Assembly (NCBI RefSeq): GCF_014332515.1 | Contig: NZ_VFSD01000023.1 | Span: forward strand, 1-64,000 | Source of the DNA: Pontibacter beigongshangensis | Lineage (GTDB): Bacteria; Bacteroidota; Bacteroidia; Cytophagales; Hymenobacteraceae | DNA: 64,000 nt | Direction: 5' to 3' | Shown here: positions 1-64,000 of the stretch, one piece after another | Layout of the letters: every line of letters begins with the position of its first letter | How positions within the stretch are numbered: the stretch's first letter is position 1 | Made by a program: the position numbers and the translations under genes | The notes under the pieces: generated by a model | The model's input: only the letters and a program-made list of their open reading frames with translations | Databases searched by the model: none | What the model was told of the DNA's origin: nothing

Positions 1-3
1 GTG

Positions 4-528
4 TTAAAACCGGATGAACTGCTCTATCTGTTGCTCAATTAGTTCGAGGTACAATTTGTTGGTAAGGGTGTTGCCGTCGAAGTTTTTGTTGATATGCGCC
101 AGCTTGGGCTTTAGGGCCAGTACATGCATACCCAGGTAGTTAAAGATGTCGGTCAGGTGGCTCATGGCCATGCCGCTGCCCTGCATGCCAGACGATAGGC
201 CCACCAGGGCAGCTTTCTTGTTGTTGAAGGTGTTCGGATAGTCCAGCCCATCGATAAAGGCTTTCAGCACCCCGGGGAAGGAGTTGTTGTATTCTGGCAC
301 TATAAAAACAAACTTCTCTGAGGTGGCAATCAGTCGGCTGAGCCTGTTAAACTTCTCGTTCTTGCCGGTGTTGTGGTAGAGGGCAGAAGAAATAAAGTCG
401 GCAGGGAGTTTAGCCAAGTCCAGCACCTGGTAGGCCACGCCCCGCTGCTCCAGCAAAGACGCATACAGTTTTACAATGGCACTGGTGGTAGATTCAGGTC
501 GGTTGGTTCCTGAAATAATTGTGATCAT
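4..528 (-). CDS. NADPH-dependent FMN reductase family protein
   Basis: This is a flavodoxin-fold oxidoreductase of the NADPH-dependent FMN reductase (azoreductase-like) family, about 174 residues and cytosolic. The family signature GTNRPES lies directly after the first beta strand and would bind the FMN phosphate. PEYNNSFPGVLKAFIDGLD is the conserved family segment in mid-protein, and GLSSGMQGSG follows. I start it at the ATG that gives MITIISGTNR; an upstream in-frame start would add 15 residues that do not look like the family. It lies downstream of sdhB on the same strand, behind a strong terminator hairpin, so it is probably transcribed separately. The physiological substrate cannot be told from the sequence. 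Confidence 0.85.
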   Translation of the reverse strand: MITIISGTNRPESTTSAIVKLYASLLEQRGVAYQVLDLAKLPADFISSALYHNTGKNEKFNRLSRLIATSEKFVFIVPEYNNSFPGVLKAFIDGLDYPNTFNNKKAALVGLSSGMQGSGMAMSHLTDIFNYLGMHVLALKPKLAHINKNFDGNTLTNKLYLELIEQQIEQFIRF

Positions 529-609
529 AGTTGGTTTTGAATTTCGGCATACTACAAACGGATCTGCCGCCACTTTGCAGGCTGGGCTGATTCAGGTTAC
601 AAGTAAACC

Positions 610-645
610 AAAAAAGGCGAAACATGTTCTGTTTCGCCTTTTCTT
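610..645 (-). terminator. Rho-independent terminator of the sdh operon
   Basis: A perfect 12 bp stem (arms 612-623 and 631-642, AAAAGGCGAAAC with its complement) around a 7 nt loop has A/T runs on both sides. It sits about 20 bp beyond the sdhB stop and separates sdh from the FMN reductase gene. On the minus strand it ends in a T run. Confidence 0.8.
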
Positions 646-662
646 TTGCTATAAAATGCAGC

Positions 663-1448
663 CTAGGCTACGTTTTCCGACGTTGCCTTGGCTGTAAGGT
701 ACTCTCTGTTCATGAAAGCGATGTTCTCCAGCGAGATGCCAACCGGGCACTCGGCAGCGCAGGCGCCGGTGTTGGAGCAGGCGCCAAAGCCCTCGATATC
801 CATTTGAGCTACCATGTTCTCTACACGCGTTTTGCGCTCTACCTTGCCTTGTGGCAACATGGCCAGCTGCGACACCTTAGCGCTCACAAAGAGCATGGCC
901 GAAGCGTTTTTACAGGCAGCCACACAGGCACCACAACCAATGCAGGTAGCAGCATCAAACGCCTTGTCTGCAATTGTTTTCGGAATCGGGATCTCGTTCG
1001 CATCCGGCACTCCGCCCGTGTTCACAGATACATAACCGCCTGCCTGCTGAATGCGGTCAAACGCAGCACGGTCTACGATCAGGTCTTTGTATACCGGGAA
1101 GGCGGCGGCCCTCCAGGGCTCAATGGTAATGGTGTCACCATCTCTGAAGCTGCGCATGTGTAGCTGGCAGGTGGTGGTGCCACGCTCGGGTCCGTGGGCA
1201 CGGCCGTTTATAAACAGGCTGCACATCCCGCAGATGCCCTCGCGGCAATCGTGGTCGAAGGCAATCGGGTCTTCGTTCTTGACCAGCAGCTCCTCGTTCA
1301 CCACATCCAGCATTTCCAGGAAAGACATGTCCGGAGAGATGTTTTTTACCGGGTAGGTTACCAGCTGCCCGGGGGTATTCATATTTTTTTGGCGCCAAAC
1401 CTTTAACGTCAGGTTCATTAGTTTAGCATTTGGGTTATTACCAGCCAT
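663..1448 (-). CDS. sdhB: Succinate dehydrogenase/fumarate reductase iron-sulfur subunit
   Basis: This electron-transfer subunit of complex II carries electrons from the SdhA flavin to quinone at the membrane. Counting from the alternative upstream ATG at 1460, the [2Fe-2S] ligands are C72, C77, C80 and C98 (motif CREGICGMC). The [4Fe-4S]/[3Fe-4S] ligands lie in [11 protein letters not shown] (C173-C183) and [12 protein letters not shown] (C228-C238). I prefer the ATG giving MAGNNPNAK; the ATG four codons upstream is also possible. It is the last gene of the sdhC-sdhA-sdhB order typical of Bacteroidetes. An unusually long AT-rich spacer of about 110 bp separates it from sdhA. Confidence 0.95.
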
Positions 1449-1570
1449 TTTTTCTTTCAATTAGAAATTAAAAATTTTGAATTAGAAATTATGTTAGAAC
1501 TGATGCCCTGTTTCCATTAATCATGTGAGCCTCTCATTTCTAATCTTACATTTCTAATTTTTAATGACAC

Positions 1571-3505
1571 TTACTTGTAGCTACGCTGTGTCAGTTTTAC
1601 GTTCTCGAACTTCAGTTCCTCCTTATGCAGAATCGGCTCGTTGCCCTCGCCTGCATATTCCCAGGCAGCTACATAAGCGTAATTCTCATCGTCGCGCAGG
1701 GCTTCATTTTCCGGAGTCTGAGACTCTTCGCGGAAGTGACCGCCGCATGACTCGTTTCTGTTCAGGGCATCGTCTACCATCAGTTCTCCCAGTTCCAGGA
1801 AGTCGGCTACGCGGTGCGCTTTCTCCAGTGTCATGTTCAGCTCCTCGTTTACACCGATCACTTTTACATCTCTCCAGAATTCGGCGCGCAGTTTTCTGAT
1901 TTCCTGCTTGGCAAATTTGAGGCCTTCTGCATTACGGGCCATGCCGCAGTAATCCCACATAATCTGGCCAAGCGCTTTATGGAAGTCATCTACCGTGCGG
2001 GTGCCGTTTATAGAGAGCAGTTTGTTGGTGATGGCCTGCACATTCTGCTCAGCTTCTTTAAAGGCTGGGTGATCAGTGCTAACCTTGTCGGATGGCATCT
2101 GTGCCAGGTAGTCGCCAATGGTGTAAGGAATCACAAAATAACCGTCGGCAAGTCCCTGCATCAGCGCGGAGGCACCTAAGCGGTTGGCGCCGTGGTCAGA
2201 GAAGTTGCACTCGCCGGTAGCGTACAGGCCAGGCAGATTGGTCATCAGGTTGTAGTCTACCCAAAGGCCACCCATGGTATAATGTACGGCCGGGTAAATG
2301 CGCATCGGGCTCTCGTAAGGGTTCTCATCAGTAATCTTGGCGTACATGTCGAAGAGGTTGCCGTACTTGGCGCTGATGGCGTTCAGGCCTTCGCGTTTAA
2401 TGGCATCGGCAAAGTCGAGGTAAACCGCCAGGCCGGAAGCGCCTACGCCACGACCTTCGTCACACACCAGTTTGGCGTTACGGGAGGCCACGTCGCGTGG
2501 AACGAGGTTGCCGAAAGCAGGGTATTTGCGCTCCAGGTAGTAATCGCGGTCGGCCTCGGCAATATCGCTGGCTCTTAGTTCGCCTGTCTGAAGTTTCTTG
2601 GCAAGTTCTATTGTCTTAGGAACCCACACACGGCCGTCGTTACGGAGCGACTCCGACATGAGTGTAAGCTTAGACTGATGGCTACCCGAAACCGGAATAC
2701 AGGTTGGGTGAATCTGGGTATAGCAAGGGTTTGCGAAAAGTGCTCCTCTGCGGTGTGCTCTCCAGGCTGCCGTGGTGTTGGAACCCATGGCGTTGGTAGA
2801 AAGGAAGAACACGTTGCCGTAACCACCGGTAGCCAGTACCACCGCATGGGCGCTGTGAGATTCTACTTTACCAGTGATCAGGTTACGGGTAACAATACCA
2901 CGCGCCTTGCCGTCTACCATGACCAGGTCCAGCATTTCGGTGCGTGGGTACATCTTCACTTTGCCGTAAGCGATCTGGCGGTTCAGGGCAGAGTAGGCTC
3001 CCAGCAACAGCTGCTGGCCAGTCTGGCCACGGGCATAGAATGTACGCGACACCTGGGCGCCACCAAACGAGCGGTTAGCCAGCAGGCCACCATATTCGCG
3101 GGCAAACGGCACACCTTGTGCCACGCATTGGTCAATGATGTTGACAGATACCTGCGCCAGGCGGTACACGTTGGCTTCGCGGGCACGATAGTCGCCACCT
3201 TTTATGGTGTCGTAGAACAGACGGAAAACCGAGTCACCGTCGTTCTGATAGTTCTTGGCGGCATTGATACCACCCTGCGCAGCAATAGAATGTGCACGGC
3301 GTGGAGAGTCCTGGTAGCAGAAGGCTTTTACGTTGTAGCCAAGCTCACCGAAAGTAGCGGCAGCAGAGGCACCGGCCAGTCCGGTTCCTACTACTATAAT
3401 GTCGTATTTGCGTTTGTTGGCCGGGTTTACCAGCTTTACATTAAATTTATGCTTCTCCCACTTTTCAGCCAACGGCCCTTCAGGGATCTTAGAATCTAAT
3501 ATCAT
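1571..3505 (-). CDS. sdhA: Succinate dehydrogenase/fumarate reductase flavoprotein subunit
   Basis: This 644-residue catalytic subunit oxidises succinate to fumarate in the TCA cycle. The N-terminal FAD Rossmann motif is [17 protein letters not shown] (about residues 40-56). H72 in [11 protein letters not shown] is the expected site of covalent FAD attachment. Central segments with HPTCIPV and [11 protein letters not shown] (C-terminal FAD/capping region) are typical of the family. Length and order match the Bacteroidetes class-B enzyme. The start at [10 protein letters not shown] lies 15 bp after the sdhC stop, which fits cotranscription with sdhC. Confidence 0.96.
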
Positions 3506-3520
3506 AGTAAAGGAACTAGT

Positions 3521-4207
3521 TTATTGTTGAGTGAAAAAGAAATACAGCGGTATGATGGCGAAGCCGAGGCAGATCAGCACGGAAAAGGCAAATCCGAAAA
3601 TCTGGATAAACGGCGTGTATTTCTTGTGTGTCAGGCCAAGAGACTGGAAAGCGCTCTGGAAACCGTGGATCAGGTGATACGCCAGGGCGATCATGCCGAG
3701 GACATAGATCAGAACATAGATCGGATTCTTAAATGCTTCAACCACTGACGTATACAGGTTGTCGTACTCTACGTTTTCGATCAGAACCGGGTCCAGACTG
3801 CCAAAACGGGCTGGTACAAAGAAGTTCCAGAGGTGCACAATCAGGAAAACAAGAATAACGGTGCCCAATAACCCCATGTTGCGGGAGGCCCAGGAGGTGG
3901 TATTCTGCTCCGGATGATTCTCTGCGTAATTAACAGGACGTGCTCCCTTGTTGCGGCGGGAAAGCACAATGGCATCGTAGATGTGGAAGAGAAAACCTAA
4001 CACCAGTACAATTTCCATGGCTCTGATCACGCCGTTGCTGGCCATGAAATGCGAATAGAGGTTAAACGCCTCTCCGCCATCGTTCCTGAATAAAGTAAGG
4101 TTTCCAAGTAAATGAACCACCAGGAAGGAGCACAGAAAAAGTCCTGTGACAGACATTACGATCTTTCTCCCGATTGTACTGGAAAACGTTTTTGTAAACC
4201 AATTCAT
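3521..4207 (-). CDS. sdhC: Succinate dehydrogenase cytochrome b subunit (b558 type)
   Basis: This is the single membrane anchor of complex II, 228 residues with five predicted membrane segments: near residues 10-35 (IVMSVTGLFLCSFLVVHL), 58-78, 108-130, 160-182 and 203-224. It should carry two b haems, as other B-type succinate:quinone reductases do. It is the first gene of the operon, is preceded by a good Bacteroidetes promoter, and is followed closely by sdhA. Confidence 0.93.
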   Translation of the reverse strand: MNWFTKTFSSTIGRKIVMSVTGLFLCSFLVVHLLGNLTLFRNDGGEAFNLYSHFMASNGVIRAMEIVLVLGFLFHIYDAIVLSRRNKGARPVNYAENHPEQNTTSWASRNMGLLGTVILVFLIVHLWNFFVPARFGSLDPVLIENVEYDNLYTSVVEAFKNPIYVLIYVLGMIALAYHLIHGFQSAFQSLGLTHKKYTPFIQIFGFAFSVLICLGFAIIPLYFFFTQQ

Positions 4208-4250
4208 TTGAAACAGTTAAGGGTTATAGAATTATGCATTTATATTCTCC

Positions 4251-4282
4251 CAAAGTTACACGGCGGGCTTTTATGAAACAAT
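4251..4282 (-). promoter_or_regulatory. Promoter of sdhCAB
   Basis: On the minus strand, a -7 element TAACTTTG (4251-4258) matches the Bacteroidetes TAnnTTTG consensus. It is preceded by ATTG (4279-4282) with a 20 bp spacer, close to the -33 TTTG element. Transcription would start near 4244, leaving a leader of about 35-40 nt before sdhC. Confidence 0.6.
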
Positions 4283-4434
4283 TCTTGTCTCTATTTTGAA
4301 TTAATCTAAATTACCAACCGCCAATTCCCATTTCCGTACCTTAAAAACCTGCTTCCCATTCGGAAGTTTACAATAATATTTCTTTATTTAAGTTAACAAA
4401 ACACCTTCTCTCCACACAGATTCACCTTTGTCCT

Positions 4435-7188
4435 ATGTTAAATAGTTTACGCTTAAGGTTTCTGTTGCTCCACGGACTTTGGTTAGTGTTACTGCTTTGC
4501 CTGCTGCTACAGCACGAGGCACAGGCCACACACCTTCGTGCCGGAGATATAACCGCCAAACGCGACACCACGCCTAACCCAAACCCGCGCCGGTTCTTTT
4601 TTACCATGATCATCTACACCAACCAGGACTCACAGGCAGAGGACCCCCAAGTTACGATTTATACAGGTGTAGGAAACGAGACCATTGTGGTGCAGCGGGG
4701 ACCAATAACTCCTATCGGGAACCGAACAGACCGGGAGGAATTCAGGTGGGAGTATACCTATCCGGCAGACGGGAATTATACGGTTTCCTGGACGGGAGTA
4801 AACCGCAATAATAACATCCTGAACCTGGCGGCACCTTCCGACCAACACAGCTTTTACCTTTCCACTACCATCTCAGTTAATGCGCTTCGGGGGTTCAACA
4901 GTACGCCGGTGCTGCGCTACCCGCCCATAGATTTTGCCAACGTGGGGCGCAAATTCGTGCATAACCCGGGTGCCTACGACGCCGATGGCGACAGCCTCTC
5001 TTTTAAATTTACCACCCCGAAGCGACGGGATGCCAACAATAACAACATCATTACAGTGCCTGGCTACGTGCTGCCCAGCCTGCGGTTTACCTGCAACAAC
5101 TCCACCGACTCCGGCATAAGCACCATGACGCTGGACCCTTTTGCAGGGCAGCTGGTTTGGGACGCACCTTGCCAGAAGGGCGAATACAATGTAGCCTTTG
5201 TTATAGAGGAGTGGCGGGTATCGCGTGGCGGGGGAGCCGTAAAGTTGGGGGAGGTCGTGCGCGATATGCAGATTACTGTGACCGAGACCCCCAATAAACC
5301 GCCGGTGCTGCAACCCAAAGATACCTGTGTGGTAGCCGGCACGGTTCTTAACGGCATCATAAGGTCCACCGATCCGGATGGCGATCTGATAACCCTAACT
5401 GCCATCAGCGGAATCCTGCCACCTGCTACCTTTCAACAGACTTCAAACACAGCGGGGACTGCCACAGGTGAGTTCCGCTGGGCCACTCTATGTGCCGATG
5501 TGCGGCAGCAGCCATACCAGGTACTCTTCAGGGCAGAAGACGTACGCCCGAATCCTTCCGAAAGGCTGGTTGACCTGCAGCCGTGGCGCATTACAGTCGT
5601 TGGCCCGCCTCCACAGAACCTGGTGGCCACGGGCCAGGGCAAGGACGTGCTGCTGACGTGGGACCCCTACATCTGCCAGAACGCCTCCTCCATCCGGATC
5701 TACCGGCGGGAGGGCCCCTCGGGCTTCGAGCCCGACACCTGCCAGACGGGCATCCCGGGCAGCACGGGCTACGTGCTGATCGCCGAGGTGGGCAAGGACG
5801 GGGTCTCCTACCTGGACAACAACGGGGGCCGGGGGCTGGAGTCGGGCAAGGAGTACTGCTACATGATCTACGCCGAGTTCCCGGTGCCGGGCCGTGGGCA
5901 GAGCCTGGCCTCCAACGAGGCCTGCGTGGCCATCGAGCAGGACATCCCCTACCTGACGCACGTGACGGTGGACGCCACCGATGCCACGGACGGGCAGGTG
6001 ACGGTGCGCTGGACGCAGCCGGGGGCGGGGATCGGGCAGCTGCAGGGGCCCTTCCAGTACCGGCTCTACCGCAAGCTGGGGCAGGGCCCGGACGGGGGCC
6101 AGGGCTACACCCGTATAGCCTCGTTCGACAGGCTCTCGGACACGGTGTTCGTGGACCGGGGGCTCAACACCCTGGAGGAGTCCTACCGCTACAAGCTCGA
6201 GTTCTACCACTCGCCGGCCGGTACGCTGGCCCTCTACGACAGCACCAGCGCCTCGAGCGTGCGCCTGGAGCTGGCCGCAGCCCCGGAGGGGCCCAACGAG
6301 ATCGCCCTGAGCTGGGGCTACCAGGTGCCCTGGGAGAACACGGCCGGGCTGCACCGCATCTACCGGCGGGCGGGGGACGCCTTCGTGCTGATCGACAGCG
6401 TGGCGGCCACGGCCGCGGGGGGCACCTACACCGACCGGGGCACCTTCGGGGGGCAGCCGCTGGCGCGGGGGCAGAGCTACTGCTACTACGTCGAGACGGT
6501 GGGGGCCTACCCGATCCCGGGGCTGCCGCGGCCGCTGGAGAACCTGAGCCAGCAGGCCTGCGCGCTTTTGCCGCGGGTGCTCTGCGCCCCGGAGCTGTCG
6601 GTGGACGCGCTGGACTGCGGGAGCTTCTCGCCTGGCTCCACGCCGCCGCCCTACCAGAACGTGCTCACCTGGTTGCCCAGCATGGCCGGGGACTGCACCG
6701 AGGAGATCGCCCTCTACAGCGTCTACTTCAGGGCGCGGCTGGAGGGGGAGTGGGAGCTGCTGGGCACCACGGCCGAGACGCGCTATGTGCACGCGGGGCT
6801 GGCGAGCTTCGCGGGCTGCTACCGGGTGACGGCCACGGGGGTGGACGGGCAGGAGAGCGCCCCGAGCAACGAGGTCTGCAAGGACAACTGCCTGCGCTTC
6901 GGGCTTCCCAACATCATCACCCCGAACGGGGACGGGCGCAACGACGTGTTCCGGCCCGACCGGGAGACGGGCTTCGTGCGCTCGACCAGGTTCAGGGTCT
7001 ACAACCGGTGGGGGGTGCGGGTGTTTGAGGGCAGCGGGGACCCCTACATCAACTGGGGGGGCACCAGCAGCGGCGGGGGCCGGGTGAGCGACGGGGTCTA
7101 CTACTACGAGGCCGAGGTGGAGTTCTTCTCCCTGGACCCGGCCCGGGAGCGGCAGACCTTCAAGGGATGGGTAGAAGTGGTCAGGTAA
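4435..7188 (+). CDS. Secreted multidomain protein with T9SS type-B (gliding-motility) C-terminal domain, paralog 1
   Basis: This is a 917-residue exported protein. It has a signal peptide (residues 1-32, hydrophobic LWLVLLLCLLL, cleavage after HEAQA). About 350 residues of beta-rich domain follow, with calcium/cadherin-like segments YDADGDSL and STDPDGDLI. Then come several fibronectin III-like repeats, and a terminal domain (LPNIITPNGDGRNDVF ... YNRWGVRVFEG ... GWVEVVR) of the gliding-motility-associated/CHU_C type used for type IX secretion and surface attachment. From about residue 381 to the end the protein is identical to the gene at 8022-10775. That part is encoded by DNA that is far richer in G and C (GGG, CGG, CTG and ACG codons) than the first 1.1 kb. 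Its function is unknown; adhesion or matrix roles are plausible. Confidence 0.9.
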   Translation: MLNSLRLRFLLLHGLWLVLLLCLLLQHEAQATHLRAGDITAKRDTTPNPNPRRFFFTMIIYTNQDSQAEDPQVTIYTGVGNETIVVQRGPITPIGNRTDREEFRWEYTYPADGNYTVSWTGVNRNNNILNLAAPSDQHSFYLSTTISVNALRGFNSTPVLRYPPIDFANVGRKFVHNPGAYDADGDSLSFKFTTPKRRDANNNNIITVPGYVLPSLRFTCNNSTDSGISTMTLDPFAGQLVWDAPCQKGEYNVAFVIEEWRVSRGGGAVKLGEVVRDMQITVTETPNKPPVLQPKDTCVVAGTVLNGIIRSTDPDGDLITLTAISGILPPATFQQTSNTAGTATGEFRWATLCADVRQQPYQVLFRAEDVRPNPSERLVDLQPWRITVVGPPPQNLVATGQGKDVLLTWDPYICQNASSIRIYRREGPSGFEPDTCQTGIPGSTGYVLIAEVGKDGVSYLDNNGGRGLESGKEYCYMIYAEFPVPGRGQSLASNEACVAIEQDIPYLTHVTVDATDATDGQVTVRWTQPGAGIGQLQGPFQYRLYRKLGQGPDGGQGYTRIASFDRLSDTVFVDRGLNTLEESYRYKLEFYHSPAGTLALYDSTSASSVRLELAAAPEGPNEIALSWGYQVPWENTAGLHRIYRRAGDAFVLIDSVAATAAGGTYTDRGTFGGQPLARGQSYCYYVETVGAYPIPGLPRPLENLSQQACALLPRVLCAPELSVDALDCGSFSPGSTPPPYQNVLTWLPSMAGDCTEEIALYSVYFRARLEGEWELLGTTAETRYVHAGLASFAGCYRVTATGVDGQESAPSNEVCKDNCLRFGLPNIITPNGDGRNDVFRPDRETGFVRSTRFRVYNRWGVRVFEGSGDPYINWGGTSSGGGRVSDGVYYYEAEVEFFSLDPARERQTFKGWVEVVR

Positions 7189-7199
7189 CGTAAACGTAT
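5576..7199 (+). repeat. 1.62 kb near-identical block, copy 1
   Basis: This DNA block recurs at 9163-10786 with a constant offset of 3587 bp. I noted only four base differences by eye (three around 5612-5621 and one near 5664, all silent), and the encoded protein is identical throughout. The identity continues 11 bp past the stop codon and then ends abruptly. The interior from about 5620 to 7165 is strikingly GC-rich compared with both flanks. Confidence 0.95.
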
Positions 7200-7202
7200 G
7201 AT

Positions 7203-7613
7203 ATGGAACTGAATCAGCAAAAATCGATTGTCTTTTATGACGGCTCCTGCGGATTTTGCCAGGCAAGCGTACAGTTTGTGCTAAAACACAACAGCAGGCA
7301 GAACCTGCACTTTGCGGCACTGCAATCAGAAATGGCCACACAACTGCTGGCGGAGGCAAGGCAGGCTGCGCCATTACCAGATGCGATGCTGTTTTATGAA
7401 GGTGGCCGGTTATACACAGCCTCTGGAGCTGCGCTGCGTATAGCCCGGCACCTTCGGTTTCCCTTCTTTCTGCTCGGTTATGGGCTGGTTATTCCTGCTT
7501 TTCTTCGGGATTTTTTATACCGGATGATAGCCAGAAACCGTTACCATATTGCTGGCCGCACAGCCGCCTGCCTGCTGCCTACACCACAGCAACGCAGCAG
7601 GTTCCTGGCCTGA
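7203..7613 (+). CDS. DCC-family (DUF393) thiol-disulfide oxidoreductase-like protein
   Basis: This small protein (136 residues) has the DCC signature near its N-terminus: FYDGSCGFC, with C16 and C19 as the CxxC pair. It then has a hydrophobic C-terminal half (FPFFLLGYGLVIPAFLRDFLY) that may associate with the membrane. The family resembles thioredoxin-type oxidoreductases, but no substrate is established. It begins 14 bp after the stop of the first T9SS protein, so it could be cotranscribed. It lies between the two paralogous large genes and has ordinary host-like base composition. Confidence 0.85.
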   Translation: MELNQQKSIVFYDGSCGFCQASVQFVLKHNSRQNLHFAALQSEMATQLLAEARQAAPLPDAMLFYEGGRLYTASGAALRIARHLRFPFFLLGYGLVIPAFLRDFLYRMIARNRYHIAGRTAACLLPTPQQRSRFLA

Positions 7614-8021
7614 GCGAGTTGGTCCGTTGCCTGCAAGCAAAATAATGTGCGTATTGCTAAATATAAATATTAAAATCTTCGTAGAGGTTACCTGAAAGAG
7701 ACTCCTGTATTAATTTATGCCTATATTTAAATTCGCTGATGGGAGGTAGCCTGATGTGCTATCTTTGGTTTTGCTGCCAGAATCCGTTCAGGTAGTAAGG
7801 CAGCAGTAGAAAACCGTAGAATGCTGATCCTGGAAATCGGTGATTTAAACACGAGCTTTGCTGCCAGATGCCGCCTGAAAAAATAAATCCTGAAGGAAAC
7901 AGGCCTTGCTGCCAGGCTCCGTTTAGTTTGTGACCGGAAGGTGGAGGAAGAGGAGATGAAACAGTTGCAGGCACTCTCATCACAGGACTTCCATAATATT
8001 ATCATTACTATAGTTAAGAGT
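7614..8021 (+). other. Intergenic region upstream of paralog 2
   Basis: This stretch of about 400 bp has no convincing gene. A TATCTTTG element at 7760-7767 fits the -7 consensus, but no good -33 element is visible, so it is only a weak promoter candidate. The string TTGCTGCCAG recurs three times (around 7773, 7858 and 7908), each followed by a C/G-rich CCG segment, suggesting a degenerate local repeat. Confidence 0.4.
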
Positions 8022-10775
8022 ATGAGACAAGGTTTACACATAAGGTTCCTGCTGCCACATGCCTGGTTATTTATCCTGGTGTTGCTGCTGCTGGTTTCGT
8101 CTTCGGCCGTGCAGGCCACGCACATCCGGGCAGGGGACATAACCGCCAAAAGAGATACCACTCCCAACCCGAATCCGAGGCGCTACTTCTTTACCATGGT
8201 TATTTACCGCGATACAGGTGGTGTGCAGATGGACAATCCGGTCACTATCTGGAATGGGCTGAACAATATTACAGTGCCTTTAAACAGGATGATCCCCATC
8301 GGGAACCAAACGGAAAAGCATATCTTTACCTGGGAAACTACGTATCCGGCTGACGGCACCTACGAAGTTTCCTGGACGGGTATAAACCGGAACAATAATA
8401 TTCTTAACCTACAGTCACCTTCTGAACAGCACAGTTTCCATATTACTACAACCCTCAATATCAACTCGCTGCGGGGCTATAACAGTACGCCGGTACTGAC
8501 CGTCGATCCGATAGATCTGGCCATGACCTTCCGCAAGTGGGTGCACAACCCGGGTGCCTATGATGCCGATGGCGACAGCCTTGCCTTTAAGTTCAGAGTG
8601 CCGCAGCGACGAGAAGGTAGTGGTATTACCGGTAAGGTAATTAATGTGCCAGGTTTCGTGATGCCTCACTTGTACGACAATTGCCAGAATTCCATAGGCA
8701 CAGGGCCTGCCACTTTTACACTTGACCCGTTGACGGGGCAGCTGGAGTGGGATGCCCCCTGTATCACTGGCGAGTATAATATTGCTTTTGTGGTGGAGGA
8801 ATGGCGCGTGTCTCCTTCAGGCGGAGCAGTGAAGCTAGGCGAAGTAGTACGCGATATGCAGATCCTAGTGCGTGCTGGCTCTAACCGTCCTCCGATATTG
8901 GAGCCCAGAGATACCTGTATTGTAGCGGGTACCACCCTGAACTGGCTGATGCGCGCTACCGACCCGGACGGTGACCGGATTATGCTAACAGCCTCCAGCG
9001 GGGTTATACCGCCGGCTACTTTTACGCAAACCACCAATACGCCGGGCGCTGCTGCCGGGCTCTTTTCATGGGCCACCCAGTGCTCCGATGTACGCGACGA
9101 GCCATACCTGGTGGTGGTGAGGGCCGAAGACCAATTGCCGCTCGGTCAGCGGCTGGCCGATTTGCAGCCGTGGCGCATTACAGTCGTTGGCCCACCGCCG
9201 CAGAACCTGGTGGCCACGGGCCAGGGCAAGGACGTGCTGCTGACGTGGGATCCCTACATCTGCCAGAACGCCTCCTCCATCCGGATCTACCGGCGGGAGG
9301 GCCCCTCGGGCTTCGAGCCCGACACCTGCCAGACGGGCATCCCGGGCAGCACGGGCTACGTGCTGATCGCCGAGGTGGGCAAGGACGGGGTCTCCTACCT
9401 GGACAACAACGGGGGCCGGGGGCTGGAGTCGGGCAAGGAGTACTGCTACATGATCTACGCCGAGTTCCCGGTGCCGGGCCGTGGGCAGAGCCTGGCCTCC
9501 AACGAGGCCTGCGTGGCCATCGAGCAGGACATCCCCTACCTGACGCACGTGACGGTGGACGCCACCGATGCCACGGACGGGCAGGTGACGGTGCGCTGGA
9601 CGCAGCCGGGGGCGGGGATCGGGCAGCTGCAGGGGCCCTTCCAGTACCGGCTCTACCGCAAGCTGGGGCAGGGCCCGGACGGGGGCCAGGGCTACACCCG
9701 TATAGCCTCGTTCGACAGGCTCTCGGACACGGTGTTCGTGGACCGGGGGCTCAACACCCTGGAGGAGTCCTACCGCTACAAGCTCGAGTTCTACCACTCG
9801 CCGGCCGGTACGCTGGCCCTCTACGACAGCACCAGCGCCTCGAGCGTGCGCCTGGAGCTGGCCGCAGCCCCGGAGGGGCCCAACGAGATCGCCCTGAGCT
9901 GGGGCTACCAGGTGCCCTGGGAGAACACGGCCGGGCTGCACCGCATCTACCGGCGGGCGGGGGACGCCTTCGTGCTGATCGACAGCGTGGCGGCCACGGC
10001 CGCGGGGGGCACCTACACCGACCGGGGCACCTTCGGGGGGCAGCCGCTGGCGCGGGGGCAGAGCTACTGCTACTACGTCGAGACGGTGGGGGCCTACCCG
10101 ATCCCGGGGCTGCCGCGGCCGCTGGAGAACCTGAGCCAGCAGGCCTGCGCGCTTTTGCCGCGGGTGCTCTGCGCCCCGGAGCTGTCGGTGGACGCGCTGG
10201 ACTGCGGGAGCTTCTCGCCTGGCTCCACGCCGCCGCCCTACCAGAACGTGCTCACCTGGTTGCCCAGCATGGCCGGGGACTGCACCGAGGAGATCGCCCT
10301 CTACAGCGTCTACTTCAGGGCGCGGCTGGAGGGGGAGTGGGAGCTGCTGGGCACCACGGCCGAGACGCGCTATGTGCACGCGGGGCTGGCGAGCTTCGCG
10401 GGCTGCTACCGGGTGACGGCCACGGGGGTGGACGGGCAGGAGAGCGCCCCGAGCAACGAGGTCTGCAAGGACAACTGCCTGCGCTTCGGGCTTCCCAACA
10501 TCATCACCCCGAACGGGGACGGGCGCAACGACGTGTTCCGGCCCGACCGGGAGACGGGCTTCGTGCGCTCGACCAGGTTCAGGGTCTACAACCGGTGGGG
10601 GGTGCGGGTGTTTGAGGGCAGCGGGGACCCCTACATCAACTGGGGGGGCACCAGCAGCGGCGGGGGCCGGGTGAGCGACGGGGTCTACTACTACGAGGCC
10701 GAGGTGGAGTTCTTCTCCCTGGACCCGGCCCGGGAGCGGCAGACCTTCAAGGGATGGGTAGAAGTGGTCAGGTAA
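8022..10775 (+). CDS. Secreted multidomain protein with T9SS type-B C-terminal domain, paralog 2
   Basis: This second 917-residue exported protein has exactly the same length as the gene at 4435, which supports the ATG at 8022 over a possible upstream GTG. Its signal peptide is residues 1-33 (AWLFILVLLLLVSSSAVQA). The N-terminal 380 residues are homologous to paralog 1 but clearly diverged: shared THxRAGDITAKRDTTPNPNPRR, YDADGDSL and ATDPDGDRI, with many substitutions. The remaining residues, covering the fibronectin III-like repeats and the gliding-motility C-terminal domain, are identical. The 3' part is in the same GC-rich cassette. The mosaic pattern implies recent gene conversion or unequal exchange between the paralogs. 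Confidence 0.9.
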   Translation: MRQGLHIRFLLPHAWLFILVLLLLVSSSAVQATHIRAGDITAKRDTTPNPNPRRYFFTMVIYRDTGGVQMDNPVTIWNGLNNITVPLNRMIPIGNQTEKHIFTWETTYPADGTYEVSWTGINRNNNILNLQSPSEQHSFHITTTLNINSLRGYNSTPVLTVDPIDLAMTFRKWVHNPGAYDADGDSLAFKFRVPQRREGSGITGKVINVPGFVMPHLYDNCQNSIGTGPATFTLDPLTGQLEWDAPCITGEYNIAFVVEEWRVSPSGGAVKLGEVVRDMQILVRAGSNRPPILEPRDTCIVAGTTLNWLMRATDPDGDRIMLTASSGVIPPATFTQTTNTPGAAAGLFSWATQCSDVRDEPYLVVVRAEDQLPLGQRLADLQPWRITVVGPPPQNLVATGQGKDVLLTWDPYICQNASSIRIYRREGPSGFEPDTCQTGIPGSTGYVLIAEVGKDGVSYLDNNGGRGLESGKEYCYMIYAEFPVPGRGQSLASNEACVAIEQDIPYLTHVTVDATDATDGQVTVRWTQPGAGIGQLQGPFQYRLYRKLGQGPDGGQGYTRIASFDRLSDTVFVDRGLNTLEESYRYKLEFYHSPAGTLALYDSTSASSVRLELAAAPEGPNEIALSWGYQVPWENTAGLHRIYRRAGDAFVLIDSVAATAAGGTYTDRGTFGGQPLARGQSYCYYVETVGAYPIPGLPRPLENLSQQACALLPRVLCAPELSVDALDCGSFSPGSTPPPYQNVLTWLPSMAGDCTEEIALYSVYFRARLEGEWELLGTTAETRYVHAGLASFAGCYRVTATGVDGQESAPSNEVCKDNCLRFGLPNIITPNGDGRNDVFRPDRETGFVRSTRFRVYNRWGVRVFEGSGDPYINWGGTSSGGGRVSDGVYYYEAEVEFFSLDPARERQTFKGWVEVVR

Positions 10776-10786
10776 CGTAAACGTAT
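9163..10786 (+). repeat. 1.62 kb near-identical block, copy 2
   Basis: This is the partner of 5576-7199. Both copies are in the same orientation, so homologous recombination between them would delete about 3.6 kb including the DCC gene. The block ends 11 bp after the stop codon, immediately before a terminator-like repeat element. Confidence 0.95.
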
Positions 10787-10789
10787 AAA

Positions 10790-10847
10790 GGCCTTCTGGA
10801 GACCCATCGGCTGCTCATGTTGCTGAAGGACCTCCGGAAGGCCTTTT
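10790..10847 (+). terminator. Terminator hairpin downstream of paralog 2
   Basis: The arms AAAGGCCTTCTGGAG and CTCCGGAAGGCCTTTTT can pair with one mismatch, and the second arm ends in a T run. The right arm is the palindrome end of the dispersed repeat copy at 10831-10861, showing how that repeat can act as a terminator. Confidence 0.65.
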
Positions 10848-10861
10848 TCATTCAAATAATT
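10831..10861 (-). repeat. Dispersed AATTATT...CCTCCGGAGG repeat, copy A
   Basis: Minus-strand copy. The right palindrome reads CCTCCGGAAG on the plus strand, followed by CTTTTTCATT and AAATAATT. It is preceded by CTG-rich sequence (GGCTGCTCATGTTGCTG), as in other copies. Confidence 0.85.
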
Positions 10862-11072
10862 CGGGTAGAAGAGGAGAATCAAGCATGAGCTTTTCAGTGC
10901 AAATTTCTATTGGGCTATGGCTGGCTTCGTTTCCTGACACATTAAATTGGTATTTCAGACAGGATGCTTTAAGTTTACTGCCTCGTTGCTTCCGACCTTC
11001 TACAGAGGCATCAGCCGGAATTCTGAGGTGACTACGAGCGCAATTCAAATAGATAACATAAAGTATTTTTAC

Positions 11073-11951
11073 ATGAAGGCATATGTATTCCCGGGTCAGG
11101 GATCTCAGTTTGTGGGGATGGGCAAGGAGCTGTATGAGCAGCACGCTGAAGCCAAGGCCCTGTTCGATAAAGCCAATGAGATCCTGGGCTTTAATATTAC
11201 CGAAATCATGTTCCATGGCACAGATGAAGAGCTGAAGCAGACGAAGGTGACACAGCCTGCCATTTTTCTGCACTCGGTGGCGCAGGCCTCCGTGGCCAAA
11301 GATTTTGCACCTGATATGGTGGCAGGACACTCGCTGGGTGAGTTCTCTGCGCTGGTTGCCAGCAAGGTGCTGAGCTTTGAAGATGGCCTACGGCTGGTTT
11401 CTAAAAGAGCGCTGGCCATGCAGGCCGCCTGCGAAGCAAACCCCTCTACCATGGCGGCCATTCTGGGCCTCGACGATGCCAAAGTAGAAGAAGTGTGTGC
11501 CGCCATAGAAGGAGAGGTAGTTGTGGCTGCCAACTATAACTGCCCCGGCCAGTTGGTTATTTCCGGCTCAAACAGAGGCATAGAAATCGCCTGCGAAAAG
11601 ATGAAGGAAGCGGGAGCTAAGCGTGCTTTACCATTGCCGGTAGGAGGTGCATTCCACTCGCCGCTCATGAAACCGGCTGAAGAAGAACTGGCCAAAGCGA
11701 TTGAGGGAACAACCTTCAGCCAGGGAATTTGCCCGATCTACCAGAACGTAGACGCCAAACCGCACACTGACCCTGCCGAAATCAAGCAAAACCTGATCAA
11801 GCAGTTGACGGCCCCGGTTCGCTGGACACAGTCGGTGCAGCAGATGCTGACCGAGGGCGCGACTCATTTTGTGGAGTGCGGCCCGGGCAAAGTACTGCAG
11901 GGGCTGGTGAAGAAAATTGAACGCACGGCAGAAGTAAGCTCAGTGGAGTAG
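11073..11951 (+). CDS. fabD: Malonyl-CoA:ACP transacylase
   Basis: This 292-residue cytosolic enzyme transfers malonyl from CoA to acyl carrier protein to start fatty acid elongation. It begins with the family signature FPGQGSQ. The nucleophile S87 is in GHSLGEFSALV, the catalytic H195 in GGAFHSPLM, and NVDAKP lies near the C-terminus. The ATG giving MKAYVFPGQG is the natural start; an upstream in-frame start would add 42 unrelated residues. It is a single gene, closed by a good terminator. Confidence 0.95.
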   Translation: MKAYVFPGQGSQFVGMGKELYEQHAEAKALFDKANEILGFNITEIMFHGTDEELKQTKVTQPAIFLHSVAQASVAKDFAPDMVAGHSLGEFSALVASKVLSFEDGLRLVSKRALAMQAACEANPSTMAAILGLDDAKVEEVCAAIEGEVVVAANYNCPGQLVISGSNRGIEIACEKMKEAGAKRALPLPVGGAFHSPLMKPAEEELAKAIEGTTFSQGICPIYQNVDAKPHTDPAEIKQNLIKQLTAPVRWTQSVQQMLTEGATHFVECGPGKVLQGLVKKIERTAEVSSVE

Positions 11952-12256
11952 TTGATTTGTATCCATGAAAAAGGTCTGCTTCACTTTGTGAGGCAGACCT
12001 TTTTTGTTTTGTATGTGTTCTTCTTGGCTTATCGTTAAATCTAGAATATTTTCAATGCAAGCATATAGCTGTTAATCGGAGGTGAGATAAGATAGCGTTT
12101 AAACAGGCGCATCCTCAGAAGGCAATAGGTTGGTGTAATTGAAAACTACACCCAGAAGAGATAATCCTGATTTTGCCAAGTTACTTATAATGGCTAACCT
12201 GCGCGTGCAGCAGGATGCAGCGTAGCAAAGCTTCTTGCTACACATTGTTTTACATT
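11952..12256. other. Intergenic region between fabD and a convergent membrane-protein gene
   Basis: Apart from the fabD terminator at its left end I see nothing recognisable in this 305 bp stretch: no gene, dispersed-repeat copy or RNA gene. Confidence 0.5.
11968..12006 (+). terminator. Terminator of fabD
   Basis: A long stem (AAAAAGGTCTGC pairing with GCAGACCTTTTT, extended by TTCAC/GTGAG with one wobble) closes on a TTT loop and ends in a T run, 16 bp after the fabD stop. Confidence 0.85.
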
Positions 12257-12778
12257 TCAAGACTGCCATAACTTCCACGGTTCATAAACTTGTAAGTAAA
12301 GTTGGTATAAACTGAAGTTTATTACTCCGGTCAGTATTAGCTTTATTGTAAGATCTATATCTCTGTTAGTGGAGTAATTTATTTTCCAGATCACCAGAGT
12401 TACCATGAAGGAGCTAAGGACAGGAAAGCCTAATCCTTGTTTATCTCTTACTTCTCCATAATAGAAGGTAGAACCAAAATATAATTCAAACCACTGCAAT
12501 GCCGCAATCGCAAAGGCTGACGTCAGGTAGGTAGTTAGAACAGCTGTATTCTTTCTGTACTTGTCAAAGCATTGAAGTGTAAAAAATAGCAAGAAACTAA
12601 ACCAGGCAATCGTTTTGAAGCAGTGAATTCTTCTTATGCCTGGATTAGAATAATAATCAGCGAAAGGATCGCTTACCGCTGTTTCCAGACCTTCTATTGG
12701 AATGTAATTGATTACAGAAAGGATAATGGCAAACGGAACCAAAAGAGCGAGAGCCGTTTCAAAAATAGTTGACTTCAT
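12257..12778 (-). CDS. Hypothetical integral membrane protein
   Basis: I do not recognise this 173-residue protein. It has about five hydrophobic segments: near residues 7-27 (ALALLVPFAIILSVI), 55-72 (AWFSFLLFFTLQCF), 80-100, 118-135 and 145-165. There are few charged residues inside the segments and no cysteine or histidine motif. Base composition is AT-richer than neighbouring genes, which could mean a different origin. It stands alone between fabD and the exonuclease gene. Function unknown. Confidence 0.6.
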   Translation of the reverse strand: MKSTIFETALALLVPFAIILSVINYIPIEGLETAVSDPFADYYSNPGIRRIHCFKTIAWFSFLLFFTLQCFDKYRKNTAVLTTYLTSAFAIAALQWFELYFGSTFYYGEVRDKQGLGFPVLSSFMVTLVIWKINYSTNRDIDLTIKLILTGVINFSLYQLYLQVYEPWKLWQS

Positions 12779-12975
12779 CCATCATTTACCTATTTCCAGT
12801 TCTTAAGCTTGCATACTGCTTGTCTGTAAACCACCAACATGGTTTGCTGCAACGCGAATCTGAAATTTTAATTACCTCATTAATTTACAAGGCACATCGC
12901 ACCCTTTTATTTAAATCTTTGTGCTATTAAAGCTGAAAGGAACTCGACAGTATTTCAGCGCTCCAAAACCCAACC

Positions 12976-13455
12976 CTACCCCATACTCCTCAGGTGCAGC
13001 ATATACAGCCGGGCGCAGGCCATGGCGTCGCTCAGGGCGTCGTGGTGGTTCAGTTGGATGCTGTGTTGCCGGCACAGGTCGGCTAAACTCTTCTTGAAGA
13101 TCTTGTAGGTGCATTGCTGCTCGTAGGCTGGCTGCGGCATGTTGTAATAGTCGAGGGTGTGGCGGAGGCAACTGAAGTCGAAGGCGCCGTTGTGCGCCAC
13201 CACCGTCTGATCCTGAATGTAAGGCTGAAGCTGCTGCCAGACACTCTTAAATGTAGGGGATTGGCAGGTATGCGCCGCAGAAATGCCATGAATCTCGGTG
13301 TTGCGGTAAAAGTAGAAGTTGTCGGGTGGGCAAACCAGCTGATTAAGTTTGGCGGTTACGGCACCGTTTTCTACCCGCACCAGTCCCACCTGGCAGATAC
13401 TGTAGCGCTTGCCTTGCGCGGTTTCAAAATCGATGGCGGTAAATGTATGGTTCAT
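12976..13455 (-). CDS. DnaQ-like DEDDh 3'-5' exonuclease
   Basis: This short (159 residues) single-domain exonuclease is of the DNA polymerase III epsilon fold. The metal ligands are visible: D9 and E11 (AIDFETA, ExoI), D93 in VAHNGAFDFSCLR (ExoII), and H138 with D143 in HHDALSDAMACA (ExoIII, DEDDh type). It lacks the C-terminal polymerase-binding or other extra domains, so it is more likely a stand-alone repair or RNA/DNA-trimming nuclease than the replicative proofreading subunit. The substrate cannot be read from the sequence. Confidence 0.85.
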   Translation of the reverse strand: MNHTFTAIDFETAQGKRYSICQVGLVRVENGAVTAKLNQLVCPPDNFYFYRNTEIHGISAAHTCQSPTFKSVWQQLQPYIQDQTVVAHNGAFDFSCLRHTLDYYNMPQPAYEQQCTYKIFKKSLADLCRQHSIQLNHHDALSDAMACARLYMLHLRSMG

Positions 13456-13503
13456 GTTTTTAATCTAAAGCAAGACCTTAAGTACTTCGTCTTGTAAATT
13501 GTG

Positions 13504-13534
13504 AATTATTCCAATCAAAAAGGGCCTCCAGAGG
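13504..13534 (+). repeat. Dispersed repeat, copy B
   Basis: Plus-strand copy: AATTATTCCAATCAAAA followed by the GGCCTCCAGAGG palindrome, then a CTG-rich tail (TTTTGCTGCTGG). It lies between the exonuclease and folK. Confidence 0.85.
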
Positions 13535-13584
13535 CACTTTTGCTGCTGGCACTGCTGTGTGCTGTACATCTTCTGCTTCTCGTT

Positions 13585-14079
13585 TTACTCAGGCTGCTCC
13601 ATAAACTCGTGCACCTCCAGGGCATCTTCACAGTTTTCCAGAAGCGACTTTACGGTTTGCTGCAGCACCGGGTGCACCAGCTCGGGCGCAAGCTCGACCA
13701 GAGGCATCAGCGTAAAGCGGCGTTTGTGCAGTTGCGGGTGGGGGATGGTGAGGCGCTGCGTCTGCAGCACCAGGTCCTCATAAAACAAAATGTCGATGTC
13801 GATCACGCGCGCCCCCCAGTGCTCAACGCGTTCCCGGCCGAGTTCCTGCTCTATGCGGTGGATGGCCAAGAGCACCTGCTCCGGCTGCAGCTCTGTTCTG
13901 AGCCGGAGTACCTGGTTCAGAAACGCGGGTTGGTCTGTTTTGCCCCAGGCAGCGGTTTCGTAGAGTCTGGAGCTGCTGGTAATAGCCCCTACTTCAATAG
14001 CCAGACTTTCGCGGGCCTGCTGCAGAAAAGCAGGCCGATTGCCGAGGTTGCCCCCCAGAAGCAGGTAGATATCAGCCAT
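13585..14079 (-). CDS. folK: 2-amino-4-hydroxy-6-hydroxymethyldihydropteridine pyrophosphokinase
   Basis: This folate biosynthesis enzyme transfers pyrophosphate from ATP to 6-hydroxymethyl-dihydropterin. It has 164 residues. YLLLGGNLGNR is at the N-terminus, and the signature WGARVIDIDILFYEDL with IPHPQLHKRRFTLMPL carries the metal- and ATP-binding residues. The ATG giving MADIYLLLGGN is chosen because it starts right at the family N-terminus. The 5' end overlaps the stop region of the upstream hydrolase gene by 8 bp, so the two are probably cotranscribed. Confidence 0.94.
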   Translation of the reverse strand: MADIYLLLGGNLGNRPAFLQQARESLAIEVGAITSSSRLYETAAWGKTDQPAFLNQVLRLRTELQPEQVLLAIHRIEQELGRERVEHWGARVIDIDILFYEDLVLQTQRLTIPHPQLHKRRFTLMPLVELAPELVHPVLQQTVKSLLENCEDALEVHEFMEQPE

Positions 14080-14929
14080 GTTTCCGGATAAACTGAATGG
14101 TGAGGTCCGCGGCTTTTTGGGCGGCAGCAGGCAGGTGCGGCTCTGCATACGGATGCCTGCCTCCGTACGAGTGGTCGGTTTCGGGGAGCAGGTGCAGCTC
14201 AGCGTCGGGCTTCCGGCTTTTCAGGTCCAGGGCCATTTGCACCGGCAGCGTCTCGTCTTCTTCGCCATGCAAAATTAAAAGCGGCTGCTCGATTTGCTGC
14301 ACCAGGTCAGGCAGGTGCAGGCGGTGCAGGTTGGCCTGGTAGTTTTCTACCAGTTGGTAGTAGAGCGGCATTTGCTGGCCGGTGCGGGCATTGGCTACCC
14401 ACTGCACACCTTCCTGCTTCCACTGCGCCATCACCTCGGGCGGCCAGCGCATGTTAAAGTCGCTCACCCCCGACCAGGTGGCTACGCCAGTCACGCGGCT
14501 GTCTTCGGCGGCTTTTGCCAGCACGGCCCCACCCCCCCGGCTGTGGCCTATCAGGAAGATCCTGCTGGGGTCTAGCTCCTGTGCTGGTAAGGTGCCTGTG
14601 GGTGTGTACAGATCATCCAGCAATGTGCCTATGTCGTCGAGTTCCAGGCAGAAGTTGTTGTTGCCGAAAGCCTCCATGTCGTGCACATCGGAGCAGTCGG
14701 CTACGCTGGTGCCGTTGTGGGAGAGGTTCATTTTAATGAAGAAGAAGCCCTGGCCCGCAAAATAGTCGGCCAGCAGGTTAAAATGCCCCCAGTCTTTAAA
14801 GCCCTTGAAACCGTGCACAAACACCACCACAGGCTTGGGCTGCCCGCTTTCGTGGTAGCGGGCATCGGCGGTGAAGGGCCGCTGGTGGGGCGGGTGTACT
14901 ATAAAGTCCAGTTTTTTTAGTTCGGGCAT
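14072..14929 (-). CDS. Alpha/beta hydrolase
   Basis: This 285-residue cytosolic hydrolase of the alpha/beta fold resembles dienelactone-hydrolase/peptidase-S9-like esterases. The oxyanion region is VVVFVHGFKGFKDWG, the nucleophile is S130 in FLIGHSRGGG, the acid is D225 in HGEEDETLPV, and the base is H253 in ETDHSYGG. There is no signal peptide. It lies directly upstream of folK with an 8 bp overlap, but nothing else suggests a role in folate synthesis. Substrate unknown. Confidence 0.85.
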   Translation of the reverse strand: MPELKKLDFIVHPPHQRPFTADARYHESGQPKPVVVFVHGFKGFKDWGHFNLLADYFAGQGFFFIKMNLSHNGTSVADCSDVHDMEAFGNNNFCLELDDIGTLLDDLYTPTGTLPAQELDPSRIFLIGHSRGGGAVLAKAAEDSRVTGVATWSGVSDFNMRWPPEVMAQWKQEGVQWVANARTGQQMPLYYQLVENYQANLHRLHLPDLVQQIEQPLLILHGEEDETLPVQMALDLKSRKPDAELHLLPETDHSYGGRHPYAEPHLPAAAQKAADLTIQFIRKHG

Positions 14930-15031
14930 CTGCTGTTGCTGTTATCGGGTTAATATTATTCAATTATTAGCCCATTTGCAAAGACATCGCTTGGAAACCA
15001 TGGGGAAGCATAGTAATATTGTGCACCCAAA

Positions 15032-16009
15032 ATGAGCATCAGTCTAGACGAAATACAAGCACCCATCGCGCAGGAAATGCAGCTTTTCGAGAAGAAGTTC
15101 AGGACTTCCATGAAGTCTAACGTCCTCCTTCTGGATAAGATCATGAGCTATATTGTAAAACGCAAAGGCAAGCAGATGCGGCCCATGTTTGTTTTCTTTT
15201 CGGCCAACCTTTTTGCCAAGGGCATTACAGAAGCTACCTATCGCGGGGCGGCCCTGATAGAGCTGCTCCACACGGCCACCCTCGTGCACGACGATGTGGT
15301 GGACGATGCCAACTACCGCCGTGGCTTCTTCTCTGTAAACGCCCTCTGGAAAAATAAGATTGCCGTGCTCGTGGGCGATTACCTGCTCTCGAAGGGCCTG
15401 CTGCTCTCGCTGCACCACAACGACTTTGAGCTGCTCAAAATCGTGTCGAACGCGGTGCGGGAGATGAGCGAAGGGGAGCTGCTGCAGATAGAGAAAGCCC
15501 GTCGCCTCGACATTAACGAGGATATATATTTCGACATTATCCGCCAGAAAACAGCCTCGCTTATTGCCTCCTGCTGCGCCGTAGGAGCCGCCTCGGCAGG
15601 CGCCACGGTAGAGGAAATAGAGAAAGCCCGCCTGTTTGGCGAAAAGGTAGGCATTGCCTTCCAGATAAAAGACGACCTCTTCGATTACGGCACCGCTGAG
15701 ATCGGAAAGCCTGTCGGTATCGACATCAAAGAGAAGAAAATGACGCTGCCGCTCATCCACGCGCTGCGCGAAGCTGATTGGCTGACCAAGCGCAAGGTGA
15801 TTTACAATGTGAAGAACAACAACGGCGACAGCAAGCGGGTGCAGCATGTTATCGATTTTGTAAAAGGATCAGGCGGCATCAACTATACCATCGGACAGAT
15901 GAACAAGTATTACTCGGAGGCACTGGCCATTCTGAGTACATTTCCCCCATCCCCTTCCCGCACTTCGCTGGAGCAGCTCATGGCCTTCACCATCGCCAGA
16001 GAAAAATAA
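15032..16009 (+). CDS. Polyprenyl diphosphate synthase
   Basis: This trans-isoprenyl diphosphate synthase has 325 residues. It probably makes the long side chain of menaquinone (heptaprenyl/octaprenyl type). The first aspartate-rich motif is HDDVVDD (D87-D92) and the second is QIKDDLFDY (about 211-219); both chelate Mg-diphosphate. Conserved GKQMRP precedes the first motif. The product chain length cannot be settled by eye. The gene stands alone. Confidence 0.9.
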   Translation: MSISLDEIQAPIAQEMQLFEKKFRTSMKSNVLLLDKIMSYIVKRKGKQMRPMFVFFSANLFAKGITEATYRGAALIELLHTATLVHDDVVDDANYRRGFFSVNALWKNKIAVLVGDYLLSKGLLLSLHHNDFELLKIVSNAVREMSEGELLQIEKARRLDINEDIYFDIIRQKTASLIASCCAVGAASAGATVEEIEKARLFGEKVGIAFQIKDDLFDYGTAEIGKPVGIDIKEKKMTLPLIHALREADWLTKRKVIYNVKNNNGDSKRVQHVIDFVKGSGGINYTIGQMNKYYSEALAILSTFPPSPSRTSLEQLMAFTIAREK

Positions 16010-16087
16010 TCATTTCTGGAGTTAGAGTTACTGCTGGAGATAGCATCGGTAACCGTCTCCGGAACAGCACCACCACGGGCGGCAGCG

Positions 16088-16118
16088 CTTTTGGAAGGCC
16101 ATTTTCATTAGAATAATT
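16088..16118 (-). repeat. Dispersed repeat, copy C
   Basis: Minus-strand copy downstream of the polyprenyl synthase gene: TTTTGGAAGGCC on the plus strand, then ATTTTCATTAGAATAATT. The palindrome is degenerate. Confidence 0.75.
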
Positions 16119-16237
16119 GCTGTTCTCTACGGCATATTTCCTCAAGCTGAAATAACTGTAAATCTCTTCCTTAAATCTGTAATGGAAGGTGACGATGCGG
16201 TAGGTAGCTTTGTGTGTATCAGCTAAACGCAACTCTC

Positions 16238-16861
16238 ATGAGCATCAACACCAACACCTGGAACAGGCTCCGCTACACCATCTACCTTCCTGTTTATGAC
16301 CTCATAGCAGATCGGGTGTTCCGCAAGTACCGTGCGCGCTCCCTTTCATTGCTGCAGGCCAAACCCACAGATGCTGTTCTGTTGCTGGGAGCAGGCTCAG
16401 GGTTGGACCTGGTGTACCTAAAGCACTGTACGAACCTGAGTGCCATCGATATTACGCCGGGTATGATCGCGAAGCTGAAGGAGCGGGCAGCAGCCCTGCA
16501 ATTGCCGGTGCAGGCGCAGGTTATGGATGGGCAGAAGCTTTATTTTGAAGACAACAGTTTCGATGCGGTGGTGCTGCACCTGATCCTGGCTGTTATTCCG
16601 GACCCGGTGGCTTGTATAAAAGAGGTGGAGCGTGTGCTGAAGCCGGGAGGCACCGTGATGGTGTTCGATAAATTCCTGCCAGACGGGCAAGCCCCATCGC
16701 TACTGCGCAGGTTCCTTAACCAGATCGCCGGCACGCTTTTCTCCGACATCAACCGTTCCATAGGCAAGATCATAGCCCGCACCTCGCTGCAGGTGGAGCT
16801 AAATGAGCCAGCCGCACTAGGCGGCACTTTCCGGATCATCAGGCTTCGGAAGCCAAATTAA
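16238..16861 (+). CDS. Class I SAM-dependent methyltransferase
   Basis: This 207-residue UbiE/Methyltransf_11-like enzyme has the SAM-binding motif I VLLLGAGSGLDLVYL, with AIDITPGMI as the acidic beta2 end. MDGQKLYFEDNSFDAVVLHL is motif II, and VERVLKPGGTVMVFDKF is motif III. The ATG at 16238 (MSINTNTWNRLRY) is preferred over an in-frame ATG 24 bp upstream. It lies near a quinone side-chain gene and could be a quinone or lipid methyltransferase, but the family has many substrates. A TAGCTTTG box at 16205-16212 could be a -7 element. Confidence 0.8.
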   Translation: MSINTNTWNRLRYTIYLPVYDLIADRVFRKYRARSLSLLQAKPTDAVLLLGAGSGLDLVYLKHCTNLSAIDITPGMIAKLKERAAALQLPVQAQVMDGQKLYFEDNSFDAVVLHLILAVIPDPVACIKEVERVLKPGGTVMVFDKFLPDGQAPSLLRRFLNQIAGTLFSDINRSIGKIIARTSLQVELNEPAALGGTFRIIRLRKPN

Positions 16862-16864
16862 GCG

Positions 16865-16893
16865 AATTATTCTAATGGAAATGCCCTTCTGGA
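16865..16893 (+). repeat. Dispersed repeat, copy D
   Basis: Plus-strand copy: AATTATTCTAATGGAAA, then TGCCCTTCTGGA. It begins 4 bp after the methyltransferase stop and forms an inverted pair with copy E. Confidence 0.8.
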
Positions 16894-16989
16894 ACTCCCA
16901 GTTGCCGTAGATAAGCCAGCAGTATAGCTACAAGGTGCAAACAAAGAAGGTTTGGTCGCGCAGGCCCTGATCAGGAGGCTGAAGGAAAG

Positions 16990-17020
16990 CCTCTGGAAGG
17001 CATTTTTCATTCAAATAATT
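16990..17020 (-). repeat. Dispersed repeat, copy E
   Basis: Minus-strand copy: CCTCTGGAAGGC on the plus strand, then ATTTTTCATTCAAATAATT. It faces copy D about 100 bp away. Confidence 0.85.
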
Positions 17021-17171
17021 TGAAACGCCTGCAAGAATCATTCTATTTTGAATTGCGTAACGGCCTTCGTCCCAACCTTCGTCTCTACAACAGGCGGCAT
17101 ATGTTGCTGGAGCGAAGGCCGTGATAGCTGGTATTTCATTTCTGACAAATAGTGAAGCGCAGTTTCCGAGC

Positions 17172-18434
17172 TTATTTTTCCGCGAGCAGCTTATCGATGG
17201 TCCTGTTAAAGTCCTCAACCCAATCCTCATAATACTGGCCGGTGCCGGGGCCGGAGAAGCCGGTATGGATTTTCCGGACTTTGCCTTTTTTGTCGATGAT
17301 GATGGTGGTCGGGAACGACATCACGTGGTTCAGGGCCGGAAGGGCCGCTGCTGCTGCCTTGCCATCGGCGGGGCCGGCTACCAGCAGCTCATACGCTATG
17401 TCTAAGCGATCTTTCATTTTGCGGAGGCGCGCCGCTGCTTTTTCAAACTCCGGGTTACGCTCAAAACCAAGACCTATAATTTCAAACCCTCTGTCCTTGT
17501 TCTTTTTGTAGAACGGTGCCAGGTAGTTGGTTTCGTCCAGGCAGTTGGGGCACCAGGTTCCGAGCAACTGCACCACTACCACCTTGTCTTTAAACTTGGG
17601 GTCAGAGAGCGATACCTCTTTCCCATCGATATTGGGGAAACTGAATGCCAGCTCGTCGTAGCCGGGCTTCAGGAACGTGAGGGAGTCGGCATGGGCGAGG
17701 GCGGCGTTTTCGTTTCGGGTGGCGGTCCAGGTTCTGTAGCCGGTAATGCCAGAGTAGAACTCCCCGTTTATCGTGCTGCTATCAGCAGGAGCGGCCTTGA
17801 ACAGGTAGACATGGTTGCCGTCGAAGGCCGAGAGCGCCAGGCTTTCTCCGGCCACTTCGCCTTCCAGGTAGCGGTAATCGCCGGTGGTGGTCATAAAAGT
17901 GCCGGTAAGGTAGTTTTCGTTCTGTTCAAAAAGGCCTACCGCCTGGGTGGTTTTTCCTTCTTTGTCGGAGAAAGTTACTTCCCACTTACCCGCATAGTTG
18001 TAGGTAGCCGGAGCAGGATTTTCCGAGAAGCGGTATGACTGACCGTGCGTGGCCGTAAACGGAATGCCATAATAGGAGGGGGCATCGTGCTTTACCAGCC
18101 GGCCGGCCATTTTTTCGCCCTCTACCTTCACAATCAGGTCCGCATCAAAAATGTGCAGCCCGATCCTGAGCGAATCGCCTTGCTGCTGCACATCGTCCAG
18201 CAGGATGCGTTCTTCTCCGTTTACCAGGTAAAGTACAGTTTTGCCATTTTGTTCGGAGGCCTCCATTATAAAGGGAATCTGTTGCCCCTGGGTGCTAAGC
18301 TGTGCCCGCCAGCTCCCTGCTGCCACTGCCTTATCATCTGATGTAGAAGAAGAACAGGATGTTATGAACTGGCTCAGGACGAATCCTAAAAACAAAATCA
18401 GGCTGAGTGGTGTATCTATAAAGGTGTATTTCAT
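17172..18434 (-). CDS. TlpA/ResA-like thioredoxin-domain lipoprotein
   Basis: This 420-residue protein has a lipoprotein signal (LILFLGFVLSQFITSCSSS, lipobox Cys near residue 27). An N-terminal beta-rich domain of about 230 residues follows, then a C-terminal TlpA/AhpC-TSA thioredoxin domain. Its active-site pair is in LGTWCPNC (about residue 293). It would act as an envelope thiol-disulfide reductase, possibly for cytochrome c maturation or other periplasmic disulfides; the N-terminal domain suggests a specific partner. The start at MKYTFIDTPL gives a proper signal peptide. Confidence 0.85.
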   Translation of the reverse strand: MKYTFIDTPLSLILFLGFVLSQFITSCSSSTSDDKAVAAGSWRAQLSTQGQQIPFIMEASEQNGKTVLYLVNGEERILLDDVQQQGDSLRIGLHIFDADLIVKVEGEKMAGRLVKHDAPSYYGIPFTATHGQSYRFSENPAPATYNYAGKWEVTFSDKEGKTTQAVGLFEQNENYLTGTFMTTTGDYRYLEGEVAGESLALSAFDGNHVYLFKAAPADSSTINGEFYSGITGYRTWTATRNENAALAHADSLTFLKPGYDELAFSFPNIDGKEVSLSDPKFKDKVVVVQLLGTWCPNCLDETNYLAPFYKKNKDRGFEIIGLGFERNPEFEKAAARLRKMKDRLDIAYELLVAGPADGKAAAAALPALNHVMSFPTTIIIDKKGKVRKIHTGFSGPGTGQYYEDWVEDFNRTIDKLLAEK

Positions 18435-18526
18435 GAGGCAAAAGTAATGCACGTATTCCTGAAAAGCTATAATGGTTCTAAATAGCAGTTAAAGTAAAAC
18501 CGTTGTTAATATTAGTAAGTACTAAT

Positions 18527-18559
18527 GTTGCTCAAAATCTGGAGGATTTTGTACCTTTG
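18527..18559 (+). promoter_or_regulatory. Promoter of aconitase gene
   Basis: The -7 element TACCTTTG (18552-18559) and a GTTG -33-like element (18527-18530) with a 21 bp spacer fit the Bacteroidetes sigma-ABfr consensus, about 50 bp before the start codon. Confidence 0.55.
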
Positions 18560-18606
18560 TGGAATTATTAGTAAAGCATTTAAAACAATAATATAATAGC
18601 AAAACT

Positions 18607-20886
18607 ATGGCATTTGATTTAGAAATGATCAAGGCAGTTTATGCCGGCATGGCCGAGCGGATCGCTGCTGCCCGTAACGCAGTAGGCCGGCCGCTTACCC
18701 TGACTGAAAAGATTCTGTACACGCACCTGTATGATGGCAATGCGTCGCAGAGTTTTGAGCGTGGCAAGTCTTACGTTGACTTTGCGCCAGACAGAGTGGC
18801 CATGCAGGATGCTACGGCACAAATGGCCTTGCTTCAGTTCATGCAGGCAGGAAAGCCGACAGTAGCAGTTCCGTCTACTGTACACTGCGACCACTTGATC
18901 CAGGCAAGAGTAGGAGCTGATCAGGACTTACAGGATGCCTACGATGAAAACAAAGAAGTGTACGATTTCCTGGCCTCCGTGTCTAACAAGTACGGCATCG
19001 GTTTCTGGAAGCCGGGCGCAGGCATCATTCACCAGGTAGTGCTGGAGAACTATGCTTTCCCGGGCGGCTTGATGATCGGTACCGACTCCCACACACCAAA
19101 TGCAGGCGGCCTGGGTATGGTAGCGATCGGTGTTGGTGGTGCTGATGCCGTAGACGTAATGGCCGGCATGGCCTGGGAGCTGAAGTTCCCGAAAGTGATC
19201 GGTGTGAAACTCACCGGTAAACTGAGCGGCTGGGCTTCTCCGAAAGATGTTATCCTGAAAGTGGCCGGTATCCTGACTGTAAAAGGCGGTACGGGTGCCA
19301 TTGTGGAGTATTTCGGCGAAGGTGCCGAGTCTATGTCTTGTACGGGTAAAGGTACTATCTGTAACATGGGTGCAGAGATCGGGGCTACTACCTCTGTTTT
19401 CGCTTACGACAACAGCATGCGTGCTTACCTGAACGGTACCAAGCGCGAAGAAGTAGTAGAGCTGGCTGATCAGGTAGCAGAACACCTGCGTGCCGATGAC
19501 GAGGTATACGCTGACCCGGCTTCTTTCTACGACCAACTGATCGAGATCGACCTGTCTACGCTGGAGCCGCACGTAAACGGTCCGTTTACGCCGGATGCCG
19601 CCTGGCCAATTTCTCAGTTTGCTGCCGTAGTAAGAGAGCACAACTGGCCAACCAAACTGGAAGTAGGCCTGATCGGTTCCTGCACCAACTCTTCTTACGA
19701 AGACATGACCCGTTCTGCCTCTATCGCAGCACAGGCTATCGATAAAAAATTGGTTGCCAAGGCTGAGTTCACGATCACGCCTGGTTCTGAGCTGGTACGT
19801 TACACCACTGCCCGCGACGGTTTGTTAGATACGTTCGCGCAAATGGGTGGTGTGGTACTGGCTAACGCCTGCGGTCCGTGCATCGGGCAGTGGGCACGTC
19901 ATACCGACGACCCTACCCGCAAGAACTCTATCATCACCTCGTTTAACCGTAACTTTGCAAAGCGTAACGATGGCAACCCGAACACGCACGCGTTTGTGGC
20001 CTCCCCAGAAATCGTAACTGCTTTCGCTATTGCCGGCGACCTTACGTTTAACCCGCTTACCGATACGCTTGTAAACGAAGACGGTGTAGCCGTGAAGCTG
20101 GATGAGCCACAAGGCATTGATATGCCAGTAAATGGCTTTGCTGTAGAGGATGCCGGTTATGTAGCGCCTGCCGAAGACGGAAGCACCGTGCAGGTGGCAG
20201 TAGATCCAAAGTCCGATCGTCTGCAGTTGCTCGAAGGCTTTAAGCCATGGGAAGGCACAGACCTGAAAGGGTTGAAGCTTCTTATCAAAGCGCAAGGCAA
20301 GTGTACCACCGACCATATTTCTATGGCAGGCCCGTGGCTGAAATACCGTGGCCACCTCGACAACATCTCCAACAACATGCTGATTGGTGCCATCAACGCG
20401 TTCAACGGCGAGGCGAACCAGGTATTCAGCGACATGACCCGCGGTTATGACTCTGTGCCTGCCACTGCCCGTAACTACAAAGCGGCTGGTATTGGTACTG
20501 TAGTAGTAGGAGACGAGAATTACGGAGAAGGATCTTCACGTGAGCACGCGGCCATGGAGCCTCGCCACTTAGGTGTTAGAGCCGTTCTGGTAAAATCCTT
20601 TGCCCGTATCCACGAAACCAACCTGAAAAAGCAAGGTATGCTGGCGCTGACGTTCGTAAACAAAAACGATTACGATCTGATCGAAGAGAACGACACGATC
20701 GACATCCTGGGTCTGGAGAACTTTACACCAGGTCAGCCACTGAAAGTAGTGCTGCACCACGCCGACGGTTCTATCGACTCTTTCGAAGTAAACCATACGT
20801 ATAACGAAGGTCAGATTGCCTGGTTTAAAGCCGGTTCTGCCCTTAACCTGATTCGTCTGCAAAATAAGCAGGATGCGCAGGCTTAA
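18607..20886 (+). CDS. acn: Aconitate hydratase
   Basis: This 759-residue enzyme of the mitochondrial-type aconitase family interconverts citrate and isocitrate in the TCA cycle. The [4Fe-4S] ligands are C359 ([11 protein letters not shown]) and C422 and C425 (ACGPCIGQW). Other family segments are [12 protein letters not shown] and the swivel-domain [15 protein letters not shown]. Length matches the family. It is a single gene with its own promoter and a strong terminator. Confidence 0.96.
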
Positions 20887-20906
20887 TGGCCTAACTAATA
20901 AGTATG

Positions 20907-20946
20907 AAAGAAGGCCTTGCTGCAAAGCAAGGCCTTCTTTGTTTTT
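20907..20946 (+). terminator. Terminator of aconitase gene
   Basis: A perfect 14 bp stem (AAAGAAGGCCTTGC and its complement) around TGCAAA, followed by GTTTTT, sits between two convergent genes, so it may serve both. Confidence 0.88.
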
Positions 20947-20955
20947 AGACGGCGG

Positions 20956-21375
20956 CTAAAGAACTGAAATAGGCACCCGGGCTTCGTCGATTGCCACAAA
21001 AGTGAATTTTCCGGACACAGCCAGGTGTCGCTCCTCCCGGTACATTTCCTCAACATAAATATCCGCCCTCACATCAATACTGGTTGTGCCTATTTTGATA
21101 ATAGTGCCTGATACCTCGATAATGGTGCCAGCCGGAATCGGTATTTTAAAGTCTATCTGGCTGGTAGAAACAGTGACCAGGCGTTTGCGACAGAAGCGGG
21201 TCGCTGCAATAAAGGCTACCTCGTCCATCAGCTGCATGGCTACCCCTCCAAACAGGGTGTCGTAGTGGTTGGTGTCGTTCGGGAAAACAGCCTTGAATAC
21301 GCTGGTCTGGGAAAAGGAGATTTTTCGCTGGATTTCTAATGGTAAGTGGTTGAAGTTTTTATCGAGCTCTTGCAT
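20956..21375 (-). CDS. Acyl-CoA thioesterase (hotdog fold)
   Basis: This hotdog-fold acyl-CoA thioesterase of the YciA/BFIT type has about 139 residues. NHYDTLFGGVAMQLMDEVAFIAATRF is the conserved segment with the active-site D/E helix, and DFKIPIPAGTIIEVSG follows. I choose the ATG giving MQELDKNFNH; the in-frame ATG seven codons upstream would overlap a TAGCTTTG promoter-like box at 21394-21401 (minus strand). The neighbouring gene on the other strand is an aldehyde dehydrogenase of the phenylacetate family. Acyl-chain specificity is unknown. Confidence 0.85.
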   Translation of the reverse strand: MQELDKNFNHLPLEIQRKISFSQTSVFKAVFPNDTNHYDTLFGGVAMQLMDEVAFIAATRFCRKRLVTVSTSQIDFKIPIPAGTIIEVSGTIIKIGTTSIDVRADIYVEEMYREERHLAVSGKFTFVAIDEARVPISVL

Positions 21376-21408
21376 AAAAATAGGTTTAAAATACAAAGCT
21401 AAGGTTTA

Positions 21409-21918
21409 ATCTTTAATGATTGTTTGCCTAAAAGAACACCTCGCAACAGGGTACGTAGGCCAAGGCACTGGCTGAGAGCTTAACCTGGCTTGCTGCCTTT
21501 TTAGAAATGTCTGCGGAGCTTATAGAAGGAATGCGTAAATGAATCTCCAACAATGGAATACGAGAAGCAGGAATTATTTTTTATTTACTAACGCGCATTA
21601 GTTTAATTCGTATATTTCCTTGACGTCACCAATATTTCCTCATCCGTTAAATTGAATGCTATGGTTCTGGACTTAGTAGATAAACATCAGGAAACAATAC
21701 AGGCAGCCATAAAGGCGCTGCATACACGAACATTTTTTGCACACTATCCCGAAAATCCTTCACCAGAGATCTATGGTGAAAATACCGACAAGGAGGCTCG
21801 TGAAAAATTTAAGGCCAGCCTGAACAAACGCTTCGAGGAGCTGCAGCAAGGGGAGCCGGAAGGATGGGTGGGGCAGGAGGAGTCACCATATGAACAGCAA
21901 CCGCTGGGCATCACCTAT
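21409..21918 (+). repeat. 510 bp perfect direct duplication, unit 1
   Basis: Positions 21409-21918 are repeated immediately at 21919-22428. The two units look identical over their whole length when read side by side. The unit contains about 250 bp of upstream DNA plus the first 86 codons of paaN. No target-site duplication or terminal inverted repeat is visible, so it is a simple tandem duplication rather than a mobile element. Confidence 0.95.
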
Positions 21919-21993
21919 ATCTTTAATGATTGTTTGCCTAAAAGAACACCTCGCAACAGGGTACGTAGGCCAAGGCACTGGCTGAGAGCTTAA
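21661..21993 (+). pseudogene. Truncated 5' copy of paaN
   Basis: The first 86 codons are identical to intact paaN at 22171. The frame then crosses the duplication junction at 21918/21919 and reads 24 non-homologous residues of upstream DNA before a stop. It lacks the whole catalytic domain and is presumably non-functional, although it keeps the same upstream region as the intact gene. Confidence 0.9.
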
Positions 21994-22428
21994 CCTGGCT
22001 TGCTGCCTTTTTAGAAATGTCTGCGGAGCTTATAGAAGGAATGCGTAAATGAATCTCCAACAATGGAATACGAGAAGCAGGAATTATTTTTTATTTACTA
22101 ACGCGCATTAGTTTAATTCGTATATTTCCTTGACGTCACCAATATTTCCTCATCCGTTAAATTGAATGCTATGGTTCTGGACTTAGTAGATAAACATCAG
22201 GAAACAATACAGGCAGCCATAAAGGCGCTGCATACACGAACATTTTTTGCACACTATCCCGAAAATCCTTCACCAGAGATCTATGGTGAAAATACCGACA
22301 AGGAGGCTCGTGAAAAATTTAAGGCCAGCCTGAACAAACGCTTCGAGGAGCTGCAGCAAGGGGAGCCGGAAGGATGGGTGGGGCAGGAGGAGTCACCATA
22401 TGAACAGCAACCGCTGGGCATCACCTAT
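21919..22428 (+). repeat. 510 bp perfect direct duplication, unit 2
   Basis: This unit directly abuts unit 1 and leads into the intact paaN. The paaN upstream region is therefore present twice in series. Confidence 0.95.
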
Positions 22429-23832
22429 CCGTATTTTGCGCCGGACACCCTGGTGGAGCGGGCCGATAAAGCGTTTCATGCATGGCGCAAGGTAAAGCCC
22501 GACCTGAGGGCCGCCATGTTAGTGGAGTCGCTGGAGAGGCTGCGGGAGAGGTTCTTTGAAATTGCCTACGCCACCATGCACACCACCGGGCAGGCATTCC
22601 TGATGTCGTTTCAGGCCTCAGGGCCGCACGCCGCCGACAGGGCACTGGAGGCCGTGGCAACAGGCTACGAGGAACTGACGCGTTTCCCGGAATCTGCGGA
22701 GTGGGAAAAGCCAATGGGCAAGTATAATATCCGGCTTCAGAAATCCTGGGTGGCGGTGCCCAAAGGCATCTCGCTGGTGATCGGCTGCTCCACATTTCCT
22801 ACCTGGAACTCTGTGCCTGGCTTGTATGCCAGCCTGGTTACGGGCAACCCGGTTATTGTAAAGCCACACCCCAAAGCTGTGCTGCCTATGGCGATGGTTG
22901 TAGCCGAGATTCAGAAAGTGCTGGTGGAGAACGGCCACAGCCCCGACATCTGCCAACTGGCTGTAGATGCCGAAGATCACCTGATCACCAAAGAACTGGC
23001 GGAACACCGCAAGGTGAAGCTCATAGACTACACCGGCAGTTCCCGGTTCGGAGAATACCTGGAGCAGCTGCCCGGCAAAATAACTTTTACCGAAAAGGCG
23101 GGTGTTAACTCTGTGATCCTGGACTCGGTAGAAGACATCGATAAAGTGGTGCAGAATCTAGCCTTCTCTGTGAGCCTCTACTCCGGCCAGATGTGCACTG
23201 CGCCTCAGAACTTTTTTGTGCCCGCAGCAGGCGTAAAAGCGGGGGAGCAGACCATTCCTTATGAAGAAGTAACCAGAAAACTGGCCGAAGCCATCACCAG
23301 CCTCGTGAATAACCCCAAAGCGGCGCCGCATGTGCTGGGTGCCATCCAGAATAAGGCCACGGTGGAGCGGGTTAAGGAGGCGCAGGGGCATGTACTGCTC
23401 AGCACCTGCGACTTCAGCAACCCGATGTTTGCCAATGCCCGCACCTGCTCCCCGGTTATATACGAAGCAGATGTAGCTGACAAAGAGAGCTACAGCCGCG
23501 AACTGTTCGGGCCGATTATGCTCATCATCAGAACAAAAGACACGGCCCAGTCTATAGAGTTGGCGCAGGAACTGGCGCTGGAGCATGGGGCTATTTCCTG
23601 TGGTGCCTACACCACCAGCCCTGAGGTAAAGGATCAGATTAAAGAAGCCATGAGCCTGGCCGGAACACCTGTAAGTTTTAACCTCACAGGCGGAATTTAC
23701 CTGAACCAGCATGCGGGCTTCTCCGATTTTCATGTAACCGGAGCTAACCCGGCCGGCAACGCATCTTTCACAAATCCGGAGTTCGTGATAAAGCGCTTTA
23801 CCTGGGTGGGCTTCCGAGAGCCGGCAATCTAA
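22171..23832 (+). CDS. paaN: Phenylacetate degradation protein PaaN (aldehyde dehydrogenase superfamily)
   Basis: This 553-residue member of the aldehyde dehydrogenase superfamily is closest to PaaN/PaaZ, which oxidise the ring-cleavage aldehyde in phenylacetate breakdown. C342 in YSGQMCTAPQNFF is the expected nucleophile. ITFTEKAGVNS supplies the glutamate region, and GCSTFPTWNSVPGLYASLVTGNPVIVKPHP is the cofactor-binding stretch. I start it at ATG 22171; a TTG three codons earlier is possible. No other paa gene is nearby, so the actual substrate is uncertain. Its 5' end lies in unit 2 of a perfect duplication. Confidence 0.85.
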   Translation: MVLDLVDKHQETIQAAIKALHTRTFFAHYPENPSPEIYGENTDKEAREKFKASLNKRFEELQQGEPEGWVGQEESPYEQQPLGITYPYFAPDTLVERADKAFHAWRKVKPDLRAAMLVESLERLRERFFEIAYATMHTTGQAFLMSFQASGPHAADRALEAVATGYEELTRFPESAEWEKPMGKYNIRLQKSWVAVPKGISLVIGCSTFPTWNSVPGLYASLVTGNPVIVKPHPKAVLPMAMVVAEIQKVLVENGHSPDICQLAVDAEDHLITKELAEHRKVKLIDYTGSSRFGEYLEQLPGKITFTEKAGVNSVILDSVEDIDKVVQNLAFSVSLYSGQMCTAPQNFFVPAAGVKAGEQTIPYEEVTRKLAEAITSLVNNPKAAPHVLGAIQNKATVERVKEAQGHVLLSTCDFSNPMFANARTCSPVIYEADVADKESYSRELFGPIMLIIRTKDTAQSIELAQELALEHGAISCGAYTTSPEVKDQIKEAMSLAGTPVSFNLTGGIYLNQHAGFSDFHVTGANPAGNASFTNPEFVIKRFTWVGFREPAI

Positions 23833-23849
23833 CTGATAACTATTTAATA

Positions 23850-23881
23850 CAAAGCCCCGGTAATTTTGCCGGGGCTTTGTA
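23850..23881 (+). terminator. Terminator of paaN
   Basis: The 11 bp stem CAAAGCCCCGG with its complement, loop TAATTTTG, lies 18 bp after the stop. It is shared with the convergent small gene that ends at 23889. Confidence 0.75.
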
Positions 23882-23888
23882 TTGGTGG

Positions 23889-24188
23889 TTACTTCATAAA
23901 CCCTTCGATATCGTTATTCAGGTTGTCAATTCCTTTGCGGAGGTCCTGCCACTTCTCCTGATAATCATCACTAGTGTCGTCGAGCTTTTGGGCTATCAGG
24001 CTTCGCTTGGCCTCCAGGGCGGCAATGTGCTCATGGTAGGTGTGGTTCGAGTCGGCTGTGGTAGCATGGGCCCGCCCTTTTAGGACCTTGATTTTTCCAT
24101 CGAGCTCGTCTAAGCTTTTTTGAATGTCTTCCCTGCTCAGGTTAGCCGGTGCACGCATGTTCTCAGGTTTCATGTTGTATGTATCCAT
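23889..24188 (-). CDS. Small coiled-coil protein
   Basis: This 99-residue, highly charged, apparently all-helical protein has heptad-like spacing (SLDELDGKIKVLKGRA, HIAALEAKRSLIAQKLDD, KWQDLRKGIDNLNNDIEGF). There is no signal peptide, cysteine or metal motif. It resembles small coiled-coil stress-related proteins of Bacteroidetes and cyanobacteria in general shape only. Function unknown; the gene stands alone between paaN and the response regulator. Confidence 0.6.
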   Translation of the reverse strand: MDTYNMKPENMRAPANLSREDIQKSLDELDGKIKVLKGRAHATTADSNHTYHEHIAALEAKRSLIAQKLDDTSDDYQEKWQDLRKGIDNLNNDIEGFMK

Positions 24189-24647
24189 TGGTTCTTATTT
24201 AACTGTACCAGAAAATTAAGCCTGCCGCGAGACTTGTTTTTCCTAAATACTTAAAATTTCCGGAAAAGGATATATAAAATGAACTGCCAACCAGGCAGCG
24301 CAAGGAAAACGGAGGGCTTCCTAAATGGCGTATAAACTCGGGAAAGCAGCCGGGACTCTGACAAGGATTGCTAAATTTTAGCGGGTAGAGCAACTAAATG
24401 CTGCGAAAGGTAGTAATATCATCATTCTTAGGGATTAGCACTTCAGAATATTATTCCAAGCTAAATCAGAATAATGTTTTAAGTTGATAAACCCATTATT
24501 AAATACGAACTTTGTCAAACAAAACGCCACTTTCGTACTATACCGGGTATACCTGTCAGCCACCTCTGCCTTAAGCCGCAGGTCAGGCTATTTTAGAGAA
24601 ATTGAAGTTTTATTCGCAATAATAATATAGGAACACACTTTTTTTGG
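24189..24647. other. Intergenic region upstream of the response regulator
   Basis: This 459 bp AT-rich region has no convincing gene and no copy of the dispersed repeat. It should hold promoters for two divergent genes, but I found no full -33/-7 pair. Confidence 0.45.
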
Positions 24648-25088
24648 ATGACTGCATCTCAACCTCCCCTCGATCTGGTTCTGTTAGTGGACGACGACGA
24701 TACTACCAATTACCTGAACAAACGTCTCCTGAGCGAAATGCAGGTGGCGAAGGAGATAATGGTTTTAAAAAACGGAAAAGAAGCTATTGAGTACCTCAGC
24801 GAAGCTTGCAACAACAGCGTGGTGGAGGATAAAAAATGCCCGGACCTTATTTTTCTGGATATTAAAATGCCGGTAATGGATGGGTTCACCTTTCTGGAAG
24901 AGTACCAGCGCAGGGGCCTCGATGCCAGCGACCATGTTATCATCATGATGCTGACCTCCTCTGCCAGCTTCTATGATCTGGAGCGGATAAAGAATTTCAA
25001 ACGCGTTAAAAAGCATTATTCCAAGGCCCTTACCAGGCACGACCTCAAAGAAATCTTAGATGAGTTCTTCAGACATAGAAATAACTGA
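24648..25088 (+). CDS. Single-domain CheY-like response regulator
   Basis: This 146-residue receiver domain has no output domain. The acidic pocket is VDDDD (15-18), the phosphoacceptor is D71 in FLDIKMPVMDG, the switch T/S is in MMLTSSA, and the conserved lysine is in KKHYSKALT. It faces the stressosome/histidine kinase operon end to end, so the kinase at 25138 is its likely partner. Output would be by protein-protein interaction or phosphorelay. Confidence 0.88.
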   Translation: MTASQPPLDLVLLVDDDDTTNYLNKRLLSEMQVAKEIMVLKNGKEAIEYLSEACNNSVVEDKKCPDLIFLDIKMPVMDGFTFLEEYQRRGLDASDHVIIMMLTSSASFYDLERIKNFKRVKKHYSKALTRHDLKEILDEFFRHRNN

Positions 25089-25137
25089 TGTTTCCTGGTC
25101 TATGCCGTCTGTCTACCTTGCATAAGGAGGTCTGAGA

Positions 25138-26502
25138 TCAGCCAGGGTCGCTGCCCTCTGTGGGCAGAACCGTAACCAGTTCGCTGGCAGGCCATGTGAA
25201 AATAAAGCGTGCCCCCCTTCCATCCGATTCGACCCAGACATCGCCTCCTTTGCCTCGTACCATCTTTCTGACAATGGCCAGCCCTATGCCGGTGCTCACA
25301 TGCGTTGAATTCGCCGTCTCATACATTTCAAATATACTGCTTTGCGATGCAGCAGGTACACCAGGGCCATTATCTGCCACCACAAATTCCATCCAGTCGC
25401 CTTTCAGCAAAAAATCAATCTTTATCTGCGGCTGTTCAGCCAGGTCATGATACTTAATAGCATTGCCAAGCAGGTTGCTGAAGATCTGGTGCAAAAATAT
25501 TTTTTCGGTAAGCAGTACAGGGAGCCTGGGCGGTATGGTCAGCTGTAAGGAGTTTTTAATGCCCAGCAGGCTCACCACGTCTGCTATCAGCACCCTCACA
25601 TCGGTCTCAACCTTCTGCATGTTCTGGCGGCCGGCAAGCGAGTAGGATAGAATACTGGTAATAAAGTTATCCATCTTGGAGGTTTGCAGATACAGCATCT
25701 TAAACATCTCCTTGGCTTCGTCTAGCTTATTGGCGTGCAGGCAGTCTTCCAAGGCGCTCGACAATCCTCTTATGTTCTGAAGGGGTGCCCGCAAGTCGTG
25801 CGAAACGGTGTGGGCAAAAGCATCCAGCTCATTGTTGATCTTGTGCAGGAGTTTGTTCTGGCTTTCGCGCTCATGGAGTAGCTCCTGGATACTGGTGTTG
25901 TACTGTTGCAGTTGCTGGTTCAGTTGCCTGATCTCCCGGAGCTGTTTCTGCGCCACCTCATCGCGTTCACGCAGGTTGTCGAGCAGATCCAGCAGCTGCA
26001 TGTTCTGTTGTTTTATTTCGGCGTAGGGCGACACTTTTTCCTGGTCGAGCTCCTTAATCCAGCCTGCCAGAGTGGCCCTCGACACATGCATGGCATTATA
26101 GGGCAGGCGCTGCCGCAGCGTCACCTTCGTGCCTTTCTCAGATCCGGTCTCAATATCAAAAAAGTCGACCAGTTTACGCGAGTTGCTGAGTCCTGTTCCT
26201 TTGGCGCCCACCTGTAGATCTGCCTGTTTCTGCAGCGCATCCAGGTTCCCGATGCCACGGCCATGATCCGAGACAACAGCTTCCAGCCATTTTACGCCAG
26301 CGTCTTCCACAAGGCCAAACTGTATTTGCCCGCTCCCTGCATGCTCTACCACATTGCGGCATATCTCCGATACAGCTGTGGAGAACTTGGTACGGCTACT
26401 CATAGAGATGCCAAGGCGCTCAGATAATTGCTTGGCCCTGTTATAGGCAAGCACTACATCCAACTCGTTCGATATATTTATTTTGATAATACTGCTGGTC
26501 AT
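25138..26502 (-). CDS. Histidine kinase with N-terminal RsbT/RsbW-like ATPase domain
   Basis: This 454-residue soluble protein has three parts. Residues 1-135 are an RsbT/RsbW-type GHKL domain (N-box SEICRNVVEHA, VSDHGRGIG, GTGLSNSRKLVD). Residues 155-225 are a coiled coil. A classical kinase core follows, with H235 in AHTVSHDLRAPLQ and an HATPase domain (NLLGNAIKYHD, VADNGPGVP, STGIGLAIVRKM). There is no membrane segment or sensor domain, so the stressosome is the probable input. It is the last gene of the rsb operon, 5 bp after the preceding gene. Confidence 0.88.
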   Translation of the reverse strand: MTSSIIKINISNELDVVLAYNRAKQLSERLGISMSSRTKFSTAVSEICRNVVEHAGSGQIQFGLVEDAGVKWLEAVVSDHGRGIGNLDALQKQADLQVGAKGTGLSNSRKLVDFFDIETGSEKGTKVTLRQRLPYNAMHVSRATLAGWIKELDQEKVSPYAEIKQQNMQLLDLLDNLRERDEVAQKQLREIRQLNQQLQQYNTSIQELLHERESQNKLLHKINNELDAFAHTVSHDLRAPLQNIRGLSSALEDCLHANKLDEAKEMFKMLYLQTSKMDNFITSILSYSLAGRQNMQKVETDVRVLIADVVSLLGIKNSLQLTIPPRLPVLLTEKIFLHQIFSNLLGNAIKYHDLAEQPQIKIDFLLKGDWMEFVVADNGPGVPAASQSSIFEMYETANSTHVSTGIGLAIVRKMVRGKGGDVWVESDGRGARFIFTWPASELVTVLPTEGSDPG

Positions 26503-26507
26503 CCTGA

Positions 26508-27542
26508 TTATGGTTTAGAACGGGCTACCATCACGAGTGTATCATCCGTCTGGCGGCTATGGTCTCTGTATAGTAAGGCAGCTATAATGCTGGCGTCGTG
26601 CCGGTGCAGGTTGGGGTACCGGCTGATGTCCCACCTGGATTTGATCCCGTCGGAGTGCAGCACCAGGACCTTGGAATGATGCCAGGTGTCGGATTGTGTG
26701 CTGAAAGATGATGGAATATTGTGCCCTAAAATGCCATTATAAGCCATAATGTTCCGGCTTGGTCCGTTCATCATGACAGGGCCTTCGACTGTAAATATTT
26801 TACCTGCTATATTGCCGATGCCGCAGTATTTAATCTGCTTACTGCCAAGATTCAGATGTACTATGGTGCCGACCGAGCCGCGTGTGCGGCGAATGGCGCC
26901 GTGTATTTGCCGCAGTGCCTGAGCCGGGTCTTGTTTATAATATGTTTCGAATGCCGCCGCCGCTTCGGTACTTGCTTGCTGAGCGGGTATGCCATGGCCA
27001 AGGCCATCCAAAGCCACCAGATAACAATCGTTTCCCTGCTCTATTACTGCAAAACCGTCGCCACAGGCATACTCCCCGGGTTTGGGAACCATAACGGTGG
27101 CCACTTCGAAGCGGCTTTTAGGAAGCGGAGTTGGGTCGTGGTGTGCTTTGTAGATTCTGGAAAGCAGGATAGTGCCAGCACCGGGCTGCGAATACATGTC
27201 GAACTCCTGCGACTGCCTTTTAATGGCTCCCAGGCCTTCTCCTGCTGTTCCTGCTGTGGAGCTGCCATCTTCCAGCATGCGCAGCGGTTCGGCCATGCCT
27301 GGTCCTTTGTCGAGGCAAAGAATTTCTATTCCTCTCTTGCCGATGGACCTTATCAGGATCTCGCCTCCCTCTGTGGTGTGTTTCTGCAGGTTGGAGGCCA
27401 TTTCTGACACCACAATATTTATTTTTCCTACTTCAGAAGGAGAGAACCCATAGCTCTCGGCAATGCGGGTAATATCACGCTTTACGATATTGGCATAGCT
27501 GCGGTCTGGCAATGCAAAACGCTGGTGGTGTTTACCGTCCAT
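26508..27542 (-). CDS. Fusion of RsbT/RsbW-like ATPase and SpoIIE/RsbX-type phosphatase
   Basis: This 344-residue protein combines an N-terminal GHKL kinase-like domain (residues 1-135; N51 in VSEMASNLQKHT, DKGPGM, GEGLGAIKRQ) with a C-terminal PP2C/SpoIIE phosphatase domain. The acidic metal ligands of the phosphatase are in GDGFAVIEQG, ALDGLGHG, HSDGIKSRWD and DDTLVMVA. It would reset stressosome phosphorylation (RsbX role) while adding a second RsbT-like partner. It overlaps rsbT by 11 bp, so translation is probably coupled. Confidence 0.87.
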   Translation of the reverse strand: MDGKHHQRFALPDRSYANIVKRDITRIAESYGFSPSEVGKINIVVSEMASNLQKHTTEGGEILIRSIGKRGIEILCLDKGPGMAEPLRMLEDGSSTAGTAGEGLGAIKRQSQEFDMYSQPGAGTILLSRIYKAHHDPTPLPKSRFEVATVMVPKPGEYACGDGFAVIEQGNDCYLVALDGLGHGIPAQQASTEAAAAFETYYKQDPAQALRQIHGAIRRTRGSVGTIVHLNLGSKQIKYCGIGNIAGKIFTVEGPVMMNGPSRNIMAYNGILGHNIPSSFSTQSDTWHHSKVLVLHSDGIKSRWDISRYPNLHRHDASIIAALLYRDHSRQTDDTLVMVARSKP

Positions 27543-27945
27543 TTTTCCAGTGTGTAACTGTTACGGCTGTTCCCTGCCCAACTTTGCTTTTTATATCAAA
27601 CTCATTTACAAGACGCCGTGTGCCGGGCAGCCCAAGCCCCAGGCTTTTTCCGGTGGAGAAGCCATCCTGCATGGCCTGTTGTATGTCCGGTATGCCGGGA
27701 CCTTCGTCTGTAAACGTTAGTCTTATGCCCGTTTGTCCGTTTTTGCTAATTATTTCAAGGGTTACTCTGCCTCCGTTTGCGTATTTGAGCATGTTGCGCA
27801 CCAGCTCACTGGCCGCCGTAATAAGCTTGGTCTGGTTCACCAGGCTCATCCCTATTTTGGTCGCAAGCTCTTTTACCCGGTTCCGGAAGGGTACCACGTC
27901 CTGTTCCCGCACGATTTCCATCATGTCTTTGGTCATCGTAATCAT
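27532..27945 (-). CDS. rsbT: Serine/threonine-protein kinase RsbT
   Basis: This 137-residue stressosome switch kinase would phosphorylate RsbS and RsbR, then leave the complex to bind its output partner. GHKL motifs are N51 in SELVRNMLKYANGG, D80 in FTDEGPGIPD, and GLGLPGTRRL as the ATP lid. It overlaps rsbS by 4 bp and the downstream fusion gene by 11 bp. A start three codons later (MTKDMMEIV) is equally possible. Confidence 0.92.
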   Translation of the reverse strand: MITMTKDMMEIVREQDVVPFRNRVKELATKIGMSLVNQTKLITAASELVRNMLKYANGGRVTLEIISKNGQTGIRLTFTDEGPGIPDIQQAMQDGFSTGKSLGLGLPGTRRLVNEFDIKSKVGQGTAVTVTHWKNGR

Positions 27946-28352
27946 TCCGGATCCTGTTCTGGCGCTTCCTCCTCTTCTTCGTCCTGGTGCAGCAGTATGT
28001 CGGTTTTCTGGTAGAGCAGGTCCATGCCGCGCTCCACATTAAGCGCCGTGTGTACTCCCTGCAGGGTTAATCCAAGTTCCACAAGTGTAATGGCTACAGC
28101 TGGTTGCATGCCCACCACCACTGTTTCGGCATCCATGATGCGCGACATGGAGGCGATGTTTCCCAGAATGCGGCCCATAAAGGAGTCTACGATGGTCACA
28201 GCCGAAATGTCAATCAGTACTCCTCTGGCCCCGGTTTTACTGACCATTGTAATGAGGTCGTTTTCGAGGTTCAGTGCCAGCCTGTCGTAAAGATCTACCT
28301 GTATGGTAACCAACAGGAACGGCCCCATCTTTAAAATCGGTATTCTATCCAT
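27942..28352 (-). CDS. rsbS: Stressosome STAS protein RsbS
   Basis: This 136-residue single STAS-domain scaffold protein of the stressosome has a candidate phosphosite at S57 in TIVDSFMGRI, equivalent to Ser59 of the Bacillus protein. The STAS core is followed by an acidic tail (DEEEEEAPEQDPE) not needed for the fold. It lies 4 bp after rsbR and overlaps rsbT. Confidence 0.92.
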   Translation of the reverse strand: MDRIPILKMGPFLLVTIQVDLYDRLALNLENDLITMVSKTGARGVLIDISAVTIVDSFMGRILGNIASMSRIMDAETVVVGMQPAVAITLVELGLTLQGVHTALNVERGMDLLYQKTDILLHQDEEEEEAPEQDPE

Positions 28353-28356
28353 GGTA

Positions 28357-29235
28357 TTACCTTAGCAGTTTTGTGTTGCCGGCCTGTCCGGTTTTTCTTA
28401 CTTGCAGGTTCAGCATCTCAAACGCGATCTGCAGGGCACTGGCCAGGGTGGCCTTGGTTCGGATATTGGAAAGGTCTATGCCCAGGTGCACAATTGTCTG
28501 GGCTATTTCGGCTCTGATGCCACTGATAATGCACTCTGCGCCCATCAGGCGGGTGGCACTCACGGTTTTAATAAGGTGTTGTGCCACCAGCGAGTCTACA
28601 GCCGGAACCCCTGAAATGTCGAGAATGGCAATGCTGCTGCCGGTGTTCACAATTTCCTGCAGCAGGTTCTCCATCACGATTTGGGTGCGGGAGCTGTCCA
28701 GCGTGCCGATAATGGGAAGGGCCAGAATACCGTCCCAAACCCGGATCACGGGTGTGGAAATTTCGTTTATCTCGTCGGTTTGCCTCAGAATAACTTCTTC
28801 GCGGCCTTTCAGGTAAGTCTCGAACGTGGCCAGGCTCAGGCTATCAAGCAGCTTATTGATCAATACCACCTCCTGGTAGAGTAGCCTGGGGTCGTTCTGA
28901 TGCTCCTGCTCCAGCACATCTGTCAGGGCCTGCTTCAGGCTCAGCACATATAAATTAGTTTCGCGTGGGGAGAAGCCCTGGCGGGCACGGGTTATAGAGA
29001 TATCGCCCAGCACATCGAGCGTCTGCTCAAATTCCGGCGTGTAAATGTTTTCGAAGTTACCATCGGAGGTAGCCTTCAGTAAGCCATCCAAAAACTCTTC
29101 TGATTGCTTGTTAAGTTCCTCGTTAGAGAGAAGGTCATCCCGAAGAGTATCATCAAGTAATTGATTTTGCATCCAGTTAACCAGGATGTCCTGTTTTTTC
29201 TTGAGCAGCAGTCTTGCAGTTGAGTTGGTATCCAT
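28357..29235 (-). CDS. rsbR: Stressosome sensor RsbR (RsbT co-antagonist)
   Basis: This roughly 292-residue protein has an N-terminal globin-like/helical sensor domain (about 1-140) joined by a linker helix to a C-terminal STAS domain (about 165-285). Candidate phosphosites are in DISGVPAVDSLVAQ (position of Thr171 in Bacillus RsbRA) and RAEIAQTIVHLG (position of Thr205). I start it at ATG 29235 (MDTNSTARLL). A TTG 13 codons upstream is possible but coincides with a TATATTTG promoter-like box at 29272-29279. It is the first gene of the operon. Confidence 0.9.
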   Translation of the reverse strand: MDTNSTARLLLKKKQDILVNWMQNQLLDDTLRDDLLSNEELNKQSEEFLDGLLKATSDGNFENIYTPEFEQTLDVLGDISITRARQGFSPRETNLYVLSLKQALTDVLEQEHQNDPRLLYQEVVLINKLLDSLSLATFETYLKGREEVILRQTDEINEISTPVIRVWDGILALPIIGTLDSSRTQIVMENLLQEIVNTGSSIAILDISGVPAVDSLVAQHLIKTVSATRLMGAECIISGIRAEIAQTIVHLGIDLSNIRTKATLASALQIAFEMLNLQVRKTGQAGNTKLLR

Positions 29236-29550
29236 AAATTGGCCTACGAAGGTGTTTTTTTTCTTGTCAGTCAAATATAAGTTAATATCGATTCACTACC
29301 TACTGTACCTCCCCGATAGCCGTTAATTATGGCTTTTTCCCGGAGATGGCAGCTGGTTGATGATGATCCTGTTCCCGAAGAGCAGGTAAAGGAGCGATTG
29401 TTTACGAGGTGCGGGAAGAGTATGTTCTGCAGATTCCAAATGCCAGCTAAGCTCTCCAGGAACTGATGGTTGGCTAAGGTCGTATACGTAACCGGTTGCG
29501 GCGAGCGGCAGCTGTGTCCGGATCGGCTAAACGGAAAGAGGTAACAGGCA
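29236..29550. other. Intergenic region between divergent rsbR and a lipoprotein gene
   Basis: TATATTTG on the minus strand (29272-29279) is a candidate -7 element for the rsb operon, but no clear -33 element is seen. The rest of this 315 bp stretch shows nothing recognisable. Confidence 0.45.
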
Positions 29551-30099
29551 ATGAAAAAGGCAGACTATTTTATATTTTGTATGGCGTGTTGCGTGGTTGT
29601 TTTTGCAGCTGCCTGCTCTCCTATAAAGATCGTGAAAGCAGATGCAGCCGGCAATTTCAGGCTGTCGGACTACCAGACTTTTAATTTCTACGAGATGGAG
29701 GCCTCCGGCAACGCACTTCGGGCGTACGGGCAGCAGATGGATTTTATCAGAACCGAGATGATCCGGGAACTCGAGCGGCGCGGCCTGCGGCAGGCCGACG
29801 AGAACCCGGATCTGCGCATTAACCTGGGGGTAGTGATAGAGGAGGAGGTGCAGACCCGCGAAACAAACATCCTGACAGACCCGCCTACTTACATAGGCCA
29901 GCGCCGGTACAGCTGGAAGAGCCAGGAAGTAGAGGTCGGCCGTTACAACGAAGGCACTCTCTCTGTGGATCTGGTGCATAACAGGCGGAATGAGCTGGTG
30001 TGGCAGGGAGTGGCAGAAGCGGTAGTGCCCAAAGACCCCTCAAAACTCCGGGAGCGGATAACTGCAGGGGTAGAAAAGCTGGTCAAGCGAATTCCTTAG
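29551..30099 (+). CDS. DUF4136 lipoprotein
   Basis: This 182-residue envelope protein has a lipoprotein signal (FIFCMACCVVVFAAACSP, lipobox Cys near residue 22). It then has a DUF4136-type domain: DYQTFNFYEM near the start, DLRINLGVVIEEE in the middle, and LVWQGVAEAVV before the end. Such proteins are common in Bacteroidetes and proteobacteria, but no function is established. It is transcribed away from the rsb operon and is followed by repeat copy F. Confidence 0.8.
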   Translation: MKKADYFIFCMACCVVVFAAACSPIKIVKADAAGNFRLSDYQTFNFYEMEASGNALRAYGQQMDFIRTEMIRELERRGLRQADENPDLRINLGVVIEEEVQTRETNILTDPPTYIGQRRYSWKSQEVEVGRYNEGTLSVDLVHNRRNELVWQGVAEAVVPKDPSKLRERITAGVEKLVKRIP

Positions 30100-30134
30100 G
30101 TTCCGGCTAAGGCACATGCCCGAAGCCAGCATGG

Positions 30135-30165
30135 TCTCCGGAAGGCTGTTTTCATTCGAATAATT
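30135..30165 (-). repeat. Dispersed repeat, copy F
   Basis: Minus-strand copy: TCTCCGGAAGGCTG on the plus strand, then TTTTCATTCGAATAATT, 36 bp after the DUF4136 gene. Confidence 0.85.
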
Positions 30166-30300
30166 TGATTGCTGGTTGTTGATTGTTGTTGATGTGTTAA
30201 TTTTTTGTTTTGGAGATTTGAGAATTTGGTGATTTGAAGATGAGCAGGAAAACATAAAATCATTCTTAACTCATAACTTCTCACGCTCAAATTATGAAAG

Positions 30301-30332
30301 TCCTGTGTCTTACGTCCTGTTTCCTACGTCCC
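30301..30332. repeat. CCTGTGTCTTxxGTCCTG pyrimidine-rich repeat, copy 1
   Basis: A run of CTGTGTCTT/CGTCCTG-like units lies just before dispersed repeat copy G. Similar runs occur at 48238-48268 and 52559-52590. Confidence 0.55.
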
Positions 30333-30340
30333 TAAATAAG

Positions 30341-30371
30341 CCTCCGGAGGGGCTTTTTCATTAGAATAATT
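30341..30371 (-). repeat. Dispersed repeat, copy G
   Basis: Minus-strand copy with a perfect CCTCCGGAGG palindrome, then GGCTTTTTCATTAGAATAATT. With the preceding AAG it forms a short terminator-like hairpin ending in TTTTT. Confidence 0.9.
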
Positions 30372-30390
30372 GGTGGGGCCTGGCCGGTTG

Positions 30391-31125
30391 TCAGGCATTT
30401 AGCTCCAGCCCCACGACCCATCCTATAATAATGAGGGCCGGATGCGTAAGATGATTCTCCCGGATAAGTTGCGGAAGATCTTTTACCTGCCCCGTTGCTG
30501 ATTTTCTGTGTGGAAGCGAGGCATGTTGCACCACCGCAACCGGTATGTTCCCGCTTCCGGCTTCCTGATAGGTATTTGCTATCTCTTCTGCTTTTTTCAT
30601 GCCCATATAAATAACCACGGTGGCATTGCTCTGCATGGCCAGGCGCAGGTCATCAGAGAGGGAGCCATCTTTCTTGGTGCCGGTAATCGCCCAGATGCCT
30701 TCGCTCACGGCCCGGTGCGTAAGCGGGATGTCTTCGAGTCCGCTGGCCTGCATGCTGGTAATGCCCGGTATATAATAGGTGTTAAGGCCATGTTGCCTCG
30801 CAAACAAGACTTCCTCAAAGCCCCTTCCGAATATGTAGGGGTCACCACCTTTTAGCCTCACTACCGTGCCTTTGCTGCGCGCCTTCTCCAGTATTAATTC
30901 ATGTATTTTTTCCTGTGGCGTGTAAGAGCCGTAGGGGTGCTTTCCAACGTAAATCTTTTCGCAGTCCTCGCGGGTAATAGCCAGCAATTCTTTGTTGGCG
31001 AGGTTGTCGTACAGCACCACATCCGCGCGTTGCAGTATCTTGTACGCTTTTACAGTTATCAGCTCAGGGTCTCCGGGGCCTGCTCCTACCACATAGAGCG
31101 CTGGTGTTATCTTGCTATCTGACAT
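30391..31125 (-). CDS. cobA: Uroporphyrinogen-III C-methyltransferase
   Basis: This 244-residue SUMT adds two methyl groups from SAM to uroporphyrinogen III to give precorrin-2, the first step to siroheme. It has the N-terminal VVGAGPGDPELITVKA signature, VRLKGGDPYIFGRG, and the GITSMQASGLEDIPLTHR region. The ATG giving MSDSKITPALY is chosen over one 15 codons upstream. It lies next to, and divergent from, siroheme-dependent nirB. It has no CysG-like dehydrogenase/chelatase domain, and none is in the window. Confidence 0.92.
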   Translation of the reverse strand: MSDSKITPALYVVGAGPGDPELITVKAYKILQRADVVLYDNLANKELLAITREDCEKIYVGKHPYGSYTPQEKIHELILEKARSKGTVVRLKGGDPYIFGRGFEEVLFARQHGLNTYYIPGITSMQASGLEDIPLTHRAVSEGIWAITGTKKDGSLSDDLRLAMQSNATVVIYMGMKKAEEIANTYQEAGSGNIPVAVVQHASLPHRKSATGQVKDLPQLIRENHLTHPALIIIGWVVGLELNA

Positions 31126-32129
31126 ACTACTCTTAACGATTTTTTGTAAACAGGAGATTTGAAGTCTCAATATTATAACCTTTCGCCGACTTTTTGCTCA
31201 TCTAGTTAACTGATTCTGCTCCCGGCTTCCATTGCATCCAGCATTCATCCCTTCTATTGCAAGGCCTTCCAGGTAGTTGCCTTTCCCCCGACCACCTACA
31301 TCCACCACATTTTTTATTCCACTATCCTGTATAGTGGAGCAAAATCTGGAAGATGAGAAAAAGACTCCTCCCCCTAAAAGCAGAAGCCACTTCGGCAGAA
31401 ACTAAGATGATACCTATAAGCGCAAGATATAGTCGATGTCCTTACTTTCTGGAATTCTCCATGACAGAAAAAGCGATTTGAATTCCTCGCCTTCGTTAAG
31501 GAGGGGTTAAGGATAGTTGTTTTTTTTAGTTCTATTTCCGATAAGCTAAGACGCAGTCTAAGGTAAAATATGCGATTCGTAAAAATAAGATAAAAAAAAG
31601 AATTAAGGCTGATCCTTCTCACTTTAAACTCATAAGGCCCATATTTATAAGCGATTTATTGATTTCACTCCTTATTTGTTAAGTTATAATCATTAAAAAC
31701 ATAAAAATTAAGCAAGTGCCCCATGAATTAGAGGGGGTGTTGGTGTTAAATATTTAAAAAAAATAAATACACCCTATTGTTTTTTAAACGATCATGCTTA
31801 CATTTAGCAAATATTATAAAAGATACCCTATTGATGATAGGGTTTATAAATTGTCTTGAAATAGATAAATTTATGAGTATAATTACATATTAAGTCTTCC
31901 TGAGGCACATCAAATGGAAATTTAGTATATTTTAATATAATAACAATTATTAGTTTAATAAGGTATGTGGTTTTTAAGTAGTGTAAATTGTAATTGCTAA
32001 TTGTGTATATGTTAAGCTAAATAATTGAAAAAACGTTAAAATTTAAGTTAGTTTAAATAGAAATTAGTTTATTTCAAGAGAACAGGTGCCTGGTTTGGAA
32101 AGTTTTTACACTTATAAATATTGATTTTT
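31126..32129. other. 1 kb AT-rich intergenic region upstream of nirB
   Basis: This is the longest gene-free stretch in the window. The right 500 bp are very AT-rich. It contains a hairpin with arms CCACTAT/ATAGTGG at 31319-31337. The nonamer ACCCTATTG occurs twice (31771-31779, 31825-31833), the second as part of a dyad. No small gene is convincing. It probably holds the promoter and regulatory sites of the nir/nar genes. Confidence 0.5.
31771..31843 (+). promoter_or_regulatory. Candidate regulator sites upstream of nirB (ACCCTATTG)
   Basis: ACCCTATTG occurs at 31771-31779 and again at 31825-31833. The second copy forms a perfect 7 bp dyad ACCCTAT-TGATG-ATAGGGT (31825-31843). Two spaced copies ahead of a nitrate-responsive gene cluster suggest an operator, but I cannot name the regulator. 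Confidence 0.35.
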
Positions 32130-34634
32130 ATGTCACAGCAATCTATCCCCACAGTAGTAGTAATCGGAAATGGAATGGTCGGCTATAAGTTCTGCGAGAA
32201 ACTTGTAGGAAAGTCAGCAAACTTTCGGATAATAGTTTTTGGGGAGGAGCCCCGTCGTGCCTACGACAGGGTGCACTTGAGCGAATTCTTTAACGGGAAG
32301 ACCGCTGAGGACCTGGCGATGTCTGCAGAAGGCTGGTACCAGGAGAAGGACATTGTGCTGCACCTGGGCGACCCGGTCATAGAGATAGACCGCCTCGGAA
32401 AAACAGTGCGCTCCTCTGGCGGCAAAGTGCAGCCCTACGATTACCTGGTGCTGGCTACCGGCTCCGGCGCATTTGTGCCGGGCATACCTGGTGTGGAAAA
32501 AGAAGGCGTGTTTGTTTACCGAACCATTGAGGACCTGGTGCTGATACAGCAGTACGCCCGTAACTGCCGGACAGGTGCTGTGATGGGAGGGGGGTTGCTG
32601 GGCCTGGAGGCCGCAAAGGCGCTGATCGATCTCGGAATAGAGCAAACGCATGTCATTGAATTTGCGCCGCGGCTCATGCCCCGGCAGGTCGACTCGGTTG
32701 GTAGCAAAACGCTGCAAGCCAAGTTAGAAGCCTTGGGCCTGCAGATGCACCTAAGCAAAAGCACTGCTAATATAGCCGGTAACGGAAAAATTAATGCCCT
32801 GGAGTTTGCCGACGGAACCTCATTGGAAGTAGATATGCTCGTGATCTCTGCCGGAATACGCCCGCGCGACGAGGTGGCCAAACTGGCTGGCCTGGAAGTT
32901 GGCACACGGGGTGGCATTGTAGTAAATGAGAAGATGCAGACCTCCGACAGCAGTATTTTTGCGATAGGCGAGTGCGCCCTGCACGAAGGGACAATCTATG
33001 GCCTGGTAGCGCCTGGTTATGAAATGGCCGAGGTAGTGGCAAACCAGCTTTGTAGTGGCGATAAAGGCTTCTACGGGTTCGACATGAGCACCAAGCTGAA
33101 ACTGATCGGTGTGGATGTGGCCAGCTTCGGCGATCCGTTTGTGGCCGAGCCCGATGGCCGATCTATCGTGTTCGAAGATGCTAACAAAGGAATCTACAAG
33201 CGCATCAACATCAGCAACGACGGAAAATACCTGTTGGGTGGTGTGCTGGTAGGCGATGCAGACGCTTACAACATGCTGCTCCAGACGGTTAACAATAAAC
33301 TGGTACTGCCGCCAAACCCCGAAGACCTAATACTGGGAGCCAGAGGAGGAGAAGCCAGTTCGGGAGCCGGCGTCATGAGTCTGCCCGACGATGCGCTGAT
33401 CTGTTCCTGCGAAGCCGTGACCAAAGGGGATATATGTTCCGCCGTAAACGAGCAGAACATAACCTCTGTGGACGGCATGAAGAAATGCAACAAGGCTGGC
33501 ACCGGTTGCGGTGGTTGCGTACCACTCGTGAAAGACCTGATCACCGGTACGATGAAGGAAAACGGCCAGTACATCAAAAATGTGGTGTGCGAGCATTTCG
33601 ATCATTCACGGCAGGAGCTGTTCGACCTCATGAAGATCAACAACATCCGCACCTACGACGACGCGCTGGACACCTTCGGCAAAGGCGATGGCTGCGAAGT
33701 GTGCAAACCGGTAGTGGCCAGCGTGCTCGCCAGCCTCTGGAACGATGTGATCGTGAAGCAGCACACCATCCAGGACAGCAACGACCGCTACCTGGCCAAC
33801 ATCCAGAAAGGTGGTACTTATTCGGTGGTTCCACGCATTCCGGGAGGCGAAATAACACCGGATAAACTGATCGTGATCGGGCAGGTGGCCAAAGAATACG
33901 GGCTGTACACGAAGATTACCGGCGGCCAGCGCATCGACCTTTTCGGGGCACACGTAAGCGACCTGCCGGCGATATGGGAGAAGCTGATTGATGCCGGTTT
34001 TGAGAGCGGGCACGCCTACGGAAAAGCGCTTAGAACTGTTAAAAGCTGCGTAGGCAGCACCTGGTGCCGCTTCGGCCTGCACGACAGCGTGTCGTTTGCC
34101 ATAGAGGTAGAAGATCGCTACAAAGGCATACGGGCACCGCACAAACTCAAAGGCGGCGTAAGTGGCTGTATAAGAGAGTGTGCCGAGGCGCAGTCGAAAG
34201 ACTTCGGAATTATAGCCACCGAGAAAGGCTGGAACCTGTTTGTATGCGGAAACGGCGGCTCCAAGCCACAGCACGCGCTGCTGCTGGCCACCGATGTAGA
34301 CAAAGAAACCTGCGTGAAATACCTCGACCGGTTCCTGATGTTCTACATCAAAACAGCCGATCCGCTTACCCGTACCGCCACCTGGCTCAACAAAATGGAA
34401 GGCGGCATCAGCTACCTCAAAAATGTGATCATCAACGACAGCCTGGGCATAAACGAGCAGCTGGAAGAGGAAATGCAGGCCCTGATCAACAACTACCACT
34501 GCGAATGGAAAGAAGTGGTGCAGAATCCGGAGCTGAGAAAACAGTTCAACCACTTCGTAAATGCACCGGAAGAAAAAGACCCTTACGTGCAGTTCGACAC
34601 CATGCGCGAGCAGGTGAAAGCCAAAGAATGGTAG
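32130..34634 (+). CDS. nirB: NAD(P)H nitrite reductase, large subunit
   Basis: This 834-residue cytosolic enzyme reduces nitrite to ammonium. It has three parts. An N-terminal FAD/NAD(P)H oxidoreductase (about 1-410) carries VVIGNGMVGYKF and GGGLLGLEAAKAL. A BFD-like [2Fe-2S] domain (about 420-475) carries CSCEAVTKGDIC and CNKAGTGCGGC. A siroheme/[4Fe-4S] domain (about 545-780) has CVGSTWC near 640 and CIREC near 680. The ATG at 32130 is preferred over a TTG three codons earlier. It is followed by nirD and the molybdenum cofactor genes. Confidence 0.95.
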   Translation: MSQQSIPTVVVIGNGMVGYKFCEKLVGKSANFRIIVFGEEPRRAYDRVHLSEFFNGKTAEDLAMSAEGWYQEKDIVLHLGDPVIEIDRLGKTVRSSGGKVQPYDYLVLATGSGAFVPGIPGVEKEGVFVYRTIEDLVLIQQYARNCRTGAVMGGGLLGLEAAKALIDLGIEQTHVIEFAPRLMPRQVDSVGSKTLQAKLEALGLQMHLSKSTANIAGNGKINALEFADGTSLEVDMLVISAGIRPRDEVAKLAGLEVGTRGGIVVNEKMQTSDSSIFAIGECALHEGTIYGLVAPGYEMAEVVANQLCSGDKGFYGFDMSTKLKLIGVDVASFGDPFVAEPDGRSIVFEDANKGIYKRINISNDGKYLLGGVLVGDADAYNMLLQTVNNKLVLPPNPEDLILGARGGEASSGAGVMSLPDDALICSCEAVTKGDICSAVNEQNITSVDGMKKCNKAGTGCGGCVPLVKDLITGTMKENGQYIKNVVCEHFDHSRQELFDLMKINNIRTYDDALDTFGKGDGCEVCKPVVASVLASLWNDVIVKQHTIQDSNDRYLANIQKGGTYSVVPRIPGGEITPDKLIVIGQVAKEYGLYTKITGGQRIDLFGAHVSDLPAIWEKLIDAGFESGHAYGKALRTVKSCVGSTWCRFGLHDSVSFAIEVEDRYKGIRAPHKLKGGVSGCIRECAEAQSKDFGIIATEKGWNLFVCGNGGSKPQHALLLATDVDKETCVKYLDRFLMFYIKTADPLTRTATWLNKMEGGISYLKNVIINDSLGINEQLEEEMQALINNYHCEWKEVVQNPELRKQFNHFVNAPEEKDPYVQFDTMREQVKAKEW

Positions 34635-34658
34635 CCAGGAAGGAGGCAATAACAAAAG

Positions 34659-34689
34659 GCTCCGGAGGGCCAGTTTCATTAGAAAAATT
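34659..34689 (-). repeat. Dispersed repeat, copy H
   Basis: Minus-strand copy between nirB and nirD: GCTCCGGAGGGCC, then AGTTTCATTAGAAAAATT. CTGCTG follows the left block. Confidence 0.85.
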
Positions 34690-34821
34690 GCTGCTGAACT
34701 AAAAACTCAAATTTAAATAGTCGAGATAGATGAGGGCGAAATTAACCAGCGAACAGCTGCTGCTGCACCCGCTGCCAAAATTCACTCATCCACTTATTAA
34801 CTCATTCAAAATTCAAAAACC

Positions 34822-35178
34822 ATGGAAATTCAAGTTGCAGAAGCCGTAAAATGGGTAATGATTTGTAAAACAGATGATGTGCCGCAGAATGGTGGCGCCT
34901 GTGTGAAATACAAAGACGAGCAGATCGCTATTTACAACTTCGCCCGCCGCGGCGAGTGGTATGCTACGCAGAACCTCTGCCCGCACAAGCAGCAGATGGT
35001 GCTGTCGCGGGGCATGATCGGGAGCACCGGCGATGCCTGCGAACCGAAAGTGGCCTGCCCGTTCCACAAAAAAGCCTTCTCGCTTATTTCTGGAGAATGC
35101 CTGTCGGGGGAGGAATATCAGCTGAAAACGTATCCGGTAAAAGTGGAGGCAGGCATGGTATACCTCGGAATAGAATAA
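34822..35178 (+). CDS. nirD: Nitrite reductase small subunit (Rieske-type)
   Basis: This 118-residue Rieske-fold subunit partners NirB. Both Rieske cluster motifs appear intact: CPH in NLCPHKQQM and CPFH in KVACPFHKKAF. This differs from NirD proteins that have lost the cluster ligands, so it may carry a real [2Fe-2S] centre. It lies about 190 bp downstream of nirB, separated by a dispersed repeat copy. Confidence 0.9.
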   Translation: MEIQVAEAVKWVMICKTDDVPQNGGACVKYKDEQIAIYNFARRGEWYATQNLCPHKQQMVLSRGMIGSTGDACEPKVACPFHKKAFSLISGECLSGEEYQLKTYPVKVEAGMVYLGIE

Positions 35179-35241
35179 GTAATTTCTTGTTTTATCCGGA
35201 AAAAGCAGATTATTTAAGCCTTCAACTATAAATAAATCTGC

Positions 35242-36192
35242 ATGCGCGACATCACACACAAGCAAATCACACTTCGCACAGCCCGGGCTGTAGCCGTGAT
35301 CTTTTGCACCCCCGAAACCATTGAAACCATCAAAAGCGACCAACTCCCCAAAGGGAACCTGTTCGACGTAGCCAGAGCTGCCGGCTTTTTAGGAGCCAAA
35401 GCCACCCCGCAACTGTTACCGCACTGCCATCCCGTTGGGATAGACGGCATGCAGATAGAGTTTGAGTTTCTGCAGCAGGAACAGCACGGGGGGCAATTTC
35501 CCGAAGCTGTTTTTCAGCGCTCTGGCATTGTGATAACGGGTGAGGCCAAGTCGATCGGGCGCACCGGCATCGAAATGGAAATGCTCACTGCCGTTTCGGT
35601 GGCAGCCCTCGAGATTTACGACATGCTCAAGCCGGTGGACACGCAACTTGAGATCGGACACATCAAGCTACTGGAGAAGAAGGGCGGCAAAAGCGACCGC
35701 AAAAAGTTCTTTTCCACGCCGCCTACCTGCGCCGTACTCGTCTGCTCCGACTCTACCGCCGCCGGCACCCGCGAAGACGCAAGCGGCAAGCTGATAAAGC
35801 AGCTATTGGAGGAGGTAAAGGCCAACGTGAAACACTACGCTATACTGCCCGACGACCGGGAGCAGATACAACAGCAAATCAGAGCCTGGGTGGCCGAAGA
35901 CGTGCATTTTATCTTCACTACGGGGGGCACCGGCCTCGGCCCGCGCGACAATACCGTGGCTGCCGTGGAGGAAATACTGGAACGCGAAGCAGCAGGCATC
36001 GCAGAGGCTATGCGGGCCCACGGACAGCTCCGCACACCGCTTGCCATGATGAGTAGAGGTGTAGCCGGAGCCATCGGGAATACCCTGGTCGTGACCTTGC
36101 CCGGAAGTACAAACGGAGCCAGAGAGTCGTTGGAAGCTATTTTGCCAGCCGTGTTCCATGCCCGCAAGATGATGAAGGGAGGCGGGCACTGA
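35242..36192 (+). CDS. moaCB: Bifunctional molybdenum cofactor protein, MoaC-MoaB/MogA fusion
   Basis: This 316-residue fusion has residues 1-150 as MoaC (cyclic pyranopterin monophosphate synthase; LLPHCHPVGIDG, TGIEMEMLTAVSVAALEIYDM). Residues 160-316 are a MoaB/MogA-type molybdopterin adenylyltransferase (FTTGGTGLGPRDNT, ALPGS-like LPGSTNGARESLE). It joins an early and a late step of cofactor synthesis in one chain. It overlaps moeA by 1 bp at the stop/start, so the two are cotranscribed. Confidence 0.93.
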   Translation: MRDITHKQITLRTARAVAVIFCTPETIETIKSDQLPKGNLFDVARAAGFLGAKATPQLLPHCHPVGIDGMQIEFEFLQQEQHGGQFPEAVFQRSGIVITGEAKSIGRTGIEMEMLTAVSVAALEIYDMLKPVDTQLEIGHIKLLEKKGGKSDRKKFFSTPPTCAVLVCSDSTAAGTREDASGKLIKQLLEEVKANVKHYAILPDDREQIQQQIRAWVAEDVHFIFTTGGTGLGPRDNTVAAVEEILEREAAGIAEAMRAHGQLRTPLAMMSRGVAGAIGNTLVVTLPGSTNGARESLEAILPAVFHARKMMKGGGH

Positions 36193-37421
36193 TGGCGCAG
36201 CAAGCAGATCAGGCCCCGGCGCTGATCCCTTTCGAAGAGGCGCAGCAGCTGGTGAAGGCCCAAGCAAAGTCGTTTGGGCAGGAGCAGGTGGCGCTTGATG
36301 AGGCAGACGGTAGAGTACTGGCCACCGCCATACGCGCCGACCGCGATTATCCGCCCTTTAACCGCTCGGCCGTAGATGGTTTTGCCATCAGAACAGAAGA
36401 CTGGGAGCAGGGGCAGCGGAGCTACCCGATACAGGAAACCATATTCGCGGGGCAGGCGCACCAGCAGGAGTTGCAGCCAGGAGCGGCCTATAAAATTATG
36501 ACAGGAGCTGCCGTGCCGACCTCGGCCGATGCAGTTATCCGAAGAGAAGACACCACCGAAGGAGAGGGCACTGTGACGATTTTAATGGCTGCGGTTGCCA
36601 CTTATCAGAACATAGCAAAACAAGGGGAAGACATACAAAAGGAGGAGGTGCTGGTGCCAGCGCCCATTCTGATTAACCCTTCTGTCATTAACTCGCTTGC
36701 AGCTGTGGGGCAGGCACGCGTGCTGGTGGAGAAGCTGCCACGCATCGCCCTTTTTACCACAGGAGATGAGGTAAAACCCATCAATGCAGCCGTCTCACCG
36801 ATCCAGATCAGGAACAGTAACAGACACTTGCTGCAGGCGCTGCTCCGGAAATGGAACATAAAGCCGGATGTGTATCAGCATATTCCAGATACGAAGGAGG
36901 CGCTGCACCAGGCATTGCAAGGGGCACTGAAGCATGACATCATCATCATTAGTGGCGGTGTCTCGGCCGGAGATGCCGATTATGTGCCGCAGGTGCTGCA
37001 GGAGTTGGGTGTGGAGAAGCTGTTCCACAAGGTAGCCATCAGGCCTGGGAAGCCTGTTTTCTGCGGAAAATTGCCAGGCGGAGGAATGGTGTTCGCGTTG
37101 CCCGGAAACCCGTTCTCCTGCCTTGTTACCTTCACCCTGTTCATCGAATATTATCTCTACAACTGTTTCGGCTTCGACGCTGGATCAGTTTATAAATACA
37201 AACTGCTGGAGCCACGCACCAAGAAGCACAAGCTCACAGAGTTCTTCGCCGCGAAGCTCGATAAAGCGACTGCTGCGCTGCAGCCGCTCACGTTCAACGG
37301 TTCCGGCGACATACGGGCGGGGCTCATGGCCCATGGTCTGGGAGTTCATCCGGCGGAGCAACAGGTGCTCGGGCAGGGGAATCACATCGAATTCATATCC
37401 TTCAGCAATAGCCTGCTGTAA
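36192..37421 (+). CDS. moeA: Molybdopterin molybdenumtransferase
   Basis: This 409-residue MoeA inserts molybdate into adenylylated molybdopterin. Family segments are YPPFNRSAVDGFAI at the N-terminus, AYKIMTGAAVPTSADAVIRREDT, FTTGDEV, ISGGVSAGDADYVP and ALPGNPFSCLVTF. Length is typical. It starts within the moaCB stop codon, indicating translational coupling. Confidence 0.94.
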   Translation: MAQQADQAPALIPFEEAQQLVKAQAKSFGQEQVALDEADGRVLATAIRADRDYPPFNRSAVDGFAIRTEDWEQGQRSYPIQETIFAGQAHQQELQPGAAYKIMTGAAVPTSADAVIRREDTTEGEGTVTILMAAVATYQNIAKQGEDIQKEEVLVPAPILINPSVINSLAAVGQARVLVEKLPRIALFTTGDEVKPINAAVSPIQIRNSNRHLLQALLRKWNIKPDVYQHIPDTKEALHQALQGALKHDIIIISGGVSAGDADYVPQVLQELGVEKLFHKVAIRPGKPVFCGKLPGGGMVFALPGNPFSCLVTFTLFIEYYLYNCFGFDAGSVYKYKLLEPRTKKHKLTEFFAAKLDKATAALQPLTFNGSGDIRAGLMAHGLGVHPAEQQVLGQGNHIEFISFSNSLL

Positions 37422-37499
37422 GCTAAGGTTGCCACAGCAGCCTTAGCCTTCAGCGCTGCTTGTGGAGAGGATGGAAGAGAAAGAAACAAAAATAGAAAT

Positions 37500-37577
37500 C
37501 GCTGGTGCGAGCTTGTAGCTCGTACTTCCAAAGTTTTGCTGAAAAGTAGCGGTGCGAGCTACAAGCTCGCACCAGCG
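37500..37577. repeat. Perfect 23 bp inverted repeat with internally palindromic arms
   Basis: The arms at 37500-37522 and 37555-37577 are perfect complements (each contains GTGCGAGCT/AGCTCGCAC), separated by 32 bp. Each arm also folds on itself (GCGAGCT-ACA-AGCTCGC). Such GCGAGCTTGTAGCTCG palindromes recur in Bacteroidetes genomes and look like REP-type elements. Confidence 0.8.
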
Positions 37578-37647
37578 TCAGCTGAACCAGCTATGATTAT
37601 TTCATTCAAGGTCTAGCATCTAAAATCTAATATCTAACATCTCAAAA

Positions 37648-39006
37648 ATGAAGGCATCACACAAAAAAGCAACCTCCATAAACCTGTTTAGCCTGAAGAC
37701 AATTCAGATGCGCACGTTCCACCTGTCGTGGCTGGCGTTTTTCCTGTGCTTCTTCGGCTGGTTTGGCATTGCGCCCTTAATGGCAATAGTTCGCGACGAG
37801 CTGGATCTGACCAAGGATCAGATTGGCAACATCATCATCTCTTCGGTGGCCATTACCGTTATTGCCCGGCTGCTCATCGGTTGGTTATGCGATAAGATCG
37901 GACCGCGAATCAGCTATACCGCCCTGCTTATTCTGGGTGCTATTCCGGTGATGTGTATCGGGTTCAGCAACAGCTACGAGTCTTTCCTGCTTTTCAGGTT
38001 GGCAATAGGTGTAATCGGAGCCTCTTTTGTGATTACCCAGTACCATACCACCGTTATGTTTGCTCCAAATGTAGTTGGAACTGCCAATGCCACCACGGCA
38101 GGCTGGGGTAACCTGGGCGGAGGCGTGACGCAGATGGTGATGCCGCTCATTTTCGCAGGCTTTGTAGGGCTTGGGTTCGTTGCCTCAGATGCCTGGCGCT
38201 ACGCCATGGTGGTACCTGGTGTAGCCATGGTTATCTGCGGTATCCTTTACTTCAAGCTCACCAAAGATTCTCCGGCAGGCAACATCTCCGACCTGTCGGA
38301 TATTGCGGCCGCCAAAAAGAAGAAAGACACTGTTTCCTTCTGGAAAGCTGCTGCCGATTACCGTGTGTGGGTACTGTTTGTGCTCTATGGCGCCTGCTTC
38401 GGTATTGAATTAACAATTAACAACATCGCCGCCATTTACTACCACGACTTTTTTGAGCTGGACCTGGGAACAGCCGGACTGATAGCAGGCCTGTTCGGAT
38501 TGATGAACATCTTTGCCCGTACCCTCGGAGGATTCTTCGGCGACAGAGCCGGTATCCGCTACGGATTGAGCGGCAGAGTGTGGTTCCTGGGTGCTGTTGT
38601 CTTTATTGAAGGACTTGCCTTGATTGCTTTTTCACAGATGACGGTGCTGCCGCTCTCTATTATCGTAATGATCGTGTTCAGCCTTTTTGTGCAGATGGCA
38701 GAAGGCGCCACCTTCTCGGTGGTGCCTTTCATTAACAAAAAAGCCATGGGCGCTGTGTCGGGTATAGTAGGAGCCGGTGGCAATGCCGGTGCGGTGGCGG
38801 CAGGTTTTCTGTTTAAGGTGGATAACCTCTCGTACCCCGAGGCGCTGTTCCTGATTGGTTTGGTTGTGGCGGGCACATCGGTACTTGCCCTGCTGATCCG
38901 CTTCTCGCCGGCCATGGAGCAGGAAGCCCGTGACGAAATGCACCAGCTGCTGGCCGAGAAAAACGGACAAGCTGTTCCAGCCTACGAATTGGAAGAAGCG
39001 AGATAA
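37648..39006 (+). CDS. narK: Nitrate/nitrite transporter (MFS, NarK family)
   Basis: This 452-residue inner-membrane major facilitator protein has about 12 membrane segments. The NarK signature AGWGNLGGGVTQ is in TM5, and LSWLAFFLCFFGWFGIAPLM is in TM1. MFS motif A is GWLCDKIGPR between TM2 and TM3. The second GxGGNxGA nitrate signature is in GAGGNAGAVAAGFLF. It imports nitrate (or exchanges nitrate and nitrite) and lies directly before the nitrate reductase gene. Confidence 0.93.
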   Translation: MKASHKKATSINLFSLKTIQMRTFHLSWLAFFLCFFGWFGIAPLMAIVRDELDLTKDQIGNIIISSVAITVIARLLIGWLCDKIGPRISYTALLILGAIPVMCIGFSNSYESFLLFRLAIGVIGASFVITQYHTTVMFAPNVVGTANATTAGWGNLGGGVTQMVMPLIFAGFVGLGFVASDAWRYAMVVPGVAMVICGILYFKLTKDSPAGNISDLSDIAAAKKKKDTVSFWKAAADYRVWVLFVLYGACFGIELTINNIAAIYYHDFFELDLGTAGLIAGLFGLMNIFARTLGGFFGDRAGIRYGLSGRVWFLGAVVFIEGLALIAFSQMTVLPLSIIVMIVFSLFVQMAEGATFSVVPFINKKAMGAVSGIVGAGGNAGAVAAGFLFKVDNLSYPEALFLIGLVVAGTSVLALLIRFSPAMEQEARDEMHQLLAEKNGQAVPAYELEEAR

Positions 39007-39021
39007 GCAGGTCTGACTGGT

Positions 39022-39052
39022 AATTATTCGAATGAAAAAGGCCCTCCGGAGG
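39022..39052 (+). repeat. Dispersed repeat, copy I
   Basis: Plus-strand copy closest to the consensus: AATTATTCGAATGAAAA, then AGGCCCTCCGGAGG, 15 bp after the narK stop. Confidence 0.92.
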
Positions 39053-39131
39053 CAAAAACAGGCCGCAAGACACATGACGTCAGACACAAGATTCTGTGTG
39101 AGGCACACGCTCCTCCTGCTTCTTCCAGACA

Positions 39132-39295
39132 CTCGCAGGAGCTGCGCACGCTGCGAGGTCTTCAGGCTATAATTGGACAATCAACAAGCAATTCTTCTAA
39201 TGAAAATAGCCTTCCGGAGCGATTTTGCCGATTTTTTGCCAAGGATTACAACGGATGCAAACCTGAAGCCTCGCAGCGTGCGCAGCTCCTGCGAG
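39132..39295. repeat. Long inverted repeat enclosing a dispersed repeat copy
   Basis: The left arm 39132-39166 and right arm 39262-39295 are complementary over 34 bp with one extra T in the left arm (CTCGCAGGAGCTGCGCACG at the outer end). The 95 bp centre contains repeat copy J. It is MITE-like in shape, with no transposase. Confidence 0.8.
39190..39219 (+). repeat. Dispersed repeat, copy J
   Basis: Plus-strand copy: AATTCTTCTAATGAAAA, then TAGCCTTCCGGAG. It lies inside the inverted repeat 39132-39295. Confidence 0.82.
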
Positions 39296-39417
39296 CGTTT
39301 TGTTAGCAACGCAGAAGTAGCAGTTTCTGCCTGTTAACCAAAGCCTCGCACAAGTCCAGAAGGAAAGTGTGTTCACCCCAAGCATAGATTAGTTAAAACC
39401 AAGGTTCAGACAAAACG

Positions 39418-42400
39418 ATGACCAGACAACATAAGGATAAATTTGCCAGTACCTGCTGCTATTGTGGTGTTGGTTGTGGCGTAACGGTTTCGAAAGACAA
39501 AAGCGGAACAGTTACCGTAGAAGGCGACGCTGAATATCCTGTAAATAAAGGGATGCTGTGCAGCAAAGGCCTGAACCTGCAGTACACCGTAAACGATAAG
39601 AGCGACCGCCTGTTGTACCCGCAGATGCGCTACAACAAAAGCATGCCTATGCACCGCGTCAGCTGGGACGAAGCCTTGCAGCGCACGGCCGCCGTTTTCA
39701 AAACCTTTATTCAGAAATACGGACCAGAGTCAGTCGCTTTTTATGCCTCGGGGCAGTGCCTTACCGAGGAGTACTATGTGGTAAACAAGCTGATCAAAGG
39801 TTTTATCGGCAGCAATAACATCGATACCAACTCCAGGCTTTGCATGAGCAGCGCGGTGGTGGGCTACAAAATGGCCCTCGGCGAAGACAGTGTGCCCATC
39901 AGCTACGAGGATATTGAACTGGCCGACTGCTTTTATGTGACCGGTGCCAACCCCGCCTGGTGCCACCCGATTCTATGGAGAAGGGTCGAAGCGCACAAAG
40001 CCGCTAACCCTGGCGTAAAGATCATTGTGGTAGACCCCCGCGTTACAGATAGTGCGGCTATTGCGGATCTGCACCTGCAGCTGAACCCGGGCACCGACGT
40101 GGTGTTGAACCACGCCATCAGTCGTGTGCTGATCGAGAACGGCGACATCGATCTCGACTTTATTCAGAACCATGCCGAGGGTTTCGAGGCGTATAAAGAA
40201 ATTGTGTTTGAGCGTTCTCTGGCAGAAGCGGCAGAAATGTGTGGTGTGCGTGAAGAAGAAATCCGGCTGGCTGCCACCTACATAGGCGGAGCCAAAGGCT
40301 TTATCTCGATGTGGACGATGGGCCTGAACCAAAGTGCCGTGGGCGTAGACAAAAACCTGAGCCTGCTCAACCTCAACCTGATTACAGGTCAAATCGGCAA
40401 ACCCGGTGCCGGACCATTTTCACTTACAGGGCAGCCCAATGCCATGGGAGGACGTGAGGTGGGCGGCTTGTCGAACCTGCTGGCGGCGCACCGCAACCTC
40501 AGCGACCCGGCACACCGCGAGGAGGTGCAGAAATTCTGGGGTGGCACCTTGATCTCAGAAAAACCCGGCCTCACCGCCACCGAAATGTTCGATGCCCTGC
40601 ACGACGGCCGCCTGAAGGCCATCTGGATTCTGTGCACCAACCCCCTCACCAGCTTGCCCAACGCACGATTGGCAGAAGAAGGCCTGAAAAAGGCGAAATT
40701 CGTGGTGGTGCAGGACATCAGCAACAAACCCGAAACCCTGAAATATGCGGATGTGGTGCTGCCGGCTGCCGGCTGGGCAGAGAAAGAAGGCACCATGACC
40801 AACTCCGAGCGCCGCATCAGCCATTTGGCGAAGGTAGTGGATGCTCCCGGCGAAGCATTGCCGGATGCAGAGATCATCTGCCGGTTTGCGCAAAAAATGG
40901 GCTTCCGGGGATTCGACTTTAAAAACGCCGCCGAGATTTACCAGGAGCATGCGGAGCTAACAGCCGGCACCAACATAGACATTACCGGGCTGAGCTATGA
41001 GCTGCTGCAGCAAAAGCGCAGTGTGCAGTGGCCTTACAAATTCGGTGAGACAGGAGAGGGAACACCTCGTCTGTTTACTGATAATATATTTTACACGCCA
41101 TCTGCCAAAGCCCGGATTCATCCGGTGCCGGTAGCTTTCCGAAGCGAAGTACCGGACGAGGATTTTCCGCTCATTCTCACCACAGGCCGCATACGAGACC
41201 AATGGCACACCATGAGCAAAACCGGCAAAGTGAACAAGCTCAGGAAGCACATCTCGCAGGCCTTCCTCGAAATACATCCCGCCGATGCCGACAGGCTCAA
41301 AATTGCTGAGAACGATGTGGTGGTGGTTAGCTCCAGAAGGGGTGAGGTGCGGGTAAAAGCCAAACTGTCGGGCAACATAAAGCCAGGCGTGGTGTTTCTG
41401 CCGATGCACTGGGGCAAGATCCTGGGCAACGACCTGAACCGCGCCAACAACGTGACCAACGATGTGCTGGACCCGATCTCCAAAGAGCCGGACTTTAAGT
41501 TCTGTGCCGTGCATGTGGCGAAATACAAAAAGCCTTTCCAGCGCATTGTGGTGGTAGGAGCCGGGGCAGGAGCCTTTGGGTTTGTGAAATCGTACCGCGA
41601 GATCAACCCGGATGATGAGATCACGATCTACAGTAAGGAGGATTTTCCGTTCTACAACCGCGTCATGCTGCCCGACTACATCAGTGGGCAGCAGCAGTGG
41701 GAGCAGCTCGTGAAAATGAAAGATGCCGAAGAGCCAGCTTACAACATTTCACTGCTGCGTGGGGTTAGCGTGGAAAAGGTGAACCGCGAAGAGAAATATG
41801 TAATCGACTCCAGGGGCAACCGCAAAGACTACGATGTGCTGCTGATGGCCACTGGGAGCCGGTCAGCTTTGCCCAAACAGGTGCCAAGCCTGCCGGGCAT
41901 CTTTACCATGCGCAGCCGTACCGATGCCGACAACTTCAAGAACCATGTGCCAAAAGACGGCCACGTGGTAATCGTGGGCGGTGGCTTGCTCGGGCTGGAA
42001 ATGGCGGCGTCGCTGCGGGAGATAGGCGTGAAAATTACCATCATTCAGCGGGTATCCCGTTTCCTCGACCGCCAGTTGGACCCGCTCGGGAGCCAGCTGC
42101 TGCACGAGGAGATGGTGGACCAGGGCTGCGACATTTATTACAACGACGAGGTGCAGCTCTACTACGGCCGCTCCAAACTGACGGGCGTGGGATTGAAAAG
42201 CGGTCGCCGCATCGATTGTGATGCCATGATCATTGCCATTGGCACCGTGCCGAACCTGGAGCTAGCCCGCGACTGCGGCCTCGACTGCAAGCGCGGCGTG
42301 CTGGTGAACGAGCGCCTGCAGACCAGCGACCCCAATATTTTTGCCATCGGAGAGATTGCCGAGTTCGAAGGCACTTTGTATGGCATCACAGCCGCAGCCG

Positions 42401-42939
42401 AACAGCAGGCCGAGGTGGTGGCGCAGTACCTGAATGGCGACATAGCCAGCTTCTACCAGGGCAGCACCTTCATGAACATCATCAAAATTCATAGCTTCGA
42501 CCTTTGTAGCATCGGCCTGCCCGAGTGCCCCAGCGATGACTATGAAGAGATTGTGTTCATCGACAAAGCGAAGCGCTACTACAAAAAATGCATCATCCAC
42601 CAGGACCGCCTCGTGGGCACCATCCTGATCGGCGACAAAAGCGAGTTCCAGGAGTTCCGGGAGCTGATTTCGAACAAGATAGAACTGAGCGAAAAACGCC
42701 TGCAACTCCTGCGCAGTGGTAGCAAAGCGGAGCCGGTGCTGGGCAAACTGGTGTGCAGCTGCAACAATGTGGGCAGCGACAACATCCGCAACAAAATAGC
42801 AGCAGGCTGCACCGACTTTAAAGAACTCTGCGCCACCACCGGTGCCGGCACAGGCTGCGGCTCCTGCCGCCCAGAGGTAAAAGCGATTATGGACGAGCAA
42901 CTGAAGCTGGAGGTAGTGGAAAGCCAGGTGTTGGTGTAA
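39418..42939 (+). CDS. Assimilatory nitrate reductase fused to FAD-NAD(P)H reductase and BFD-type [2Fe-2S] domain
   Basis: This 1173-residue protein starts (1-700) as a Mo-bis-MGD nitrate reductase of the NasA/NasC type. Its [4Fe-4S] ligands are C13, C16, C20 and C48 (CCYCGVGC ... GMLCSK), and C142 in NSRLCMSSAV is the expected Mo ligand. Residues 708-1105 form a NirB-like FAD/NAD(P)H oxidoreductase (VVVGAGAGAFGFV, GGGLLGLEMAASL). Residues 1111-1165 are a BFD-like [2Fe-2S] domain (CSCNNVGSDNI, GTGCGSC). The whole chain from NAD(P)H to nitrate would thus be in one polypeptide. It has no signal peptide, so it is cytosolic and assimilatory. Confidence 0.92.
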   Translation: MTRQHKDKFASTCCYCGVGCGVTVSKDKSGTVTVEGDAEYPVNKGMLCSKGLNLQYTVNDKSDRLLYPQMRYNKSMPMHRVSWDEALQRTAAVFKTFIQKYGPESVAFYASGQCLTEEYYVVNKLIKGFIGSNNIDTNSRLCMSSAVVGYKMALGEDSVPISYEDIELADCFYVTGANPAWCHPILWRRVEAHKAANPGVKIIVVDPRVTDSAAIADLHLQLNPGTDVVLNHAISRVLIENGDIDLDFIQNHAEGFEAYKEIVFERSLAEAAEMCGVREEEIRLAATYIGGAKGFISMWTMGLNQSAVGVDKNLSLLNLNLITGQIGKPGAGPFSLTGQPNAMGGREVGGLSNLLAAHRNLSDPAHREEVQKFWGGTLISEKPGLTATEMFDALHDGRLKAIWILCTNPLTSLPNARLAEEGLKKAKFVVVQDISNKPETLKYADVVLPAAGWAEKEGTMTNSERRISHLAKVVDAPGEALPDAEIICRFAQKMGFRGFDFKNAAEIYQEHAELTAGTNIDITGLSYELLQQKRSVQWPYKFGETGEGTPRLFTDNIFYTPSAKARIHPVPVAFRSEVPDEDFPLILTTGRIRDQWHTMSKTGKVNKLRKHISQAFLEIHPADADRLKIAENDVVVVSSRRGEVRVKAKLSGNIKPGVVFLPMHWGKILGNDLNRANNVTNDVLDPISKEPDFKFCAVHVAKYKKPFQRIVVVGAGAGAFGFVKSYREINPDDEITIYSKEDFPFYNRVMLPDYISGQQQWEQLVKMKDAEEPAYNISLLRGVSVEKVNREEKYVIDSRGNRKDYDVLLMATGSRSALPKQVPSLPGIFTMRSRTDADNFKNHVPKDGHVVIVGGGLLGLEMAASLREIGVKITIIQRVSRFLDRQLDPLGSQLLHEEMVDQGCDIYYNDEVQLYYGRSKLTGVGLKSGRRIDCDAMIIAIGTVPNLELARDCGLDCKRGVLVNERLQTSDPNIFAIGEIAEFEGTLYGITAAAEQQAEVVAQYLNGDIASFYQGSTFMNIIKIHSFDLCSIGLPECPSDDYEEIVFIDKAKRYYKKCIIHQDRLVGTILIGDKSEFQEFRELISNKIELSEKRLQLLRSGSKAEPVLGKLVCSCNNVGSDNIRNKIAAGCTDFKELCATTGAGTGCGSCRPEVKAIMDEQLKLEVVESQVLV

Positions 42940-42990
42940 TTTATCGCAATGACCTCGCAGCAGCAGCAGCAGCAGCAACAGCAGCAAAAG

Positions 42991-43021
42991 CCTCCAGAGG
43001 ACCTTTTTCATTAGAAAAATT
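42991..43021 (-). repeat. Dispersed repeat, copy K
   Basis: Minus-strand copy: CCTCCAGAGG, then ACCTTTTTCATTAGAAAAATT. It is preceded by a run of CAG triplets (42961-42986), the longest example of the CTG/CAG tail. Confidence 0.88.
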
Positions 43022-43146
43022 CATCTTAATCAGAATCTACAGTATGCTTCTATCAACCAAAATGCTTTAACAGATATTCTGAAAATTCTCAAATTCTGCA
43101 CATTCTGATTCTGACAAAAAACTCAATCACTCATTCAAAATTGAAA

Positions 43147-44634
43147 ATGCATACCATCAAGATAAATCTGCCGGGCGGCATCGTGGCTGCCGGAGACCTG
43201 TTTGAAGTACTGACAGCTGCTGAGAAGGCTGGCGTGGAAGAGGTGCGGTTTGGCAACAGGCAGCAGCTTTTTTTTTCGGTGGCGGAAGATAAACTGCCGG
43301 TGCTGAAACAGGATCTTTTTTTGGCTGATATCATGTTTGAGCTGGATGCCGACGTGCATCCGAACATCCTCAGTTCCTACGCCATAGAAGAGGTAATGTA
43401 CCACCCCGACTGGTTGCGCGAGGGCGTGTACAAAGACATCCTGGACCTGTTCGACTACCGGCCGCAGCTCAAGATCAACCTCGTCGACAACGACCAGACC
43501 TTTTTCCCGTTCTTTACCGGCAACCTCAACTTTATCGCCTCCGACACAAGCAACCACTGGTACCTCTACATCCGCTTCCCGAAAACCAATATTCTATACC
43601 AATGGCCAACCCTGGTGTATTCCGAAGATATTGCCGACCTGAGCAGTACCATAGAGCGGACCATTTTTGCTTACCCCGAAAAATTTTACGACCAGCCTGC
43701 CATAGACGGCAGCCAGCTGCACCGGTTAGTCAGCGCCGGCGGCGATTTTGTGCTACAGCCCATCAGCAAACAGCTGCAGCTACCGGAGTTTACGTTGTCG
43801 TATTACGAAGGCTTTAACCGCTACGGCACCAACAAGCTGTGGCTGGGTATTTACCGCCGCAACGAGCTTTTTAACGTGCCTTTCCTGAAGGATCTGTGTA
43901 AAGTTTGTATGAAGACGCGGGTGGGGCAACTCTACACCACGCCCTGGAAATCGTTGATCATAAAAGGAATAGACGCAGCCGAACGGAACCTGTGGGATGC
44001 CGTGCTGTGCAAATACCGCATTAATGTGCGCCACGCCTCTAACGAGCTGAACTGGCAGGTAGAGGACCAGTGCGCCTACGGCCTGGAACTGAAGAACGAG
44101 CTGGTGCGCAAGCTGAATGAAGAAGATGTACGCACCTTCAAGCTTTGCTTCGCTATAAAAACGCAGCCGAAAACCGGCCTGTTCGGCTCCATCGTCATCC
44201 GCACGCAACATGGCATTACCCAAACTAACGAGAGAAGCGGGGAGCGTTTCGAAATTCTTTATACCCGCGACTTTAACCCTAATTCAAAAGATTTTATTAG
44301 TTTTAGGAAAGAAGTGCCTCGGCCAGAACTAAGTGCCTGCCTGATAGACTTATGCAGCTACTATTATGGCTTGCAAAGCGAGCCGGACCTGGTGGCTAAT
44401 GCCATATACCTGGAAGAGGAGGTAACCGCTGAGCCGGAGGAGGAGCCTCAGGAAAAAGTGTACCAGTGCCAGCGCTGCTATACCGTATACGACGAACAAT
44501 ATGGCGATGCCGTAAACGACATTGCAGCCGGTACGCCTTTCGAGGCCCTGGCTACCTACTGCTGCCCGACCTGCGAGGCACCAAAAGAAGACTTTAAACT
44601 GGCAGAAATGCCACAACCAGTTCACACTGAATGA
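43147..44634 (+). CDS. Nitrite/sulfite reductase-like protein fused to C-terminal rubredoxin
   Basis: This 495-residue protein has an N-terminal region with the ferredoxin-like half-domain pattern of siroheme reductases (INLPGGIVAAGDLFEVLTAAEKAG, RFGNRQQLFFSV) and a second half-like segment (RVGQLYTTPWKSLIIKGID). I see no CxGxxxC/CxxxC siroheme-[4Fe-4S] ligand set. Residues about 437-485 are a rubredoxin domain with its two Cys pairs, CQRC and CPTC. It lies directly after the nitrate reductase fusion and overlaps the permease gene by 4 bp. It could pass electrons in nitrate reduction. The start is ATG 43147, with a TTG two codons before. Confidence 0.8.
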   Translation: MHTIKINLPGGIVAAGDLFEVLTAAEKAGVEEVRFGNRQQLFFSVAEDKLPVLKQDLFLADIMFELDADVHPNILSSYAIEEVMYHPDWLREGVYKDILDLFDYRPQLKINLVDNDQTFFPFFTGNLNFIASDTSNHWYLYIRFPKTNILYQWPTLVYSEDIADLSSTIERTIFAYPEKFYDQPAIDGSQLHRLVSAGGDFVLQPISKQLQLPEFTLSYYEGFNRYGTNKLWLGIYRRNELFNVPFLKDLCKVCMKTRVGQLYTTPWKSLIIKGIDAAERNLWDAVLCKYRINVRHASNELNWQVEDQCAYGLELKNELVRKLNEEDVRTFKLCFAIKTQPKTGLFGSIVIRTQHGITQTNERSGERFEILYTRDFNPNSKDFISFRKEVPRPELSACLIDLCSYYYGLQSEPDLVANAIYLEEEVTAEPEEEPQEKVYQCQRCYTVYDEQYGDAVNDIAAGTPFEALATYCCPTCEAPKEDFKLAEMPQPVHTE

Positions 44635-45368
44635 ACCCTGACCTGTTGATAGCCATTTCGTTACTGATTGTCGGGTTCCTGTATGCCTCTGTGGGGCATG
44701 GCGGCGCGAGTGGCTATTTGGCAATGCTATCGCTTTTTGCCGTGCCGGTGCTTGCTTATAAGCCCATGATCCTGGTGCTGAACATGGTAGTGGCAGCTGT
44801 CGGGTTTTACCAGTTTTCGAGGGCTGGCTACTTTAAGTGGAAGCTGCTCTGGCCTTTTCTCATCACCTCCATTCCGCTTGCTTACATTGGTTCCAGCGTA
44901 AAGCTACCCGATGGTAACTTTAACCTCTTGCTGGGGCTGGCGCTTTTGCTGCCGGTTATCCGCCTACTGGGGTTGGGGCCGAAGGAGAGCCAGGAACAGA
45001 AAGAACTGAAGTTGCCGGTGGCGCTGCTCTGCGGCGTGCTCATCGGTTTTTTGTCGGGCTTGCTCAACATTGGCGGCGGAATCTTTTTAAGCCCTTTGCT
45101 GGTTATACTGGCATGGGCCAGGGCTAAGGAAGCCGCTGCGGTATCGAGTCTTTTTATTTTCTTCAACTCTCTGGCAGGGCTGCTCGGAACCTCGTACAGT
45201 GAATACGCTGTAACCAATTCTACTAATATTTGGTTTATGGCAGCTGTAGCAGGAGGCACCGTGGGTGCTTACATGGGCAGTCATCGTTTTCAGCAGGCCA
45301 CCGTGCGCTATCTGCTGACGGCGGTGCTGGCAATAGCTTCCGTAAAATTAATATTTTTTATGCCATGA
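44631..45368 (+). CDS. TauE/SafE (TSUP) family permease
   Basis: This 245-residue inner-membrane protein of about eight segments belongs to the sulfite/organosulfonate exporter family. Two half-repeats with glycine-rich helix starts are visible (VGFLYASVGHGGASGYLAML and IGFLSGLLNIGGGIFLSPLL). The start overlaps the previous stop (ATGA) and the stop overlaps the moaA start, so it is cotranscribed within the nitrate/cofactor operon. A role in moving an oxyanion or sulfur compound related to nitrate or molybdopterin metabolism is plausible but unproven. Confidence 0.88.
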   Translation: MNPDLLIAISLLIVGFLYASVGHGGASGYLAMLSLFAVPVLAYKPMILVLNMVVAAVGFYQFSRAGYFKWKLLWPFLITSIPLAYIGSSVKLPDGNFNLLLGLALLLPVIRLLGLGPKESQEQKELKLPVALLCGVLIGFLSGLLNIGGGIFLSPLLVILAWARAKEAAAVSSLFIFFNSLAGLLGTSYSEYAVTNSTNIWFMAAVAGGTVGAYMGSHRFQQATVRYLLTAVLAIASVKLIFFMP

Positions 45369-46315
45369 TGGAGTTGAACGACAGTTACGGACGGACCTTT
45401 AAAACGCTGCGGGTGAGCTTGCTGAGCACCTGTAACCTGGGCTGTGTGTACTGCACCGCGGGTGACCCCACCATCAACGCCGATAAAAAAACCCAGACAC
45501 CGGCTGCCGTGTTTCTGCAGCAGATTGAGCAACTCCACCAACAGCTGAACCTCGACACCATTCGCTTTACGGGTGGCGAGCCGTTGCTGTACCGCGAACT
45601 GGTCGAAGTGATAGCCGGCGCAAAAAAGATAGGAATTCCTAACATCAAGATAACTACGAACGCTTTCCTGCTCGATCGTATGGCGCCACTGCTGAAGGAG
45701 GCGGGGTTGCAGTCGATCAACGTGTCGTTGGATGCGGTGGAGGAGGAAGTGTTTTTTAGGATGACAAAACGCCAGCAGGTGCAACGGGTGCTGCAGGGCA
45801 TCGAAACGGCGCTGGCCTGTGGGCTGGAGGTGAAGCTGAACGCTGTTATCCTGAAAGGCATGAACGATTGCCAGGTGCTGCCTTTGCTGCGTTACGCTTT
45901 TAAACATAATGTTGCCATCCGTTTTCTGGAAGTAATGGCCATGGGGCACCTGCACCAGCACGCAGCAGAATACCTCTACACCCAGAACGACATCCTGGCG
46001 ACTATCGACAAGGAATATGAATTTTTTAAGCTGCTCCGCAAGCCCGGTGCCACCGCCAATTACTGGCAGACCCTGGAGGGGAAGGTGTTCGGCATCGTGG
46101 CCAACGAAAGCGAGCCCTTCTGCCACGACTGCAACCGCCTGCGCCTCGATGCCCAAGGCAACATCTATGGCTGCCTGAGCAGCAACCACCCGATATCGAT
46201 CAGCAACGTGACGAAGGAGCAGGTGCTGCACAGCAAACTGCAGCAGGCCATGTGGCAGAAGCAAAGTACAAAGTTTACTGGCAGCGAACTAAGTATGCTC
46301 CATATCGGAGGCTAG
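45365..46315 (+). CDS. moaA: GTP 3',8-cyclase
   Basis: This 316-residue radical SAM enzyme starts molybdopterin synthesis from GTP. The radical SAM cluster cysteines are C23, C27 and C30 (CNLGCVYC). The C-terminal cluster cysteines are in FCHDCNRLRL and IYGCL. The protein ends in GG, as required for activity of known MoaA proteins. The start ATG overlaps the permease stop (ATGA). A second ATG immediately after is an alternative. Confidence 0.94.
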   Translation: MMELNDSYGRTFKTLRVSLLSTCNLGCVYCTAGDPTINADKKTQTPAAVFLQQIEQLHQQLNLDTIRFTGGEPLLYRELVEVIAGAKKIGIPNIKITTNAFLLDRMAPLLKEAGLQSINVSLDAVEEEVFFRMTKRQQVQRVLQGIETALACGLEVKLNAVILKGMNDCQVLPLLRYAFKHNVAIRFLEVMAMGHLHQHAAEYLYTQNDILATIDKEYEFFKLLRKPGATANYWQTLEGKVFGIVANESEPFCHDCNRLRLDAQGNIYGCLSSNHPISISNVTKEQVLHSKLQQAMWQKQSTKFTGSELSMLHIGG

Positions 46316-46325
46316 GTTTTGTACA

Positions 46326-46422
46326 GTCATCCCGAGCGCAGCCGAGGGAACTATTAAGTACTTAACGGTACGAAAAAAGATTCTTCGACAATCGAGGGGC
46401 CCTACCCCCAGCTCAGAATGAC
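46326..46422. repeat. MITE-like element with GTCATCCCGAGC / GCTCAGAATGAC ends
   Basis: The outer ends are near-perfect inverted repeats (GTCATcCcGAGC and GCTCaGAATGAC). The interior begins GCAGCCGAGGGAA. The pattern is that of short GTCATTCTGAGC-ended repeats common in Bacteroidetes intergenic DNA. It lies 10 bp after the moaA stop. Confidence 0.75.
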
Positions 46423-46491
46423 AAATAATATGAATCATTGGTCTTCTGCAAATTGCAGCCCTTTAAAAATTTTCACACAAAACAGTAGAAC

Positions 46492-46725
46492 ATGAAAGTA
46501 CAGGTATTTGCAGCGTTGAAAGATTATTTCGACAAGGAGTTTGAAGTGGCAGGGAAGGTGCAGGATGTGGAAGCGCTCAGGCAGCACCTGCTGGAGCTGA
46601 ACGGCGCGGCCGGCAACATGCTCAAAATCTGCCGGTTTGCCGTTGATGATGAATTTGTAGATCCAGGCTATCAACTGAAAGAGAATGATACTGTTTGTGT
46701 GATACCACCAAGTAGCGGGGGCTGA
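46492..46725 (+). CDS. moaD: Molybdopterin synthase small subunit
   Basis: This 77-residue ubiquitin-like sulfur carrier ends in PPSSGG, whose terminal glycine would be adenylated and thiocarboxylated. VQVFAALKDYFDKEFEV at the start and DTVCVIPP near the end match the MoaD fold. It lies upstream of moaE, with which it forms molybdopterin synthase. Confidence 0.92.
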   Translation: MKVQVFAALKDYFDKEFEVAGKVQDVEALRQHLLELNGAAGNMLKICRFAVDDEFVDPGYQLKENDTVCVIPPSSGG

Positions 46726-46837
46726 GCAACTAAATTATAAGGCAATATCGGAAGCACAATAGATACGTTGAGTATTTAGTCTGCAAGCCCTCAACTCTAT
46801 AATTTTTAATTAATCAAGTAGCACCGCAGTAACTTAC

Positions 46838-47311
46838 ATGAATTATCTTTCCGAATCTCCCCTTGATGTAGTTGGCCTGCTGGCTGCCGGGCACCACCCG
46901 AAGGCAGGCGCGATTGTGCTGTTCAGTGGCGAGGTGCGCGACAATAACCTGGGCCGAGAAGTAGCTTATCTGGAGTATGAAGCGCATGCATCGATGGCTG
47001 CGAAGCTGATAGCAGCGATAATTGAAGAGGCGAAGCAGAAGTGGCCGCTCCACATTGCCGTAGCGCAGCACCGAACGGGAAAAGTGGCCGTAGGTGAGTC
47101 GGCGGTGGTGGTGATCACGGCATCTCCGCACCGCAGCGAGGCTTATGCCGCCAACCGTTACATCATAGACCGGGTAAAGCACGAGGTCCCGATCTGGAAG
47201 TGCGAGTACTTTACGGATGGCACCCGCAAGTGGGGCGGCAACTGCAACTGCCACGACATTACCGGCGATGCCAACCAACATGTGTATGAATTTGACGAAG
47301 TAAAGAAATGA
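46838..47311 (+). CDS. moaE: Molybdopterin synthase catalytic subunit
   Basis: This 157-residue MoaE inserts sulfur into precursor Z using MoaD. Family motifs are GEVRDNNLGREVAYLEYEAHASMA, HRTGKVAVGE, VITASPHRSEAY and VPIWKCEYFTDGTRKW, which carries the active-site lysine. It overlaps the next gene by 4 bp. Confidence 0.94.
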   Translation: MNYLSESPLDVVGLLAAGHHPKAGAIVLFSGEVRDNNLGREVAYLEYEAHASMAAKLIAAIIEEAKQKWPLHIAVAQHRTGKVAVGESAVVVITASPHRSEAYAANRYIIDRVKHEVPIWKCEYFTDGTRKWGGNCNCHDITGDANQHVYEFDEVKK

Positions 47312-47586
47312 AACCGGTTATCACGATAGAATACTGCCCCAAATGCGGCTGGATGCTGCGGGCCGCCTACATGGCGCAGGAATTGCTGACCACCTTCACC
47401 GATGAACTTCACGGCGTGCTGCTGCAGCCAAGCGAGGTGAGTGGGCGCTATACCGTCCGGGTAAACGAGGAGCAACTCTTCGACAGGAAGGAGGCTGGGC
47501 GTTTCCCGGAAATAAAAGAGCTGAAGCAACTGGTGCGCGACAGAGTGAGCCCCGAAAAGAGCCTCGGCCATTCCGATAAAACCTAA
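47308..47586 (+). CDS. SelT/SelW/SelH (Rdx) family thioredoxin-like protein
   Basis: This 92-residue Rdx-family protein has the N-terminal CxxC (C10, C13 in EYCPKCGWMLRA) where selenoprotein W homologs have Cys/Sec, and a FPEIKELKQLVRD helix at the end. The family has a thioredoxin-like fold and is thought to take part in redox reactions, with no defined substrate. Its 4 bp overlap with moaE, just before mobA, places it in the molybdenum cofactor operon. Confidence 0.85.
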   Translation: MKPVITIEYCPKCGWMLRAAYMAQELLTTFTDELHGVLLQPSEVSGRYTVRVNEEQLFDRKEAGRFPEIKELKQLVRDRVSPEKSLGHSDKT

Positions 47587-47604
47587 TCTATCTTACTCCT
47601 TCCT

Positions 47605-48174
47605 ATGAAAAACCTGCTGGGCGTGGTGCTGTGTGGCGGCCAGAGCAGCCGTATGGGTTCCGACAAAGGCCTGCTGCTCCTCAACGGTATTCCCTGGGCC
47701 AGCCATGTGGCAGCGAGGCTAAAGGAACTGCCGGTGCCGGTGGTAGTATCGGTCAATCCGGGGCAAATAAGCAATTATTCGAATCATTTTGCCCCTCAGG
47801 AGCTTGTTGTGGATGCTGCCACTGTTGCCGTAGAAGGTCCGCTGAAGGGCCTGCTAAGCGTGCACCGGCAATACCCCACGCACGATTTGCTCCTCATGGC
47901 CTGCGACATGATCGATATGGAGACGGCTACGCTCCGCCAACTGCTTCAGGTACGGGAGCAGGAGCCGGAATACAATTTTTATGTATATCAGGAGGGAGAG
48001 TTTGCCGAGCCTTTCGGAGCCGTTTACGGAGCCACTGGTCTGGCAGCAGTGATGCAAAAGCTACAGGCGGGGAGCCTGCCGCGCAACAGCCTGCGCAGTG
48101 TGCTGGACAATGGCGATACAAAACGCCTGCCATTGCGCCACAAGCAAAGCTTCAGGAATTATAACCGCATGTAA
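47605..48174 (+). CDS. mobA: Molybdenum cofactor guanylyltransferase
   Basis: This 189-residue MobA links GMP to molybdopterin to make the bis-MGD cofactor needed by the nitrate reductase. The nucleotide-binding signature is LCGGQSSRMGSDKGLL, with MACDMIDM as the metal-binding segment and EPFGAVYG following. Codons around 47773-47802 (ISNYSNHFAPQE) are made of a sequence that matches the dispersed intergenic repeat, apparently an in-frame insertion. Confidence 0.92.
   Translation: MKNLLGVVLCGGQSSRMGSDKGLLLLNGIPWASHVAARLKELPVPVVVSVNPGQISNYSNHFAPQELVVDAATVAVEGPLKGLLSVHRQYPTHDLLLMACDMIDMETATLRQLLQVREQEPEYNFYVYQEGEFAEPFGAVYGATGLAAVMQKLQAGSLPRNSLRSVLDNGDTKRLPLRHKQSFRNYNRM
47773..47802 (+). repeat. 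Dispersed repeat, copy L, inside mobA
   Basis: AATTATTCGAATCATTTT, then GCCCCTCAGGAG. It is a divergent but recognisable plus-strand copy within the mobA reading frame, and the only one in a gene. Confidence 0.6.
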
Positions 48175-48237
48175 TAAAAACAGACGCAGCACACAAGATC
48201 TTTTGTTGGACTTTCCCGAAATCTGAAATCCCGGAAT

Positions 48238-48268
48238 CCTGTGTCTTGTGTCCTGCGTCCTGTGTCTT
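48238..48268. repeat. Pyrimidine-rich GTGTCTT/GTCCTG repeat, copy 2
   Basis: CCTGTGTCTTGTGTCCTG followed by another GTCC/GTGTCTT unit, located between mobA and a convergent cytochrome gene. It is similar to 30301-30332 and 52559-52590. Confidence 0.55.
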
Positions 48269-48270
48269 TT

Positions 48271-48717
48271 TTAATTTCTGAGCGACAGCACGTACTTTGC
48301 CATCTCGGCGGCATCTTCCTTGCTGAGGTTCTGGTGCGGCGACATCGGGATTTCGCCCCATACGCCGGCGCCGCCCGCAATGATCTTGTCTGCCAGGTAC
48401 TCTACATTTTCATCATTAAACTCATATTTGTTGGCCACATCTACATAAGAAGGGCCCAATACTTTTTTCTGTTCCTGGTGGCAGGCCAGGCAGTCGGATT
48501 TAGCAATGAGCTTTGCTCCTTTGTCGTATGGGTTTTCCGGAATGGCAGGCTCAGCAGGAGCTTTGGCAGCAGGAGTGCCGGCATCGGGGTTCGCAGCGCG
48601 GGCGGCCGCCACCGAGTCGCGGTATTCCCGCTCATAAAACTTACTATATTCAGAAGGTTTTTCGTTGCAGGCTGCCAGCAAGGCGCAGCAAGAGAAAATC
48701 AGAAACGTTTTTTTCAT
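48271..48717 (-). CDS. Cytochrome c-type lipoprotein
   Basis: This is a roughly 148-residue mono-haem cytochrome c anchored as a lipoprotein (lipobox LLAACNEK). An alanine/proline-rich linker (AANPDAGTPAAKAPAEPAIPE) leads to a class I domain with haem motif CLACH and a likely axial methionine in GEIPMSPH. The ATG giving MKKTFLIFS is preferred; an ATG three codons upstream is possible. It would carry electrons on the outer side of the membrane. It is not obviously part of the nitrate operon, which runs in the opposite direction. Confidence 0.88.
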   Translation of the reverse strand: MKKTFLIFSCCALLAACNEKPSEYSKFYEREYRDSVAAARAANPDAGTPAAKAPAEPAIPENPYDKGAKLIAKSDCLACHQEQKKVLGPSYVDVANKYEFNDENVEYLADKIIAGGAGVWGEIPMSPHQNLSKEDAAEMAKYVLSLRN

Positions 48718-48726
48718 TCTATTCAT

Positions 48727-49151
48727 TTTTAATTAACTAATCTGTCCGGCGCAAGAGGTCCGGGCGCCTGTCCCGGCAGTTTTATGGCTGCCCTAAACAT
48801 GCTTACGAATCGCCTGGAACCGGTGCTAAGATATACAGATTATTTAATTAAACTCCCTTTCCAGCCTCATTTTCATGTATCCAGGTCACACAGGAAGCTC
48901 TTGCCGGGGCGGCACCAGCCTAAAAATCAGGGCCGAAAGTCTGGGATAATCAGCTCCGTGTACAAAACAAGGGTATGGGGCAGCGCAAGGCAGGGGGCAG
49001 GGACAGGCACCGCTCCGTTACAGCGTTTTCAGAAAATCAGGCGGTTAGCACACCAGCACAAGCGCACTTTGTTGTTAGCAAACAAATTATTTGAATGAAA
49101 ATGGCCCTCCGGAGGCTTTGCTGCTTCTGCGGCCCCCCATCAAAAAAACGC
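48727..49151. other. Intergenic region with one dispersed repeat
   Basis: This 425 bp region has no convincing gene. Repeat copy M is near its right end. Confidence 0.6.
49085..49115 (+). repeat. Dispersed repeat, copy M
   Basis: AATTATTTGAATGAAAA, then TGGCCCTCCGGAGG, followed by the CTG-rich tail CTTTGCTGCTTCTG. Confidence 0.92.
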
Positions 49152-49373
49152 TCATTCATCCGGCAGGACTTCGGCGCTGAATCCGTTGTGCTGTAGCAGC
49201 TCAATCAGGAGAGTTGGCTGCACCGAATCGTTTACGCATTCTACCCGCAGAATCTTGTCGCAGTCATCCAGGTCGAAGTTGGCCTGATAAGCCCGAAAGG
49301 TTTTATGAATCTGGTAGAGGAGCTTCTCGGCTTTATGCCTGTCTTTTACGTTCGTTCTGAATACCTCTACCAT
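49152..49373 (-). CDS. Small conserved hypothetical protein
   Basis: This 73-residue protein's predicted beta-alpha-beta pattern (MVEVFRTNV ... KAEKLLYQIHKTF ... DKILRVECV ... LLIELLQHNGFSAEVL) resembles a ferredoxin-like/HMA fold without the metal-binding CxxC. It starts 1 bp after the stop of the SRPBCC gene and is surely cotranscribed with it. Function unknown. Confidence 0.7.
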   Translation of the reverse strand: MVEVFRTNVKDRHKAEKLLYQIHKTFRAYQANFDLDDCDKILRVECVNDSVQPTLLIELLQHNGFSAEVLPDE

Positions 49374-49374
49374 T

Positions 49375-49824
49375 TTAGTTGTTCGTCTCAGCGAGTTCCT
49401 TTACTTTCTGAAGCGCTTTTTCCCAGGCGGTGCAAAAAAAATCGAAGTGCTCCGGGGCGGTGTCCTGTTCTATGGCGAGTTCAGTTTTTCCGTTAGCGCC
49501 GCTTACCTGGTAGGTCTCCTTAAAACCCTGCCATTGCTTCACCACCTCGTCATCAAAAACTTCTTCTCCGTTCTTTAAAATGCCTAGGTGCTCGATAGAG
49601 ATGATTTCTGAAGGTTTATGCACTAGTATTCTGCTCACCATGCCGTCTCCCTCAGGTGTTTTAAACAAGACTTTGCTGCCCTCTCTCCAGTCGGTTTCGG
49701 CATAGGAGCCTTCGTGGAAAACCGATGTCCAGGTGCGGTAGCTGGTGTCCTGGAGCAGTACGTCCCAAACCTTGTCTTTGGGGGCGTTAATTTCGGTTGA
49801 CAGTTTTATCGTTTGCTTTTCCAT
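49375..49824 (-). CDS. SRPBCC (AHSA1-like) domain protein
   Basis: This 149-residue single-domain protein of the Bet v1/START-like fold, AHSA1 type, has TEINAPKDKVWDVLLQDTSYRTWTSVFHEGSYAETDWREGSKV at the N-terminus, the usual start of the family. FFCTAWEKALQKVKELAE is its C-terminal helix. Such proteins bind hydrophobic ligands or act as Hsp90-activator-like factors; the ligand is unknown. It forms a two-gene unit with the small gene downstream. Confidence 0.85.
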   Translation of the reverse strand: MEKQTIKLSTEINAPKDKVWDVLLQDTSYRTWTSVFHEGSYAETDWREGSKVLFKTPEGDGMVSRILVHKPSEIISIEHLGILKNGEEVFDDEVVKQWQGFKETYQVSGANGKTELAIEQDTAPEHFDFFCTAWEKALQKVKELAETNN

Positions 49825-49886
49825 AGGTGTTAAGGTTAATGTGTCTGTTGTGTGCTGATGCAGTTGACCGGGCTTGTGGCGGGGCC

Positions 49887-49917
49887 GATTATTCAGATCA
49901 AAATGGCCCTCCGGAGG
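49887..49917 (+). repeat. Dispersed repeat, copy N
   Basis: GATTATTCAGATCAAAA, then TGGCCCTCCGGAGG. Confidence 0.88.
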
Positions 49918-50149
49918 TGCTGCCGGGCCTTGCCATGGTATAGCCAGCAGCCGGGAGTGGTGGTTTCTGGAGCAAATTTAACCTCTAATTCTGAAAGTTG
50001 AGGCGTATAACTGCGCCATTCTGAGGGGGTGATTGCGGCAATGCCTTCGCCTGTTTTCGGCACCGGGGAAGTTCGGCCCTGGCAGGCATCTTGTTTAGCG
50101 TGGCCGCTTCGGAACAGGGCTGCGGCCGTAGAGTTGTGTTGCGCTGATC

Positions 50150-50196
50150 AAAAAAAAAGGCCTGCCAGTCTCGTCCGACTGGCAGGCCTTTTTTCT
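50150..50196 (-). terminator. Terminator of the tRNA-Arg/tRNA-Pro unit
   Basis: A perfect stem (GGCCTGCCAGTC and its complement) with loop TCGTCC lies between an A run and a T run. It follows tRNA-Pro on the minus strand and could work in both directions. Confidence 0.9.
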
Positions 50197-50202
50197 TATT
50201 AG

Positions 50203-50276
50203 TCGGAGTGGCAGGATTCGAACCTGCGACCTCCAGCACCCCATGCTGGCGCGATACCAGGCTACGCTACACCCCG
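50203..50276 (-). tRNA. tRNA-Pro (anticodon GGG)
   Basis: The 7 bp acceptor stem (CGGGGTG with CACTCCG) has discriminator A. The T-loop reads GGTTCGAATCC. The anticodon arm is CCAGC-ATGGGGT-GCTGG, giving anticodon GGG for CCC/CCT codons. No CCA end is encoded. Confidence 0.93.
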
Positions 50277-50325
50277 ATCGAAATCTTAAAAGCCCTACAT
50301 TGCTGTAAGGCTTCTAAGTTTTCTG

Positions 50326-50399
50326 TGCACTCGAGAGGATTCGAACCCCTAACCCTCGGAGCCGAAATCCGATATTCTATCCAGTTGAACTACGAGTGC
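50326..50399 (-). tRNA. tRNA-Arg (anticodon TCG)
   Basis: The acceptor stem is GCACTCG with CGAGTGC, discriminator A. The anticodon arm TCGGA-TTTCGGC-TCCGA gives anticodon TCG (CGA codons). The T-arm is GGGGTTCGAATCC. It lies 49 bp upstream of tRNA-Pro on the same strand and is presumably cotranscribed with it. Confidence 0.93.
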
Positions 50400-50530
50400 C
50401 TTAGTGAGTGCAAAAATAGAAACTAAGTTGATAAAACGAAATTTCTTTACGAAAATAAAATAAGATAAATAATTGTGGCCTCGGGTCGGGTGCCTGCTGC
50501 CGGTGCAAATCGCGGGTGGCAGGAGCAGCG

Positions 50531-50561
50531 GCGCCGGAGGGCCATTTTCATTAGAATAATC
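50531..50561 (-). repeat. Dispersed repeat, copy O
   Basis: Minus-strand copy: GCGCCGGAGGGCC, then ATTTTCATTAGAATAATC. Confidence 0.87.
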
Positions 50562-50651
50562 TGGTGGACGGGCTGTTTGCCTGCTGCAGCAAGGGAAGCG
50601 GGACCTTTCTTACTGAAAGGGAGAATTGTTTTAACGTCAGCCTGGCAGCGG

Positions 50652-50957
50652 TTATATTATCTTGCTGCTGTTGATGTACCTGATTATCTGCACGATGCCT
50701 GTGTCTATCAGGGAGTAGTACACATGCTTGCCTTCACGCTGGGTCTGCAGCACGCCTTTGTCGCGCATGTTGATGAGGTGGTGCGAGAGCAGAGACTGTT
50801 CTATGTTTAGGGCCTCCTGGAGTTCGCCAACCGACAGGCGCTGCCTCTGCTCCAACAGGTCGATGATGCTGATGCGCACCGGGTGAGCTACGCACTTCAG
50901 CACATAGGCTGCCCTCTCCAGCCGCTTCTGATCAACCCTTACTTTTATTGTGCTCAT
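50652..50957 (-). CDS. ArsR-family transcriptional regulator
   Basis: This 101-residue winged-helix repressor of the ArsR/SmtB type has AYVLKCVAHPVRISIIDLL as helix 1-2 and the recognition region VGELQEALNIEQSLLSHHLINMRDKGVL. EGKHVYYSL is the wing. It has no obvious CxC metal site in the recognition helix, so its inducer is not evident. It stands alone with no efflux gene next to it. A TGAACA/TGTTCA dyad lies 32 bp upstream, suggesting autoregulation. Confidence 0.88.
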   Translation of the reverse strand: MSTIKVRVDQKRLERAAYVLKCVAHPVRISIIDLLEQRQRLSVGELQEALNIEQSLLSHHLINMRDKGVLQTQREGKHVYYSLIDTGIVQIIRYINSSKII

Positions 50958-50988
50958 CCGGAGGAAGTGTTTTTTTAATAGTTATGTA

Positions 50989-51002
50989 TGAACATGTGTT
51001 CA
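50989..51002. promoter_or_regulatory. Candidate ArsR operator (TGAACATGTGTTCA)
   Basis: The 6 bp arms TGAACA/TGTTCA separated by 2 bp resemble known ArsR/SmtB sites and lie 32 bp ahead of the arsR start codon. Confidence 0.5.
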
Positions 51003-51604
51003 AGTGTTTATATCTACTTGTTAGTACAATTTTTGTTTCTCAGAAGTTCCGGCTGAGCAGGCTCCTGGTCTATTCCGGCCCTGGAAAGAGCGGAAAAAAG
51101 CCTGCTTCAGACAGGCAACAGACGCTGCCACAAAACATAAGCAAATTAAAGGCAGCTGATCCGATACAATATTTTGGTTGGCATGCAGCGGCAGGACTTG
51201 CCTCTGTTGGTAGGAGTTGCCTGCCACGGCACACGTGCGGGCAAGGGCGAAGGTGGCGTACGCGCCGAGACCCTTAGCTGGCACTGCCCGCTGCGCCATG
51301 CTCTCCTGGTTAATACGGATCCGTTTATTGTGCAGGATGCCGGCTCCGGGAAATATCAGGCGGTTCAACTGTTTTGGCGGGCATGGCGCGGCAGGCGCAG
51401 GGAGGACAGGCTTTATGGGAGCAGAGGGTGGTGCAGCAGCGCAGGAGCAGGTTGTATAGACAGAATCAATTACGGCTAAAAGCTTATAGTTTAATACTAT
51501 TAACACGCCTTGCCTGATACCTGTATAGTAACTAGGTAGAACAACAAAGCCGGAGGCCGTAAAGTAAAAAAATGGGCAGCTGAGGGCAAATTTTACAATT
51601 TTTA

Positions 51605-51618
51605 TGCAAACGTTTGCA
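51605..51618. promoter_or_regulatory. LacI-family operator (TGCAAACGTTTGCA)
   Basis: A perfect 14 bp palindrome with central CG, typical of LacI/GalR-family operators, lies 35 bp before the mannonate oxidoreductase start. The regulator gene is not in this window. Confidence 0.65.
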
Positions 51619-51652
51619 GCCAGGGCTCGTTTCTGTATAAAAGCCGTTAAAC

Positions 51653-52477
51653 ATGATGGAAGGGACAGCATTATTTTCACTGAAAGATAAAGTTATTGTC
51701 GTTACCGGCGCCACCGGTGTACTGGGCGAGGCGTTTTGCAAGGCAATAGCCGGGGCAGGTGCTAAAGTGGTGGTGATGGGCCGTAACAAGGAGCGGGCCG
51801 ACGAGCGCGTGCAGGCCATACAGGCAGCAGGAGGGGAGGCCATATCCTTGTTGGGCGATGTGCTGGATGAGGAGCAGATGATGGAGGCCAAAGATCATAT
51901 CCTGAACACCTGGGGCACTATAGACGGGCTGGTAAACGGGGCAGGTGGCAATATGCCAGGCGCCACGGTCGGTCCAAACCAGAGCCTCTTCGACGTGAAC
52001 ATAAACGATACAAGAAGAGCGGTGGACCTGAACTTATTCGGCACCATTATTCCTACCAATGTATTTGGCCGCGTGATGGCGGAGAAAGGCCGGGGCTCTA
52101 TTGTCAATATTTCTTCCTTAACGGCTCAGCGCCCCCTGACCCGGGTAATGGGCTACACCCTGGCCAAAACAGCCGTAAAAGGCTATACCAAATGGATGGC
52201 CGTGGAATTGGGCCTGCGCTATGGCGGCAGCTTGCGCGTAAACGCCATCGCGCCCGGCGTTTTTCTGACAGAGCAAAACTACAGCCTGCTGATGAACGAA
52301 GACGAAAGCTACACGCAAAGGGCAGAGCAGTTTATCGCCAGCACGCCCTTTAAGCGCTTCGGCTCCCCGGAGGAGCTGACAGGGGCCCTGATTTACCTGC
52401 TCAGCGACGCCTCCAGCTTTGTAACCGGAGAAACTATTCTGGTAGACGGTGGCTTTAATGCCTACAGCGGCGTATAG
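51653..52477 (+). CDS. uxuB: SDR-family D-mannonate oxidoreductase
   Basis: This 274-residue short-chain dehydrogenase probably interconverts fructuronate and mannonate. The cofactor motif is TGATGVLGEAF, the catalytic residues are S154/S155, Y168 and K172 (NISSLTAQRP, MGYTLAKTAV), and the C-terminal ETILVDGGF is typical. Assignment to mannonate oxidation rests on similarity to SDR-type UxuB and on the mannonate dehydratase gene just downstream. The start is ATG 51653, with a second ATG immediately after. Expression is likely controlled through the LacI-type palindrome upstream. Confidence 0.85.
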   Translation: MMEGTALFSLKDKVIVVTGATGVLGEAFCKAIAGAGAKVVVMGRNKERADERVQAIQAAGGEAISLLGDVLDEEQMMEAKDHILNTWGTIDGLVNGAGGNMPGATVGPNQSLFDVNINDTRRAVDLNLFGTIIPTNVFGRVMAEKGRGSIVNISSLTAQRPLTRVMGYTLAKTAVKGYTKWMAVELGLRYGGSLRVNAIAPGVFLTEQNYSLLMNEDESYTQRAEQFIASTPFKRFGSPEELTGALIYLLSDASSFVTGETILVDGGFNAYSGV

Positions 52478-52558
52478 CTTTTTAATTAGGATATTTGAAG
52501 ATGAGTGACCAGAACAGACTTTAAAATAATAAAATCTTAATTCCTATCTTATAAAAAA

Positions 52559-52590
52559 GTCCTGTATCTTAAGTCCTGCACCCTGTGTCT
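52559..52590. repeat. Pyrimidine-rich GTGTCTT/GTCCTG repeat, copy 3
   Basis: TCCTGTATCTTAAGTCCTG then CACCCTGTGTCT, immediately upstream of dispersed repeat copy P, the same order as at 30301-30371. Confidence 0.5.
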
Positions 52591-52613
52591 GCTTTAAAGC
52601 AGCAGCAGCAGCA

Positions 52614-52644
52614 CCTCTGGAGGGGCTTTTTCATTGGAATAATT
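52614..52644 (-). repeat. Dispersed repeat, copy P
   Basis: Minus-strand copy: CCTCTGGAGG, then GGCTTTTTCATTGGAATAATT, preceded by AGCAGCAGCAGCA. Confidence 0.88.
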
Positions 52645-52834
52645 CGGGATGACCGTCTTTTCCCTGATTTTTTAGAAACTTGGCTGGCCACACCCGATTT
52701 CCGGGGCAGCCAGCGCAGCAGACGCTCCGGCCATGATAATTTAACGCTACAACAGGCCTGTTGTAGCCAACGGTGGTATACGAGGCTCGGGAAGCTGTCG
52801 TTTTAAACAGATCAACAAACAAAAAATAAATTAT

Positions 52835-54010
52835 ATGTCACTACTACAAAGCTGGAGATGGTACGGGCCTAACGACCCGGTGTCTTTGCAGGATATTAAA
52901 CAGGCCGGAGCAACCGGCATAGTAACAGCCCTGCATCATGTTCCAAACGGCCGGGTATGGACCGTAGAGGAGATTCAGAAACGGAAGGATGCGATTGAGC
53001 AGGAAGGCCTGGTGTGGAGTGTGGTGGAAAGTGTGCCTGTGCACGAAGCCATTAAGACGCAAGCCGAAGGTTTTGAACAATACATCGAAAACTACAAGCA
53101 ATCGCTGCGGAACCTGGCAGCCTGCGATATCCGCATCGTGACCTACAACTTTATGCCCGTGCTCGACTGGACACGCACCGACCTGAGCTACACGGTGGAC
53201 GACGGATCGAAGGCGCTCCGGTTCGAGAAAGCCGCATTTGTGGCCTTCGATGTGCTGATGCTGCAGCGCCAGGGGGCTGAAAAAGACTACTCGCCGCAGG
53301 AGCTGGAAAAAGCGAAGCAGCGATTCCAAACCATGAGCGACGAGGAGAAGCTCTTGCTGCAGCGAAACATCATTGCCGGCCTGCCGGGCAGCGAAGAAAG
53401 CTTTACACTGGAGCAGTTTCAGCAGGCCCTGGATACCTACAAAGGCATAGATGCCGCCAAACTGCGCCAAAACCTGATTTACTTCCTGCAGCAGGTGGTG
53501 CCGGTAGCCGATGAGGCAGGTGTGCAGCTGGTCATTCACCCCGACGACCCTCCTTACGCTATTCTGGGCCTGCCGCGCGTGGTAAGCACCGCGGCAGACG
53601 TGACAGCGTTGGTAGAGGCGGTCCCCTCGCTCAACAATGGCCTCTGCTTCTGCACCGGCTCGTTTGGCGTGCGGGCCGACAATGACCTGCCCGGCATTAT
53701 CAGGCAGTTTGGCGACAGAATTAATTTCGTGCACCTGCGCAGCACCCAGCGCGACGCGGAAGGCAACTTTTACGAAGCCAATCACCTGGAAGGAGACGTA
53801 GACATGTACGCTGTGATGAAAGAGCTGGTAGCGTTATCAAAACAGCGCAATACCAGCATTCCGATGCGCCCCGACCATGGCCACCAGATGCTCGACGACC
53901 TCCACAAAAAAACCAACCCCGGCTACTCGGCCATAGGCAGGCTGCGGGGCCTGGCAGAACTGCGCGGCCTCGAGATGGGCATAGAGCGGTCGTTGTTCCA
54001 GGACAAGTAA
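52835..54010 (+). CDS. uxuA: Mannonate dehydratase
   Basis: This 391-residue TIM-barrel enzyme dehydrates D-mannonate to 2-keto-3-deoxygluconate in glucuronate breakdown. Family segments are [31 protein letters not shown] at the N-terminus, [32 protein letters not shown], and metal-binding [12 protein letters not shown] near the C-terminus. Length matches the family. It probably forms a unit with the oxidoreductase gene upstream, though about 360 bp with a repeat lie between them. Confidence 0.94.
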
Positions 54011-54024
54011 GAGTTTTTGAAGGA

Positions 54025-54069
54025 AGCACGGCAACAGAAAGGCAGGCCTTACCTTTCTGTTGCCGTGCT
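54025..54069 (+). terminator. 18 bp perfect hairpin downstream of uxuA
   Basis: The arms at 54025-54042 and 54052-54069 are perfect complements (AGCACGGCAACAGAAAGG on the left) around a 9 nt loop, 15 bp after the uxuA stop. It is not followed by a T run but by repeat copy Q. Confidence 0.6.
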
Positions 54070-54100
54070 AATTATGCTAATGAAAATGGCCCTCCGGCGG
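54070..54100 (+). repeat. Dispersed repeat, copy Q
   Basis: AATTATGCTAATGAAAA, then TGGCCCTCCGGCGG. It begins at the base immediately after the uxuA hairpin. Confidence 0.88.
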
Positions 54101-54913
54101 TTCTGCACCTCCACATGGCCTGGCAGCCGCCTGTTTTCAAAAGGATAGCTGCCCTTTTTTATCTCGACTTTTTATGCTTATTCCGCTCTTAAACCCGGCC
54201 ATTCCGATAATATTGAACCGGCTTGCCAAATAGCCTTTGCTTACTCTTAAAGGCTTTGTGGTTCGTTAAGGTTGCCTTAAACACAGTTGAAAGCGCAATG
54301 GCAGGAAAATCCGGGAGTACAGGTAACATATTCTGACAGGTTTGCTAGCGGAATCCGGGAGCAATCATAACTTCCATCTGGTGCCGGTCATATTAAACTT
54401 TACCATCAAACTCCTGCCGCCTGCTCAATAAGTCTCCTCGTGCTTTGTTCTCTGGTCAATGTTGCGCACCTTTCATAAGATGAACTGCTAACCTGCGGCT
54501 TTCTGTGCAGAAATTAGCTGCAAAACCGGATTGTTTGCTGCTCGCAAACGGCAGTCGAACACCAGTTTAGGGCAGCGGTACAGCAGCCCCTTGCAGCTCT
54601 ACAACAGCCTCCACAGATAAGAACCAGCCTCATCTGACCGGATGATGTGCAATAAGGCATCGGTTTTTCCCTATTTACTATTGAATTTGCAAAAAATATG
54701 ACCACAAGGTTTTTATATTGATAAATTCTTTCTAATTTTTGCCACTTTTTACAAATTTCTAAACAGGAAGGTCTAAAATGATAATTATCATATGTAAGTT
54801 CCGAAATAGAAATATCTAATTAGATCGATGCCGCTGCCTACTCTTGTTGGAAAAACTGCTCTGGCAGTTTATAATAATTTTTTATTTAGTTATGACAATT
54901 TAATTTTTTAGCC

Positions 54914-56047
54914 TTGAAACTAGCCGTTCTTAAAGAGAGCAAAGTGCCTGAAAGGAGAGTCGCTCTCACTCCAGACGTGGTAAAATCGCTCACCAAAGCT
55001 GGATTTACCTGTGGCATTGAAAGCGGAGCCGGTGTTGAATCCGGTTTCTACGACAATGTATACGAAGATGCCGGTGCCATTATCTTCCCGGACAAAGCGC
55101 CCATGCTGCAGGATGCAGATGTGCTGCTGAAGGTAAATGCGCCTACCCTGGAGGAGCTGCAACTGATGCGGGAAGGAAGCGCGTTTATTTCGTTTCTTTA
55201 TGCCTACACCGTGCCGGAGTTGGTGAGTATCTGTGTGCAGAAAAAGATCTCTGCTTTTGCCATGGATGCCGTGCCGCGTATATCCCGTGCCCAGAAAATG
55301 GATGCCCTGAGCTCTCAGGCGAACCTGGGTGGCTATAAAGCCGTGCTCCTGGGAGCCAACGCCCTGGGTAAGATCTTCCCGCTGATGATGACGGCCGCTG
55401 GTACTATTACGCCTGCCAGAGTGCTTATATTTGGTGCTGGTGTGGCTGGCCTGCAGGCCATTGCCACTGCCAAGCGCCTGGGTGCCGTGGTGGAGGTGAC
55501 AGATGTTCGCCCTGAAACCAAAGAGCAGGTAGAGTCGCTGGGAGGCCGCTTCCTGGAAGTGCAGGCCGAAGGTGTGCAAACTGAGGGCGGATACGCCAAG
55601 GAGGTGTCGGCGGAGTATCTGCAAAAACAAAAGCAGCTCATTACCAAACATATTGCCGATGCCGACATTGTAATTACAACCGCCCTGGTAATAGGCAAAA
55701 AAGCCCCGGTGCTAGTTACGGCCCAGATGGTGGAAAGCATGAAGCCCGGCTCCGTGATCGTGGATATGGCCGTGGAGTCTGGCGGTAACTGCGAGCTGAG
55801 CGAGTTCAATAAAACCGTAGTGAAGCATGGGGTCACCATTATCGGAGAGTCTAACCTGCCGGCCCTGGTGCCCGTGAATGCCTCGGAGCTCTATGCCAAA
55901 AACGTAAGCACGCTGCTGCTCCACCTGGCCAGCAAAGACGGCTTTAAGTGGGAACTCGACGAAGAAGTGACCAAAGGCTCGCTGATTACCCACCAGGGAG
56001 AACTGGTGCATCAATTTACGAAAGAAATTTTAGCCAAAACAGTATGA
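54914..56047 (+). CDS. pntAA: NAD(P) transhydrogenase alpha subunit, part 1
   Basis: This 377-residue soluble NAD(H)-binding domain I belongs to the proton-translocating transhydrogenase. AVLKESKVPERRVALTPDVV is at the N-terminus, DAVPRISRAQKMDALSSQANLGGYKAV in the middle, and the nucleotide motif is FGAGVAGLQAIATAKRLGA. It appears to start at TTG (54914): the only nearby upstream ATG is followed in frame by a stop after two codons. The alpha subunit is split, with the membrane part in the next gene (4 bp overlap). Confidence 0.93.
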   Translation: MKLAVLKESKVPERRVALTPDVVKSLTKAGFTCGIESGAGVESGFYDNVYEDAGAIIFPDKAPMLQDADVLLKVNAPTLEELQLMREGSAFISFLYAYTVPELVSICVQKKISAFAMDAVPRISRAQKMDALSSQANLGGYKAVLLGANALGKIFPLMMTAAGTITPARVLIFGAGVAGLQAIATAKRLGAVVEVTDVRPETKEQVESLGGRFLEVQAEGVQTEGGYAKEVSAEYLQKQKQLITKHIADADIVITTALVIGKKAPVLVTAQMVESMKPGSVIVDMAVESGGNCELSEFNKTVVKHGVTIIGESNLPALVPVNASELYAKNVSTLLLHLASKDGFKWELDEEVTKGSLITHQGELVHQFTKEILAKTV

Positions 56048-56334
56048 ACGCAGATACCCTTTTAGTACTCCTTTATGTGCTGGTGCTTGCCAGCTTTGTG
56101 GGCTTCGAGCTGATCTCGAAGGTACCGCCTACCCTGCATACCCCGCTTATGTCGGGCTCAAACGCTATTTCAGGTATTACCATTGTAGGTGCCATTGTGG
56201 CTTCCGGTCCGCAAGACTGGTCAGTGGCCAAGTGGCTGGGCATAGCGGCGCTGCTGCTGGCAACGCTCAACGTGGTGGGTGGCTATGTGGTGACGGACCG
56301 TATGCTGCAGATGTTTAAGAAAAAGAAAAAATAA
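56044..56334 (+). CDS. pntAB: NAD(P) transhydrogenase alpha subunit, part 2 (membrane part)
   Basis: This 96-residue protein has three membrane segments (LLVLLYVLVLASFVGFEL, AISGITIVGAIVA, and WLGIAALLLATLNVVGGYVV) and a lysine-rich tail. PTLHTPLMSGSNAISGI is the conserved motif of the transhydrogenase proton channel. It begins within the pntAA stop (ATGA), showing translational coupling. Confidence 0.92.
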   Translation: MNADTLLVLLYVLVLASFVGFELISKVPPTLHTPLMSGSNAISGITIVGAIVASGPQDWSVAKWLGIAALLLATLNVVGGYVVTDRMLQMFKKKKK

Positions 56335-56337
56335 GGC

Positions 56338-57744
56338 ATGTTTGAGAAAGATCTACTTATAAAAATTGCCTACCTGGTAGCCTCCGTGCTATTTATTATG
56401 GGCATAAAAATGCTCGGCAAAACTTCTACTGCGCGCAAAGGCAACATCCTTTCTGCGGTAGCCATGTTTATTGCCGTAGCCGTTACCCTCCTCGACAGCC
56501 AGGTGCTGAGCCTGACTGAAATTCTGATCACTATCCTGATCGGTTCGATTCTTGGCACTATTGCCGCCCGCCGCGTAGAGATGACTGCCATGCCTGAGAT
56601 GGTGGCGATCCTGAACGGTTTTGGAGGGGCGTCTTCTGTGTTGGTGGCCACCTCCGAATACTGGCGCATGGCCCATAACAGTGCCCTCACTATGGAAGCG
56701 ATAATGATAATTACCGTTGTCATCTCCGTTATTATCGGCGCAGTTACGCTAACAGGGTCGTTTGTGGCCTTTGGTAAGCTGAAAGGTATTATCAGTGGCC
56801 GTGCCATTATGTTTAGCGGGCAGCATGCCCTCAATGCCATCCTCTTCCTGGCTGCAATCGCGCTATCGGTTATGGTGGTGCTGGAGCCAAATGCGGAAGT
56901 CTACATGATTGGTGTAATTGTAATTGCCCTGCTGCTGGGTATCCTCACCGTGATCCCGATTGGTGGTGCCGACATGCCGGTGGTTATCTCCCTGCTGAAC
57001 TCCTATTCTGGTATTGCAGCTGCGGCCACTGGTTTCGTGCTCAACAACCAGGTGCTTATTATTGCGGGTGCGCTGGTAGGTTCTTCCGGTATCATTCTTA
57101 CCCAAATCATGTGTAAGGCCATGAACCGCTCCCTTGCCAACGTGTTGCTTGGTGGTTTTGGTCAGACTAAGGCCGGCGTGACGAACGAAAGCGGTGAAGA
57201 AATAGTGGTTAAAGAAGTGGGTGTGGAAGAAACCGCCATGCTGTTCGACTCTGCTTCGTCTGTGATCATTGTGCCGGGTTACGGGATGGCCGTTGCGCAG
57301 GCCCAGCACATTGTGCGGGAACTGACAGAAATCCTCGAGAAGAGAGGAACAACCGTGAAATTTGCCATACACCCGGTGGCCGGCCGTATGCCTGGTCACA
57401 TGAACGTATTGCTGGCTGAAGCCAACATCCCATACGACAAACTGGTGGAAATGGACCAGATCAACGACGAGTTCGCCAACACCGACATCGCCCTGATTAT
57501 AGGTGCCAACGACGTGGTGAACCCGGCTGCCCGCACCAACCCGGGTAGCCCGATTTATGGTATGCCGGTGCTCAATGCCGATAAAGCCAGAACGGTAATT
57601 GTGTGTAAGCGCAGCATGAATGCCGGTTATGCCGGTATCGAGAATGAGCTCTTCGGATACCCGAACTGCCTCATGCTGTTTGGCGATGCCAAGTCTTCTA
57701 TGACCAAAGTAGTAAGCGAACTGAAAGAGTCGGTTACGGCTTAA
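56338..57744 (+). CDS. pntB: NAD(P) transhydrogenase beta subunit
   Basis: This 468-residue subunit has an N-terminal membrane domain of about nine helices (domain II, with NGFGGASSVLVA and GGADMPVVISLLNSYSGIAAAATGF). It then has the NADP(H)-binding domain III (VIIVPGYGMAVAQAQH, IHPVAGRMPGHMNVLLAEA, IGANDVVNPAA). Together with the two alpha parts it couples hydride transfer from NADH to NADP+ to proton movement, supplying NADPH for biosynthesis. It lies 3 bp after pntAB. Confidence 0.95.
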   Translation: MFEKDLLIKIAYLVASVLFIMGIKMLGKTSTARKGNILSAVAMFIAVAVTLLDSQVLSLTEILITILIGSILGTIAARRVEMTAMPEMVAILNGFGGASSVLVATSEYWRMAHNSALTMEAIMIITVVISVIIGAVTLTGSFVAFGKLKGIISGRAIMFSGQHALNAILFLAAIALSVMVVLEPNAEVYMIGVIVIALLLGILTVIPIGGADMPVVISLLNSYSGIAAAATGFVLNNQVLIIAGALVGSSGIILTQIMCKAMNRSLANVLLGGFGQTKAGVTNESGEEIVVKEVGVEETAMLFDSASSVIIVPGYGMAVAQAQHIVRELTEILEKRGTTVKFAIHPVAGRMPGHMNVLLAEANIPYDKLVEMDQINDEFANTDIALIIGANDVVNPAARTNPGSPIYGMPVLNADKARTVIVCKRSMNAGYAGIENELFGYPNCLMLFGDAKSSMTKVVSELKESVTA

Positions 57745-57767
57745 GTAAGATAGCTTTTTGTAAATAC

Positions 57768-57812
57768 AGCAGCAGCGGTATCTGGTTTCAGATGTCGCTG
57801 CTGCTTTTTTGT
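57768..57812 (+). terminator. Terminator of the pnt operon
   Basis: The stem AGCAGCAGCG with CGCTGCTGCT, plus an inner ATCTG/CAGAT, is followed by TTTTTT, 24 bp after the pntB stop. Confidence 0.8.
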
Positions 57813-58118
57813 GGGTAGTATCCGTCTCTACAAAAGCATACTACCACTAGTGCTTCATTTGTTGGACCTTATCCACGGGGCTGTCCCCTGGCAGCCCCTT
57901 CTTTGCAGGAACCAGGCCAATTGCTGACTTGCCCACAGAGCGCTGACTGGAGACACCGCACGGAAGCTTAAAGCCCAAAACCCAATTGATAGCGGAATAA
58001 ACTCTTCCGGAGCACCTACCGAAATAGACTCCTGCGCCAGATCATTCCCGATGCTTTCGGAGGAAACATCCTCTTTGGAGCCTCTGCTGCACCTGTTGCT
58101 GCTCCTTTTGCTAGTATA

Positions 58119-58150
58119 ATTGATATTTATCATTAATCGTGGTAGCTTTG
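58119..58150 (+). promoter_or_regulatory. Promoter of the TonB-receptor operon
   Basis: The -7 element TAGCTTTG (58143-58150) and ATTG (58119-58122) with a 20 bp spacer match the Bacteroidetes consensus. It lies about 90 bp before the first gene. Confidence 0.55.
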
Positions 58151-58242
58151 GTCATTCATTATCGTATAGAACAGCAGCATCTTTGGCCTGCTTAAAAGAC
58201 AAATACAAGACCTTAATATCTTTATCTCTGGCAAAATAATCT

Positions 58243-58620
58243 GTGAACAGAGTCTTCATCATATCGCTTCTGGCCCTCATGCTGCTCCAGACCTTCAGCA
58301 AGGTGCTGCTGGTGGTGGATTATCAGGCCAACAAGGAGTATATCATGGAGTTTTTGTGCATAAACCGCGATAAGCCGGAACTGGCATGCGAAGGGAAATG
58401 CCAACTTACAAAAAATCTTAAAGAGCAGGAGCAGGCCGAAAAGCAAGGTGGAGACCAAACCCAGGCGAAGGAAGTGCAGGTCAACCTGTTTTGCCAGATA
58501 CGCTTTTCCTGTGATTTCACCCTGTTTATTTCAAAAAATCCTGCTATCCCATCTCTTGTAAGCGGGCATACCCTCACGCCCAGTTTTGCCTTTTTTCATC
58601 CCCCCAAAAGTGTAGTCTGA
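58243..58620 (+). CDS. Small membrane-anchored protein with NRDKPELACEGKCQL motif
   Basis: This 125-residue protein starts at GTG. It has one N-terminal hydrophobic segment (VFIISLLALMLLQTFSKVLLVVDY), then a motif with paired cysteines (FLCINRDKPELACEGKCQLTKNL), a charged linker, and a C-terminal FAFFHPPKSVV. Similar short proteins occur next to TonB receptors in Bacteroidetes, but I know no function for them. The CxxxC pair suggests metal binding (inference). It lies about 100 bp upstream of the receptor and shares its promoter. Confidence 0.7.
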   Translation: MNRVFIISLLALMLLQTFSKVLLVVDYQANKEYIMEFLCINRDKPELACEGKCQLTKNLKEQEQAEKQGGDQTQAKEVQVNLFCQIRFSCDFTLFISKNPAIPSLVSGHTLTPSFAFFHPPKSVV

Positions 58621-58722
58621 CCTCTGCTGAAGGCACTGTATGTGCCGGAGTACCAGCTTTTGCGCAGGAGTTACTCCTGTGGCAGCTGCCCAATCATTTT
58701 TTGTAGACTGCACTTTTACTTT

Positions 58723-61014
58723 ATGAAACGGATATTGTTCTGTGTCGTGTGCCTGTTGGCATGGTGGCACTGTGCCTGCGCACAAACAGGTACCAGTGGT
58801 CTGGTGATGGATGCGCTTACTAGAGAACCACTTTATGGCGTTAGCATTCGGCTGAAGCAGGCCAACACAGGTACCCAGACAGGTGCTGACGGGAGTTTTA
58901 AGCTGACGGATGCCTTGCCTACAGATACCCTCGTCTATTACTTTATTGGCTACAAATCCAGGGCGGTGGCGGTAGCCAACCATCAGAAAGCTGTGCTGCT
59001 GCAGCCATCTTCCAACTTGCTCGATCAGGTAATCGTGTCTGCCAGCCGCGAGGCGCAGGTGCGCACCGATGCCCCCATCGCCATTAGTGCCATCTCCAGA
59101 GAAGTCCTGCTCGATACCAGGGCCACCTCGCTGGAGCAGGTATTGAATAAGGTCAGCGGGGTGTATATGGTGAACCTCGGCAATGAGCAGCACACCATGG
59201 CCATCCGGCAGCCTATCGGATACAGAAGCCTCTTCCTGTACCTGGAAGACGGCATCCCGATCCGGACTGGCGGCAACTTTAACCACAACGCGCTGATTGA
59301 GATGAACATGGCCGCTCTGAAGACCATAGAGGTTATTCGGGGGCCGGCCTCCTCCCTGTATGGCAGCGAAGCCATTGGCGGGGCCATCAACTTTATCACG
59401 CAGTCGCCTTCGCAGCTCTTTACGGCCAAACTGCAGGCCGAGGCCAGCGACAGGGGCTACAGAAGAACTGATTTCAGCGTATCGAACACGGTAGGTAAAC
59501 TGGGGATTTATGCGGCCGGTTATTATGCCGCTCAACGAAACGGGGTAATCGAGCACAGCGATTTTGATAAACTGGCCCTGACCCTCCGCACCGACTACGC
59601 CCTGAACGACCGAAGCAAGCTGGTGACTTCTGCCAGCCTGGTAGACTATAAAACTGACCAGACCGGCGGCCTCGACAGCAAGCGCTTCTATGAGGAAGAG
59701 TACAGCAGCCTGCACACCTTTACCTACCGTAAAGTAAATGCCTTCCGGCTGAGAAGTACCCTGGAGCACGAGTGGAACGCTTTGAACAGCACCCGCCTCA
59801 CACTCTTTTTCCGCAACAACAGCATCGGGCAGAATCCTTTCTATGTCATCAAAAACACGGCAGGCAACTCCTTAAATGCAAAAGGAGAAATTAACGAGGA
59901 TGCCTTCCAGAGCTTTGGGCTGCTGGGGCAGCATCGCAAAACCTTTTCTTTTCTGAATGCCCAACTCATAGGCGGCCTGAGCGCAGACTATAGCCCCGCT
60001 GCCTACCATGCGCAGCAAATCGACATCGACAGAGATGATACCGGTAAATATATCCGCTATCATAACACAGGTGTATTACTGACGGATTATAACGTGAAAC
60101 TTCTGAACACGGCAGCTTATGCCCAGTTCGAGATGAATCCAATAGAAAAACTAAAGGCGGTTGCCTCCCTGCGCTACGACCGGATGGACTTTGCCTTTGA
60201 TAACCACCTGGAGCCAGGGGCGTTTTCGGGGGCACCAGATGAGAAGAACGGGTTTAATAGCCTGACTCCAAAGCTTGGCCTGACTTACGACCTGGGCAGG
60301 AGCAAGGGGCTGTATGCGAATTACAGCGTAGGGTTCACGCCTCCTCAGATCTCGGAGCTGTACCGGGGGGTGCAGGTGCCAGCACTAAAGCCTGCCAACT
60401 ATTACAACTACGAAGCTGGAGGCTGGCTTAGCTTTGCACAGGCCAAAGGTTACATCGACCTGAGCGTGTACCAGCTCGATGGCATCAACGAAATAGTATC
60501 GGTGCGCTTAGATGATGGCTCTTACGAGAACCAGAACACGGGTAAAACCCGGCATCGGGGAGTGGAATATACTTTGCGGTACAATCCTTTCGAGTGTTTG
60601 GCTTTCCGGTTCAGTGGCACCAATGCCCGGCATACGTACCTTCGGTTTGTGGAGCGCGGGGCTGATTTTGGCGGGAACGAAATGGCCACAGCGCCACGGT
60701 TTATCAGCAATGCGGAGCTTACCTACAAACCCGCTTTCGCCCAAGGCCTGCGCCTAAGCCTGGAGTGGCAGCACCTTGGCAAATACTACATGGACCCGGC
60801 CAACTCTGAGACTTATAAGGGCTACGACCTGCTGCATGCCCGCCTGGGTTACCACATCAGGGGCTTTGATGTGTGGCTGAATATGCTGAACCTGGGAAAT
60901 GCCTTGTATGCCACCACTGCCGATAAGTTTGCTTATGGCCACAATTACCGGGTAGGCAGCCCACGCACCACACATGTGGGAGTGGCCTATACTTTTGCGG
61001 CGAAGTCGCGATAA
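58723..61014 (+). CDS. TonB-dependent outer-membrane receptor
   Basis: This 763-residue outer-membrane receptor has a signal peptide (MKRILFCVVCLLAWWHCACA) and a carboxypeptidase-regulatory-like domain (about 25-105; SGLVMDALTREPLYGVSIRL). A plug domain follows (about 115-225; LEQVLNKVSGVYMVN, IEVIRGPASSLYGSEAIGGAINFIT). The C-terminal beta barrel ends in VGVAYTFAAKSR. It resembles siderophore/vitamin/metal-type receptors rather than SusC. The start ATG 58723 gives a proper signal peptide. It is followed by a lipoprotein gene after 32 bp. The ligand is unknown. Confidence 0.9.
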   Translation: MKRILFCVVCLLAWWHCACAQTGTSGLVMDALTREPLYGVSIRLKQANTGTQTGADGSFKLTDALPTDTLVYYFIGYKSRAVAVANHQKAVLLQPSSNLLDQVIVSASREAQVRTDAPIAISAISREVLLDTRATSLEQVLNKVSGVYMVNLGNEQHTMAIRQPIGYRSLFLYLEDGIPIRTGGNFNHNALIEMNMAALKTIEVIRGPASSLYGSEAIGGAINFITQSPSQLFTAKLQAEASDRGYRRTDFSVSNTVGKLGIYAAGYYAAQRNGVIEHSDFDKLALTLRTDYALNDRSKLVTSASLVDYKTDQTGGLDSKRFYEEEYSSLHTFTYRKVNAFRLRSTLEHEWNALNSTRLTLFFRNNSIGQNPFYVIKNTAGNSLNAKGEINEDAFQSFGLLGQHRKTFSFLNAQLIGGLSADYSPAAYHAQQIDIDRDDTGKYIRYHNTGVLLTDYNVKLLNTAAYAQFEMNPIEKLKAVASLRYDRMDFAFDNHLEPGAFSGAPDEKNGFNSLTPKLGLTYDLGRSKGLYANYSVGFTPPQISELYRGVQVPALKPANYYNYEAGGWLSFAQAKGYIDLSVYQLDGINEIVSVRLDDGSYENQNTGKTRHRGVEYTLRYNPFECLAFRFSGTNARHTYLRFVERGADFGGNEMATAPRFISNAELTYKPAFAQGLRLSLEWQHLGKYYMDPANSETYKGYDLLHARLGYHIRGFDVWLNMLNLGNALYATTADKFAYGHNYRVGSPRTTHVGVAYTFAAKSR

Positions 61015-61046
61015 ATTCTTGTTTTCTGGTTTATAAACGCACCCTC

Positions 61047-62297
61047 ATGATGTTGTTCATTCAAAAAATAACCACCTTCTCTTTTTTCGGCCTGCTCCTG
61101 CTGGCAGGTTGTCAGGCAAACGTTTCGGATAGTGCAGAAACTGAATTGCCTGCTGCTCAAAGAATTTCCGGACTTGGTTTAGCGGCTTCGTGCCCCTATC
61201 TTACTCAAAACCGGGAGGGGCAGGCGGTGCTGAGCTGGGTGCAGGCAAGCGACCCGGCAGGCAACTACCTGCTGCATTATGCTGTTTCTGCGGACAGTGG
61301 CAAAACGTTTAACACACCACGAGCCATTCCCACTACCAAAGGCGTATACCCGCACGATGAAAACCTGTCGAAGATCCTGTTCCGGAAGAACGGGGACCTG
61401 ATCGCCATGTTTGCAGTAAGCAACCCAAACGACCAGAACAGCTACGCAGGCCTGGTCTACTATACCCAGTCCTTCGACGGGGGCAGCAACTGGACAGCGC
61501 CCAGGCAGCTGGCGGAGAATACAGCAGAGAGCATAGACGAGCGCTATTTTGACATGGAACTGTTGCCGGACGGCGAAGTGGCTGCCATCTGGTTGGACAG
61601 TCGCAAAGAGGCCGGGGCACATGGCTCCTCCCTCTACTTTGCCAGCACCAGGGGCCGCGAAGGCTTTGAGGGGGAGAAGGTAATAGATACGGACCTCTGC
61701 CAATGCTGCCGCACCGACCTGTACCTGGATGAGCGGGGGAAGCTGCACGTGGCCTACCGGGGTATTCTGAACAAGCAGATCCGGGACATGATGTACATGG
61801 TGTCGGCAGACGGTGGCAGGAGCTTTTCTAAACCAGCACGCATCAGCGAAGACAACTGGCTGATTGATGGCTGCCCCCACACCGGCCCGGCCATGACCTC
61901 TAACCAGAACGGCATGCACTACGCCTGGTTTACGATGGGAGGGGGCCATGGCGTATACTACGCCCAAAAGTCGCATGGCAAGGCATTCAGCCCGAGAGAA
62001 GCAGTTAGCCAGGCTCCCGCAGCCAAGCACCCGCAGATGGCCTCTTTCGGATCAGGTAAGCTGGCAATTGTATGGGACGAGCGCAGCCAGGAATCAGCAG
62101 GAGCCGGCAACTTTATCGGCTTGCAGCTGAGAGGGGAGAAGGGGGAACAGCTGCTGACGAAGCACCTGACACCGGATACCATCAGTGCCGTGTATCCGGT
62201 TATTATGCCTGTGAGCGAACACAATCTGCTTGTGGCTTATACGGTAAAATCTGATGGCCCGGCGGAGGTTTGGTATCAGGTAGTTGCCGGTAAGTAG
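61047..62297 (+). CDS. Asp-box (BNR/sialidase-like) lipoprotein
   Basis: This 416-residue lipoprotein (lipobox LLLAGCQAN) has a beta-propeller-like domain with Asp-box repeats: SADSGKTF, SFDGGSNWT and SADGGRSF. It carries a CQCC cluster in DTDLCQCCRTDLYLDE. The fold is that of exo-alpha-sialidases, but the catalytic arginine triad and nucleophilic tyrosine cannot be assigned by eye, so enzymatic activity is doubtful. The CxCC could bind a metal (inference). It is cotranscribed with the TonB receptor and may present the ligand to it. Confidence 0.8.
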   Translation: MMLFIQKITTFSFFGLLLLAGCQANVSDSAETELPAAQRISGLGLAASCPYLTQNREGQAVLSWVQASDPAGNYLLHYAVSADSGKTFNTPRAIPTTKGVYPHDENLSKILFRKNGDLIAMFAVSNPNDQNSYAGLVYYTQSFDGGSNWTAPRQLAENTAESIDERYFDMELLPDGEVAAIWLDSRKEAGAHGSSLYFASTRGREGFEGEKVIDTDLCQCCRTDLYLDERGKLHVAYRGILNKQIRDMMYMVSADGGRSFSKPARISEDNWLIDGCPHTGPAMTSNQNGMHYAWFTMGGGHGVYYAQKSHGKAFSPREAVSQAPAAKHPQMASFGSGKLAIVWDERSQESAGAGNFIGLQLRGEKGEQLLTKHLTPDTISAVYPVIMPVSEHNLLVAYTVKSDGPAEVWYQVVAGK

Positions 62298-62384
62298 GCT
62301 ATTGTCTTTTTGATGGGCCATAGAAGCTACTTTAACTGATAGCACACCAAGTACATCCAAGTAAATTTTGTTGAACAGAAGCAA

Positions 62385-62415
62385 AATTATTCCAATGAAA
62401 AAGACCCTCCAGAGG
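62385..62415 (+). repeat. Dispersed repeat, copy R
   Basis: AATTATTCCAATGAAAA, then AGACCCTCCAGAGG. Confidence 0.9.
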
Positions 62416-62578
62416 CATTTAGCCCTTGTTCCCTGGTCCTTCATCCGTAAGAAATTAGTTGATTGTACTCAGAACCAATGCACAGGACTTTTGATTAGTT
62501 AAGAGTTAAAAGTGAAATATGATTAAAGCTTGCCCTGGTCGTTCATTTCCAAAACAACCATTTAACAACCAACAATCA

Positions 62579-62609
62579 AATTATTCTAATGAAAAAGGCC
62601 CTCCGGAGC
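62579..62609 (+). repeat. Dispersed repeat, copy S
   Basis: AATTATTCTAATGAAAA, then AGGCCCTCCGGAG, followed by the CTG-rich tail CTTTGCTGCTGG. Confidence 0.92.
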
Positions 62610-62662
62610 TTTGCTGCTGGTTCTGCTGCACAGGCAGTTTTTATGGCAGCCTAGCACTACCT

Positions 62663-63646
62663 CTAAACGGGCCAGACATCGTCAGGAGATAAGGATACAG
62701 ATACTTTATCTCCTGCTTCGAACGGCACAGGGCCTGTTCTTACCGTAACAATTTTTTCTGCCAGCCGCACATCAACTTCATAATGGCTGCCGTAGTACTT
62801 CACCTGCTCTACGATTCCCGGGGTGCCCTGGCTTGTATCGGCGTGTATTTTAAAGTTCTCCGGTCGTACCAGCAAGCTTTTTTCGTTCAGTGCGGTGTCG
62901 GGTATGGCAGAAAGTGCTTTAGCCATGGCACCATGCAGAAGGTTATAGCTGCCGAACAGCGCTGCGGTGTACTCATTTACCGGCTGTTTGTAAATCTGCT
63001 CCGGCGTGCCTTGCTGGATGATCTGCCCGGCATGCAGCACCAGAATCTCATCTGCCCAGGAGAGCGTGTCCTGCGGGTCGTGGGAGATCAGGATGCAGGT
63101 GATGTCCAGCTTCTCGCCGATGTCGTGGATAATGGATTTCAGGATTTTTTTGTGGGCGCCGTCCAGGTTCGAAAAAGGCTCGTCGAGCAGGAGCAGGCGG
63201 GGTCTTTTTATCAGCAGCCTGGCCAGGGCAATGCGCTGGCGCTCCCCACCCGACAGCTGGTTTGTCTGGCGCTTGGTTAAATGGCTGATTCTGCAGACCT
63301 CATACAAGTCCTCTGCCTCCTGGGCTGAAAGCTTGTTGGCGTATTTCAGGATCTGCTCCACCCGCAAAAACTGGGGCAGCTCAAACTGCTGCGACAGGTA
63401 AAAGATATGCGGATGCCCCGGCACCAGTTTCTCGGCCGGGCCAATAACTTTTTTGCCCTCAAAAAACACCTCCCCGCTGCTGGGCTCTGTCAGTCCTGCT
63501 ATAATCTGCAGCAAGGTGCTTTTACCCGACCCGGTTTCTCCGGCAATGGCAATTTTCTTAAACTCCTGCTGCGAAAAACTGATATCCTTCAGAACAGCAT
63601 TTCCATTTTCCTGCAGACTTACTCCCGCTACTTCTAACAAACTCAT
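62663..63646 (-). CDS. ABC transporter ATP-binding protein with C-terminal TOBE domain
   Basis: This 327-residue ATPase resembles the spermidine/putrescine, iron or molybdate importer class. Walker A is GETGSGKST (36-44), the Q-loop is in YLSQQF, the signature is LSGGERQ (131-137), Walker B is LLLLDEP (151-157) and the switch histidine is in LISHD. Residues about 245-327 form a TOBE-like regulatory domain (SLLVRPENFKI, VSLSPDDVWPV). No permease or binding-protein gene is in the window; they may lie beyond its end. The substrate cannot be assigned. Confidence 0.9.
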   Translation of the reverse strand: MSLLEVAGVSLQENGNAVLKDISFSQQEFKKIAIAGETGSGKSTLLQIIAGLTEPSSGEVFFEGKKVIGPAEKLVPGHPHIFYLSQQFELPQFLRVEQILKYANKLSAQEAEDLYEVCRISHLTKRQTNQLSGGERQRIALARLLIKRPRLLLLDEPFSNLDGAHKKILKSIIHDIGEKLDITCILISHDPQDTLSWADEILVLHAGQIIQQGTPEQIYKQPVNEYTAALFGSYNLLHGAMAKALSAIPDTALNEKSLLVRPENFKIHADTSQGTPGIVEQVKYYGSHYEVDVRLAEKIVTVRTGPVPFEAGDKVSVSLSPDDVWPV

Positions 63647-64000
63647 ATAATTACAAATGGCTCTTCAGATTTTGCCTGTTTTCAGGGTTTGGCAGCTCAA
63701 AGCCTTTACCCGGGTGCAAATCTGATAATATATCCTTAAAGAAACATAGAAGAATCGACACGATCAAACACTTTGCCTGGCCGGGACTTTTCTGGTTGCC
63801 TGCTGCCTGCTGTTATTGCTGCCGGCTGTTGCTGGTCGAACCTGAGGAAGTGGCGCTATTGAAGAGAAAACGGCGGTGAATCAGTCATCAGCCGCGTATG
63901 CCGGCGCACACTAAAAGCCTGGCCGTGCAAACCAGGCACATCAGGTGCTACCGGAACTGTAGCAGGAGCCGCTGGCAATTATTCTAATCAAAACACCCCT
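63647..64000. other. Intergenic end of window
   Basis: No gene is seen in these last 354 bp. The window ends inside dispersed repeat copy T. Confidence 0.6.
63977..64000 (+). repeat. Dispersed repeat, copy T (cut by window end)
   Basis: AATTATTCTAATCAAAA followed by CACCCCT; the palindrome half is cut off by the window edge. Confidence 0.8.

Follow-up and report, generated by a model that had tools for sequence, protein, structure and literature searches.

Short repeats in the 64-kb window

The analysed stretch of the Pontibacter beigongshangensis contig (the window, 64 kb) carries 20 copies of one short element, nine on the minus strand and eleven on the plus strand (Table 1). In this species the element is a 31-bp unit, AATTATTCnAATnAAAA-N4-CCTCCGGAGG, which comprises a left block, a 4-bp spacer and a palindrome. 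Nineteen copies are full PWM sites (at least 14 bits), and the twentieth is the fragment cut by the window end; an earlier note on this DNA had arrived at the same total and strand split. With up to three mismatches, the left block AATTATTCTAATGAAAA matches the window 19 times where 0.18 matches would be expected, a number reached by none of 100 shuffles, and the palindrome, with at most one mismatch, has 13 against 1.67 expected. A left-block match at 52480 that lacks the palindrome was excluded from the 20 copies. All copies but one are intergenic, as had been claimed, the exception lying in a predicted gene. The first 10.8 kb had also been described as empty, and no PWM site precedes 10831; about three copies would be expected there at the genome-wide density, so their absence is unremarkable. 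A search for known RNAs in positions 30000–64000 returned two tRNAs only.

Table 1. Element copies and the gene holding an intragenic copy (each full copy is 31 bp: left block, N4 and palindrome).
Feature	Position	Strand	Remarks
Element copy	10831..10861	-	
Element copy	13504..13534	+	covered by sister-species alignment; element at same place there
Element copy	16088..16118	-	degenerate palindrome
Element copy	16865..16895	+	
Element copy	16990..17020	-	faces the copy at 16865..16895
Element copy	30135..30165	-	
Element copy	30341..30371	-	
Element copy	34659..34689	-	~24 bp past stop of a presumably nitrite-reductase-like gene
Element copy	39022..39052	+	
Element copy	39190..39220	+	followed by TGCCAAGGAT, similar to sister's right end
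Element copy	42991..43021	-	CTG-rich tail
Element copy	47773..47803	+	in frame within mobA-like gene; sister's gene has one too
Element copy	49085..49115	+	
Element copy	49887..49917	+	left block with 4 mismatches, palindrome perfect
Element copy	50531..50561	-	
Element copy	52614..52644	-	CTG-rich tail
Element copy	54070..54100	+	
Element copy	62385..62415	+	in ~124-bp repeat (ends inverted, by eye), recurring at C12:294296
Element copy	62579..62609	+	
Element copy	63977..64000	+	truncated by window end
Gene taken to be mobA-like from its sequence motifs	47605..48174	+	holds the window's only intragenic copy

Abundance and species distribution

The family is dispersed genome-wide, as the earlier note had proposed, and is neither at chance frequency nor restricted to the window. 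A scan of 1.22 Mb of the P. beigongshangensis genome, a set in which the early stretches were selected for copies and which includes two complete contigs, found 375 copies, or about 1,600–1,800 genome-wide by scaling. The exact left-block pattern occurs 728 times in the whole genome and its reversed control not at all. The complete contig C1 holds 151 copies in 528,553 bases, and 461 kb, a sample partly picked for containing copies, has 159 PWM sites of at least 14 bits versus none in first-order Markov shuffles. Element density in the sister species P. qinzhouensis is about equal, and by scaling each of the two sister genomes carries well over a thousand copies. In 48 other Pontibacter species the left-block pattern is found zero or one time each, which places the family in two of the 50 species searched. 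Viral contigs gave no element match. A single match in a Gastranaerophilales MAG, among the matches listed, was taken as chance since it is one copy. Searches of one open-access library yielded no paper for the left-block 17-mer, for P. qinzhouensis by name or on this repeat family.

Element architecture and constraint

On its left the conserved unit begins abruptly, at AATTATT (position 0). The CTG-rich sequence that, in the earlier note, often follows the palindrome is only a weak preference. The P. qinzhouensis version has the same 17-bp left block, but its palindrome is a different one, CCTTCnGAAGG, and its right end is fixed as CAAGGGT; the P. beigongshangensis version has no fixed right end. 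Across the two species the element is 31–57 bp long.

Copies are close to all-or-none: 365 of the 389 PWM hits above 6 bits in P. beigongshangensis score at least 25. The half-motif AATTATTCnAAT is not in excess outside elements: it occurs once in genes (permuted mean 0.6, maximum 3) and three times elsewhere (permuted mean 0.7, maximum 3). The per-position tolerance profile is alike in both species (Spearman 0.95), with mismatches of 0–2.4% at seven core positions versus 49% at position 8, and linkage between positions is found chiefly among near neighbours; this uneven tolerance and short-range linkage fit repeated copying via a recognising step. Core mismatch stays at 0–2% in every genomic setting, divergent gaps included. 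A core that is nearly invariant everywhere, together with half-motifs that are not in excess, suggests that gain and loss of copies involve complete units.

Placement relative to genes

Gene contexts are those predicted by a simple gene finder rather than curated annotation. Copies are nearly all intergenic, with 5 of 375 in predicted genes in P. beigongshangensis and 1 of 200 in P. qinzhouensis. Density per kb is 2.41 in convergent, 1.44 in tandem and 0.79 in divergent gaps, and the usual load is none to two copies per gap, with a plateau near 1.2 per gap. Fewer convergent gaps are empty than expected (32 of 105 versus 50.8, reached in 0 of 300 simulations), as are fewer tandem gaps than at random; divergent gaps are not underdispersed (83 of 116 empty, 81.4 expected). 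Short tandem gaps are nearly element-free (10% and 3% occupied) and short convergent gaps are not (47% and 43%). Copies peak 20–80 bp past stop codons, where the orientation bias is also strongest: the left block points away from the gene in the majority, at 89:29 in P. beigongshangensis and 59:20 in P. qinzhouensis, a strong bias and not a rule. Beyond 150 bp in tandem gaps the ratios are 50:44 and 25:16, respectively. No clear replication-strand bias was seen.

Like an intrinsic terminator, the element lies 3′ of genes in one orientation, as a bias, but it has no stable GC hairpin directly before a U tract. As RNA, the hairpin folds at −4.6 kcal/mol in one direction, where 178 of 200 shuffles fold at least as well, and at −8.7 (z −0.7) in the other, and 3–4 nt separate the palindrome from the T run. 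Stem covariation was found within neither species. The element's own hairpin is called a terminator in 9 of 92 gene-opposed copies in P. beigongshangensis and in 10 of 50 in P. qinzhouensis. The terminator-like hairpin of the earlier note is only weakly supported, as is a role as a classical terminator. Among elements at least 90 bp away, which leave room for one, a canonical terminator precedes the element in 27 of 64 convergent cases in P. beigongshangensis (17 of 50 in element-free gaps) and in 11 of 62 tandem cases (36 of 154); in P. qinzhouensis the counts are 12/28 versus 9/28 and 12/31 versus 18/83 in element-free gaps.

The case of clearest orthology between the species' copies is the mobA-like gene, in which the left block is identical at 18 of 18 bases and the palindrome and right part differ towards each species' own version. 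In-gene copies sit on seemingly native codons, and those in the mobA-like gene and in an MBOAT-like gene show no 57-bp insertion relative to relatives, a finding that plain insertion fails to explain. The copy at C1:681 coincides with a predicted gene start. A small-protein reading, in which ATGAAAAAGGCCCTCCGGAGGCTTTTGCTGCTG encodes the signal-peptide-like MKKALRRLLLL, was rejected as a rule because frame 2 is open at least as often as the ATG frame (for 40 codons in 55 versus 45 of 208 P. beigongshangensis copies) and because C or A frequently replaces the G of the ATG.

A MITE target, larger repeats and turnover

A MITE of 332–376 bp inserts at one exact point of the element with a 5-bp duplication, ATTCT; by script, an element surrounds 14 of the 16 MITE copies (from 30 loci) for which both ends could be located. 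The element itself, judged on its P. qinzhouensis version, does not show the terminal inverted repeats or the target duplication that mark a MITE. Seen by eye, AATTATTC and CAAGGGT at its two ends do not form inverted repeats, and no clear duplication flanks them (best z 2.8 over many shifts). Some copy pairs share a surrounding repeat of 107–185 bp, with inverted ends visible by eye in two P. beigongshangensis pairs. Matches that span the flanks number 19 among 375 P. beigongshangensis copies and 101 among 200 P. qinzhouensis copies, with largely low-complexity flanks in the four inspected. No empty site was found among these 120 matches in the searched genome parts: in 119 an element is present at each of the two matched places, and the one scored as element-free visibly contains gapped element-like sequence. 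Within long two-species alignments, 7 of 10 elements have a same-strand partner and 3 have none. Candidate pairs from the same gap (24) resemble each other no more than randomly paired copies do and give no sign of shared ancestry, so age and turnover are not told apart.

Y1 transposases

The family search detected six Y1 (RAYT-like) transposase genes in the P. beigongshangensis genome. Their neighbourhoods (six loci, 19.3 kb) contain five elements of at least 10 bits against about six expected. Flanks were resolved at six of the ten Y1 loci read: five P. beigongshangensis genes (L029, L031, L032, L033 and L034) are bordered by other palindromes, as is the P. qinzhouensis gene L196. Among the other four (L030, L174, L181 and L189), an element lies ~85 bp from the match in L030 of P. 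beigongshangensis and ~210 bp from it in L174 of P. qinzhouensis. Nine of the 11 congeners searched that lack the family also have Y1 genes. The consensus contains neither a GTAG nor a CGTC tag (positions −10 to 49 checked for GTAG). The earlier note's description of the family as REP-like is supported by how many copies there are, by their position between genes and by the fact that a transposon targets them. Its suggestion of movement by a RAYT transposase is not supported: the element is not enriched at Y1 genes, five of six bear other palindromes, and a RAYT gene flanked by the same element was not found at the resolved Y1 loci.

Comparison with known systems

REP, BIME and REPIN sequences are described as many short palindromic copies, mostly intergenic and often near gene 3′ ends, which serve as IS targets at one exact point (PMC3733652, PMC1525189). 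On that description the Pontibacter element shares their high copy number, short palindromic sequence, intergenic position, location at gene 3′ ends and exact use as a mobile-element target; unlike them, it has no GTAG tag, RAYT association or stem covariation, and it has a 17-bp AT-rich block with a nearly invariant core outside the palindrome. REPs tagged with CGTC, known from Bacteroidetes among other phyla, are reported to have no linked transposase (PMC3733652), and none was found linked to the Pontibacter element, which differs in lacking the CGTC tag and in holding much of its information in the AT-rich block rather than the palindrome. The REP-specific ISPsy8, IS1397 and ISPpu9 are likewise reported to break their repeat at one exact point (PMC1525189), but the inserter here is a MITE with its own 5-bp duplication. 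DNA uptake sequences of Neisseriaceae and Pasteurellaceae are reported to have high copy numbers and dialects between relatives (PMC3630211, PMC2346458). The Pontibacter element is similar in both respects, but is almost exclusively intergenic and without an excess of partial motifs.

Origin and possible role of the family

The reading favoured here, at even confidence, is a short interspersed family that is REP-like but outside the RAYT-REP class, confined, among the species searched, to a sister pair within Pontibacter, spread as a unit and settled at gene 3′ ends. In its favour are the copy number, the two-species distribution, the all-or-none units with their uneven tolerance and conserved core, the placement after stop codons, the MITE target and the copies within larger repeats. 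Several results count against it: no enzyme that would spread the element was found, neither empty sites nor a target duplication turned up in the sequence covered, the in-gene copies add no insertion, same-gap pairs show no excess similarity, three of ten aligned elements lack a same-strand partner, and divergent gaps are not underdispersed. A host-selected 3′-end signal, i.e., a terminator or insulator that RNA polymerase reads and/or a dedicated protein binds, selected at each transcription-unit end, is a credible though rather unlikely alternative. It would account for the shortage of empty convergent and tandem gaps and the plateau with gap length, for the occupancy of short convergent and not short tandem gaps, and for the orientation peak past stops. 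In single-element convergent gaps of P. beigongshangensis, moreover, another strong terminator serves the near gene in 3 of 37 cases versus 12 of 37 for the far gene, though the available space differs. The same contrast is only 3/15 versus 5/15 in P. qinzhouensis. Furthermore, core conservation does not drop at distances above 150 bp or within divergent gaps, with scores alike (MWU p 0.63 and 0.31), canonical terminators are about equally frequent before elements and in element-free gaps, the RNA fold is weak and without stem covariation, and 48 congeners lack the element. In another, unlikely reading, a putative dedicated, clade-specific DNA-binding or copying factor would recognise the element and mark transcription-unit 3′ ends chromosome-wide; the specificity of this factor would have shifted between the sisters, with all copies following one by one.

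Movement of a classical REP/REPIN by a RAYT tyrosine transposase would match the high copy number, the position between genes at their 3′ ends, the palindrome, the insertion of a MITE, the six Y1 genes of the genome and the two elements close to Y1 matches, but is highly improbable given the missing tags, the lack of enrichment beside Y1 genes, the different palindromes found there and the Y1 genes of congeners without the family. DNA uptake motifs are expected to show an excess of partial and coding-region motifs. That a motif of this kind is maintained here by biased uptake and recombination is suggested by the species dialects around a shared core, by constraint independent of context and by in-gene copies on seemingly native codons; it is set aside as scarcely probable mainly because partial motifs are not in excess, in genes or elsewhere, and also for the few copies in predicted genes and the length of the element. 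The larger repeats shared by some copy pairs could make the unit a passive passenger of several MITE families, with no activity of its own, but the few flank-spanning matches in P. beigongshangensis, the low-complexity flanks of those inspected in P. qinzhouensis and the sharp edge at position 0 render this very improbable.

If the family spread as a unit, a sequence-specific activity may copy complete units from many source copies, the copying agent being either a putative transposase acting in trans or carriage by MITEs. Units would persist at transcript 3′ ends, where they may be least harmful or most helpful, and decayed copies would be lost quickly, so that each species would homogenise to its own version. 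Near stops, the predicted arrangement of a weak hairpin, then TTTTC and then the fixed ATTnGAATAATT probably helps to end or insulate transcription.

An abundant repeat that is missing from 48 congeners and differs in form between sisters is a natural experiment on the origin and uniformity of repeats. It is also a further example, from Bacteroidota, of the known habit of mobile elements to land in REP-like repeats and spare genes. Should the copies prove active at transcript termini, at least hundreds of 3′ ends in a genome would have been rewired within one small clade.

Abundance, structure and species range of the element

All 20 copies that the earlier note had counted in the window (9 minus-strand, 11 plus-strand) were recovered by weight-matrix and mismatch searches. 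The first 10.8 kb is indeed free of them, which is unsurprising because copies are spaced about 3 kb apart. The unit has a sharp left edge at AATTATTC. After this comes one unconstrained base, then AAT and AAAA separated by a loosely conserved base, and finally CCTCCGGAGG, set off from AAAA by four more loosely conserved bases. Sequence 5′ of its first base shows only weak preferences, chiefly avoidance of T at −1 and A at −2. On the 3′ side of CCTCCGGAGG the unit grades into sequence rich in T and CTG, the CTG-rich tail noted earlier being a weak preference.

The family is dispersed genome-wide, as had been proposed: the exact left-block pattern AATTATTCnAATnAAAA occurs 728 times in the 5.75 Mb assembly of Pontibacter beigongshangensis, in which the window is C16:1-64000, against 0 for its reversed control. 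At a weight-matrix threshold of ≥18 bits, 375 sites were found in 1.22 Mb of this genome and 200 in 0.66 Mb of its nearest relative, Pontibacter qinzhouensis GY10130, which has 618 exact left-block matches. By simple scaling, the whole genomes carry about 1,600–1,800 and 1,900 copies, respectively. Each of the 48 other congeners searched contained the exact left block 0 or 1 times. The exact 31-base form was absent from the named species genomes scanned, a set that may leave out P. beigongshangensis itself; a looser form gave at least 54 stretches among the matches listed, 53 of those from P. qinzhouensis.

Both species share the left block, while the palindrome in P. qinzhouensis is CCTTC-n-GAAGG and its element has a fixed right end, (C/T)CAAGGGT, with CAAGGGT at bases 50–56. 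There, 85 of 94 copies score at least 7 of 10 for TG(C/T)CAAGGGT, 81 of these at the expected offset of 46–48. Copies within a species are fairly homogeneous for its own version, and same-gap, same-strand pairs between the species (n = 24) were no more similar than random pairs. Among ten elements inside long interspecies alignments, seven had a same-strand partner and three had none. The copy in the mobA-like gene is a case of plain orthology, its left 18 bases being identical in both species and the rest diverging towards each species' own version.

Different motifs were seen in other congeners. One genome (G030) has 240 copies of the 7-mer AACTATA in 80 kb, 118 in predicted genes and some in terminator-like loops, against 9–28 per 80–84 kb in five other Pontibacter genomes; this is a possible uptake- or HIP1-like motif. 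In 80 kb of another genome (G069) there are 15 copies of TATATATGG and 218 of TATATA; five other genomes counted had 0–1 copies of TATATATGG.

Coordinates of copies, associated repeats and other motifs (C1, C12 and C16, contigs of P. beigongshangensis unless prefixed G030 or G069)
Feature	Location	Loci
In-frame element copy in mobA-like gene	window 47773-47803	L290 also
Tandem MBOAT-like gene pair	C12:251789-255877	L085
Copy at apparent start codon	C1:681-715	L229
Repeats of ~124-153 bp enclosing element, inverted ends by eye AGTACATT...AATGTACT	window 62350-62475 and C12:294243-294367; C1:46215 and C16:92901	
Recurring low-complexity intergenic sequence, e.g. gacacaggac / gacgtaagacacaggac	window ~30290-30340, 39053-39090, 48180-48260, 52555-52613	
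AACTATA-rich region	G030:C1:1000001-1080000	L093-L096
TATATATGG- and TATATA-containing region	G069:C1:1000001-1080000	L101-L104

Placement relative to genes

Only 5 of 375 copies in P. beigongshangensis and 1 of 200 in P. qinzhouensis lie in predicted genes, although these make up about 75% of the sequence. Convergent, tandem and divergent gaps hold 2.41, 1.44 and 0.79 copies per kb in the former species, and 2.22, 1.52 and 0.71 in the latter. Gaps without a copy numbered 32 of 105 for convergent pairs (50.8 expected) and 192 of 348 for tandem pairs (212.1 expected), and for divergent gaps the number matched random expectation (83 of 116 empty, 81.4 expected). Convergent gaps plateau near a mean of 1.2 copies whatever their length; among gaps shorter than 200 bp, 10% and 3% of tandem and 47% and 43% of convergent ones carry a copy.

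The distance from stop codon to element peaks at 20–80 bp, where most copies have their left block facing away from the gene (89 of 118 in P. beigongshangensis, 59 of 79 in P. qinzhouensis). This bias is weaker and mixed at 80–150 bp, and small beyond 150 bp in tandem gaps (50:44 and 25:16). Position 3′ of genes and orientation favour a transcription terminator, as does the rarity of another strong terminator at the near gene in single-element convergent gaps of P. beigongshangensis (3 of 37, versus 12 of 37 at the far gene, the space searched differing between the two). However, this contrast is weak in P. qinzhouensis (3/15 versus 5/15), ordinary terminators precede distant copies about as often as they occur in copy-free gaps, and conservation is independent of location, with core mismatch of 0–2% alike near a stop, far from a stop and between divergent genes. 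The terminator-like hairpin read from the window is weakly supported: the RNA fold is weak and stem covariation is absent. A 3′-end role is likely for part of the copies, but is not treated here as the reason for the family's existence.

Simple insertion does not explain the copies in the mobA-like and MBOAT-like genes, because the element occupies codons there without a matching insertion. The mobA-like gene shows one or two residues' difference from three congeners, and the element is in frame on seemingly native codons in both species. A tandem gene pair, which we take to be MBOAT-like, carries a copy in the same loop of both genes; the MBOAT-like gene is close in length to its best homologues in congeners and aligns without gaps to a same-genome paralogue in the element region, the loop itself being dissimilar. 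Replacement, a gene-fragment ancestor or in-place evolution are possible origins. In a predicted 404-aa gene, a further copy coincides with what appear to be the start codon and the signal peptide.

Relation to transposases and other repeats

The earlier note had proposed a REP-like family moved by a RAYT transposase. Six RAYT-like (Y1) genes are present in P. beigongshangensis, and the element is not enriched near them. It lies about 85 bp from the Y1 match in L030 and about 210 bp from that in L174 of P. qinzhouensis; the five other P. beigongshangensis genes (L029, L031, L032, L033 and L034) have palindromes of another kind at their flanks, gagctgaaagctcgc, gcaagtttgtaacttgc and gtgtagttgaaaactacac among them, as read by eye. 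The GTAG and CGTC tags that define REP classes, in the part of PMC3733652 drawn on here, are missing from the element. These observations speak against a RAYT-associated REP. Four P. qinzhouensis Y1 loci were inspected and a palindrome was read in one (L196). It and the five loci above look like RAYT genes, each accompanied by its own, partly distinct palindromic repeat (that of L034 contains GTAG), and are probably the true REP systems of the two genomes.

A MITE of 332–376 bp, bounded by AACCCAAGTTGTGCGGTAG...CTACCGCACAACTTGGGTT and accompanied by a 5-bp duplication, ATTCT, is inserted after the element's AATTATTCT, one exact position, in both species. Both ends were found at 16 of 30 loci examined (including L197–L222); 14 of the 16 lay inside an element by script and one more (L222) by eye, and that at L219 lay outside. 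Both orientations within the element (9 and 5 of 14) and occurrence in both species indicate that the MITE targets it, much as several IS elements target REPs according to the portion of PMC1525189 used here. Sequence resembling parts of the MITE, mainly its interior, was matched in 46 of the 48 other congeners, all of which are without the element. Some element copies sit within other repeats, and caacaatcaacaacc-like text recurs next to elements in both species.

Variation among copies and proposed mode of spread

Mismatch rates are 0–2.4% at seven core positions, 49% at position 8 and 25–44% at position 12, and the two species share this per-position profile (Spearman 0.95). Neighbouring positions show the strongest linkage, P. 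qinzhouensis adding a few weaker long-range pairs. Half-motifs showed no excess in genes or elsewhere, and 365 of 389 matrix hits above 6 bits in P. beigongshangensis score at least 25. The uneven profile, constant core, lack of half-motif excess and all-or-none scores together indicate a unit that is recognised position by position but seems to appear and disappear whole. A single master whose copies age neutrally does not fit this variation. The sequence pattern is best fitted by a process in which many source copies would be copied through a sequence-specific step and decayed copies would be lost fast.
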